This document shows, one piece after another, positions 1 to 35,399 of a stretch of DNA of 35,399 bases. Below the pieces are notes generated by a model. The model saw nothing but the letters and a program-made list of their open reading frames with translations, searched no databases and was not told the origin of the DNA. Each line of letters begins with the position of its first letter. Position 1 is the stretch's first letter. Origin of the DNA: Clostridium rhizosphaerae (GTDB lineage: Bacteria; Bacillota; Clostridia; Clostridiales; Clostridiaceae); contig NZ_JAESWC010000024.1 in assembly GCF_016765585.1 (NCBI RefSeq), positions 1 through 35,399 of the forward strand. The letters run 5' to 3'. A program made the translations under genes and the position numbers.

Positions 1-169
1 TTCTTTAATTAAGCCTGTCTACAAGCCTATTTCCTCTATAGGTTAGCTTTGCTATTCTCAATTTTGCCCAATATAAATTTTTTTATTAAACCACTTGACT
101 AACATTAGCTGGTTTAGATGAAGTCCCAAGTCACTGCACTTGATAACCCTGATAAATTTTAGTATTTCT
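1..169. other. Left edge, no complete gene
   Basis: No complete gene or clear site is visible. A short stretch near 129-150 (TCACTGCACTT) resembles the 3' tail that follows many of the attC-like sites further right (CACTGCACTTTAAGC), so a degraded cassette junction may lie here. This is weak. Confidence 0.3.
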
Positions 170-505
170 CTATTCTTTATTAATACTATCATTATTTTCT
201 TGATATCTTTTCACTTTAAATAATCCATATGCTAGTTTATCTCCAGGTTTTAAATCCATGTAATGTCTAATAATCCTAGTTATATTTAAACCAGATGTTG
301 TATATCTACCATCTATATTAAAATTACCATTTACTTCAGTAATTAAGCCACTCATTATATCATGATTATCTCCTACAAAAAAATATTCAACGGTATCACC
401 TACACATAATTCCTCCCCATAAGCAGTTAAGATTTCAGTTGGTGTACCTACAAATCCGTAAAATTTATCATCCTTTGCTATACATAAGCATCTATACTTA
501 AACAT
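170..505 (-). CDS. Hypothetical protein, 111 aa
   Basis: I do not recognise this soluble protein. It has no membrane segment or signal peptide, and the sequence is mixed beta-strand-like with evenly spread aromatic residues and glycines. The ATG at 505 is preceded by a run of seven G residues three bases upstream, a plausible but unusually close ribosome binding site. It lies just downstream of the acetyltransferase gene at 595-1074, on the same strand, so the two may share a transcript within the leftmost cassette. No function is proposed. Confidence 0.6.
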   Translation of the reverse strand: MFKYRCLCIAKDDKFYGFVGTPTEILTAYGEELCVGDTVEYFFVGDNHDIMSGLITEVNGNFNIDGRYTTSGLNITRIIRHYMDLKPGDKLAYGLFKVKRYQENNDSINKE

Positions 506-594
506 ATACCCCCCCGTTTTAAAAAATGAATTTTATTTATTCTATTCCTTCGTTATTTGTAAATAATGTGTATTAAAGGTTATCTCCGTAATAA

Positions 595-1074
595 TTACAT
601 CCACCACATATGATACCAAACCCATTTCATCATGCCTTTTTTTGTACTAATCATTTTATAAAAACTAAACTCATCTCTTTCATAGATTGAAAGTCTTTCA
701 ATATCGCTCATGTTGACATTGTTTATATATAATGTGTCTCCAACTTTATGCACGTGGCATCTTCCCCAGTTTAAAACTTTTAAGATAACCTCTTTGCAAT
801 CATATTTAGGATACAATTGCAAATCATCTATCACTGCATCATCTCCGATAGTGTAACAGCAAAAATATCCAAGTTTTATATCTCCACTCATAACCACTTC
901 ATATTGGTCAATTCTAAGCTCTATTTTAGTTCTCAACTTGGAAAGCTCAGTTGAATAATCGCATTCTAGTGATTCGTAAACCTTTTCGTTATAAAGTTTA
1001 TTAAGTTTTACAATTTCATCGATATCGGATTTTCCTGCCTTTATATATTGGAGCTTTTCAAATTTATTCCCCAT
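595..1074 (-). CDS. GNAT-like N-acetyltransferase
   Basis: The protein of 159 aa has the general pattern of the Gcn5-related N-acetyltransferase fold. Residues about 10-35 form the first strand and helix (IKAGKSDIDEIVKLNKLYNE), followed by a central beta-hairpin (VVMSGDIKLGYFCCY) and a C-terminal part ending ERDEFSFYKM. The acetyl-CoA loop (R/QxxGxG/A) is not canonical, so the substrate and even the activity are open. The start is well fixed by AGGAGG eight bases before the ATG. It lies immediately 3' of site 1 in cassette orientation, so it is either a cassette gene or the first gene past the left block. Confidence 0.6.
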   Translation of the reverse strand: MGNKFEKLQYIKAGKSDIDEIVKLNKLYNEKVYESLECDYSTELSKLRTKIELRIDQYEVVMSGDIKLGYFCCYTIGDDAVIDDLQLYPKYDCKEVILKVLNWGRCHVHKVGDTLYINNVNMSDIERLSIYERDEFSFYKMISTKKGMMKWVWYHMWWM

Positions 1075-1547
1075 ATTGATATCCTCCTTTGTCTAAAGTT
1101 TCTATAAATAACCTTATGTACGACTTGCGTTACAACTGCATTTTTCAGATTTCTCATCAAAGCCTAACCTGCACAATAAACTGCATGGGAGGCGGCGTCC
1201 TCGTGTATAATTTATTTCATCTAACGTCTCGCACTTAAGACGTTCCTGAACCGGACCCCAGAGGAATACTCCTTGGTTGCGCTTGTGCCGGTGAAGGAAT
1301 GTGCTTTGGCGGTGTTAAGTTTTACTACCTTAACCTATAGAATACACACATGTTAATCATGCCGCTTGTCCCGTCGCTCTCCGATCTAAAGCGAACTTGA
1401 GTACATTTTTATACGCAGCTTTAGCTACTGCACTTTGAGCTATGTTTATTTTATAAAGCCTCCTGCATTTGCTTATCATGAAAGAAACATCTATATCAAA
1501 TTAGTTTCTCAAATAACTATAGTTTAGTATAATTTTAAGTTCTTCTT
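1075..1547. other. Intergenic region holding attC-like site 1
   Basis: This 473-base gap holds the 5' leader of the acetyltransferase gene (1075-1218), structured site 1 (1219-1415) and a 3' tail reading TTTAGCTACTGCACTTTGAG that matches the tails of several other sites. I see no ORF. Confidence 0.6.
1219..1415 (-). repeat. attC-like site 1 (long form)
   Basis: The plus strand reads ATCTAACG at the left and ACTTGAGTACATTTTTATAC at the right. The outer arms are GCACTTAAG against CTTGAGTAC. The inner hairpin pairs GTTCCTGAACC with GGTGAAGGAATG, and a second pairs GCTTTGGC with AAAGC across a loop of about 70 bases. The GTTA box is degraded to TTTATA. Confidence 0.75.
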
Positions 1548-1961
1548 TTAGTTATCATGTTTTTTAATGAAATTCTTTCTTAGTTTAAAGTAAATAACTG
1601 TGGAAACTATTATGCCGATTAAAGATGCTATCATATCATTATTGTCCCATGACCCTAAATTGAAAACGACATGGAGATATTCAACAAGTAAAAAAACAAT
1701 CATGTTAAGTGCATTGATTAGCCAAATAAAGATAGGTTTATCGATTGAATCAGTACCTTTGAAAAAAGGTACTATATAGAATACGCCTATTAATGTAAAA
1801 AGAAAACTTGGTATAAGATTTGGTGCTGCTCCTGCAAATAGAGTAATATACTGATTGTTTAGATTATACAAGTTCTCTCTAAACATATACACTAGCATAA
1901 ATAAACCATATATAATAATTATAAATTTACTTAGTGCTTTATATTGTTTATGTCTAAACAT
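1548..1961 (-). CDS. Small integral membrane protein, weakly VanZ-like
   Basis: This 137-aa protein has four hydrophobic segments at roughly residues 10-28, 40-66, 76-96 and 108-128, separated by short polar loops, and a basic C-terminus. The last part (GSWDNNDMIASLIGIIVS) resembles the WDxNDxxANxxGxxxG motif of VanZ-like membrane proteins, but the match is partial and the function is unknown. The ribosome binding site is poor (AAAGG one base from the ATG). It sits between sites 1 and 2 together with the YciI-like gene upstream, so this block carries two genes. Confidence 0.65.
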   Translation of the reverse strand: MFRHKQYKALSKFIIIIYGLFMLVYMFRENLYNLNNQYITLFAGAAPNLIPSFLFTLIGVFYIVPFFKGTDSIDKPIFIWLINALNMIVFLLVEYLHVVFNLGSWDNNDMIASLIGIIVSTVIYFKLRKNFIKKHDN

Positions 1962-2095
1962 ACCTTTATTTGACTTAACTGATTTTAATTATTAATTGTT
2001 CTCATCCCCCATATGTCTTTAAATACTCTTTTTATACAATTGTATCTCAATAGCTACTTTAACCTCTTCAGCATTTAAAAGAGTTGCGAAATAAA

Positions 2096-2410
2096 TTATT
2101 TTTTTATTAAAGCAATCTTGTATGGAAATAACTCAGCTGTCATTATTCCTTCTACAACAGTAGGATCATTTTTCATGATACTTAATGCCTCTTCTTCTGA
2201 TTCAACTTCCAAAATTACTATTCCGAATGTTTTTTCATCTATGCCTAATGTTTTACCTGCTAAAACTAGCTTTCCTTCTTCAAGTAATTCTTGTAATCTA
2301 CTAAAGTGACTATCTACTATCTTTTCTTCCCTTTCTGTCCAGTTGTCCATATTTAATAGAGATGGTATTAACTTTAGAACATAAATAAATTGTTTTTTTT
2401 CATTTGACAT
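2096..2410 (-). CDS. YciI-family protein
   Basis: The protein is 104 aa when started at the ATG at 2410, which has GAAGGAG nine bases upstream. A longer reading frame would begin inside the remains of site 2 and is not credible. It shows the YCII dimeric alpha/beta barrel pattern: FIYVLKLIPSLL at the start, HFSRLQELLEEGKLVLAG in the middle and a regular SEEEALSIMKNDPTVVEG towards the end. YciI proteins are small proteins of mostly unknown role; some are fused to oxidoreductases or sigma factors. Here it is free-standing, followed by the membrane protein at 1548-1961. Confidence 0.85.
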   Translation of the reverse strand: MSNEKKQFIYVLKLIPSLLNMDNWTEREEKIVDSHFSRLQELLEEGKLVLAGKTLGIDEKTFGIVILEVESEEEALSIMKNDPTVVEGIMTAELFPYKIALIKK

Positions 2411-2450
2411 CTGTGGCACTCCTTCTATATTTTTTATGCACATTTTCTTA

Positions 2451-2512
2451 CCTTCGCAGGTGTAGCTTGGCTATCTATACAAGCCAAGCTGTACGAAAAA
2501 TTTTTGTTATCT
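2451..2512 (-). repeat. attC-like site 2 (half site)
   Basis: Only the right half of the structure remains. It has the end of the P2 hairpin (CTTCGCAGGTG), the P3 hairpin GCTTGGCT/AAGCCAAGC, and the outer arm with GTTATCT. The TAACG half is missing, and the leader of the YciI gene begins where it should be. It is followed by a typical tail (GTTTTTGCAGC). Confidence 0.75.
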
Positions 2513-2585
2513 ATAGTTTTTGCAGCTACTCTTTTTAAGCCACCGTTCCATTTCCAGTAACATACCTCATGCCCAATATCGCTAT

Positions 2586-2846
2586 CTACTCAGCATCAAA
2601 ATCAATAAAGTACTTTCCCTCTGGTGTATGTATCGTGAGGGTTGCTAAATTAATATTGTCCTCTAAAATATCCACTCTGTATTCAAACATGATATCATCA
2701 TTTTGCTTCTTCATGAATAAGTAACTTCCTTCTTCTTGATCCTCGGCCTCATCACTTATTTCAGCGTAGATTTCTTCGCCGCTGACTTCTCCAGGATATC
2801 CTGACTTTCTTATCTTTTCCTCTATTGCTTTAAAAAACTGTTTCAT
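2586..2846 (-). CDS. Small acidic protein, unknown
   Basis: The protein is 86 aa from the ATG at 2846, which has AGAAAGAGAG upstream. The frame also stays open upstream to a TTG overlapping the end of the deformylase gene, giving 100 aa. It is rich in Glu and Asp, has no membrane segment, and contains GYPGEVSGEEIYAEI near the N-terminus and a beta-rich C-terminus ending FIDFDAE. I do not recognise a family. It is almost contiguous with the deformylase-like gene upstream, and the two form a two-gene block between sites 2 and 3. Confidence 0.65.
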   Translation of the reverse strand: MKQFFKAIEEKIRKSGYPGEVSGEEIYAEISDEAEDQEEGSYLFMKKQNDDIMFEYRVDILEDNINLATLTIHTPEGKYFIDFDAE

Positions 2847-2889
2847 TTTTTCGCTCTCTTTCTTTTTTAAATACTTATTTCTCTTCAAA

Positions 2890-3300
2890 TTAGATTATTA
2901 TACCTTCAAAGTGATCCATTTCATGTTGAATTATTTGTGCTATAAATCCAGTAAACACCTTTTTTTGCTTCTTAAAATTTCTATCAAGATACTCCACTTC
3001 TATCATTTCATATCTATTTGTTTTTCTAAAGCCAATTAAAGATAAACAACTCTCTTCAGTTTCATAAAGCTTTTCTTTCTTTAATATAACTGGATTTATC
3101 ATAGGCACAATATGGCCGCCTACAGTAAATACCAATATACGCTTTTTTACTCCAATCATATTACCAGCCAATCCAACACAATTCTCTAGGTTCGCCCTTA
3201 ATGTATCTATTAAATCATCAATTACTGCTATATCATTTTTTGTTGCATCTTCTGATTTTTGTCCTAAAAACAATATATCTTTTACAATTGGTTTTATCAT
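2890..3300 (-). CDS. def: Peptide deformylase-like protein
   Basis: The 136-aa protein has the layout of peptide deformylases, which remove the formyl group from N-terminal methionine. Motif 1 is GLAGNMIGVKKRI (residues about 43-55), motif 2 is ESCLSL with the metal-binding cysteine, and motif 3 is QHEMDHFEG with both metal-binding histidines and the catalytic Glu. In motif 1 the usual AAPQ reads AGNM, so the conserved glutamine that stabilises the transition state is missing. Short clostridial paralogues of this type exist beside the housekeeping enzyme, so a special or reduced activity is likely. It lies between sites 2 and 3. Confidence 0.85.
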   Translation of the reverse strand: MIKPIVKDILFLGQKSEDATKNDIAVIDDLIDTLRANLENCVGLAGNMIGVKKRILVFTVGGHIVPMINPVILKKEKLYETEESCLSLIGFRKTNRYEMIEVEYLDRNFKKQKKVFTGFIAQIIQHEMDHFEGIII

Positions 3301-3804
3301 AATTTATACCTCTTTTTCAGTTATATTTTTTATAAATCATACTATATCTTATATAAAATTAACACATAAAGTCCAACACTCAATTGGTACATCAATGACA
3401 CTGATTGAGTTGCATTTATTAGAATTCTTTACAAATTGTTTATGATGATACATTGCACTATAAGAAATTTATGTTTAACTCAATGACAAATTACTATTTA
3501 TCGGGCATTAAACAAGTAGTCTATATTTCGAAATTATCTACAATTGTTCCTCAATAAATAATTTTAGAACCTCTGAGCTATAACTCTGTTTCTCAAAAAT
3601 TACAGATAACGTTTCTTGTCAAGACTCCGAGAAGCCTAGAGCGACCGCACTTGGCTTCGCAGATGTGCTTTGCAGTCTTCTCATGCAAAGGGGACTTTAA
3701 TATTTTGTTATCTGATGGGATATGTTTTCTACCTTTTTATGTCACTATCCATTATCCCTAACTCCCTTTTGAATGATTGATGAAACTTACATGAAATTTG
3801 TTTT
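3301..3804. other. Intergenic region holding attC-like site 3
   Basis: No ORF is seen. The region contains a leader segment at 3544-3603 that is closely similar to 19539-19598, site 3 at 3604-3713, and a tail reading ATGTTTTCTACCTTTTTATG. The rest (3301-3540) is AT-rich without clear structure. Confidence 0.6.
3604..3713 (-). repeat. attC-like site 3 (both end boxes present)
   Basis: The end boxes are AGATAACG and GTTATCT, which pair with each other. The P1 stem is weak (TTGTCAAG against CTTTAATA). P2 reads CGAGAAGCCTAGAGCG on the left and CGCACTTGGCTTCG on the right, and P3 pairs GCTTTGCA with TGCAAAG. Confidence 0.8.
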
Positions 3805-4602
3805 TCATTTAACAGATGTTAAAATTGTTTTTAATTCCTGAAAAACATCAGGACTTGACACTATTACCTTATAACCATTTAAACAACTTGATAGTTCTGT
3901 GTTACTTTCAAGACCATAATGCCCAACAATTGCATCAGCTTCAGTGGCAATCAACTTGGCCGCAGCAACATCCCAAGGAAATAGCTTTTCCTCATAAAAT
4001 CCTTGTAAGCGACCACAAGCAACCCAGCAAATGTCTAAAGCTGGAGAGCCTATTCTCCTAATATCTCTTATCTTAGGAAGTATCGATTTTAATGTTTTAA
4101 TAATATAGTCTACGTTATCTTTATTATGAGGAAATCCAGTTCCAATAACACATTGCTTTAACTCTTTAACAGGCTTAAACTTTATTGAATGATTGTTTAA
4201 AAAAGCTCCCTTACCTTTAACTGCATAAAATGTTTCATTCAAAAATGGATTATGAACTACTCCTACCTCAACTTCATTATTTACAGCAAAAGCAATAGAT
4301 ATTGCTACCTGATAATGATCATTGGCATAACCTACAGTTCCATCGATGGGATCAATAATCCATGTTGGCTCTTTTATCATGAAACTGTTTTCTGTATCGC
4401 TTTCTTCGGATATAAATTTGTGCTCAGGAAAAGCCTTTGAAAGCTCTGTTTTTATTATATCTTCTGATATTAAATCTGCAGTTGTTACTAGTTCATGTCC
4501 ATTTTTTAAATATTCCTTATACCCACTATTTTCTCTAAGTTCTTTTATCCTTTTTCCAGCTAGCCTTGCAACACGAGTTGCCTCACTTAATATTTTTTCC
4601 AT
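3805..4602 (-). CDS. Inositol monophosphatase family protein
   Basis: The 265-aa protein belongs to the Mg-dependent, Li-sensitive phosphatases (IMPase, SuhB, CysQ and relatives), which hydrolyse small phosphate esters. The metal-site motifs are in order: TTADLISEDII, FISEES (the GEES-type Glu pair), WIIDPIDGT, and FPWDVAAAKLIATEA near residue 210, which is the WDxAA motif. Length is typical of the family. The ATG at 4602 is chosen because GGAGG lies eight bases upstream; the earlier in-frame ATG at 4617 overlaps that site. The substrate cannot be told: inositol phosphate, 3'-phosphoadenosine phosphate and sugar phosphates are all possible. It is the only gene between sites 3 and 4. Confidence 0.9.
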   Translation of the reverse strand: MEKILSEATRVARLAGKRIKELRENSGYKEYLKNGHELVTTADLISEDIIKTELSKAFPEHKFISEESDTENSFMIKEPTWIIDPIDGTVGYANDHYQVAISIAFAVNNEVEVGVVHNPFLNETFYAVKGKGAFLNNHSIKFKPVKELKQCVIGTGFPHNKDNVDYIIKTLKSILPKIRDIRRIGSPALDICWVACGRLQGFYEEKLFPWDVAAAKLIATEADAIVGHYGLESNTELSSCLNGYKVIVSSPDVFQELKTILTSVK

Positions 4603-4763
4603 CACACTATCCTCCATTTTTAATATATAAATAGTTCTAAAAGTAACATATAAAAAACCAGAAGCAAATATTATTAGACCTATTATTAATCTAGAGTCTT
4701 GTTTTTTACCAATTATCTATCGTTTTCTATAAATAATCGTGACCATAACAAACAATTCCTTTC

Positions 4764-4876
4764 AGATAACGTTTCCAACTCGCGAAACCTAGAAACTTAG
4801 TGTGACTGCACTTAGCTTCTCAGGTTTGGCTAGGTGTTCTTCTCAATCCCAGCCATACGCGAGTTTTTTGTTATTT
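4764..4876 (-). repeat. attC-like site 4 (both end boxes present)
   Basis: The end boxes are AGATAACG and GTTATTT. The outer stem pairs AACTCGCG with CGCGAGTT, a sequence unlike other sites but still complementary. P2 is CTTAGTGTGACTGCACTTAG and P3 is TTTGGCTAGG against CCCAGCC. The tail GATGTATCAGATCTTTTAC matches those of sites 13, 15 and 19. Confidence 0.8.
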
Positions 4877-5140
4877 GATGTATCAGATCTTTTACTTTCT
4901 ATATGCGTAAGGTTAACCCACTGAATTTTTTCATAATGTTTACAATAAAGGATGTATGTTACCTATATTTTATTATACCACGTGCTAGAGTAAAAACCGT
5001 TTACTCCAAGTGAGTTCTCCAAATTAAATGTTTGAATATTACGTATTGTAATGTTACAATGGTATAAATTTGTTAATATTGCAGTCAATTTACATGCTGT
5101 TACAGTGGTTATTTTATAAAATTGAAAGGGAGTATTTTGC
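4877..5140. other. Promoter region of the HAD gene and end of the left site block
   Basis: The first 80 bases are the tail of site 4, including TTTACAATAAAGGATG, which is also found after site 13. No ORF is seen. Confidence 0.5.
5045..5060 (+). promoter_or_regulatory. Hyphenated palindrome over a predicted promoter
   Basis: ATTGTAA-TG-TTACAAT is a perfect 7+7 inverted repeat. It overlaps a possible promoter with -35 TTGAAT and -10 TACAAT 17 bases apart, about 80 bases before the HAD hydrolase start. A repressor operator is an inference. Confidence 0.45.
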
Positions 5141-5884
5141 ATGAAATACGAAGCTATAATTTTTGATGTCAGTGATACGCTTATAGAATATTTCCCTAAT
5201 TATGCTCAAATATATGGGGACAGGCTACGTGGTTTAGGTTTTGAAGTTACAGAAGAAAAAACAAAAGAGATTTCAAAGGCTGTGAACTTTGCAATTGGGG
5301 AGCAAACCCAAAAAGAACAATGCGGAGCTCCTCATCTATCACAAGAAGAATTAAAAACTCTATTGGATGAAGCTGCATTAAATTGTGTTATTAATAAAAA
5401 CACTTGTACCCAAAAATACTTAATAGACTTAGACAAGATTGATATCCCAGTACAAAAAATGATGATAATTCCTGGCGTTATTGATACTTTAAATGTTTTA
5501 AAAAATAGTTATCGCCTAGCCATAGTATCAAACCATTACACATGGTTAATGGATTATTTAATCAAAAGTGGGCTTGCTCCATATTTCGAGTCAATAGTTA
5601 TTTCAGATATAGTTGGTGTAGCAAAGCCAAACATACGTATAATGGAAATTGCCCTTGAAGAGCTTGATTTGAAAGCAGAAAACTGCCTTTATGTAGGTGA
5701 CCAACCTTTTGATGTTCTTTGCTCTAAGCAAGCTGGAATGGACTGTGTTTGGATTACTACAGATGAAAGCGAATTACCACGATCCATTCCTTATAAAGAG
5801 GATTACAGAATTAAGAAACTACAAGATTTAATAAGTATACTACAAGTTGTACAAGTTACGCAGAAGATGCATATTAATAGTTAA
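5141..5884 (+). CDS. HAD-superfamily hydrolase
   Basis: The 247-aa protein has the four haloacid-dehalogenase motifs. Motif I is IIFDVSDTL at the N-terminus, motif II is AIVSN near residue 130, motif III is the lysine of AKPN, and motif IV is VGDQPFDVLCSKQAG. In motif I the usual second Asp (DxD) is Ser, so the general acid/base of phosphatases is absent and the reaction is uncertain. A helical cap lies between motifs I and II, as in subfamily IA. GGGAG precedes the ATG by eight bases. It is on the plus strand and directly follows site 4, opposite to the cassette genes. Its end overlaps the nucleotidyltransferase fragment by 11 bases. Confidence 0.85.
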   Translation: MKYEAIIFDVSDTLIEYFPNYAQIYGDRLRGLGFEVTEEKTKEISKAVNFAIGEQTQKEQCGAPHLSQEELKTLLDEAALNCVINKNTCTQKYLIDLDKIDIPVQKMMIIPGVIDTLNVLKNSYRLAIVSNHYTWLMDYLIKSGLAPYFESIVISDIVGVAKPNIRIMEIALEELDLKAENCLYVGDQPFDVLCSKQAGMDCVWITTDESELPRSIPYKEDYRIKKLQDLISILQVVQVTQKMHINS

Positions 5885-6095
5885 TTTTGATGAATTCATC
5901 TATTTTTTCAACTCTATATGAATAGTCTTTTTGCAAAAAATTGTTCCACAAATTAGTTGTACACCCTAAATCAATATCTGCCGTATTCTCTTTCACCCCA
6001 TGAATTACTAACGCTGCACCAGAAGTTATCCAATATTCATTAGGTGGCAAGTCCAAATCTTTGACTAACTTGATTATACTCTCTTTATTTAACAT
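5874..6095 (-). pseudogene. Nucleotidyltransferase fragment (N-terminal part)
   Basis: This 73-aa ORF starts at the ATG at 6095, with GGAAGG seven bases upstream. It contains YWITSGAALVIHG followed by ENTADIDLGCT, the GxAL...hG...TxDIDL pattern of nucleotidyltransferase-fold proteins of the kind found in AbiEii or MNT-type toxins and antitoxins. Such proteins are normally over twice this length, and the sequence stops soon after the metal-binding DID. I read it as truncated, with its 3' end lost at the junction with the convergent HAD gene. Confidence 0.6.
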
Positions 6096-6142
6096 TTTTA
6101 TACCTTCCAATTTTCTTTACATTTTATTTGTTTTGCTATATC

Positions 6143-6316
6143 TTACAAAAGAATTGAAATAAATTCTTCAATTTGCTTTTCTGTATTTAGCCACTTTTTT
6201 CTGCATAATTCGTAAGGAATCTGCTTACCAAAATCTAATTCACATTCATAATTGATTTCGCAATGATACTCAAGCAATGTCTCCTTATCTTTTTTATTAA
6301 CCAACTTTACTATTTT
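6143..6316 (-). pseudogene. Small ORF remnant, possibly an acetyltransferase N-terminus
   Basis: An open frame of 57 codons, opening just inside the end of the upstream membrane-protein gene and without an ATG, encodes a protein-like sequence including EYHCEINYECELDFGKQIPY and KWLNTEKQIEEFISILL. It resembles the first 55 residues of some GNAT acetyltransferases, but there is no acetyl-CoA site. A TTG at 6304 could serve as a start. I treat it as a remnant; the family assignment is a guess. Confidence 0.35.
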
Positions 6317-6786
6317 TTATAGATTGTTTTTAGAGCAAAATACCTAATAATAGATCCAGTAAATAGGCCAACAAAAATACAAGCCATAGGTAAAAAAATC
6401 GGTCCTAGAAGAACCCCGTATATTCTAAATACCTTTGAATAAATCACGCCTATTGTCTCAGCATATGCAGCAATGGCATAGGGTAAAAATAATAATGGTT
6501 TTTCCTTTTCCTCACTACCATCCTTATAGGCATCCCATATTGAGAACAGATAAACACATGGATAGAACATCAACCATTGATAGTTAACCTCTTCTACTGC
6601 TTGGTGAGTCTTCCCTAGAAAACTTAAAACAATTGCAGTGTTTATATTCGCCTTAACATTAATAATAAATTCCAAGGTAATTAAGATAATACCTTTAAGA
6701 TATCTTTTATTCATTAGCTGTCCAAATCCGGGTATAGCGATACTCCACAATGCCTTTTCTAGTCCACTTCCTATCGTTTGCTTCAA
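6310..6786 (-). CDS. Conserved membrane protein with TM2-like N-terminus
   Basis: The 158-aa protein starts at a TTG with AAAGG upstream. The first part, IPGFGQLMNKRYLKGIILI, has the small-protein pattern seen in TM2-type and related membrane proteins (PGxGQxYxxxxxxG). Further hydrophobic segments lie near residues 72-84, 100-118 and 122-150, with WLMFYPCVYLFSIWDAYKDG between them. No enzymatic motif is visible and the function is unknown. It is transcribed away from the CBO0543-like gene at 7105. Confidence 0.65.
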   Translation of the reverse strand: MKQTIGSGLEKALWSIAIPGFGQLMNKRYLKGIILITLEFIINVKANINTAIVLSFLGKTHQAVEEVNYQWLMFYPCVYLFSIWDAYKDGSEEKEKPLLFLPYAIAAYAETIGVIYSKVFRIYGVLLGPIFLPMACIFVGLFTGSIIRYFALKTIYKK

Positions 6787-7104
6787 CTCTGTCAGTCCTT
6801 TCTATATCCATACGTAAAATTATTATCTGCATTTTTGCTTTAATATAGTCAAAAAATATTTCTTGTTATGTAAGTACTTTTGTTTTAATTGTAGATGCAA
6901 TATCGAAGCGTATTTTGTCACATCTTGAATCTAGTAATCGGGATAAAATGTATAGTTAGAAAGAACTTCAGAGGCACTTATATAATAAGGTTACTAATGT
7001 ATAAACAAGTTTCAATAAAATAATAATATTATTAATACACTAGATTACATGATTTGTTATCAGTAAAATAACTTAGTGTAAATAACTTGATGAGGTGATT
7101 TAAT
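6787..7104. other. Divergent intergenic region, nothing recognised
   Basis: These 318 bases separate divergently transcribed genes and must hold both promoters. I find no convincing ORF, repeat or attC-like site. AATAATATTATT near 7020-7032 is a short AT palindrome of no clear meaning. Confidence 0.4.
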
Positions 7105-7650
7105 ATGAGAAATAAAAAGGAGAAAATAATATTAACGGGACTTTTTGTATTGTGTACTGCTTCCTTACCGTTGTTATTCAAAGGACCAAAAAAAAGAGAA
7201 AATCAACTTATTTTCTTTTCGAAAGGTGTTCTAGCTACCTTAATTGATGCTTATGTTGTAGGTACTAAAAGAGTCGAATATCCAGTGCGCCCTCTACCTA
7301 AGATTTTTAAAACCAATATTCTTATGGACGTGTTGTTTTTCCCACTTTTAAGTGTTGCTTGGGTTAAACACTCCTACAATGATAATCTGAAAAAAATTCT
7401 TTTAAAAAGCCTTAGTTGGAGTGTTCCTATGAGTATTGGGCAATGGTATTTTGAAAAACACACTAAAATATTCAAATGGAACAAGTGGTCACCACTCCAT
7501 ACTTTTGGAAGCGTGACTTTTACTTTACTTACAATTAGAGGACTTGTTGGATTAGATAGAAAGTTAGATAAAAACGATGATGTATTAGATAACTCAAAAG
7601 ATGTATCAGATAGGCAGGAAGATGTATCGGATAAACTCATAAATGTATAG
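7105..7650 (+). CDS. CBO0543-like membrane protein
   Basis: The 181-aa protein has an N-terminal hydrophobic segment (residues 8-25), further hydrophobic stretches around 40-52 and 68-85, and conserved-looking motifs VEYPVRPLPKIFKTNIL, SVPMSIGQWYFEKHT and WSPLHTFGSVTFTLL. These match my memory of the CBO0543 family of Bacillus and Clostridium membrane proteins, whose role is unknown. The last 30 residues are charged and repetitive (DVLDNSKDVSDRQEDVSDKL), possibly a short coiled tail. GAGGTG precedes the ATG. It is followed by an inverted repeat and then by a pirin remnant. Confidence 0.7.
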   Translation: MRNKKEKIILTGLFVLCTASLPLLFKGPKKRENQLIFFSKGVLATLIDAYVVGTKRVEYPVRPLPKIFKTNILMDVLFFPLLSVAWVKHSYNDNLKKILLKSLSWSVPMSIGQWYFEKHTKIFKWNKWSPLHTFGSVTFTLLTIRGLVGLDRKLDKNDDVLDNSKDVSDRQEDVSDKLINV

Positions 7651-7676
7651 GTAAAGAAAAAGTTATACATTTTAAA
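7643..7676 (+). terminator. Hairpin after the CBO0543-like gene
   Basis: AATGTATA at the stop codon pairs with TATACATT, and the right arm runs into TTTAAATT. The stem is AT-only and the loop is 14 bases, so this is a weak intrinsic terminator candidate. Confidence 0.4.
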
Positions 7677-7710
7677 TTACCATTGTAATTGTAATTCGGG
7701 AGGATACATA

Positions 7711-7800
7711 ATGTTAAGAAAAATTGTAAGTAAAAATATGGGCAGCAGTAATCTTGGATGATTAAGAAATAAATTTCATTTTTTCTTTGCATTTAATTTA
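7711..7800 (+). pseudogene. Pirin-family gene start with nonsense codon
   Basis: After a good ribosome binding site (GGGAGG, seven bases from the ATG) the frame reads MLRKIVSKNMGSSNLG, stop, LRNKFHFFFAF. Pirin-family proteins begin with a pattern of this sort (…GWLxSxFHFSFAEYYNP), so the TGA stands where a conserved Trp (TGG) is expected. The similarity ends after about 28 codons, so only the N-terminus of a quercetinase-like cupin remains. This is a decayed gene. Confidence 0.6.
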
Positions 7801-7840
7801 ACTGACTGAGGCAACAACGCCTCGAGAAAAGTTCAATTAC

Positions 7841-7873
7841 AAAAATAAAAGCCTATGTAAAATACATAGACTT
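7841..7873 (-). terminator. Intrinsic terminator of the CDGSH genes
   Basis: On the minus strand AAGTCTATGTA pairs with TACATAGGCTT across a 3-base loop and is followed by TTATTTTT. It lies 17 bases after the stop of the CDGSH gene at 7890. Confidence 0.75.
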
Positions 7874-7889
7874 CCTAAGTATAAAATTA

Positions 7890-8084
7890 TTATGCTCGAA
7901 CTTTGCTCTCAAATTTTCCTCTATGAGAACCATCACAATGTGGTTTATTTTTTGATAAGCCACATCTGCATAAATGAAATTCAGGATTAGTTCCCATACT
8001 TTTACCTTCGCCATCAATTAATTCTACTTCTCCTTTTATAATAAGTGGAGCATCGTCAAGTACTTGAATTTTAATTTCTGCCAT
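7890..8084 (-). CDS. CDGSH iron-sulfur protein, single domain
   Basis: The 64-aa protein carries one CDGSH motif, CRCGLSKNKPHCDGSH, whose three cysteines and one histidine bind a [2Fe-2S] cluster as in mitoNEET. The N-terminal half (residues 1-37) is beta-rich, with the core DDAPLIIKGEVELIDG. Family members are electron-transfer or redox-sensing proteins; the partner here is unknown. AAGGAGG overlaps the stop codon of the two-domain CDGSH gene five bases upstream, so the two are translated from one message. Confidence 0.9.
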   Translation of the reverse strand: MAEIKIQVLDDAPLIIKGEVELIDGEGKSMGTNPEFHLCRCGLSKNKPHCDGSHRGKFESKVRA

Positions 8085-8088
8085 GGTA

Positions 8089-8337
8089 TTATTCCTCCTT
8101 TAGTTTATCATGAGTTCCATCGCAATATGGAGGATTGCCAGTATGTTTACATGCGCATAAATAGGCTGTTCCATCTTTTTCAGCAGTAAAAGCCATGGCT
8201 TCAAAAGAGGTGCCTTTGTGTGATCCATTGCAAAATGGTTGATTTGAACTTCTTCCACATGTACAGTAATAATATGTTTCTCCCTTTTTAAGCTCAACTG
8301 GAATAGGTGCTTTTTGTGCTATTACGGGTTTATCCAT
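8089..8337 (-). CDS. CDGSH iron-sulfur protein, double domain
   Basis: The 82-aa protein has two CDGSH motifs in tandem: CTCGRSSNQPFCNGSH (residues about 24-39) and CACKHTGNPPYCDGTH (about 61-76). In the first, Asp is Asn, and in the second, Ser is Thr, but all cysteine and histidine ligands are kept, so two [2Fe-2S] clusters are expected. AAAGGAG precedes the ATG. It forms an operon with the single-domain gene downstream and probably with the two genes upstream. Confidence 0.9.
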   Translation of the reverse strand: MDKPVIAQKAPIPVELKKGETYYYCTCGRSSNQPFCNGSHKGTSFEAMAFTAEKDGTAYLCACKHTGNPPYCDGTHDKLKEE

Positions 8338-8408
8338 TTTAGTCTCTCCTTTTTATTTCTTCATTTTTTAAATACTTACAATTGTATTTTCTTAAATCTG
8401 CTTCTTTT

Positions 8409-8591
8409 TTATACACCATCATCATTTTTATTTATGGCATTATCCAATAGCATACCAGTATAATGTATTGCGTCTTTAACGGTTGGGAATGGAGACGAAT
8501 ATGCAAGCTCTTTTATATCATCTACTTCACCGCCTATGTAGAAAGGAAGTCCGCAGCCTGAATAAGATATATCCTTATCCTTTATTGCCAT
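8409..8591 (-). CDS. Small protein with SGCGLPF motif, unknown
   Basis: This 60-aa protein reads as a complete small protein: SYSGCGLPFYIGGEVDDI near the start, then FPTVKDAIHYTGMLLDNAI. I do not know the family. It has no good ribosome binding site of its own, and its ATG follows the stop of the YjdJ-like gene by three bases, so it is probably translated by coupling. Its link with the CDGSH genes and a small acetyltransferase suggests a shared redox or stress role, but that is only context. Confidence 0.65.
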   Translation of the reverse strand: MAIKDKDISYSGCGLPFYIGGEVDDIKELAYSSPFPTVKDAIHYTGMLLDNAINKNDDGV

Positions 8592-8594
8592 TTT

Positions 8595-8870
8595 TTATAT
8601 TAAAATATCTTTATATTGCTCACTTTGCGTCATAACTTTTTTTGCATAAGGGCAAAGAGCAATAATTTTTTTATTTTCAGAGCGAGCATACTCTACCACT
8701 TTATCCACTAATTGCAATCCAATTTTTTGACCTCTTAATGAGTCTGAGACATATGTGTGATCAATAATAATTTTGTCTGCACCAGTTGGCACAAATGTGA
8801 TTTCCGCTAATGGATTTTCAACATTTTCTCCAATATAAAACTTATTGTTATCTTTTTTTATAGTTTCCAT
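8595..8870 (-). CDS. YjdJ-like small GNAT acetyltransferase
   Basis: The 91-aa protein is a minimal GNAT of the E. coli YjdJ type: ITFVPTGADKIIIDHTYVS, then the acetyl-CoA loop SLRGQKIGLQLVDKVVEYAR, then KKIIALCPYAKKVM. These short domains lack the N-terminal part of full GNATs, and their substrates are unknown. In E. coli, yjdJ lies beside the iron-sulfur gene yjdI, so the neighbouring CDGSH genes fit. GGGAGG precedes the ATG by five bases. Confidence 0.85.
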   Translation of the reverse strand: METIKKDNNKFYIGENVENPLAEITFVPTGADKIIIDHTYVSDSLRGQKIGLQLVDKVVEYARSENKKIIALCPYAKKVMTQSEQYKDILI

Positions 8871-8973
8871 ATAATCCTCCCAAAAATTACTTTTTCATCT
8901 ATACAATTTCCATGGCATCTCTTTCATTTAGTGTAATTCCACTAATATTTGATTTTCCTTCATTTCTGCCAAC

Positions 8974-9567
8974 TTAGTCATGCTTTTGTTCCTGACTATA
9001 CAGAATTCTCTCAATTCGTCGATCTGGTATCAACCAGACAAATGCGAGAACAGCATAAATAATCAGAGCAACCCAAGTCCATCTCGGAGCAACAATAACT
9101 CCCGCAAAATATAAAACCACAGATGCTTTTCCCTTCAAGTCACCACCTACTGCCTGTTTTAGCTTTGACTGTTCTCCCTCAGTTTTTATTATGATGTCTT
9201 GCAGAATATGATAGGCTATGGCAGCCATTACTAGCACTATTCCATAAAGTGTTGTAGGCCATGGTGCAAAATTGTTTTGTCCCATCCAACCAGTAGAAAA
9301 AGGTAAAAGTGACAGCCAAAACAGTAAATGCATGTTGGCCCACAAAATAGATCCAGTAACACATCTAACAGTATACATCATATGGTGATGGTTGTTCCAA
9401 TAAATACCTACGTAGATGTAACTAAGCAAATAACTCAAAAATGTAGGTGTTAATGTTAAGATATCCTTAATACTATTCCCATGAGGAGCCTTCATTTCAA
9501 GCACCATTATTGTGATTATAATAGCAAGTACACCGTCGCTGAAAGCTTCGAGGCGGTTTTTCTCCAC
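8974..9567 (-). CDS. TMEM175-family (DUF1211) channel protein
   Basis: The 197-aa membrane protein begins RLEAFSDGVLAIIITIMVLE, the FSDG signature in the first transmembrane helix of bacterial TMEM175 potassium channels. Six hydrophobic segments can be counted, with polar WNNHHHMMY after the second, as in family members. Bacterial TMEM175 proteins assemble as tetramers. The start is GTG with GAAGG upstream. No partner gene is evident, and it is transcribed divergently from the metal exporter at 9711. Confidence 0.9.
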   Translation of the reverse strand: MEKNRLEAFSDGVLAIIITIMVLEMKAPHGNSIKDILTLTPTFLSYLLSYIYVGIYWNNHHHMMYTVRCVTGSILWANMHLLFWLSLLPFSTGWMGQNNFAPWPTTLYGIVLVMAAIAYHILQDIIIKTEGEQSKLKQAVGGDLKGKASVVLYFAGVIVAPRWTWVALIIYAVLAFVWLIPDRRIERILYSQEQKHD

Positions 9568-9673
9568 TATGAAACACCTTCTTTATAATATAATAATTAT
9601 AATTTACTATGGATTAGTTTTCCTTTGCTGCTATGTTTTATTTATTTAAAAATAAATAATTTTTCTAATGTGG

Positions 9674-9679
9674 TATAAT
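9674..9679 (+). promoter_or_regulatory. Extended -10 promoter for the metal exporter
   Basis: TGGTATAAT is an extended -10 element (TGnTATAAT) 31 bases before the start codon; GGAGG lies at 9698-9702. No convincing -35 is seen, as is common for extended -10 promoters. Confidence 0.5.
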
Positions 9680-9710
9680 AAGTATTATCAATTTCACGGA
9701 GGTTTATATA

Positions 9711-10598
9711 ATGAAAGAGCTTAAAAACAAACATCATGATGTTTCAAATATGAATATATCAAAATTACTTTTTGTAGTTATCTTCAACTTTATTATTACA
9801 CTTGCAGAGCTTATTGGCGGACTCCTATCTGGAAGCCTCTCCCTCTTATCCGATGCATTGCATAACTTAAGTGATACTGCTGCTATATTATTAAGTTATG
9901 TATCAATGAGAATAGCCAGCAGGCCAATTAGCAAAGAACGAACCTATGGCCATAATAGGGCAAATATACTATCTGCTTTCGTTAACGCTTCAGTTCTTAT
10001 AGGTATCTCCGGGTATCTTTTTGTAGAAGCCTTTAAAAAATTTATTAATCCCAGCCCCATTGAAGGAAACACAGTAGTAGTGGTGGCTATTATAGGATTA
10101 CTTGGAAATCTATTTAGTGTTTTACTTCTTAGAAAAGGTTCAAAAGATAATATAAATATGAAATCTTCCTACCTGCATCTATTAAGCGATACTTTTTCAT
10201 CTGTGGCTGTAATTATATCGGGGTTTTTAATTAAATATACTAATATGTTTTGGATTGATCCTATTTTGACAGTGTTTATTAACATAATAATAATAAAGTC
10301 CAGCTATGCAGTATTAAAAGAAAGTATACAAATATTAATGGAAGGTACTCCGGAAGGCATAGATATAGAGGAAGTTATAGAGGAATTAAAGGAAATACAA
10401 GGAATAAAAGCTATTAGTCATATTCACATATGGAGATTGGATGAGAATAATATTAATCTTGAAGCACAAATCCAAACGGATGATATGCTTATTAGTGAAA
10501 CACAAAAAATCTATAAAGAGATTAATGACCACCTACATGAACACTTTGATATAAATCATGCTATTATTCAATTTGTTGTGGATGAGTATAAGCACTAG
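9711..10598 (+). CDS. czcD: Cation diffusion facilitator (Zn/Cd/Co exporter)
   Basis: The 295-aa protein is a CDF metal/proton antiporter of the CzcD/ZitB type. Transmembrane helix 2 carries SLLSDALHNLSDTAAIL and helix 5 carries SSYLHLLSDTFSSVAVI, which together supply the two His-x3-Asp zinc ligand pairs of the transport site. RTYGHNRANILSAF marks the next conserved loop. The cytoplasmic C-terminal domain (from about 210) includes GIKAISHIHIWRLDEN and the terminal DINHAIIQF, as in other CDFs. Metal specificity cannot be read with certainty, but HD/HD sites are typical of Zn and Cd. It converges on rpiA. Confidence 0.93.
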   Translation: MKELKNKHHDVSNMNISKLLFVVIFNFIITLAELIGGLLSGSLSLLSDALHNLSDTAAILLSYVSMRIASRPISKERTYGHNRANILSAFVNASVLIGISGYLFVEAFKKFINPSPIEGNTVVVVAIIGLLGNLFSVLLLRKGSKDNINMKSSYLHLLSDTFSSVAVIISGFLIKYTNMFWIDPILTVFINIIIIKSSYAVLKESIQILMEGTPEGIDIEEVIEELKEIQGIKAISHIHIWRLDENNINLEAQIQTDDMLISETQKIYKEINDHLHEHFDINHAIIQFVVDEYKH

Positions 10599-10625
10599 GA
10601 AGTAGTTTTTTAGAATAAGGTAACC

Positions 10626-11294
10626 TTATTTACGGTTTATAACTCGTACTCCATCTTTACCTCCGATAATAATAAAATCGGCAACATCAAGAAATAAGCC
10701 TGTATCAACGATGCCAGAAATTAACCTTAGCTGATTTTCTAGCTCGTAAGGCTTTTCTATATTTTTAAGAAATAAGTCAATAATATAATGATTCCCATCA
10801 GTAATGTAAATATCATTATTTATTTTTCTTATAACAGGGTTCATATTTAAATTCTCTAGCTTTTTAAAAATATGATGGTGTGCGAAGGGGATAACTTCTA
10901 TAGGTAGAGAGTATTTCCCAAGAGTATTTACTATTTTACTTTCATCCACAACCCATATAACTTTTTTTGATGATAGCGCAACTAATTTTTCATATAACAA
11001 CGCTCCACCGCCGCCCTTAATTCCATTCATAGAACTATCAACTTCATCCGCGCCATCTATAGTTAAATCAACGCAATCTACTTCATTAAACGGAACTATA
11101 GTTATACCTAAACTTTCTGCAATTTGAGTAGTGGAATTTGAAGTAGAAACTGCTTTAATTTTAAGTCCACTTTTTATCTTTTCAGATAGTTTTAAAATAG
11201 AATAATATACAGTTGAACCTGTTCCAAGTCCAACGATCATTCCATCTTCAATAAATTCTACTGCCTTTTCGCCAGCTAACTTTTTACTATCCAT
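10626..11294 (-). CDS. rpiA: Ribose-5-phosphate isomerase A
   Basis: The 222-aa protein is RpiA of the pentose phosphate pathway, which interconverts ribose 5-phosphate and ribulose 5-phosphate. Conserved motifs are GLGTGSTVYYSI (phosphate loop), AVSTSNSTTQIAESLGI, DLTIDGADEVDSSMNGIKGG (active-site DGADE), and GGGALLYEKLVA with the catalytic Glu. Length is as expected. GGAGGAG precedes the ATG. It stands alone and converges on the metal exporter gene, with only 27 bases between the stop codons. Confidence 0.96.
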   Translation of the reverse strand: MDSKKLAGEKAVEFIEDGMIVGLGTGSTVYYSILKLSEKIKSGLKIKAVSTSNSTTQIAESLGITIVPFNEVDCVDLTIDGADEVDSSMNGIKGGGGALLYEKLVALSSKKVIWVVDESKIVNTLGKYSLPIEVIPFAHHHIFKKLENLNMNPVIRKINNDIYITDGNHYIIDLFLKNIEKPYELENQLRLISGIVDTGLFLDVADFIIIGGKDGVRVINRK

Positions 11295-11363
11295 CTCTAC
11301 TCCTCCAAGTAAGGCTAAATATAGTCGTTATAATAATAATTTAATCATTTATTTTGCACTCTT

Positions 11364-11477
11364 TTACCTAAAAAGAGCTTCCTGCACATCCTCAATCATT
11401 TTTCCATTCTGATCAACTGTTGCAGTTGTCCCATATGGATTTCCTCCAGCTCCAAAAATTACTGAATATGAAAAATA
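11364..11477 (-). pseudogene. C-terminal remnant of a WrbA/flavodoxin-type reductase
   Basis: A frame of 37 codons ending in TAA reads VIFGAGGNPYGTTATVDQNG and then MIEDVQEALFR. This matches the region around the FGAGGNPYGTS loop of WrbA-like and related FMN-dependent NAD(P)H oxidoreductases. There is no start codon and the rest of the protein is absent, so only about a fifth of a gene is left. Confidence 0.55.
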
Positions 11478-11587
11478 TTAGAGTGCAGAGAACTGAACCT
11501 CGCATATAGTTTACTTTCATATCAGGTTTTAGTGTAATAAAATATAATTATTTGATAAGGCACTATCTTCATCCAACAAATATTGAA

Positions 11588-12208
11588 TTAATAAAACTTT
11601 ACAAACTCACTGGCAGGTTTTCTGTAACCTCGAATTTTATAACTGCTTTTATCCATTTTACCCATAGTAATCATTATAACTGGTACTTCATTTTCTGGAA
11701 TGTGGAGCAATTGACTTATTTTATCTTTATCAAAATATATCATTGGACATGTATCCCAATCTTTATTTTTTGCGAGTAACATGAACTGCATTGCTGATAA
11801 AGACCCATTTCTGATAGCTTCATCATGCTTAAAATCTTCTCCCCAGACTTCATAGAGATTGCGAATAGTATCAACCATTATTTGATACTCAGTTTTATCA
11901 ATCATACCAAGAAGCATTGAGCCTTCATAAATTTTATCTGCATCTAAATAAGCGTTTTTGTCTCCAGTAACTATTATTGTTGCAGAGGCTGTCTTAATTT
12001 TATATTGCTTGTAGGAAGCTTCATATACTTTATCCATTAGATCTCTATCTTCTACAACATAATATTTGGCATGCTGTAGATTGAAGGCAGAAGGTGCCAG
12101 CGAAAGTTCTCTAAATATCTCGTTAAAGTCTTCCCTAGGTATTTTTATATCCTTAATAAATTTATTTGCTGACCTTCTTTCTCTAACAACTTTTAAAAAC
12201 TCATTCAT
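11588..12208 (-). CDS. Nitroreductase-family protein
   Basis: The 206-aa protein belongs to the FMN-dependent nitroreductase family (YodC/NfnB type). RERRSANKF at residues 10-18 is the FMN-contacting RRSxR-like motif, LAPSAFNLQHAKYYVV is the substrate and cofactor loop, and VPVIMITMGKMDKSS near 180 is followed by RGYRKPASEFVKF, the usual R-x-P ending. Substrates are probably quinones or nitroaromatics reduced with NAD(P)H. The ATG at 12208 is preferred because GAGGG precedes it by seven bases; an upstream TTG is less likely. The upstream-adjacent gene is the HD-GYP protein. Confidence 0.9.
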   Translation of the reverse strand: MNEFLKVVRERRSANKFIKDIKIPREDFNEIFRELSLAPSAFNLQHAKYYVVEDRDLMDKVYEASYKQYKIKTASATIIVTGDKNAYLDADKIYEGSMLLGMIDKTEYQIMVDTIRNLYEVWGEDFKHDEAIRNGSLSAMQFMLLAKNKDWDTCPMIYFDKDKISQLLHIPENEVPVIMITMGKMDKSSYKIRGYRKPASEFVKFY

Positions 12209-12379
12209 AAAATATCCCTCTTTCAAAAAAATTGCATTTTATTTACTATCTTACCAATATAAAAAGTTTTAAAAGATATCTTTATATCTTACCTGCCCTG
12301 TACGTCCAGGATAAATTCTTCTAATACTAATGTCTCAATACCATATCTGATTTTCTCTTCTATTATGTTTAATTAAGAC

Positions 12380-13537
12380 TCATTCATAATCTTCTTCTAG
12401 GATAATTTTTATTTTGTCTACCAGAATCCTATCTAATTCTCCTTTATCAACCATTGTATCGATGATTGACCAAACCTTATTTATTGGCATTTTATTTCTA
12501 TAAGGCCTTTCCTCGGTTAAAGCCTGAAATATATCACATATTGCCATTACCCTATCTAGCTCTCCTATTTCACTTTCCTTAAGATGAAGCGGATACCCAT
12601 TTCCATTTAGCTTTTCATGATGATTAGATGCAAACTCTGTAATATCTTCAAAGCCCTCAATTTGTTGTAATATCCATCTTGTGTAATAAGTATGCTTGTT
12701 AATTTCATAACGTTCCTTGTCATTTAGCTTTCCTTCTTTATCTATAATATCATTTGATATTACTAACTTGCCAATATCATGTAGAAGGGCAGCAATATAC
12801 ATTTTGTTCTGCATTTCACTATCAAAGCCTAGTTGTGCAGTTATTTTGTTAACTAAATTAGCGATACCAACAGAATGTCTGTAAGTAAAATGGCTTCTGT
12901 TGTCAATTATTTCTGAAAAAGCATGAGCAAAAGCTTTTACTCCTTCGTAATCTAATTCGATACCATGTGCTTCTATTCTATTGGTTAATATATTATTGAA
13001 ATCATCATTAAAGTAATCTAGTAGTATGTATTCCTTCTCTAGGAGTTTATAAAAAGCCGCTGATATTTCAGGATTAAATAGCTCTTGATTATCTTTAATC
13101 CATTTTTTAATGCTCTCCACCGCATCAAAGCTCAATTCTTTTAAATTTCTAAACCTACCATCAAACAAATTTGCTGCACATATAATTTGAGATGCCAAAG
13201 GAATTTCATATTCCATTAACTTAAATGCTCCTGTACCGTTAAAAAATTCATGGTGATAATAAACGTAATCAGCTATTATACTTTTTACAGGCAATTTTAA
13301 TATGATATCTTTACCAACCTTGCAATGTTCCTTAATTAAATAGGTGTTACTTGCTCCTATGTCGTGCAGTAATGCTGCAAAATACAGGTCCTTTTGTTCA
13401 TCTAGCGGAAGTTTTAATTCCTTAGCAAGCATTATAGAAATATATGCCACATGTTTAGAGTGAGAAAAATAGGACTTCTCTGCCACATCCAAAGCATAAG
13501 ATAAACCTTCTATTAGTGATCTTTCATTAATTTTCAT
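12380..13537 (-). CDS. HD-GYP type phosphodiesterase with two HD domains
   Basis: The 385-aa soluble protein has two HD domains. The first has HSKHVAYISIMLAKEL and AALLHDIG but a degenerate HHEFFNGTGAF. The second has YRHSVGIANLVNKI, AALLHDIGKL, and HHEKLNGNGYPLHLKESEI, the full HD-GYP pattern with HHE and GYP. The second domain is therefore expected to hydrolyse cyclic di-GMP or a related dinucleotide, while the first may be regulatory. There is no sensor or membrane domain. GGAG precedes the ATG, and a near-perfect inverted repeat lies 30 bases upstream of it. Confidence 0.9.
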   Translation of the reverse strand: MKINERSLIEGLSYALDVAEKSYFSHSKHVAYISIMLAKELKLPLDEQKDLYFAALLHDIGASNTYLIKEHCKVGKDIILKLPVKSIIADYVYYHHEFFNGTGAFKLMEYEIPLASQIICAANLFDGRFRNLKELSFDAVESIKKWIKDNQELFNPEISAAFYKLLEKEYILLDYFNDDFNNILTNRIEAHGIELDYEGVKAFAHAFSEIIDNRSHFTYRHSVGIANLVNKITAQLGFDSEMQNKMYIAALLHDIGKLVISNDIIDKEGKLNDKERYEINKHTYYTRWILQQIEGFEDITEFASNHHEKLNGNGYPLHLKESEIGELDRVMAICDIFQALTEERPYRNKMPINKVWSIIDTMVDKGELDRILVDKIKIILEEDYE

Positions 13538-13566
13538 TTCTTTTTCTCCACTATAATTTAATTATT

Positions 13567-13605
13567 AATTACAACTTATGTATGAGATTACACATAGGTT
13601 GTAAT
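13567..13605 (-). repeat. Inverted repeat before the HD-GYP gene
   Basis: ATTACAACTTATGT at the left pairs with ACATAGGTTGTAAT at the right (13 of 14 pairs) across an 11-base loop. It lies in the leader of the HD-GYP gene and could be an operator or an mRNA hairpin. It shares the word TGTGTAAT with the palindrome at 13638. Confidence 0.5.
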
Positions 13606-13633
13606 AAGATATTAATCTTCTTTATTTATTTCT

Positions 13634-13661
13634 AAAAGCCAATGTGTAATTACACATTGGC
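13634..13661 (-). terminator. 24-base palindrome followed by TTTT
   Basis: GCCAATGTGTAA and TTACACATTGGC form a perfect 24-base palindrome. On the minus strand it is followed by TTTTAG, so it may terminate transcription from the BFD-type pseudogene 43 bases upstream. The short T run makes this uncertain. Confidence 0.5.
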
Positions 13662-13703
13662 CCTTGATTGTACCCTATGATTATTTTTGCTTTTGAATAA
13701 CTA

Positions 13704-13871
13704 CTAAATTTTTAATAGGTAATCAACCAATGCCTTATTTCCTACTATACATTTTCAATAACCAGTACCAACCTTTGTGATAGCTTGTACTTCTTGATAT
13801 GATTTTGCACCATTATTGATAGCATTCTTTATATCCTGCTCAGCAACATTATATTTAATTATTGCAATCAT
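13704..13871 (-). pseudogene. Decayed BFD-type [2Fe-2S] protein
   Basis: The frame reads MIAIIKYNVAEQDIKNAI, NNGAKSYQEVQAITKVGTGY, stop, KCIVGNKALVDYLLKI. Clostridial BFD-like ferredoxins have CxCxxVTExDI near the start and GTGCGxC in the second half. Here the first two cysteines are lost and the third is replaced by Tyr, followed by a TGA where Gly is expected; only the last Cys survives. The gene therefore cannot make the cluster protein and is a clear pseudogene of 55 codons. Confidence 0.7.
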
Positions 13872-14002
13872 ATTTTATAGTTGATTACATTTAGTAACTA
13901 ACTTTAAATTTATTATTACACTTTAATTGCAATTAGTCAAGAGTTTTTTGATAGAAAACATTTAAATATCAATTTAACTTTTCCTCGTTATTCAGATAAA
14001 AA

Positions 14003-14034
14003 TAGAAAGAACCCCCTAGTATTAATAGGAAATT
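14003..14034 (-). terminator. Candidate terminator of the HxlR gene
   Basis: On the minus strand AGAATTTCCTA and TAGGGGGTTCT can pair (AGAA/TTCT and CCTA/TAGG with mismatches between), followed by TTCTATTTTT. It lies about 30 bases after the stop codon. Moderate support. Confidence 0.45.
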
Positions 14035-14062
14035 CTTCCTCAGGTTATCTACAATATATTAT

Positions 14063-14371
14063 TTAACTCCATTTTTCTGCCCACTTTTGAATTTCATCCA
14101 TAACTGTTTGTAGTTCAATGCCCTTTTCTGTGAGTTCATATTCTATACGTACAGGAGTTTCTGGATAAACCTTTCTAATAATAATGCCCTGATTTTCTAA
14201 CTCCCTAAATCTTTCTGTCAGCATACGCGCACTCATATTGGGAATTGCATCTATTATATCAGAAAATCGCTTTTGCCCACTTAGTAAAGTTCTTATAATT
14301 AATCCAGTCCATCTCTTTCCAAGTAGTTCAAATGCGTTTTCAAACTTTGGGCACATATGATACTTTTCCAT
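14063..14371 (-). CDS. HxlR-family transcriptional regulator
   Basis: The 102-aa winged-helix protein has the HxlR signature throughout: CPKFENAFELLGKRWTGLII with the N-terminal cysteine, then GQKRFSDIIDAIPNMSARML (recognition helix), then TERFRELENQGIIIRKVYPE, and PVRIEYELTEKG. Such proteins are dimeric repressors or activators responding to electrophiles, quinones or other small molecules. AGGTGGTGA precedes the ATG. The target may be its own promoter and the neighbouring TIGR04076 or nitroreductase genes, but that is inferred only from position. Confidence 0.93.
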   Translation of the reverse strand: MEKYHMCPKFENAFELLGKRWTGLIIRTLLSGQKRFSDIIDAIPNMSARMLTERFRELENQGIIIRKVYPETPVRIEYELTEKGIELQTVMDEIQKWAEKWS

Positions 14372-14392
14372 ATCAAATCACCACCTGCATTT

Positions 14393-14421
14393 ATTATATC
14401 ATATATGCTACTTAAAAGTAA
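14393..14421 (-). promoter_or_regulatory. Promoter of the HxlR gene with overlapping repeat
   Basis: On the minus strand -35 TTACTT and -10 TATAAT are 17 bases apart. An inverted repeat TACTT-TT-AAGTA overlaps the -35, so the regulator may control itself. About 40 bases further upstream TAAAGTA/TACTTTA forms another inverted repeat. Confidence 0.5.
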
Positions 14422-14482
14422 GTGACTTATTATTATATACTATTGTATTCTTAAAGTAATTTAAACTACTTTAAATTTGAAT

Positions 14483-14734
14483 TTACTTTTCTATATATTC
14501 ACCATGGATACATACTCTCCCATTATCTGGACATTTCGCATCAAATTGTTTTGAACGACTATTTCCATAGTCTAAATCTGCACCATTTTGCAAAGCATAA
14601 ACAAAAGGATATATGCAATTCCAAAGCTCATGGCATAATGGAGGACATAAATCTTCTACTATGTATTCATCACCTTTTTTGAAATAACCACCTCTACATT
14701 TACTTTCTGTTACAGTTAGTTTTACTTTTCCCAT
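14483..14734 (-). CDS. TIGR04076-family protein
   Basis: The 83-aa protein is a small cysteine-rich member of the TIGR04076 family: KVKLTVTESKCRGGYFKKGD, then DLCPPLCHELWNCIYPFVYA, then DAKCPDNGRVCIHGE. Six cysteines in fixed positions suggest metal or cluster binding, but the function of the family is unknown to me. The ATG at 14734 has GGAGG nine bases upstream; the longer frame starting at 14785 lacks a binding site. It lies between the HxlR gene and a LysE-type exporter, all on the minus strand. Confidence 0.85.
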   Translation of the reverse strand: MGKVKLTVTESKCRGGYFKKGDEYIVEDLCPPLCHELWNCIYPFVYALQNGADLDYGNSRSKQFDAKCPDNGRVCIHGEYIEK

Positions 14735-14841
14735 TGTACTTTTCCTCCATAAATTCCATTTATATAACTCACAATATCTTACCATTTTTCATTTATGACA
14801 TTTCCATTATTAGCTAACCCTATATAAGCATTATTCACTGC

Positions 14842-15447
14842 TTACTTTTTTAACAATAATTTTATTCCAAAGTAAATAAGAATGATACCTACTGAAAAGT
14901 TAAGAATTTGAATAATTATTTGTGGTAAGAACCCACTTAAAATGCTCCCCAAAAACGCTACAATTGTCAAAAAAGATATTGTAGACAGGATGCATCCAAT
15001 TCCAAAAAAAACAAGTTGTTTTTTGCTAAAATCATTTTCAGCAACTTGAGATGAGAATACACTCCCCCAAAAGATAATTGTCAGCGGGTTTGATGCAGTA
15101 AGAAGTACACCTTGGAGGAAAACATTGTGATTAGTCGCATTTGAGAATAATTTTAAATCAGGTAATAACGTAAAACCAAATGCTCCCGTTGCTGTATTTA
15201 CCCCAAACAGTACTAATACAATACACCCTAATATTTTAATGGTGGACTTAATCTTTTCTTTATTAATAATCATGGCGACACCAAGACCAGATAGTATTAT
15301 GTATAGCCCATCAACAAGAGAAATTGCTAAAACAAGCGATAGACCCATCAAAAAACCATATGTAGTTGAAGTGTTAAATACCATTAAGCACATTGGACCA
15401 ACTGCAAGCTGTAATAACATTCCAAACTTAAATCCCTTATAAATCAT
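14842..15447 (-). CDS. LysE/RhtB-family amino-acid exporter
   Basis: The 201-aa membrane protein has six hydrophobic segments and the LysE pattern: GMLLQLAVGPMCLMVF in helix 1 (the GxxxGP motif reads QLAVGP), SLVDGLYIILSGLG in helix 2 and LLTASNPLTIIFWGSVF in helix 4 (the NP-containing helix). These transporters export amino acids or related small molecules by proton exchange; the substrate is not evident. GGAGGG precedes the ATG. The next gene to the left is the TIGR04076 gene. Confidence 0.88.
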   Translation of the reverse strand: MIYKGFKFGMLLQLAVGPMCLMVFNTSTTYGFLMGLSLVLAISLVDGLYIILSGLGVAMIINKEKIKSTIKILGCIVLVLFGVNTATGAFGFTLLPDLKLFSNATNHNVFLQGVLLTASNPLTIIFWGSVFSSQVAENDFSKKQLVFFGIGCILSTISFLTIVAFLGSILSGFLPQIIIQILNFSVGIILIYFGIKLLLKK

Positions 15448-15651
15448 TTTTTACCCTCCGATTTATGAATAACATCTATTCCGCATTTTTTACACCTGTG
15501 AAACAATATATCAAAACTCATATCCTGAATACTTTACTCCTTCCATAGCTTAACTTAAAGTTTTCAAGGAATTCGTATAATATTTTAGAGTTGCCGTTTA
15601 TATTTTTATTAGTTAATCAATTACAAAATACTCTTCACATCTATTAATACT
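15448..15651. other. Intergenic region, nothing recognised
   Basis: About 200 AT-rich bases between the LysE-type gene and the Fic remnant. I see no conserved ORF, hairpin or repeat. Confidence 0.35.
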
Positions 15652-15888
15652 TTACTTAACCATATACAAATACATATCTAAGCTTATATCTACTGCTTCT
15701 TCAATAATATTAATAAAATCAACCAGTTTACCCTCAGTACTAGCTTGCTCTAAAGCCTGCATGTACCTATCTCTTTCTTCAGTTATGACAACAGCAGTTG
15801 GGTATCCGTTTCTCATTAGAATCAATTTCATCAAAAGTCTTGCTGTCCTTCCATTACCATCAATAAATTGGTTGAAGTTGTTTATCTA
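15652..15888 (-). pseudogene. Fic-family protein, C-terminal remnant
   Basis: The frame opens directly after a TAG and reads FNQFIDGNGRTARLLMKL, then ILMRNGYPTAVVITEERDRY, and ends in a helical C-terminus. This is the Fic active-site region, normally HPFxDGNGRTARLL. The catalytic His is Asn here (NQFIDGNGR) and the whole N-terminal part is missing, so AMP-transfer activity is not expected. An internal ATG at 15834 would give only 60 aa. I read it as a truncated pseudogene beside the Crp/Fnr gene. Confidence 0.75.
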
Positions 15889-15904
15889 TAATTATAAATT
15901 TAAT

Positions 15905-16573
15905 TTAATTTATGTATAAATCCGATGCCAACTTGATTAAAACATTCTTATCTATAATTTGAAAACCAGAATTACTCTTTTTTATTAAACCTTTTTGACA
16001 CATATTATTCAGAGTTCTCAGTAAATGTCTATAGCTTGTTCCTAAGAGCTCTGATATTTCAGTAAGACTTTCATCAAGGTTTTCTCCCGTAGCAAGTATA
16101 TAACTAGCAAGTCTATTTTCCAGTGGATAGAGTAAATTAATAGAGCTGTTTTTTGAACATCTATTAAGTTTTTCACCAAGAGAATTACATATGTATCTTA
16201 AAAATTTTGCATCATCAAGCAAACAGGTTTTTACTTTTTCTGTGGAAATACCAATACAGTAAGTATCCTCTATTACCTGGACGTTTGTAGAAACAGGCTC
16301 TGAATTAATCATTTCTAAATCTCCTAATACCTTAAATCCTTGATAAAAACAAAGTAAAAGAGATTTCCCATTGCTTAAGGTTGAATATACTTTTGCTTTT
16401 CCATCAACAAAAAAGAATAGGTAATTTAACTTTTCATTGTCCCTGCAAATATATTCACCCTTTTTAAAAAGCAAAAGCTCCATAAACGGCCTCATATCTT
16501 CTGTAAAAATATCATTAATTTTATATTTTAAAACATATTCTTCCATAGCTTTCTTATTGTGAATTTTAAGCAT
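15905..16573 (-). CDS. Crp/Fnr-family regulator, YeiL-like
   Basis: The 222-aa protein has an N-terminal cyclic-nucleotide-binding-type beta roll (about 30-130: LLLFKKGEYICRDNEKLNYL, then FFVDGKAKVYSTLSNGKSLL), a dimer helix, and a C-terminal winged helix (LTEISELLGTSYRHLLRTLN). It lacks an Fnr-type N-terminal cysteine cluster. It resembles YeiL-type regulators, which often lie beside YdcZ-type transporters, as here. AGGAG precedes the ATG at 16573; the ATG six bases further upstream is out of frame and stops at once. Confidence 0.88.
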   Translation of the reverse strand: MLKIHNKKAMEEYVLKYKINDIFTEDMRPFMELLLFKKGEYICRDNEKLNYLFFFVDGKAKVYSTLSNGKSLLLCFYQGFKVLGDLEMINSEPVSTNVQVIEDTYCIGISTEKVKTCLLDDAKFLRYICNSLGEKLNRCSKNSSINLLYPLENRLASYILATGENLDESLTEISELLGTSYRHLLRTLNNMCQKGLIKKSNSGFQIIDKNVLIKLASDLYIN

Positions 16574-16618
16574 ATTTCATCTTTCTCCTGATAACTAATT
16601 ATATTGTTTATAATACAT

Positions 16619-16634
16619 TATGACATATGTCATA
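16619..16634. promoter_or_regulatory. Perfect 16-base palindrome, likely Crp/Fnr operator
   Basis: TATGACATATGTCATA is a perfect palindrome in the divergent region between the Crp/Fnr gene and the YdcZ pair. On the minus strand it sits between -35 TTGAGA and -10 CATAAT (17-base spacer), so binding there would block the regulator's own promoter and could control the transporter. Confidence 0.6.
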
Positions 16635-16694
16635 CCACGTCTCAACTATTCCGTGCTAAATTAGCTATATAACTTTACATTAGGGGGAAGATGC

Positions 16695-17117
16695 ATGAAC
16701 AATTTAATCTCAGCCTTTATCGGGACTTTAATTGCTGTAATGATTATGATTAATGGTACATTGTCAAATGCTTTAGGAAACTATACCTCGACTATGATTA
16801 TTCATATTATTGGTCTTATAGCAATTATATTAGTTCTTCTGGCAAGCAGACAGAAATTTATCATTAACAAAAATATTCCATTTTATTTATATAGTGCTGG
16901 AGCTATCGGAGTTTTTACAGTTCTCTTTAACAATTTAACCTTCAGCTCTCTTGGTGTTTCCTTAACCCTTGCTTTAGGACTTCTTGGTCAATCTGTTGCT
17001 TCTGTTATTATAGACCACTTTGGACTGCTGGGAATGAAGGTTATGAAATATCAAAAGAAAAAACTTATTGGATTAGTCTTTATAATTTTAGGTATTGTTA
17101 TAATGGCAGTATTTTAG
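16695..17117 (+). CDS. YdcZ-family (DUF606) transporter, first half
   Basis: The 140-aa membrane protein has about five hydrophobic helices and belongs to the DUF606/YdcZ branch of the drug/metabolite transporter superfamily, where two small subunits replace one ten-helix EamA-type protein. Landmarks are MIMINGTLSNALGNYTST at helix 1 and LALGLLGQSVASVIIDHFGL at helix 4. GGGGGAAG precedes the ATG. The second half follows after ten bases. The substrate is unknown. The divergent regulator is probably its controller. Confidence 0.88.
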   Translation: MNNLISAFIGTLIAVMIMINGTLSNALGNYTSTMIIHIIGLIAIILVLLASRQKFIINKNIPFYLYSAGAIGVFTVLFNNLTFSSLGVSLTLALGLLGQSVASVIIDHFGLLGMKVMKYQKKKLIGLVFIILGIVIMAVF

Positions 17118-17127
17118 GGGGGGACAA

Positions 17128-17586
17128 GTGATGATATTTTTAGCAATATTAGCAGGTGTTTGTATAGTAATTTCTAGGACAATAAATGCCAGTCTGGCAG
17201 GTATAATTGGCATATTGCAAGGAACCGTCTTTAATTATATTGTTGGACTAATATTCTCTATTATATTTATGCTTTTCAGCAGTGAAAGAACAAGCATATA
17301 TCATATAAATTTAAGCTCCGTGCCTTGGTGGGCTTATTTAGGAGGGGTAGTTGGTGTTTTAGTGGTTGTGCTTTCAAGCTATATTACTCCTAAAATATCT
17401 GCATTTTATTTAACGCTTCTTATCTTTATAGCCCAGTTGTTTGTTGGTATGATTATTGATTATCTTACTTTAAATATGCTTTCTCCTGGCAAAATAGTTG
17501 GCGGCTTATTAGTATTTGCAGGTCTCGCCTATAACTTAGTTTTAGATAATAAATCTAACAAAGCTTCCATGGATGAATCGGTCTAG
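17128..17586 (+). CDS. YdcZ-family (DUF606) transporter, second half
   Basis: The 152-aa membrane protein pairs with the preceding gene. It repeats the same five-helix unit (SRTINASLAGIIGILQGTVF at the start; LLIFIAQLFVGMIIDYLTL at helix 4), expected in inverted topology so that the two subunits form one transporter. The start is GTG at 17128 or ATG three bases later, behind GGGGGGG. It is followed by a long inverted repeat and converges on the DUF218 gene. Confidence 0.88.
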   Translation: MMIFLAILAGVCIVISRTINASLAGIIGILQGTVFNYIVGLIFSIIFMLFSSERTSIYHINLSSVPWWAYLGGVVGVLVVVLSSYITPKISAFYLTLLIFIAQLFVGMIIDYLTLNMLSPGKIVGGLLVFAGLAYNLVLDNKSNKASMDESV

Positions 17587-17596
17587 TTATATAGTT

Positions 17597-17656
17597 AGGG
17601 ACGGTTAACAACAATTAGTTACTTTACTGCAGTGACAATAGTTGTTAACCGTCCCT
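17597..17656. repeat. 16-base inverted repeat between convergent genes
   Basis: AGGGACGGTTAACAAC and GTTGTTAACCGTCCCT are perfectly complementary across a 28-base loop that can pair further (GTTAC/GTGAC). There is no T run on either side, so it is either a two-way transcription barrier between the convergent genes or a member of a palindromic repeat family. Confidence 0.7.
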
Positions 17657-17749
17657 TGTTCATGGCTAAACTAATTTCAAAAACTTAGTAGTGCAGCCCA
17701 GAAGAAGATTGTGTATTAAGTTACTGTAGATTATGTTTATAATATGGCG

Positions 17750-18343
17750 TTATTCTATGTATTTGCGTTTATTAAGCAAATATTTAATTATACCATAATA
17801 AATATAAATATATCCGAGCCAAGATAATAAAATAAATTTTTTAGGAATTTTGGCTTTTTCTACTGTGTGCTCTATTTCCATTCTCGTAGCATAAATACTT
17901 GCTCTTCGCAAATGTTGGGAATTTGATACGATTACAGCCGATTTATAACCATAGTTTTTCATTATATTTTTAGAATTTTTAAGGTTGTCCCATGTACCTT
18001 TTGAGTCCTTTTCACAAATTATATTTTCTTCTGGTATGCCGTTTTTCACCAATTCCTTATACATTATCTCTGCTTCTATATATTCATTTCGTACCGAACC
18101 ACCTGAACATATTATTTTCGGAGAAATATTAAGTCTATATAACTCAATTCCCTTATTAATTCGTTCAAGCAAAATGGGAGACGGCTTTCCGTTATCTGGC
18201 ACACGATAACCTAAGATTATAATACAATCACGTTTCTTTCCTTTGTTAAACATTAGTTTTCCATAAAGTATTCTTGGAATTAGCAATATAAATGCAATTA
18301 TTATAGCAATAATAAGTAAAAATCCAAGTATTATATAGCACAC
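17750..18343 (-). CDS. DUF218 (YdcF/SanA-like) membrane-anchored protein
   Basis: The protein is 197 aa from a GTG at 18343, chosen because AAGGGGGGAA lies just upstream; longer in-frame starts to 18397 lack a binding site. It has an N-terminal membrane anchor (ILGFLLIIAIIIAFILLI) and a DUF218 domain: DCIIILGYRVPDNGKPSPIL, ERINKGIELYR, ICSGGS, and KSAVIVSNSQHLRRAS. DUF218 proteins are linked to cell-envelope functions but their reaction is unsettled. It lies directly left of site 5, whose flank forms its leader, so it may be the distal cassette of the right block; the site expected 3' of it is missing. Confidence 0.88.
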   Translation of the reverse strand: MCYIILGFLLIIAIIIAFILLIPRILYGKLMFNKGKKRDCIIILGYRVPDNGKPSPILLERINKGIELYRLNISPKIICSGGSVRNEYIEAEIMYKELVKNGIPEENIICEKDSKGTWDNLKNSKNIMKNYGYKSAVIVSNSQHLRRASIYATRMEIEHTVEKAKIPKKFILLSWLGYIYIYYGIIKYLLNKRKYIE

Positions 18344-18435
18344 TCTTATTCCCCCCTTTTGCATTTGCTTAACATTGTACATAATAAAATTAATCAAAAA
18401 ACTATTAATCTATCGCTCTGATTCTCTACGATTAC

Positions 18436-18547
18436 ATCTAACGTTTCTAATTTCCGACACCGAGACACTTAGCCAGACTTGGCTTAGTGTCGCAGGTATA
18501 GCTTGGCTATCTTCTCAAGCCAAGCTGGACGGGAATTTTTATTATCT
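18436..18547 (-). repeat. attC-like site 5
   Basis: The left box is ATCTAACG; the right box is ATTATCT (G changed to A). The P1 stem is AATTTCCG/CGGGAATT. P2 pairs GACACTTAGCC with GGCTTAGTGTC, with one T-T mismatch. P3 pairs GCTTGGCT with AAGCCAAGC. It is followed by the GTAGTTTTTGCAAC tail. Confidence 0.8.
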
Positions 18548-18646
18548 GTAGTTTTTGCAACTATACTTTAAAAGCTACTATTCTAAAAAGTCTTTTATAC
18601 CTCGTAATTTCAGAAGAATATGAAGTAACTTAACTTCTTATAACCT

Positions 18647-19492
18647 TTATAGCTTTTGATAAAACAACCACCAATGTGGATCAAATCCATCAATAAATAC
18701 TTCTTTCACATTTGAAAGTTCATTAAGCCAAGGTCTAATTATTGGCAACATATCTTGCCAAAGTTCTGGATTATAACCTAAATTCAAATCATATTGGAAC
18801 ATATAATGTGATATTGCAATATAACCATCTGGCTTTAAAACACACAAACAATTATTAACTAAAGACAAAAATGCAAGCTTAAGTTTCTTTTCAAGTGTTT
18901 GTTCCACATATTCTTTACTAATTAATTCTATCATTTTGGGTAATAATTCAAACCAATCATTATGTGTTGTGTCAATTCCATTTTGTTCACAAAGAATAGC
19001 TTGAAGAACATCATTTACACTATGTTCAAAAACTACTAAATCAATACTATTGGAAGCAAGATAATTCTTTATGTTATTAGCATCGTCTTCAATAATGTCA
19101 AATTTTATTGGTAATTTCGAAATATTTTTTTCCAGTCCTTCTGTAAGTTTTTTATTCATATTAGCAGTGATATATTTTGAATTTACATCATAAGCCGTCA
19201 TGGCATTCGGTATAACAGTAGATGAGCCAGAACCCACCTCAAGCACAGTAGCATTTTTATTTGGTGTACATGCTTTCAAAGCGTCAAACCATTTTAATCT
19301 GGAATATAATGTATATACAACAGTAAAGTCCTCGTCACATAATGGTAATGAACAAATTCTTTGTAATTTTTTATCTACTATTTCCTTTGTGAGTTCAGAC
19401 CATTCATTGATTTCACTAGGAAACAGGATTGAGTTTAAATCAATTGATTCAATTCTTTTTTTAACATTTTCAATGTCATCTAAATGTTTCAC
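18647..19492 (-). CDS. Class I SAM-dependent methyltransferase-like protein
   Basis: The 281-aa protein has a helical N-terminal part (1-75) and a Rossmann-like core. Motif I is VLEVGSGSSTVIPNAM near residue 85, an acidic motif II lies at FDIIEDDANN, and NSIDLVVFEHSVNDVLQAIL follows as the motif IV region. It ends in DPHWWLFYQKL. The substrate is unknown. The start is GTG with GGAGG seven bases upstream. It is the only gene between sites 5 and 6. Confidence 0.75.
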   Translation of the reverse strand: MKHLDDIENVKKRIESIDLNSILFPSEINEWSELTKEIVDKKLQRICSLPLCDEDFTVVYTLYSRLKWFDALKACTPNKNATVLEVGSGSSTVIPNAMTAYDVNSKYITANMNKKLTEGLEKNISKLPIKFDIIEDDANNIKNYLASNSIDLVVFEHSVNDVLQAILCEQNGIDTTHNDWFELLPKMIELISKEYVEQTLEKKLKLAFLSLVNNCLCVLKPDGYIAISHYMFQYDLNLGYNPELWQDMLPIIRPWLNELSNVKEVFIDGFDPHWWLFYQKL

Positions 19493-19598
19493 TTATATTC
19501 CTCCATTTATTTAATTTATACTTTATAAAATTTTACTGTTGTTCCTCAATAAATAATTTTAAAAGCCTATGAAATACCACTCGTTTTTCAAAAATTAC

Positions 19599-19620
19599 AG
19601 ATAACGTTTCTTGCTATACG
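19599..19620 (-). repeat. attC-like site 6 (collapsed)
   Basis: Only AGATAACGTTTCTTG and CTATACG remain, joined directly, with the whole hairpin region missing. The leader on the left (19539-19598) and the tail on the right (TAGTTTTTGCCA) are intact, which shows an internal deletion of a normal site. Confidence 0.7.
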
Positions 19621-19712
19621 TAGTTTTTGCCACAAGACTTTGGCTTAAATCTAGTATTTATATCTATATTTATTTAAATATTACATGAAACTTTTTAATA
19701 AAAGAATTGATA

Positions 19713-20261
19713 TTATTCTAATTGCGTTTGTTTAGAATTATAATCCTCCCTAGTCATCAAATATGAAGGATGATATAGTCCTGTAGGTTCATAATACTCA
19801 TCATGGGTATAAATAAACCCAAGTTTCTTAAGCAAATTTGCAGATGCTAAATTTTTAGGATTGTGTCCTGCAAAAATCCCGTTTGCTTTAAGAGTTACAA
19901 ATGCATGTTCAATAACCGCCAAACATGCTTCCTTCGCAAATCCTTCTCCCCAATACTTATCTTTCAAATGTATTCCTAATTCCAGAATATTGTTTTCTGA
20001 ATCATGTGGTCGTAAACCGCAGCACCCTATATTCTCATTGCTATCTATGTAATAAATAGGCCAATATTGAATATTGTGATTATTAAATGTGTCTATTTCC
20101 TTTTTAAGTCTTTGATATATTTGTTCTTTTGACATTTTACCTTCATAAGAAATATACCTTGTTACTTCTGAGTTACCCCAAAGTTCTAAAGCATCAAGGA
20201 TATCCCCTTCACTCCATACGGAAAATCCTAATCTCTTTGTTTTCAGAAAAAACTCTCTCAT
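19713..20261 (-). CDS. GNAT acetyltransferase, RimJ/RimL type
   Basis: The 182-aa protein resembles the RimJ/RimL group of GNATs, which acetylate N-terminal amines of proteins or small amines. LKTKRLGFSVWSEGDILDAL is the standard opening (xTxRLxLR...D), YYIDSNENIGCCGLRPHDSE is the central hairpin, DKYWGEGFAKEACLAVIEHA is the acetyl-CoA loop (Gly-x-Gly variant), and NPKNLASANLLKKLGFIY is the closing helix. The ATG at 20261 has GGAG seven bases upstream. It is the only gene between sites 6 and 7. Confidence 0.9.
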   Translation of the reverse strand: MREFFLKTKRLGFSVWSEGDILDALELWGNSEVTRYISYEGKMSKEQIYQRLKKEIDTFNNHNIQYWPIYYIDSNENIGCCGLRPHDSENNILELGIHLKDKYWGEGFAKEACLAVIEHAFVTLKANGIFAGHNPKNLASANLLKKLGFIYTHDEYYEPTGLYHPSYLMTREDYNSKQTQLE

Positions 20262-20334
20262 ATTCACTCTCCAGTTAAAATTAATAAAAGAAAACCCTAA
20301 AACTTTATTTCTATCATTTTGTTATAAAAATTAC

Positions 20335-20496
20335 GTATAACCTCTCGCACTCAAGACGTTCCTCAGCGTTACAGGAACTTAGAAAAGCTTACATAGCTCT
20401 TATGTTAGTTTTTCTAAGTTCCGGCTTGGTTAGCTAGACCATGTGCTTTAGCTTCTTCGAAAGCTTGACCACTTACAGGCAAAGCGAGCTTGAACG
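20335..20496 (-). repeat. attC-like site 7 (right end truncated)
   Basis: The left box is GTATAACC. P2 is an especially strong hairpin, GGAACTTAGAAAA/TTTTCTAAGTTCC, without the usual mismatch. The P3 region includes GTGCTTTAGC and GCAAAGCG, and the outer arms are GCACTCAAG/CTTGAACGC. The GTTA box is lost where the site runs directly into the tail (CACTTTAAGCTGAATC). Confidence 0.75.
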
Positions 20497-20559
20497 CACT
20501 TTAAGCTGAATCTACTCTTCTAACTTTAATTTTAATTCGCATTAAAAGAATATCATAGA

Positions 20560-20997
20560 TTAAATCATGTCATTAATAATATCAAGTGGTAGAATAGTTT
20601 TACTTTTTAAGTCACTAATTATCCTTCTGATTAATGTGTGCGTTCTTAATTTATTATCACTTATTCCAGCAATTTCATCAGGTGATAACCACTTTACATT
20701 TATAATCTCATTATTATCATATTTTAAAATTCCATTAGTTACTTGTCCAACGTAGCAAAAAAATATAACATGATCATTATTAATACTTATAAAATTATAT
20801 ATTCCTAATAAGCCAGATATTGATATTTTATAGCCTGTTTCTTCTTCAACTTCTCTGATTGCGGCATTAAGTATTTTTTCATTATTCTCTAACTTACCCA
20901 TTGGAAAGTTCCACAACCCTTTTTCTACACCTTGACATTCTTGTACCATGAGAATCCTATTATTATCTTGAACCACACAACCTGCTACTATAGTCAA
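20560..20997 (-). CDS. Nudix hydrolase
   Basis: The 145-aa protein has a complete Nudix box, GKLENNEKILNAAI followed by REVEEETGY (Gx5Ex7REUxEExGU), which binds divalent metal and hydrolyses a nucleoside diphosphate linked to another group. The preceding GLWNFPMGK is the usual strand before the box. The substrate is unknown. The start is TTG with GGAGGG eight bases upstream. It is the only gene between sites 7 and 8. Confidence 0.93.
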   Translation of the reverse strand: MTIVAGCVVQDNNRILMVQECQGVEKGLWNFPMGKLENNEKILNAAIREVEEETGYKISISGLLGIYNFISINNDHVIFFCYVGQVTNGILKYDNNEIINVKWLSPDEIAGISDNKLRTHTLIRRIISDLKSKTILPLDIINDMI

Positions 20998-21062
20998 TTC
21001 TATCCCTCCATTAAATATATTATTTTAAGAAATTATTAAATTATAATATTAGCCGTAATTAC

Positions 21063-21155
21063 ATCTAACGTCTCGAACTTCCAATGATGAGACACTTAGC
21101 CATACTTGGCTTAGTTTCGCAGGTGTAGCTTGGCTATCTTTTCAAGCCAAGCTGA
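21063..21155 (-). repeat. attC-like site 8 (right end truncated)
   Basis: The left box is ATCTAACG. P2 is GACACTTAGCC/GGCTTAGTTTC and P3 is AGCTTGGCT/AAGCCAAGCT. After P3 the sequence runs directly into the 3' end of the NIPSNAP gene, whose stop codon (21158-21160) lies where the right outer arm should be. Confidence 0.75.
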
Positions 21156-21157
21156 AT

Positions 21158-21487
21158 TTATACTATCTTATTGAATGGAGAGTATGGTACTCTTTTCATA
21201 AAAACACTTTCAACCTTCTCTACTATGGGTCCATTTAGTTCAGATATTCTTTTTCCCTCAATCCACTTTGGATCCTTTTTAAAATTATAAAAATTCTGCT
21301 CTCTTGCTTCCATATCTTTGTGCTCAAGAATGTAATAAATGATATTCTTGCCTTCTGCATCTTCCCAAAAATCCAATGTATTCATTCCGTGTTTCTTAAA
21401 TAAATCTATTGTAAGATTAGAAAATCTATTATGAATATCCTCCATCTTTCCAGGTTTAATGTAATAAATTCTTAATTCGTAAATCAT
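21158..21487 (-). CDS. NIPSNAP-family protein
   Basis: The 109-aa protein has the NIPSNAP dimeric alpha/beta-barrel pattern: MIYELRIYYIKPGKMEDIHN at the start, FKKHGMNTLDFWEDAEGKN in the middle, and IYYILEHKDMEAREQNFYNF, then a fixed KDPKWIEGKRISE. Members are small proteins of unclear function related to the dimeric barrel enzymes. GGGAG precedes the ATG. It is downstream of a Nudix gene with only 49 bases between and no site separating them, so the two form one two-gene cassette between sites 8 and 9. Confidence 0.88.
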   Translation of the reverse strand: MIYELRIYYIKPGKMEDIHNRFSNLTIDLFKKHGMNTLDFWEDAEGKNIIYYILEHKDMEAREQNFYNFKKDPKWIEGKRISELNGPIVEKVESVFMKRVPYSPFNKIV

Positions 21488-21536
21488 TTTTTCTCCCTTA
21501 TAGTTGTTATTTTTGAATTAATATTTACATAAAACA

Positions 21537-22001
21537 TTATCTAAATGCGCCTCTTTTACCTTGAAAAAAATCATTTAGCATATCTGTATGCTGCTCAATA
21601 AATAATTTAGGAATATTATTTTTATCAAAAAACTTCAAATCAAATGTTTCTTTATTATCAACCATTAACTCTCCATTTAACATACTACACTTAAATAAAT
21701 GGCATATGGATTGTGACCTATCTCCATTTGGATAGGTATGAAAATATTTAGAATATACTCCAATAAAATGCTCCACTTCAACATTTAATCCAGTCTCTTC
21801 CTTAACCTCTCTAATTACAGCATCCTCAATGGATTCGCCAATTTCAACTGCTCCTCCCGGAAGTCCCCAAATATCATCTTTATCACTTCTTTTTTGTAGT
21901 AATATTTCTCCATTTTCATTTATAATACATGCAACTGAGAAATTTAAAATTATAGTATCATGACCTACCTTGCCTCTTATCCACTTTGCATAGTCTCCCA
22001 A
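21537..22001 (-). CDS. Nudix hydrolase
   Basis: The 154-aa protein has a complete Nudix box, [14 protein letters not shown] then [10 protein letters not shown]. The N-terminal [19 protein letters not shown] is typical of clostridial and bacillary Nudix proteins that begin with an IRxxVG element. Strand WGLPGG leads into the box. The substrate is unknown. The start is TTG behind GGGGGCAGG. It is the first gene of a two-gene cassette with the NIPSNAP gene, directly after site 9. Confidence 0.93.
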
Positions 22002-22103
22002 TTTTCCTGCCCCCTTTTTTTAATTCATCATAACTTACAATTTTACATCAATAAACTAAAATCTAAAAAGTTCCTACTAATTGATTTCTATCAATAAAGT
22101 TGC

Positions 22104-22152
22104 GTATAACGTTTCTTGTTCAAGTCCGCTTTGCTTGAACATTTTGTTATAT
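22104..22152 (-). repeat. attC-like site 9 (compact, 49 bases)
   Basis: This is the simplest copy: GTATAAC and GTTATAT pair, then an unpaired spacer (GTTTCT against TTTT), then TGTTCAAG/CTTGAACA with the loop TCCGCTTTG. This one-hairpin form, with a box stem, an unpaired spacer and a second stem, is the layout of short integron attC sites. Confidence 0.85.
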
Positions 22153-22257
22153 GTAGTTTTTGCCACTGCACTTTAAGCTGAAGCTACTCATGATATCTTT
22201 AAATTTATTTCACATTAGTTTTGTATTACGACGTAAAAATACCGTAAAATCCATTTT

Positions 22258-22274
22258 CTGAATAATACGGTATT
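22258..22274. repeat. Left copy of 17-base inverted repeat flanking a membrane-protein gene
   Basis: CTGAATAATACGGTATT here is the exact reverse complement of 22892-22908, on the other side of the gene at 22377-22817. A second AATACCGT lies 26 bases to the left, so this copy can also form a local hairpin. Confidence 0.7.
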
Positions 22275-22376
22275 TAAAGAATTTATATATTTTATTGTTG
22301 ATTTGTAGAGTAAAACTATAGTCAATATTAATATTTGATTGTGAGAATATATTACAGTAAAAAGCTATTTCTCTTT

Positions 22377-22817
22377 TTAAGATATAGATTTCCTAAATAA
22401 AAACTTTTTAAATAATAAGCCTAGTGTGATTCCAAAAATACCAGCACAAAGAATATTATTATAGTAATCGCCAATAGGTCTTAAATCAAAATACCTGCCT
22501 TCTATTGAAAATGTAAATGCAAGTTCACAAACAAGCCAAGAAAGAAAACTAGCCATAATTGCTTTTATAATTAAGTATTCTGAACCTAATTTTTCAAGTG
22601 AATAGCAAATTAAATTAGCAATAACGCCACCAATTATAAAATCCACAATTAACCCAATGATAAAATTAGGTCTGTTAAACGTAATTAGTAAGCTTGCTAA
22701 TTGATAAATACTGTATTTCCCAAATCCAAAATATACGAATAAATGAGAAATTATTTCAGCTGGTATTGTTGATACGATACCTATGAATGAAGTTAATAAC
22801 AATTTATCATTTTTCAA
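22377..22817 (-). CDS. Membrane protein of unknown function
   Basis: The 146-aa protein has four hydrophobic segments (about 8-28, 50-75, 83-102 and 120-138) with conserved-looking motifs IVSTIPAEIISHLFVYFGFG and DYYNNILCAGIFGITLG. I know similar small clostridial membrane proteins but no function. The start is TTG, with AGGGTG seven bases upstream that directly abuts a perfect 19-base inverted repeat. It is the only gene between sites 9 and 10 and is enclosed by a separate pair of 17-base inverted repeats. Confidence 0.65.
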   Translation of the reverse strand: MKNDKLLLTSFIGIVSTIPAEIISHLFVYFGFGKYSIYQLASLLITFNRPNFIIGLIVDFIIGGVIANLICYSLEKLGSEYLIIKAIMASFLSWLVCELAFTFSIEGRYFDLRPIGDYYNNILCAGIFGITLGLLFKKFLFRKSIS

Positions 22818-22828
22818 AATAACACACC

Positions 22829-22874
22829 CTATTCTTTCATTTGTATATCATTTAGTATACAAATGAAAGAATAG
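22829..22874. repeat. Perfect 19-base inverted repeat before a TTG-started gene
   Basis: CTATTCTTTCATTTGTATA and its exact complement are separated by eight bases. The left arm ends next to the ribosome binding site of the membrane-protein gene. On the plus strand the right arm is followed by TTTTAT. It could be an operator, a translation-blocking hairpin or a terminator. Confidence 0.75.
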
Positions 22875-22891
22875 TTTTATACATGATTTCT

Positions 22892-22908
22892 AATACCGTA
22901 TTATTCAG
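22892..22908. repeat. Right copy of 17-base inverted repeat
   Basis: AATACCGTATTATTCAG is the exact reverse complement of 22258-22274. On the minus strand it is preceded by GCTCTTTGAAAA, giving a run that resembles the conserved sequence of clostridial rRNA spacers. Confidence 0.7.
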
Positions 22909-23027
22909 TTTTCAAAGAGCATTGCTCGCGTTTTCAGTTATAAGAGCTATTGCGCTCTATTTTCAAATTATGCTGCAGAAAACCCATTTTAAAACTTGAA
23001 ACTGCCAATATGTTTCTCTAAAATTAC

Positions 23028-23155
23028 ATATAACGTTTCTAATTCAAGACGTGCCTGAACCTTAGCCAGACTTGGCTTGATGAAGGAATGTGCTTTGGCT
23101 TCTCCGTAAACTTGACCCTAGGCTAGGCAAAGCGGACTTGAGTGCATTGCTAGAT
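23028..23155 (-). repeat. attC-like site 10
   Basis: The left box is ATATAACG; the right box is degraded to GCTAGAT. P1 is TTCAAG/CTTGAG, P2 is GCCTGAACC...GATGAAGGAATG, and P3 is GCTTTGGCT against GGCAAAGC. The tail GCTGCTACACTTTAAGC follows. Confidence 0.75.
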
Positions 23156-23255
23156 GCAGTTTTAGCTGCTACACTTTAAGCTGAATCTACTCTTTTAACT
23201 ATAAATTTAATTGGCATTATAAGAATAATGCGTGTATATCAATGGTAGATTATGC

Positions 23256-23780
23256 TTATTTACGGAGGTCAATCCAATAGTGTTGGTGTACTGCACCTTC
23301 ATATATTTTTTCGCTTGTTAAAATACCGCTACAGCTTAATGCTGTTTTAGCTGAAGCGATATTATCTTTACCACATGCAATCATTACTTTCGGGATTTTC
23401 ATGTCTCGTGCAACATCTAAAACTAGCAAAAGCTGTTGTTTGCCGTAGCCTTTTTTTCTTTCCGATGGACGTATTCCATAAGCTATATGCGCACCATTTT
23501 CTAAATCAGGTGTTAAAAGATGGTGAAGCTTTACACTACCTATAATTTTATTGTCTTCTTTACGTATAGAAAAAAATGTACTTGTGTGAACGTTATTTCT
23601 TAGTTTATCTTTTTCAATGGAAAGGACAAGGTTAAGCCATTCATCAAAATTATCATGATAAGCCAGGCCACAACTTCCATTGACCTGCGTTTCTCCAAAG
23701 TCAAAGTATTCCTGCCTATATTCCCAAATTTCCCTTTCTAAAACCTTTGAAGGTCTGATTAAAAACAAATTGTTCATCAT
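23256..23780 (-). CDS. GNAT acetyltransferase (COG3981-like)
   Basis: The 174-aa protein is a GNAT of the predicted-acetyltransferase type: LIRPSKVLEREIWEYRQEYF, GSCGLAYHDNFDEWLNLVL, the central KIIGSVKLHHLLTPDLENGA, and the acetyl-CoA loop IRPSERKKGYGKQQLLLVLD. The substrate is unknown. AGGAG precedes the ATG. The stop codon overlaps a GATTATGCTTAT word that recurs near the ends of other cassette genes. It is the only gene between sites 10 and 11. Confidence 0.9.
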   Translation of the reverse strand: MMNNLFLIRPSKVLEREIWEYRQEYFDFGETQVNGSCGLAYHDNFDEWLNLVLSIEKDKLRNNVHTSTFFSIRKEDNKIIGSVKLHHLLTPDLENGAHIAYGIRPSERKKGYGKQQLLLVLDVARDMKIPKVMIACGKDNIASAKTALSCSGILTSEKIYEGAVHQHYWIDLRK

Positions 23781-23887
23781 GTTTTGCGCTCCTAGTATAA
23801 ATTTTCTACTTAGCTTCTTTCTACAATTGCGTCTCTAAAAAAGTAACATAAAACTTTTAGACTGCCACTCTGTTAATCTAAAATTGC

Positions 23888-24001
23888 ATCTAACGTTTCG
23901 AATTTCCGACGCCGAGAAGCTTAGAAAGCTCTTTTCTTAGCTTCGCAGGTGTGGCTTGGCTGTCTTTTCAAGCCAAGGTGTACGGAAATTTTTTGTTATA
24001 C
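23888..24001 (-). repeat. attC-like site 11 (both end boxes present, type example)
   Basis: ATCTAACG pairs with GTTATAC. P1 is ATTTCCG/CGGAAAT. P2 is GAAGCTTAGAAA/TTTCTTAGCTTC with one T-T mismatch. P3 is GGCTTGGCT/AAGCCAAG. The tail TTTAGCCTCTACACTTTGCG follows. Confidence 0.85.
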
Positions 24002-24217
24002 GCTGCTTTAGCCTCTACACTTTGCGCTGAATCTATTCAAAAATTCAAATTTACTTCACATAATAAGAGGATTGTGTACTTAGTTTATCGAAAATTATGC
24101 TTATTAAGTTCATGCCAAAACAATCATTAAATAATAGCCTCAGTGGGAATGTTTATAGTTAGGCAAGCCGCAACCTGCCCCATTGTCAAGGTGATCATCT
24201 GTAAATGCATAGACTTA
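24002..24217. other. Tail of site 11 and unassigned sequence
   Basis: After the tail of site 11, bases 24130-24200 contain a more GC-balanced stretch (around GGCAAGCCGCAACCTGCCCC) that looks foreign to its surroundings. I found no frame that resembles a known protein in it. Confidence 0.35.
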
Positions 24218-24703
24218 CTACAAAAAATATACATAATCTATATGTTCACCAACAAAATCAGCAATATTCTGCTCCTTCCTTTTCTTGTATATTTTGAATC
24301 CAATACTCTCATACATTCTTTGAGCAGAGATTAGGTCATCATTCGTGGTTACAACGATTTTTTTTACATCATTTTGGATGATTCTATTGACCGCTTCTTG
24401 AAGCTGTATTTTACCATAACCATTGCTTTTGTATTTTGACGCAATGCAGTTATGGCCAATTTCCGCATACTCAGGAATGTTTCTCGGATCCCATACAACA
24501 AATCCGATGGCTTCATCGTTTAGGGTTGTGATAAACCCACATTTATCAGCAATATGCAAATTGTCAAAGAAAAAGTTATCACAATCTCGCCAATTAGAAT
24601 ACCATCTTTGTTCATATCTGCAATCAAATGAATACGCATCTTTCAATAATTCAAAGAGTATTCCCCGATTAAAGTCTCTCACTTTTTTAAATTTAAAACT
24701 CAT
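24218..24703 (-). CDS. GNAT acetyltransferase
   Basis: The 161-aa protein has the GNAT plan: FELLKDAYSFDCRYEQRW in the first helices, FITTLNDEAIGFVVWDPR as central hairpin, IASKYKSNGYGKIQLQEAVN as acetyl-CoA loop, and TTNDDLISAQRMYESIGFKI as the last strand-helix pair. The substrate is unknown. GGAG lies eleven bases before the ATG. It is the only gene between sites 11 and 12. Confidence 0.9.
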   Translation of the reverse strand: MSFKFKKVRDFNRGILFELLKDAYSFDCRYEQRWYSNWRDCDNFFFDNLHIADKCGFITTLNDEAIGFVVWDPRNIPEYAEIGHNCIASKYKSNGYGKIQLQEAVNRIIQNDVKKIVVTTNDDLISAQRMYESIGFKIYKKRKEQNIADFVGEHIDYVYFL

Positions 24704-24828
24704 GTATTAATTAACTCCATTTCTTGTCTTAATATGAATTTTATTCGCTTCACATTAGCCTACAATTCTGCATCGATAAATTTAAATCTAAAAAACTCCT
24801 ACTAATTGCTTTATATCAGCATAGTTGC

Positions 24829-24940
24829 GTATAACGCTTCTAATTTTCGATGCCGAGAAGCCTAGAAAGCTTTTTTCTTAGCTTCGCAGGTATGGCTTGG
24901 CTGTCTTTTCAAGCCAAGCCGAGCGGTAATATTTCTTCTA
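24829..24940 (-). repeat. attC-like site 12 (right box degraded)
   Basis: The left box is GTATAACG. P2 is GAAGCCTAGAAA/TTTCTTAGCTTC and P3 is GGCTTGGCT/AAGCCAAGCC. The right outer arm reads GAGCGGTAATATTTCTTCTA, so the GTTAT box is gone. Its left flank (24762-24828) is nearly the same as that of site 9. Confidence 0.75.
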
Positions 24941-25036
24941 CCAATATTCCTTTCCTTCTAATCTGTAAAATTTGAAAAAAGCGAATCTATCCTACCTGAA
25001 GAATTAATCATTTTAAACCATGTGATTCCTAAAAAG

Positions 25037-25441
25037 TTATCTCTTTTTATCTACCAACCACTCTTTTGCTTTCTCATAATCGTTAATGAAAGCATACACA
25101 AAAGAGATACCTAATATTTCCATTGAAGATTTCATTAGTTTTTGAGAAGTACGATTAAGTCCAACAAAGACCACCTTTTGTACTGAGTTTTCTGCTTTTT
25201 TTAGTTCAGTAACAATAATATTAACTAGGTTTTCTTCCACTAACGTTTCATTTAGATGGATTGCAATTAGGCCTGGAGAGGATGGCTTTCTGATAGTTAC
25301 CATATCTCTCAAGAATTTATCTATTACAACATCTGTGTATATGTTCAATCCATCTAATTCTTCACCCCATATCTCACTACCTGAAAATGGCAGTTTAAAC
25401 GAATTTCTAATTATTAAATTTTCTTTTAGGATTTTTTTCAT
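25037..25441 (-). CDS. Hypothetical protein, possibly STAS-like
   Basis: The 134-aa protein alternates strands and helices: GLIAIHLNETLVEENLVNII, then VQKVVFVGLNRTSQKLMKSS, ending FINDYEKAKEWLV. The pattern of a central VVFVGL strand and a C-terminal FxNDYxxAxxWL resembles SpoIIAA/STAS-like domains, but I would not rely on it. The ATG at 25441 has GGAGG just upstream and is preferred to an in-frame TTG at 25453. It is the only gene between sites 12 and 13. Confidence 0.6.
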   Translation of the reverse strand: MKKILKENLIIRNSFKLPFSGSEIWGEELDGLNIYTDVVIDKFLRDMVTIRKPSSPGLIAIHLNETLVEENLVNIIVTELKKAENSVQKVVFVGLNRTSQKLMKSSMEILGISFVYAFINDYEKAKEWLVDKKR

Positions 25442-25547
25442 TTCCCCCTCCAATAATACACGTTATTTTATAATTATAATTCTATATCATATAAACGTAG
25501 TAAAAAACTTTAGGCGTAAATATAAACTTTATTAGATTTAAAATATC

Positions 25548-25741
25548 ATATAACGTTTCGTGTTGCCGACGTTCCTGAACCAGACCTCAGAAGAATCCCC
25601 CTTGGCTGCACTTGCGCCGGTGAAGGCATGTGCCTTAGAGTCTCACCTTTTTAACCTATATATAGATTATAAACCATAAATTTACACATATCTATATTAA
25701 AAAATCAACCTACCAAGGCGGACGGCAAAATTTTGTTAGTT
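25548..25741 (-). repeat. attC-like site 13 (long form, both end boxes present)
   Basis: ATATAACG and GTTAGTT are the end boxes. P1 is TTGCCG/CGGCAA. P2 is GTTCCTGAACC...GGTGAAGGCATG. P3 pairs GTGCCTTAG with CAAGGC across an AT-rich loop of about 70 bases. The tail GATGTTTTAGGTCATTTAC matches sites 4, 15 and 19. Confidence 0.8.
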
Positions 25742-25940
25742 GATGTTTTAGGTCATTTACTATCTATATGCATAGGACTATCCCCAAGATTTTTTTATAT
25801 TGTTTACAATAAAAATCGTCTTAGATTCAAAGAAGTTGCGATTAAATAAAATCTTAGATTATTCTAAAGTGAATATTTAAATATAATAAGGATATACTTT
25901 ACAACATTATTAATGAAGTATTTAAAAGGAGGAATTCAAT
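25742..25940. other. Tail of site 13 and leader of the Nth-like gene
   Basis: The first 80 bases are the site tail, including TTGTTTACAATAAAAATC, also found after site 4. The rest is the AT-rich upstream region of the plus-strand gene. I see no other feature. Confidence 0.45.
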
Positions 25941-26738
25941 ATGCCTGAAAACAACCTGTCGTTAAACAACCATATTGATAAAAAAAAGAATTCCTTTGAA
26001 TTAATTAGAGAAGATATTTTATCATATTATAATATCCTTAGTAATGAACATAGCATAACAAAGGGAACATTTTTGGAAGAACACGCAAAGAAATTCATAC
26101 TAGAAAATCCTAACGCCTTTTTATTTGCCTTAATAGCGGAACAATCCGTTAAAACAGAAGTTGCTTGGAGCTTACCGTATAATTTAAAAGAAAGATTAGG
26201 TCATTTTGATATATTTAAAATTGCTGATTATAGCGAGGAAGAATTTGAAGTGTTTTTTAAGACAAAACCTGCATTACACAGATATCCAGGTACAATATCG
26301 AAATATATTTTATCAGCATGTAAAACCCTTATCGAAAAGTATAGCGGCTCAGCAAATAATATTTGGAAATATCCCTCTACTGCCAATGAAATAATAGCTA
26401 GATTATATGAATTCAAAGGCATTAGTCAAAAAAAAGCTACATTAGGCGCAATGTTATTAATAAGAGATTTCATGATAGAGGTTGAAGATAAAAATAATGT
26501 AGACATAGCCTTTGATGTTCATGTTAAAAGGGTTTTTTTACGTTCTGGACTTGTTAATAAAGATGATTTAAATGAGTTAGTAAATATAGGTAGAATTTTA
26601 AACCCTGAATATCCAGGTGTTTTAACTTCACCCTTTTGGAATATTGGCCGTAATTGGTGTAGACCGACCAATCCCAACTGTTCTGAATGTCCTATAAGAA
26701 GAGGATGCCTAAAAAAAATAAATTCTTTTACTAAATAA
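25941..26738 (+). CDS. Endonuclease III-like DNA glycosylase
   Basis: The 265-aa protein belongs to the HhH-GPD superfamily of base-excision repair glycosylases. The helix-hairpin-helix region is LYEFKGISQKKATLGAMLL, with a lysine where endonuclease III has its catalytic Lys; FDVHVKRVF carries the catalytic Asp; and the C-terminus has WCRPTNPNCSECPIRRGC, the Cx6Cx2Cx5C loop for a [4Fe-4S] cluster. It is clearly diverged from housekeeping Nth (FKGISQKKA instead of LPGVGRKTA) and has about 45 extra residues at the N-terminus. AGGAGG precedes the ATG. It lies between sites 13 and 14 but on the strand opposite to the other cassette genes. Confidence 0.85.
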   Translation: MPENNLSLNNHIDKKKNSFELIREDILSYYNILSNEHSITKGTFLEEHAKKFILENPNAFLFALIAEQSVKTEVAWSLPYNLKERLGHFDIFKIADYSEEEFEVFFKTKPALHRYPGTISKYILSACKTLIEKYSGSANNIWKYPSTANEIIARLYEFKGISQKKATLGAMLLIRDFMIEVEDKNNVDIAFDVHVKRVFLRSGLVNKDDLNELVNIGRILNPEYPGVLTSPFWNIGRNWCRPTNPNCSECPIRRGCLKKINSFTK

Positions 26739-26787
26739 AGGAAGACAATGCTGTATCTACAAAACCTTTTAATGGACACTAAGGAGA

Positions 26788-26818
26788 GCCCGGAACGAAC
26801 GGGAAGATATTGTTAGCT
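26788..26818 (-). repeat. attC-like site 14 (right-half remnant)
   Basis: CGGAACGAACGGGAAGATAT followed by TGTTAGCT matches the right outer arm and GTTA box of other sites. The left half and both hairpins are missing. Confidence 0.5.
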
Positions 26819-26932
26819 GAAGGTCATCACACTATACTTGAAATTTGTACTATCCAAAAACCACTTCCGGTTCAGATTATTTAAAGAATACGAACTAAGG
26901 ATTATGCTCATAAAATCCCGATAAATGGGAAT

Positions 26933-27457
26933 TTATCTCTGCATCTGTTCTATGATAAGTCTTGTATTTTCGTCAATAGGCTTGGTACCATCTATTCGGA
27001 TAATTTGGCAACTTAAAGATTGTACCCATTCTTCAACGTAATACTCTGTTCTGGAACCTACCATATCAAAAAACGCTTCTTCACGTTCGTGCAAATCTCC
27101 ACCGGGTAACATTCTATTACCAAATTTCTGAAAAGAACGTTTTCTCACTCGATTTAATCGAATGTCTTTCGTAACATCTATCAGTACTGCATATTGATAG
27201 AACGGCAGAATTTCTTTTCCACAATCCCCTTTCACGGCGGCATAAACAAAGTTTTCATGTACTCTGACCTCGGTCATAAGAAGTTTTGCAGCTTCTTCGC
27301 GTGATCTTGGGGAAGCGAAAATATAATTCGAATCTATTTTGGGGAAAAATAGATTTTCATTATCAATAAAATGAAATCTAAGTTTCTCTGAAAGTGCTTT
27401 ACCTAACGTACTTTTTCCACTACCATTTAAACCACATACAATAATTCCAATTCCCAT
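26933..27457 (-). CDS. P-loop kinase-like NTPase
   Basis: The 174-aa protein is an adenylate/shikimate-kinase-like P-loop protein. Walker A is CGLNGSGKSTLGKALSEKL at the N-terminus, FHFIDNENLFFP follows as the strand with an acidic end, YAVLIDVTKDIRLNRVRKRS is the Walker B and LID region, and it ends in IIRIDGTKPIDENT. The substrate is not evident; small-molecule or nucleotide phosphorylation is the usual role. GGAGG precedes the ATG at 27457 by seven bases. It lies between sites 14 and 15 with the broken methyltransferase upstream. Confidence 0.88.
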   Translation of the reverse strand: MGIGIIVCGLNGSGKSTLGKALSEKLRFHFIDNENLFFPKIDSNYIFASPRSREEAAKLLMTEVRVHENFVYAAVKGDCGKEILPFYQYAVLIDVTKDIRLNRVRKRSFQKFGNRMLPGGDLHEREEAFFDMVGSRTEYYVEEWVQSLSCQIIRIDGTKPIDENTRLIIEQMQR

Positions 27458-27556
27458 AAATATTCCTCCATCAAGTTCCAATTGGTCTGCCAGTCGGATT
27501 ATTCGAAGATTGCGTCATAATCCAAGTACAGATTTTGCTTATACTATTCGAAGCTT

Positions 27557-28290
27557 CTACTTTGTAAAAACACCACAAATAGTTTCGCCTGAATCTGAAA
27601 ATTCCTTCCCCGCAATATCCCCATAAAATTCAAATGTATTGAAACCTGCGATTTGAATTTCTGATAATAGTGCATCCTTTGTAAAAAAATGATCCCATAT
27701 ATTATAGCAATTTACAGTTTCTTCGGTTAGCACAATAGACTGCCTTAATTCTGTACTATCTTCATCATCATATTGATAAACAGAGTCTAAGCAGACATGT
27801 GGCTTTTCACTAAAAAACCCACCCTTTTCATAGTATTTCCATGAACGATTTTCACCTTTCCTCATAGGAGGCGTAAATACATCAAAAATAAATTTACCGT
27901 TAGGCTTTAATGCTTGATATACTTTTCTCAATAAAATAAGCCTATCCGTAATTGATAACGCTGCATAATCACAATATATCAATGTTATTACATCGAACTG
28001 TTCTATATAATCAATTGTCAAGTTGTTTTGGTAATGGTACTCGATATTGCTTTTATTAAGTAATGTTTGTTCCTTTGCATACAAAATGGAGCGTTTAGAA
28101 AAATCCACTCCTGTAACAGAATATCCAGCACTATTAAATCGCTCTGCATATAATCCAGGGCCGCAGCCCAATTGGGATTTAGATGAGCTGCTAACATACC
28201 TTTAGAGATATGTTCATCATCCCAAAATTTATTTGTGCTTGGATCATATAATTTAGGTTTGGTTGTATATTTTTTAAATTCATTAAACAT
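27557..28290 (-). pseudogene. SAM-dependent methyltransferase, broken by internal deletion and frameshift
   Basis: A good ribosome binding site (AAGGAG, eight bases from the ATG at 28290) starts MFNEFKKYTTKPKLYDPSTN ... MLAAHLNPN, the usual N-terminus of this family. The rest (LGCGPGLYAERFNSAGYSVT onwards) continues in another frame. In complete relatives about 25-30 residues separate HLNPN from the LLDLGCGPG motif I strand; here the two are nearly joined, around 28168-28182. Both a deletion and a frame change have occurred, so no intact protein is expected. Downstream motifs, including VITLIYCDYAALS and KPNGKFIFDVF, are intact, so the damage looks recent. Confidence 0.85.
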
Positions 28291-28527
28291 AATCGCATCT
28301 CCTTAGACATATTCATTTACTTTATATGGCAAATTAAAAACTGTTTTCATCTCGTACATATTGAATAACAATATATATCATGTAGTACACATATCTTCTG
28401 CTCCTAAGGACAATAGCTTTTCTTTATCTACAACTTACCACTATTACCACTTAGTGTAAATAGCCATTTCTGATTATTAAAAATTCAACAAAACTATTGA
28501 ATTATCGCTCTTTTTCTCTAAAATTTC
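28291..28527. other. Leader of the broken methyltransferase gene
   Basis: No ORF or hairpin is seen. The last 50 bases before site 15 (ACTATTGAATTATCGCTCTT) resemble those before site 5 (ACTATTAATCTATCGCTCTG). Confidence 0.45.
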
Positions 28528-28641
28528 ATCTAACGTCTCGTGTTCAAGACGCCGAGAAGCTTAGAAAACTCTTTTCTTAGCTTCGCAGGTATAGCTTGGC
28601 TGTTTTTTCAAACCGAGCTGAACAGAAATTTTTTGTTATAT
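28528..28641 (-). repeat. attC-like site 15 (both end boxes present)
   Basis: ATCTAACG pairs with GTTATAT. P1 pairs are weak here (GTTCAAG against GAACAGAAAT). P2 is GAAGCTTAGAAAA/TTTCTTAGCTTC and P3 is AGCTTGGCT against AACCGAGCT. The tail GATGTTTTAAATCCTTCAC follows. Confidence 0.8.
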
Positions 28642-28773
28642 GATGTTTTAAATCCTTCACTATCTTTATACGTGAATCTTTCCTTTTTAACATTCCTTCC
28701 CATTCGTTCCAAATTTCATGCCTAAAACCAATTACAATGCTATCAAAATTTTTTTAAAATTATAAAACAGGTC

Positions 28774-28808
28774 TTGCATAATTATAAAATATAATGCATA
28801 ATTATGCT
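28774..28808 (+). promoter_or_regulatory. Promoter with tandem ArgR-box-like operators
   Basis: TGCATAATTATAAA (28775-28788) and TGCATAATTATGCT (28795-28808) are spaced 20 bases centre to centre, as in tandem ArgR boxes. They overlap -35 TTGCAT and -10 CATAAT (17-base spacer). Repression by ArgR is inferred from the box sequence. Confidence 0.6.
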
Positions 28809-28833
28809 ATAGTAGAAATTCAGGAGGAAAGAA

Positions 28834-29994
28834 ATGAAGAATAGAATCAAAGCAGAAATTACAAATGTTATGGAAGAACTAGTAGGAATAAGTAAATATC
28901 TTTATGAAAACCCAGAACTAGGTCATAAAGAGTTTAAGGCAGAGGCATATCTAACAGCTTTCCTTAAAGCAAAGGGTTTTGATGTAGAACATTCGATATG
29001 CAATATGCCAACAGCATTTAAAGCTACTTATGATAGTAAAAAGGTGGGACCAAAGATTGCTTTTCTTTGTGAATATGATGCTTTGCCTGGCATAGGTCAT
29101 GGATGTGGCCATAATTTAATAGCAGCTATGGGAATAGGCGGAGCTTTAGGTCTCAAATCAGTAATAGATGAAGTAGGTGGAAGCATTGCAGTATTCGGTA
29201 CGCCTGCAGAAGAAACCAGCGGCGGAAAAGTCACTTTGTCTGAGAAAGGTGCCTTTGAGGGTGTTACTGTAGCTATGATTGCGCACCCATCCGCTGTTAC
29301 TAAAGAGAGTGGAAATACTCTGGCTCTAAATGCTTATCAATTCGAGTTTTTTGGAAAAACAGCTCATGCTGCCGGATGCCCTGAAAAAGGCATAAATTCA
29401 CTTGATGCTGTTATAAGTACTTTCAATAACGTAAATACACTCAGACAATATATCGGCAGAGATGTTAGAATTCACGGAATTATTAGCGAAGGCGGAAAGG
29501 CTCCAAACGTAATACCTGATTATGCAGTAGCAAAATTTTATGTAAGAGCAGCTACAAAGAAGGAATTGGAGGAAATTTCTGAAAAAGTCTTGAATTGTGC
29601 CAAGTCTGCTTCTCTTTCAACTGGAGCTGAACTTAAAATCTCTAATTTTGAATTGTCTAACGCTGATCTAAGAACAAACAAAGTATTATCTGAGGCCTTT
29701 AATAATAATATTTTACTTCTTGGTGAAACAGAAATAGAAAAGGCTGATGCACCATCGGGCTCATCAGATATGGGAAATGTAAGTTATGTGGTTCCATCAA
29801 TCCACCCTATGATAGGTATGGGAAATAAGGAATTGGCAGGTCATACCGTTGAATTTGCAGCATGCACACAGACAGAAAAAGGCAAGGAAGCTCTCTATAA
29901 AGGTGCAAGTGCTTTGGCATTAACAGGCTATGACGTACTAACTTCACCAGAGCTGGTTCAAAAAATTCTAGAGGAATTCAATAAAATACAATAA
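28834..29994 (+). CDS. M20-family amidohydrolase
   Basis: The 386-aa protein is a metal-dependent amidohydrolase of the M20 family (aminoacylase, AbgB and ACY1L2-like group). ENPELGHKEFKAEAYLT is the usual N-terminal motif, CEYDALPGIGHGCGHNL carries the metal-binding His-Gly-Cys-Gly-His, GTPAEETSGGK holds the catalytic Glu pair, and FFGKTAHAAGCPEKGINSLD begins the dimerisation domain. ADAPSGSSDMGNVSYVVPSI is the C-terminal active-site segment. It should release amino acids or similar groups from N-acyl or peptide-like substrates. AGGAGG precedes the ATG. With the lipoprotein gene downstream it suggests uptake and cleavage of an amidated amino acid. Confidence 0.92.
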   Translation: MKNRIKAEITNVMEELVGISKYLYENPELGHKEFKAEAYLTAFLKAKGFDVEHSICNMPTAFKATYDSKKVGPKIAFLCEYDALPGIGHGCGHNLIAAMGIGGALGLKSVIDEVGGSIAVFGTPAEETSGGKVTLSEKGAFEGVTVAMIAHPSAVTKESGNTLALNAYQFEFFGKTAHAAGCPEKGINSLDAVISTFNNVNTLRQYIGRDVRIHGIISEGGKAPNVIPDYAVAKFYVRAATKKELEEISEKVLNCAKSASLSTGAELKISNFELSNADLRTNKVLSEAFNNNILLLGETEIEKADAPSGSSDMGNVSYVVPSIHPMIGMGNKELAGHTVEFAACTQTEKGKEALYKGASALALTGYDVLTSPELVQKILEEFNKIQ

Positions 29995-29997
29995 TGC

Positions 29998-30045
29998 TTG
30001 TATAGATGCATAATTATGCACAAAGTTATTAAAGGAGGATTTATT
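29998..30045 (+). promoter_or_regulatory. ArgR-box-like palindrome and RBS between the two genes
   Basis: TGCATAATTATGCA at 30007-30020 is a perfect 14-base palindrome, matching the two boxes before the operon. AAAGGAGG at 30031-30038 is the ribosome binding site that fixes the lipoprotein start at 30046. Confidence 0.6.
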
Positions 30046-30888
30046 ATGTTTAATAAAAAGTTTAAAAAATTATTATCAGTTTTAATATTAGTACTTATTA
30101 TAATGCTTCCAGGATGCGCTAAAAAAGTTGATACTTCTATAAAAGTTAAGGCCCAGCCTGAAACTCAATTAACAGAAGTAGACAAAATTAAAAAGGCAGG
30201 TAAAATCGTTCTTGGAACTAGTGCTGACTGGCCTCCATCAGAGTTTCATAAAGAAATAAATGGAAAGGACACTATAATAGGTTCTGATATTTCAATTGCA
30301 CAAGAAATAGCAAAAGATCTTGGAGTTGAATTAGAAATTAAAGACATGAAATTTGATGGTTTATTACCTGCATTACAATCAGGAAACATAGATTTTGTAC
30401 TTTCTGGTATGGCTCCAACAGAGGAGAGAAAGCAAAACGTAGATTTCTCAAAAATTTATAATAAAGGTGATCAAGGTATAATAATTAAAACCGGTGATAA
30501 AAACAAGTTTAAGACTCTTAATGATCTTAAAGCGCAAAAAATAGGTGTTCAGAAGGGATCTATACAAGTTAAAATGGCTCAAAAGCAAATAGCAGAACCT
30601 AATTTAAAGGAATTAGGAAGCGTATCAGACCTTGTTCTTTCTTTAAAAACTAACAAAGTTGATGCAGTACTTTGTGGTATTGAAGTTGCTAAGGCATATG
30701 CCAGCAAAAATCCTGACATTACTGTTATGGATGTAAAACTTCAGTCTGACGTAGAAGGTACCGCAGTAGCATTGAAAAAAGGAAGCCCAGTTCTATTAGA
30801 TGCTATAAATAAAACCATAGACAGACTTTTAGCTTCAAAAGAAATAGATAAATTTATATCAGATGCTCAAACATTAGCTGAGCAATAA
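30046..30888 (+). CDS. Amino-acid-type substrate-binding lipoprotein
   Basis: The 280-aa protein has a lipoprotein signal (LLSVLILVLIIMLPGC, lipobox L-P-G-C near residue 24) and a family 3 solute-binding domain: KIVLGTSADWPPSEFH, IGSDISIAQEIAKDLGVELE, LLPALQSGNIDFVLSGMAPT and EERKQNVDFSKIY. It would be anchored outside the membrane and deliver a polar amino acid or similar ligand to an ABC importer, but no permease or ATPase gene is next to it. The ATG at 30046 is preferred over 29998 because of the strong AAAGGAGG. It is expressed with the amidohydrolase under a predicted ArgR promoter. Confidence 0.92.
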   Translation: MFNKKFKKLLSVLILVLIIMLPGCAKKVDTSIKVKAQPETQLTEVDKIKKAGKIVLGTSADWPPSEFHKEINGKDTIIGSDISIAQEIAKDLGVELEIKDMKFDGLLPALQSGNIDFVLSGMAPTEERKQNVDFSKIYNKGDQGIIIKTGDKNKFKTLNDLKAQKIGVQKGSIQVKMAQKQIAEPNLKELGSVSDLVLSLKTNKVDAVLCGIEVAKAYASKNPDITVMDVKLQSDVEGTAVALKKGSPVLLDAINKTIDRLLASKEIDKFISDAQTLAEQ

Positions 30889-30909
30889 TAATTTCTTATA
30901 TTCAAAAGG

Positions 30910-30945
30910 ACTAAACTGCTGTGTCAGCGGTTTAGTTCTTTTTTT
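30910..30945 (+). terminator. Strong intrinsic terminator
   Basis: ACTAAACTGCTG pairs with CAGCGGTTTAGT over 12 positions with one G-T pair and a 3-base loop, followed by TTCTTTTTTT. It ends the amidohydrolase/lipoprotein operon. Confidence 0.92.
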
Positions 30946-31056
30946 ACTAATTCTCTGAATAGAATTGCTTAAACTATTAGTGTTCTTTTGCATCCAATGT
31001 TTTATTATTCTAAAATAGCAGTGATGAGATACTTGTCCCTTGCTCTCTACTTGCAA

Positions 31057-31359
31057 TTATCTGTCTTTAGTTTCAATAAGATATTTATCAATCTCATCAA
31101 CAAGTGGATCAATAAGAGAGGATAATTCTTCATTCTCATCCATACTCTTAGTAATATTTTCGAAGATAAATTGCTCTTTTAGTGGTCGTATCTTTGGATT
31201 AAGTTCGCTTCTACTGTAAAGTTCACCTAAACGGGATACTCTCCCTTCATAGCTATGTTGATACTCTTTAAGATCTATATGAGCGACCTTTTCATAAACT
31301 TTATCAGAGTCTTTTTTAGATACCTCAAAGGCTAATTCATATTCGTTCAATTTCATCAT
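31057..31359 (-). CDS. Small charged protein, unknown
   Basis: The protein of about 100 aa is rich in Glu, Lys and Asp and mostly helical (KLNEYELAFEVSKKDSDKVY; SSLIDPLVDEIDKYLIETKD). No motif or membrane segment is recognised. The start could be ATG at 31359 or 31356, or a TTG at 31350 with better-spaced AAAGGA. The frame upstream of 31359 has no binding site. It lies between the plus-strand operon and site 16, on the cassette strand. Confidence 0.55.
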   Translation of the reverse strand: MMKLNEYELAFEVSKKDSDKVYEKVAHIDLKEYQHSYEGRVSRLGELYSRSELNPKIRPLKEQFIFENITKSMDENEELSSLIDPLVDEIDKYLIETKDR

Positions 31360-31494
31360 CCTTTCGGTGCAATGTATTAAGATCAAGCTTATTTTAAGCA
31401 TAGTTTATATATTTTATGCTTTTATTAAATTTGTCTAAATTCTCCATTAAATTCACCTTTTTAATTTTATTTCACCGTTTCTGATTTTTATGTC

Positions 31495-31628
31495 ATCTAA
31501 CGTCTTGTACCCAAAACGTTCCTGAACTTAACCCCAAAAGGAATATCCCCTGGATGCGCTTGCGCTAGTGAAGGATTGTGCTTTGGCTATCTTTTCATGC
31601 CAAAGCGAACTTGAGTGTTTTGTTATAT
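31495..31628 (-). repeat. attC-like site 16 (both end boxes present)
   Basis: ATCTAACG and GTTATAT are the end boxes. P2 is ACGTTCCTGAAC...AGTGAAGGATTG, with inner GCGCTTGCGC. P3 is GCTTTGGC/GCCAAAGC and the right outer arm contains ACTTGAGTG. Confidence 0.8.
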
Positions 31629-31701
31629 GCTGTTCCGTTGAGTGAAACCTCCAAAACATACCATACTCAAACCTTTCTTCATTTAAATATATCTAAAACA
31701 C

Positions 31702-32397
31702 TTATATACATTTCTGACTTTGCAATGAAATCTCATTAAGTATTTGCTGGACAATGTTCAAGTTAGCAACTTTTCTGTCTAAATGTATCCCTAGAAAATC
31801 TAATCTATCTGCAGTTTCCACATTTTTTATCTTGTCATCAATAAATGCACATTCTTCTGCATCTGCATTTAAGGAATTTAATGCAATTTTATAAATCTCT
31901 TCATCTGGTTTGCTAACTCCTGCAAATGCAGAAATAACAATACTATCAAAATATTTTCTAATGTCCAAAGTATCAAATACCCAATCCATACTTGGTAGTG
32001 CATTAGAAATAACTCCAAGTTTATAAGTTCTACTCAAGTCATCTAACAAATTTCTTACTTCACTGAATAGTTTGCAGTGGATTGCATAGTGTGTATGATA
32101 AAGTAATTGTTTCTTTAAGGAGTATGAAAAATCATGTGTTATTTCTTTTAGAATTGCTTCATAGTATTGATCCCAATATGTCTCTTCATCACTCCAAGTA
32201 GTTAACCATTTGCCATTTCTTAGATACTCTTTAGAGAATTCCTCACCTTTATTTAAGCCATTTTCGATAAGGATATCATCAAAGCCTTTTGCTGTTAAGA
32301 GTTTTCTAATCCTTTCGTTTCTTGATATTTCAGTATCAAATAGAACTCCACCAGCATCAAAGAAAATCGTTTTAATATTACTATTTAGCTTCCCCAT
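31702..32397 (-). CDS. HAD-superfamily hydrolase
   Basis: The 231-aa protein is a subfamily IA HAD protein. Motif I is IFFDAGGVLFDTE (the second Asp of DxD replaced by Gly, as in many IA variants), motif II is GVISN, motif III is the lysine of VSKPDEEIY, and motif IV is CAFIDDKIKNVETA. The helical cap lies at about 25-110. The substrate is unknown. GGGG precedes the ATG by eight bases. It is the only gene between sites 16 and 17. Confidence 0.9.
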   Translation of the reverse strand: MGKLNSNIKTIFFDAGGVLFDTEISRNERIRKLLTAKGFDDILIENGLNKGEEFSKEYLRNGKWLTTWSDEETYWDQYYEAILKEITHDFSYSLKKQLLYHTHYAIHCKLFSEVRNLLDDLSRTYKLGVISNALPSMDWVFDTLDIRKYFDSIVISAFAGVSKPDEEIYKIALNSLNADAEECAFIDDKIKNVETADRLDFLGIHLDRKVANLNIVQQILNEISLQSQKCI

Positions 32398-32488
32398 CTA
32401 TATAACCCCTTTATATCCAATTAAAATATTTGAAATATATTTTTATATGCATGGCCATAATTTCTGTAATTTGCTGCTTAGGAATGGC

Positions 32489-32601
32489 ATATAACGCTTC
32501 GAATTTCCGACACCGAGACACTTAGCCAGACTTGGCTTAGTGTCGCAGGTGTAGCTTGGCTATCTTTTCAATCCAATCTGAACGGAAATTTATTGTTATC
32601 T
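32489..32601 (-). repeat. attC-like site 17 (both end boxes present)
   Basis: ATATAACG pairs with GTTATCT. P1 is AATTTCCG/CGGAAATT. P2 is CACC...GACACTTAGCC/GGCTTAGTGTC...GGTG with the T-T mismatch. P3 is GCTTGGCT against AATCCAATC, with two changes in the right arm. Confidence 0.85.
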
Positions 32602-32649
32602 GAAGCTTAAAAAATTTCTATTAAGTATTCTATATAAAAGTCCAAGGAT

Positions 32650-33294
32650 TTATATTAATAGATTAATCTGAAAGCTTTCATTTGAATCTATTTCTAGCAT
32701 AAATTGTAGAAAATCATATATAGTTTCATATGCATCCAGTCCTTCCTTAATCAGCTCAATTAGTTCAACATCCCTTTTTTCTATATAGTTCTTAAATTTA
32801 GATAAATCAATTTTATGCGATTTATTGTGAACTAAACTATTTCTACTTTTTATCAAGCTTTTTAATCTTCCATAAATATCGCGATCCTTTGGAAATGGTT
32901 TCTCTAATACCAATTGAGTAATTACTACTATCTTACTCATAGGATCAAGTTTATCAATATGTTCTTTGATGAAATTGTCTCCTAGTCTTCTAGCTCCATA
33001 ATCATATATGTAAGCTTCTAGAAACAAAGCCGAAAATATAATGGATGATATTGCTTCGAACTCTATCTTTTTTTCTAGAACATCTATTCTTTTTAACATC
33101 TTATACTCTTGTTTGCATAATTCTTCTGTTTCCTGTTCTTCAACCTGTTTTTCTATAATTTCTAGTTTTGCATAAAAGTCCTTCAATTTATTCTTTAACC
33201 TGTTTAGATTGGAGAAATGTTTTTTAGAAATTGAATAGAATAAAGAATGCTTACTATCCCTTGATAATTCATTAAGTATTCCCTCACTCTCCAT
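32650..33294 (-). CDS. HEPN-like coiled-coil protein
   Basis: The 214-aa protein starts with a charged coiled-coil (about 20-75: NRLKNKLKDFYAKLEIIEKQ and onwards), followed by an all-helical domain. SALFLEAYIYDYGARRLGDN opens that domain, and RLKSLIKSRNSLVHNKS contains R-N-S-L-V-H, the Rx4H motif at the catalytic site of HEPN ribonucleases. HEPN domains are common in toxins and phage-defence proteins, but some are inactive, and no nucleotidyltransferase partner is adjacent. GGACGGG precedes the ATG. It is the only gene between sites 17 and 18. The family call rests on one motif and helical pattern. Confidence 0.6.
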   Translation of the reverse strand: MESEGILNELSRDSKHSLFYSISKKHFSNLNRLKNKLKDFYAKLEIIEKQVEEQETEELCKQEYKMLKRIDVLEKKIEFEAISSIIFSALFLEAYIYDYGARRLGDNFIKEHIDKLDPMSKIVVITQLVLEKPFPKDRDIYGRLKSLIKSRNSLVHNKSHKIDLSKFKNYIEKRDVELIELIKEGLDAYETIYDFLQFMLEIDSNESFQINLLI

Positions 33295-33332
33295 ACAATC
33301 CCGTCCTTTCTAATCTGTATTTAGCTAGTTTC

Positions 33333-33405
33333 AGATAACGTCTCGAATTTCCGTCCTGCTTGGCTATTTTTTCAAGCCAAGCAGGACGGAAATTTATTGT
33401 TATAT
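33333..33405 (-). repeat. attC-like site 18 (short, near-perfect hairpin)
   Basis: AGATAACG and GTTATAT are the end boxes. Between them AATTTCCGTCCTGCTTGGCT and its exact complement form a 20-base-pair stem with a nine-base loop. The P2 hairpin is absent, so P1 and P3 are fused into one stem. Confidence 0.85.
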
Positions 33406-33492
33406 GTAGTTTAAGGCACTGCACTTTGAATAGAACCTATTATAATTAACTTATAATTTATTTCGTAATTTAAGAATATTGCTACTCATATA

Positions 33493-33999
33493 TTAGATTT
33501 TTGTTTCTATTTCCTTTGCGTTCAATGTTCTTTTTATAAGTTCTAAAATATATTCCTCTGCATTTTTACTTAATCGAATTCCTAATTTTACTATTAGTAT
33601 TCCAAATATAAGCAAAATAAATGGTATTATCATTCCTAATACTGGGCTCCCCTCACTAAATGATGTCCCTAAAAAAACATCTGAAAAAGAAACTAAAAAT
33701 ATAAGTCCACCTATTGATATTACCCCACTGAACCAAATTGTAATAAATACTTTTACAAAAGCACTCATACTAAAACTACCTTGAATAATAGTTCCATTTT
33801 CTTTCTTCATAAATTCTCCGTAGAAAATTCTAGAAAATGAATTTCGGTAATTTGAATCTGTTCTTAGTAAATTAAACTTATCCTTCTCAAAATCCACTTT
33901 ACCTCTTATACCGCTAATAGGAAATCCATTTTCTTTAACTATCTCATTGATGCTTTTTTTACATTCCTCAATATCTAGTTCTGTATAATAAGAATGCAT
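33493..33999 (-). CDS. Membrane protein of unknown function
   Basis: The 168-aa protein has an N-terminal soluble part (1-80) and two hydrophobic segments at about 85-108 and 122-142 (FVKVFITIWFSGVISIGGLI; GMIIPFILLIFGILIVKLGI). GRF-like FYGEFMKKENGTIIQGSF precedes the first. I have seen such proteins in Bacillota but know no function. The ATG at 33999 has AAGGGGG about nine bases upstream; the ATG at 34008 would be too close to it. It is the only gene between sites 18 and 19. Confidence 0.65.
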   Translation of the reverse strand: MHSYYTELDIEECKKSINEIVKENGFPISGIRGKVDFEKDKFNLLRTDSNYRNSFSRIFYGEFMKKENGTIIQGSFSMSAFVKVFITIWFSGVISIGGLIFLVSFSDVFLGTSFSEGSPVLGMIIPFILLIFGILIVKLGIRLSKNAEEYILELIKRTLNAKEIETKI

Positions 34000-34098
34000 T
34001 TTGATCATCCCCCTTCTTTAAAGCCTCAACAGATTACAATTGTGTCTTAATTACATGATTAAAAAACTTTGAATCGGTACTCTTTTATACAAAATTAC

Positions 34099-34271
34099 AG
34101 ATAACGTTTCGTATTGCCGACGTTTCCGAGCCTTAGATAGCTCTTATCTTAGGCTTGGAAATGTGCCTTGGCTTTTTAGGCAATCTTTTTCTGTTTAGAA
34201 TATAGCTTAATACTTTTACTATCTCCCATTTAAATATTTATGCCAAGGCGAACGGCAACATTTTGTTATAG
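34099..34271 (-). repeat. attC-like site 19 (long form, both end boxes present)
   Basis: AGATAACG pairs with GTTATAG. P1 is TTGCCG/CGGCAA. P2 is GAGCCTTAGATA/TATCTTAGGCTT with the T-T mismatch. P3 pairs GCCTTGGC with GCCAAGGC across an AT-rich loop of about 70 bases. The tail GATGTTTTAGACCTTTTAT matches site 13. Confidence 0.85.
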
Positions 34272-34434
34272 GATGTTTTAGACCTTTTATTTTCTACATG
34301 CGTAATGTTGTCCTATCAAAATTTTCTCTGAGAATTTTACAATATAAGGAGTTTCCACTTAATTAAATCTAAAATTATGTTGCTTCAATCTAAAAATTGG
34401 AATTTGTAGAGCTCCATATTATGCTCATTTTTAA

Positions 34435-34959
34435 CTATAGATAAATCCAATACCTGCGCATGATATGATTGCCCTCATCTTTATTATAAGCAGGGATTCT
34501 ATCCATTAACACACCGCCAAGTTTTTCACATATATGTGCTGACAATATGTTTTGATCGTTGATCGTCAGTAAGACTCTTTCAAGAGGGTGGTCTCTTGCT
34601 ATGACAAGTCCTTGCCTTAATATTTCCGTTCCGTAACCTTTCCCCTGTTCGGTTATAAGAACAGAATAGCCTATACTTCCTATTCCTGTCATTACTTCCT
34701 CTTGCAATTCTGTCCGCAATTGGAATTCACCAATAAAATTATCCCCATCGACCGCCCAGTAATGAAAACTTACAGGTTGACCAGAAATCAATCCCAATTC
34801 TTTTTTATCATACCAGCTTTTAGTTCTTTCAAACCAGGTTTCATCAATCAACGCAGGATTTGTAGGTCGAAAATAATGGATGTCATGATCCCAAAATTCT
34901 TGACAGTATTCTTTATACCCATCTACATATATGGCATTTCGCCGTATTAATTTAAGCAT
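34435..34959 (-). CDS. GNAT acetyltransferase (COG3981-like)
   Basis: The 174-aa protein has the plan of the GNAT at 23256: LKLIRRNAIYVDGYKEYCQE, a DNFIGEFQLRTELQEEVMTG hairpin, IGYSVLITEQGKGYGTEILR as the acetyl-CoA loop (QGKGYG), and NDQNILSAHICEKLGGVLMD. The substrate is unknown. The ATG at 34959 follows GAAAGGGAAAG; an earlier in-frame start at 35001 is less likely because the binding site would lie inside the gene. It is the only gene between sites 19 and 20. Confidence 0.9.
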   Translation of the reverse strand: MLKLIRRNAIYVDGYKEYCQEFWDHDIHYFRPTNPALIDETWFERTKSWYDKKELGLISGQPVSFHYWAVDGDNFIGEFQLRTELQEEVMTGIGSIGYSVLITEQGKGYGTEILRQGLVIARDHPLERVLLTINDQNILSAHICEKLGGVLMDRIPAYNKDEGNHIMRRYWIYL

Positions 34960-35119
34960 ATTATATAACTTTCCCTTTCGTATTATATAAATATTATCCA
35001 CTATAAATTCACTATTTTTTAAATACTTTACATTACTAGTATGTAAGTTTCTTACAATTTCTACTTCTTATTAGTGCTACTGAATGCATAAATTTATACT
35101 CACATAGGTCTTAAATTTC

Positions 35120-35294
35120 CTATAACGTTTCTTGTTGCCGACGCCCTCGAGCCTTAGATATCTCTTATCTTAGGCTCGGGGATGTGCCTTGGCGATAGTT
35201 TTATGGATTTTTAATTTAAAGATATATCTGAATATGGTACTTGTCCGATACAAAGCACTCTTTAGCCAAGGGGAACGGCAACATTTTGTTCGTA
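35120..35294 (-). repeat. attC-like site 20 (long form)
   Basis: CTATAACG is the left box; the right box reads GTTCGTAT and no longer pairs well. P1 is TTGCCG/CGGCAA, P2 is GAGCCTTAGATA/TATCTTAGGCTC, and P3 is TGCCTTGGC against AGCCAAGG across an AT-rich loop of about 70 bases. Confidence 0.8.
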
Positions 35295-35296
35295 TA

Positions 35297-35347
35297 ATAG
35301 GTTTATAACCAATTACTTCAATTGGGGTATAAACCTATCTTTATTTT
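35297..35347 (+). terminator. Hairpin right of site 20
   Basis: ATAGGTTTATA/TATAAACCTAT continues into CCAATT/AATTGG with a small bulge and a 5-base loop, followed by CTTTATTTT on the plus strand. It has the form of an intrinsic terminator, though no plus-strand gene precedes it. Confidence 0.55.
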
Positions 35348-35399
35348 AGATACTATATCCATCAAACTGGGTGAAAATCGTATTTTTTGTTGGGACTTA

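Follow-up and report, generated by a model that had tools for sequence, protein, structure and literature searches.

A probable integron-like cassette array in Clostridium rhizosphaerae and a patchless tyrosine recombinase at such arrays in its relatives

The stretch of Clostridium rhizosphaerae DNA analysed here (35,399 nucleotides, contig NZ_JAESWC010000024.1; hereafter the window) is very probably part of an integron-like cassette array, and the recombinase of such arrays in relatives appears to be a tyrosine recombinase lacking the patch that characterizes IntI. Judged from sequence, the system appears integron-like in working and lies outside the IntI definition. This reading is based on covarying boxed sites in one orientation, gene-plus-site units, an attI-like site, an associated recombinase and breaks of homology near the GTT core. 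The original prediction of an integron-like array thus stood as regards sites, units and, in relatives, an attI-like site with a recombinase, but the recombinase is not IntI.

Sites and cassette genes of the window

Twenty attC-like sites were identified in the window, 18 by the covariance model R1 (E ≤ 0.029) and two by eye (Table 1). All 18 R1 matches fall on the plus strand and the gene direction of the array is the minus strand; six of these sites match by construction, because the 18 sites of the same genome used to train R1 include them. A strict box-plus-stem finder returned nine sites on the plus strand and none on the minus strand, compared to a mean of 0.7 over both strands in shuffled windows. 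The sites have the traits of attC, namely R'' and R' boxes, paired L arms and a variable middle. Read in the gene direction, the R' box GTTA is present in 18 of 20 sites, the exceptions being S2 and S14, and an intact R'' box TAACA in 12 of 20, with no recognisable R'' in S1, S7, S8 and S12; several sites are degenerate. GTTAGAT, which fits the integrase core GTTRRRY, occurs in six sites (S1, S5, S8, S11, S15 and S16), whereas the remaining GTTATNN forms do not fit it, and the agreement is looser than had been claimed.

Table 1. Attachment-like sites (S1 to S20) and cassette genes of the window; bit scores and E values for sites are from R1.
Feature	Position	Strand	Evidence
S1, attC-like site	1219..1415	-	27.0 bits; R' GTTAGAT, R'' degenerate
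YCII-related gene	2096..2443	-	PF03795, E 3.3e-12
S2, site	2383..2513	-	40.5 bits; R' lost, R'' TAACA
Peptide deformylase-like gene	2890..3300	-	PF01327, E 2.6e-28
S3, site	3604..3714	-	93.4 bits, training member
Inositol monophosphatase family gene	3805..4617	-	PF00459, E 4.6e-56
S4, site	4764..4877	-	114.4 bits, training member
S5, site	18436..18548	-	120.9 bits, training member; R' GTTAGAT
Methyltransferase-like gene	18647..19492	-	PF08241, E 4e-5
S6, collapsed site, ~22 nt	19599..19620	-	By eye, missed by R1; R' present, R'' TAGCA
GNAT gene	19713..20267	-	PF13302, E 2.3e-26
S7, site, R'' lost	20335..20480 (right end approximate)	-	17.5 bits over 20354-20463, E 0.029; box by eye
Nudix gene	20560..20997	-	PF00293, E 2.7e-21
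S8, site	21063..21177	-	76.9 bits; R' GTTAGAT, R'' lost
Two genes, NIPSNAP and Nudix	21158..22001	-	PF07978, PF00293
S9, short site, 50 nt	22104..22153	-	33.3 bits
Gene, no Pfam match	22377..22817	-	Pfam search
S10, site	23028..23156	-	44.5 bits
GNAT gene	23256..23780	-	PF13302, E 1.1e-10
S11, site	23888..24002	-	126.4 bits, training member; R' GTTAGAT
GNAT gene	24218..24703	-	PF00583, E 2.3e-10
S12, site, R'' lost	24829..24944	-	94.0 bits
Gene, no Pfam match	25037..25453	-	Pfam search
S13, site, long form	25548..25742	-	32.8 bits
S14, half site, R'' end only	26767..26820	-	By eye, missed by R1
Two genes, kinase-like and methyltransferase	26933..28171	-	PF13238, PF13649
S15, site	28528..28642	-	112.6 bits, training member; R' GTTAGAT
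S16, site	31495..31629	-	51.7 bits; R' GTTAGAT
HAD hydrolase gene	31702..32397	-	PF00702, E 2.4e-18
S17, site	32489..32602	-	132.7 bits, training member
Gene, weak sub-cut-off match only	32650..33294	-	Pfam search
S18, site, single long perfect hairpin	33333..33406	-	68.9 bits
Gene, no Pfam match	33493..34008	-	Pfam search
S19, site	34099..34272	-	76.7 bits
GNAT gene	34435..35001	-	PF13302, E 4.7e-10
S20, site	35120..35295	-	57.5 bits

The sites lie mostly 3' of single accessory genes that share one orientation, in agreement with the prediction of single same-strand genes between sites, but with exceptions: the 13.7 kb between S4 and S5 are occupied by ordinary genes of both strands and do not form a cassette, plus-strand genes are present in S13-S14 and S15-S16, and S2-S3, S8-S9 and S14-S15 contain two genes each. 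The window encodes no integrase, as predicted. An Rfam search of the window gave no matches, a tRNA scan found none, and a search of plasmid and phage collections with a site from the window returned nothing.

Analysis of the whole genome revealed 72 R1 matches (E ≤ 1) in a single orientation on each of the seven contigs with matches, one of which (C6) contributes one match only, rather than the equal mixture of both orientations that the original prediction had named as contrary evidence. Stem covariation was strong, at 0.299 versus 0.137 after shuffling, with none of 500 shuffles as high. The predicted set of twenty structured repeats in one orientation is thus present, with uniformly stranded R1 matches, covarying stems and more finder hits than shuffled windows yield. 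In the array loci to which it was applied, a looser finder detected 165 sites in the gene direction and six on the opposite strand. Among 114 sites picked by boxes alone, the site's own partner arm out-paired the median foreign arm in 94, and a perfect arm of at least 5 nt was absent in 20.

A patchless recombinase and an attI-like element in relatives

Where platform ends were found, a tyrosine recombinase other than IntI is followed by a conserved attI-like site and then by the cassettes. The recombinase is encoded on the cassette strand, and the attI-like site, assigned by comparison of sequences, is a conserved element with a GTTA core at its 3' end. Columns R204, K229, H294, R297, H320 and Y329 are invariant in all 21 array recombinases aligned; we take R, K, H, R, H, Y to be the catalytic set of tyrosine recombinases. 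The IntI patch is present in all six IntI references compared and in none of 22 array recombinases, and the two groups form separate branches (support 100/99 for IntI and 95/93 for array recombinases) in a midpoint-rooted tree of 36 rows with some long branches. Four full-length array recombinases scanned with TIGR02249 scored 211 to 218 bits, against a cut-off of 265, while one protein, P0001, passes NF040815 (222 vs 220 bits).

The own genome yielded only an N-truncated recombinase copy, on contig C7, and no intact one in an assembly that is 96.85% complete. The array is therefore probably inactive there now and CALIN-like, so that the CALIN alternative of the original prediction also fits this genome. 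Cassette polarity on C7 is compatible with the predicted platform upstream of the cassettes.

The N-terminal domain usually present in array recombinases appears to resemble HARP. Of 19 members, 11 matched PF07443 (HARP) at E ≤ 1, more than matched any other family; the best value was 1.1e-4, P0001 itself had no such match, and comparison with the SMARCAL1 HARP domain 4o66 gave a profile E of 0.048 and a fold probability of 0.92 (E 0.084). The first recombinase structure model was weak (pTM 0.46), with IntI of 2a3v as best fold match. The model of the N-domain (pLDDT 82.6) had no fold match at E ≤ 0.001; a ribosomal-processing protease came first (E 0.022), followed by XPB, SMARCAL1 HARP and MutS domains (E 0.024 to 0.8).

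Recombinases of this type occur in Clostridiaceae, other Clostridia, Paenibacillus and Cohnella, and are thus not confined to a single Clostridium. The family search returned eight close or relic recombinase places in seven genomes, all eight with R1 sites nearby and the same geometry. At named loci with at least 1.5 kb downstream, the generic finder detected sites in 19 of 21, with none at L160 and L163, although R1 had found one at the L163 place; both finders were built from sites of these arrays. Counts were 75 forward and one reverse downstream, and four and three upstream. In 398 evenly drawn Bacillota genomes, attC-like sites lay downstream of the recombinase at 16 of 18 testable loci, with none at L227 and L228; the counts were 55 forward and one reverse downstream, and two and four upstream.

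These data bear on the idea that the window belongs to a classical IntI integron whose integrase was lost or is missing from the assembly, the patchless recombinase being a bystander. The box and stem architecture does resemble that of classical attC sites, the generic finder gave seven gene-direction and no reverse sites in a 7.4 kb array of Vibrio sp. HDW18, and the assembly is incomplete. However, no protein over the TIGR02249 cut-off was found in the own genome or in a 98-genome search limited to E 1e-30, both of which gave sub-cut-off matches only; the platform end holds the patchless recombinase in all eight family places; and the attI-like element directly follows it. We consider this explanation very unlikely.

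Less probable still is that IS91-type elements and their accessory tyrosine recombinase move the arrays. An IS91-type transposase and recombinase adjoin an array on contig C10, one relative from the phylum draw (L241) has a transposase right after the recombinase and four sites downstream, and IS91-type recombinases in the family search shared 38 to 47% identity with the query. Against this, they stand apart from array recombinases in the tree (where the IS91 rows split in two), and the recombinase ahead of the attI-like element is, in the listed loci, the patchless one of the arrays. The C10 recombinase was rejected as the array integrase, because it is part of the IS91-type pair and its side of the array does not fit the geometry observed at other loci.

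Homology breaks and a possible mechanism

Of the eight alignments between species that reach the attI core, seven lose homology 3 to 27 nt beyond it, and some shared cassettes start at the R' box, with clear single examples. The 5' ends of shared segments lay within 10 nt of a core in 11 of 68 cases versus 5.1% at random, and the 3' ends, with 3 of 68, showed no enrichment. When 53 between-genome segments were matched exactly to R' cores, seven had a concordant CGTTA close to the 5' end and two had one close to the 3' end. A peptide filter on the boundary test removed 19 of 53 segments, and at least two recombinase segments passed it; several of the longest shared segments are group II introns, IS91 elements or core genes. 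The whole-cassette comparison comprised only six pairs.

The missing enrichment at cassette 3' ends would suit palindromic elements of a REP/MITE-like or terminator-like kind that are scattered through the genome and came to lie 3' of genes without any cassette recombination, as would the presence of sites at several places in a genome, short perfect hairpins such as S18, and the similarity between site copies that runs past the boxes, which counts against the cassette reading because cassette exchange does not predict it. Such elements are nevertheless an improbable explanation, since sites keep a single orientation per contig, divide 165 vs 6 by strand in the looser search and, across Bacillota, lie on the downstream rather than the upstream side of a single recombinase type; moreover, homology breaks at the attI-like core, and gene plus site is what is shared as a unit.

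In the integron-like reading, each unit consists of an accessory gene and the attC-like site behind it, one strand of which may fold into a cruciform-like hairpin. The tyrosine recombinase would recombine this folded site with attI or with a second site, the point of exchange being G/TT in the R' box, and genes could be captured and shuffled as gene-plus-site circles; the HARP-like domain may help to recognise the folded site. A broader proposal, which we regard as evenly balanced, is that Bacillota have a second integron system, of old origin. In it, the IntI patch would be replaced by a distortion-recognition domain of HARP / XPB-DRD type at the N terminus, which would help the patchless recombinase to recognise folded single-stranded attC-like sites. 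The system would be a source of accessory genes for soil and gut Clostridia and Paenibacillaceae, similar to the role of chromosomal integrons in Proteobacteria.

Relation to known integrons and recombinases

No description of such a cassette system with a patchless recombinase in Bacillota was found in literature searches. If the arrays are active, surveys requiring the IntI patch missed a whole class, the need of the patch for using folded single-stranded sites becomes directly testable, accessory genes common to Clostridia and Paenibacillaceae would have an explanation, and a new recombinase is at hand for study. Firmicutes are considered to have almost no integrons: the IntegronFinder 2.0 survey (PMC9024848) reports one complete integron, in Limnochorda pilosa, and a few CALIN. 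CALIN are described (PMC8618304, PMC9024848) as clusters of attC lacking integron-integrases, a few of them in Firmicutes; the window resembles them in having sites and no integrase. Unlike CALIN, the arrays of relatives end in a recombinase of another kind.

The array recombinases share the catalytic core and the lack of the patch with XerA/XerC/XerD-type and IS91-linked tyrosine recombinases, the latter grouping elsewhere in the tree; to our knowledge, no attC arrays are known for XerC/D. One-orientation gene-plus-site arrays are common to the present system and to the chromosomal (sedentary) IntI integrons, e.g., Vibrio superintegrons, as are the R'' and R' boxes (TAACA and GTTA) with paired arms and a recombinase with an attI-like site at one end. 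In contrast to these integrons, the recombinase is patchless, stands apart from IntI in the tree and usually has a HARP-like domain at its N terminus; its gene lies on the cassette strand, and attI adjoins the 3' end of the gene. The latter arrangement is the same as in Treponema-type integrons, where intI has the cassette orientation and attI lies on its 3' side, but the Treponema enzyme is a true IntI with the patch and differs in this from the array recombinases described here.

Sites and genes of the window

The source genome (G000; 4,849,201 bases in 27 contigs, 96.85% complete), in which the window is C17:1-35399, was searched with R1, a covariance model of attC-like sites trained on 18 sites from G000, of which six lie inside the window. 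The 20 structured repeats of the original prediction were recovered, 18 by R1 and two by eye (the collapsed S6, of about 22 nt, and the half site S14), and its single orientation was confirmed, since all 18 R1 matches lay on the plus strand. The window genes are mostly on the minus strand, and thus the intact sites read TAACA (R'') ... CGTTA (R') in gene direction. The predicted terminal boxes stood in part: the GTTA of R' was intact in 18 of the 20 sites and the TAACA of R'' in 12, but GTTAGAT was present in only six. Of the 19 site-to-site intervals, 17 measured 0.72 to 1.76 kb and the remaining two 2.97 and 13.67 kb. Accessory genes were indeed found between sites, the cassette products including GNATs, Nudix, HAD, methyltransferases, deformylase-like and YCII proteins and unknowns; however, the 13.67 kb interval is ordinary chromosome and not a cassette, and its 13.6 kb without sites splits the array. 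The window is very probably part of a cassette array. Likeness among its cassette copies continues outside the boxes, with a common 5' leader after R' and a common tail before R''.

Coordinates of features in the window and at one related recombinase locus
Feature	Position	Strand	Content
Site-free stretch	4878-18435	both (coding)	rpiA, nitroreductase, HD-GYP, LysE, Crp, YdcZ, DUF218
LysE gene and small ORF	~14484-15493		95% identical to a copy on C10 adjoining an IS91-type transposase and recombinase
Inverted repeat	17586-17670		arms GGGACGGTTAACAACAATTAG and GTTGTTAACCGTCCC; terminator or small element
Likeness past the boxes	22144-22211, 23147-23214, 23838-23888		examples of shared leader or tail
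Methyltransferase gene region	~27506-28171		95% identical to a copy on C12
First gene after the recombinase in genome G096	L147:1477-2553		matches defence reverse transcriptase RT_UG13a (E 8.5e-159)

At E <= 1, R1 gave 72 matches in the whole genome, all plus on contigs C10, C16, C17, C7 and C6 and all minus on C12 and C27; each contig was therefore uniform, and the equal numbers of both orientations that the original prediction had held to count against it were not found. At E <= 0.01 under strict filters, matches occurred in 32 of 206 family genomes, G000 among them, with 1 to at least 18 sites among the genomes scored.

The array sites are structured. In the 18-site alignment, pairing was found in 93.7% of cells compared to 84.4% after shuffling, and 14 pairs had changes on both sides (54 cells against 18.4 in shuffled alignments, with no value as high in 500 shuffles). 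Pairing fell to 24 to 46% when the partners were slid, a control that is biased in favour of structure because the structure was derived from the same alignment. In a separate test on 114 sites picked solely by their boxes, with no energy filter applied, mean pairing was -14.0 kcal/mol for own arms and -9.7 for the arms of other sites, and the own partner was better than the median foreign arm in 94. This same loose box search returned 165 sites in gene direction versus six on the opposite strand. The sites fall into at least two arm families (AATTTCCG, CACTCAAG, TGTTGCCG and others), and the right-hand partner is altered to match.

A recombinase at the platform end of the arrays

The integrase model TIGR02249 had no match above cut-off in G000 or in a 98-genome search (cut at E 1e-30), the latter of which led to P0001, a 363-residue protein of genome G006. 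With P0001 as query of the 206 family genomes, 27 places in 16 genomes passed E 1e-60. Eight of these, in seven genomes, were close copies (54% or more) or relics, and all eight had R1 sites nearby in a uniform geometry, the recombinase preceding the first cassette and sharing the strand of the cassettes. It was intact at five (G006, G175, G185 and twice in G176) and a relic in G000, G167 and G206. At the remaining 19 places identity to P0001 was 38 to 47%, and those inspected for surroundings include IS91-type pairs of transposase and accessory tyrosine recombinase. In G000 the relic is on C7, flanked by the array and a pepP/acc gene cluster; it has 222 residues and begins after the N-terminal domain, and no recognisable rest of the recombinase was found upstream. 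Having only this relic and no TIGR02249 match, the genome agrees with the CALIN option raised at the outset, and its array is most aptly described as the CALIN-like remnant of a patchless integron system.

When named genomes were scanned with the N-terminal part of the recombinase, 37 loci were found, hosted by Clostridium spp., Fervidicella, Anaeromonas, Alkaliphilus, Vallitalea, Paenibacillus, Cohnella, Tepidibacillus, metagenome bins and one Maribacter; 21 had at least 1.5 kb downstream, 13 were too short and three had no C-terminus found. A generic site finder, designed after some of these loci had been seen, detected sites at 19 of the 21, with 75 forward and one reverse in 145 kb downstream and four forward and three reverse in 183 kb upstream. 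On the classical array of Vibrio sp. HDW18 it found seven forward and no reverse sites, and none on the core side. Without any change, the finder was next tried on fresh loci from 398 Bacillota genomes drawn evenly; 24 of these genomes (G000 included) matched the recombinase at E 1e-75. Downstream DNA was long enough at 18 of the 23 loci fetched, and sites were present at 16 of the 18: 55 forward and one reverse in 117.5 kb downstream, compared to two forward and four reverse in 146.5 kb upstream. Loci L227 and L228 of this draw gave no site by the generic finder, while L241, an IS91-type case, yet has four.

The attI-like element and possible cassette exchange

After the recombinase stop codon, a conserved element with a TAGTTA core and inverted repeats (ACGACACCAAYGTCGG ... 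GACATTGGTGTCG in Clostridiaceae) was found in eight aligned loci, among which the C7 copy aligned poorly, and in most loci of two further sets, phylum-draw loci included. Nineteen cross-genome alignments cover the end of the recombinase gene. Eleven of them fall short of the stop codon and eight continue through it, seven of these ending 3 to 27 nt past the core and one extending a further 100 nt.

An incomplete filter removed 19 of 53 segments shared between genomes, leaving 34. Of 68 5' ends, 11 lay no more than 10 nt from a core, compared to 5.1% at random; of 68 3' ends, three did, not above random. Concordant cores were present at both 5' ends, up to 17 nt away, in five of the 34 segments, and at both 3' ends, up to 14 nt away, in two. 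In the clearest segments, identity starts at the R' box following unrelated sites, or stops at the R' box. These segment ends support, short of proof, an exchange of cassettes, and the system would appear to work in an integron-like manner, with recombination judged from sequence comparison.

Relation to IntI and other recombinases

The standard set of catalytic residues was invariant in all 21 aligned members. The IntI patch was present in six of six IntI references from public plasmids and in none of 22 array recombinases; it was also absent from five IS91-linked recombinases. The nearest solved chain was 2a3v (Vibrio IntI), in an alignment that omits its residues 186 to 239. A 36-row tree, midpoint rooted and with several long branches, placed IntI (100/99) and the array group (95/93) on separate branches, the Maribacter row falling within the latter. 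As defined by patch and clade, the array system is outside IntI integrons. A recombinase from Bacteroidota (L195, on a Chryseobacterium plasmid) shares 41.7% identity with P0001 across almost its full length, and single genes follow it in the same direction.

The N-terminal domain is similar to HARP: PF07443 matched 11 of 19 members at E <= 1 (best 1.1e-4), P0001 itself having no match at this threshold, and SMARCAL1 HARP ranked first in a profile search (E 0.048). The predicted fold (pLDDT 82.6) gave weak matches to XPB, HARP and MutS domains, below an unrelated first rank. Both XPB and HARP domains work on DNA that is distorted or branched, and this analogy suggests that the domain may help to see the folded site. 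It is missing, in the frames aligned, from two of 21 members (Vallitalea and Alkaliphilus NORP52), and because Alkaliphilus NORP52 has four sites downstream of its recombinase, either the domain is not strictly required or the frames are incomplete.

Among the titles and abstract openings listed in searches of an open-access library, no description of the system was found; preprints and most subscription papers lie outside this scope, so an account elsewhere is possible. According to the excerpt of PMC9024848 consulted, Firmicutes have one complete integron (Limnochorda pilosa) and a few CALIN. Plasmids of Thiodictyon and Pseudoalteromonas (L189 and L193) have true IntI genes close to an IS91-family transposase that is accompanied by a patchless tyrosine recombinase, a placement like that of the IS91-type pair adjoining the array on C10.
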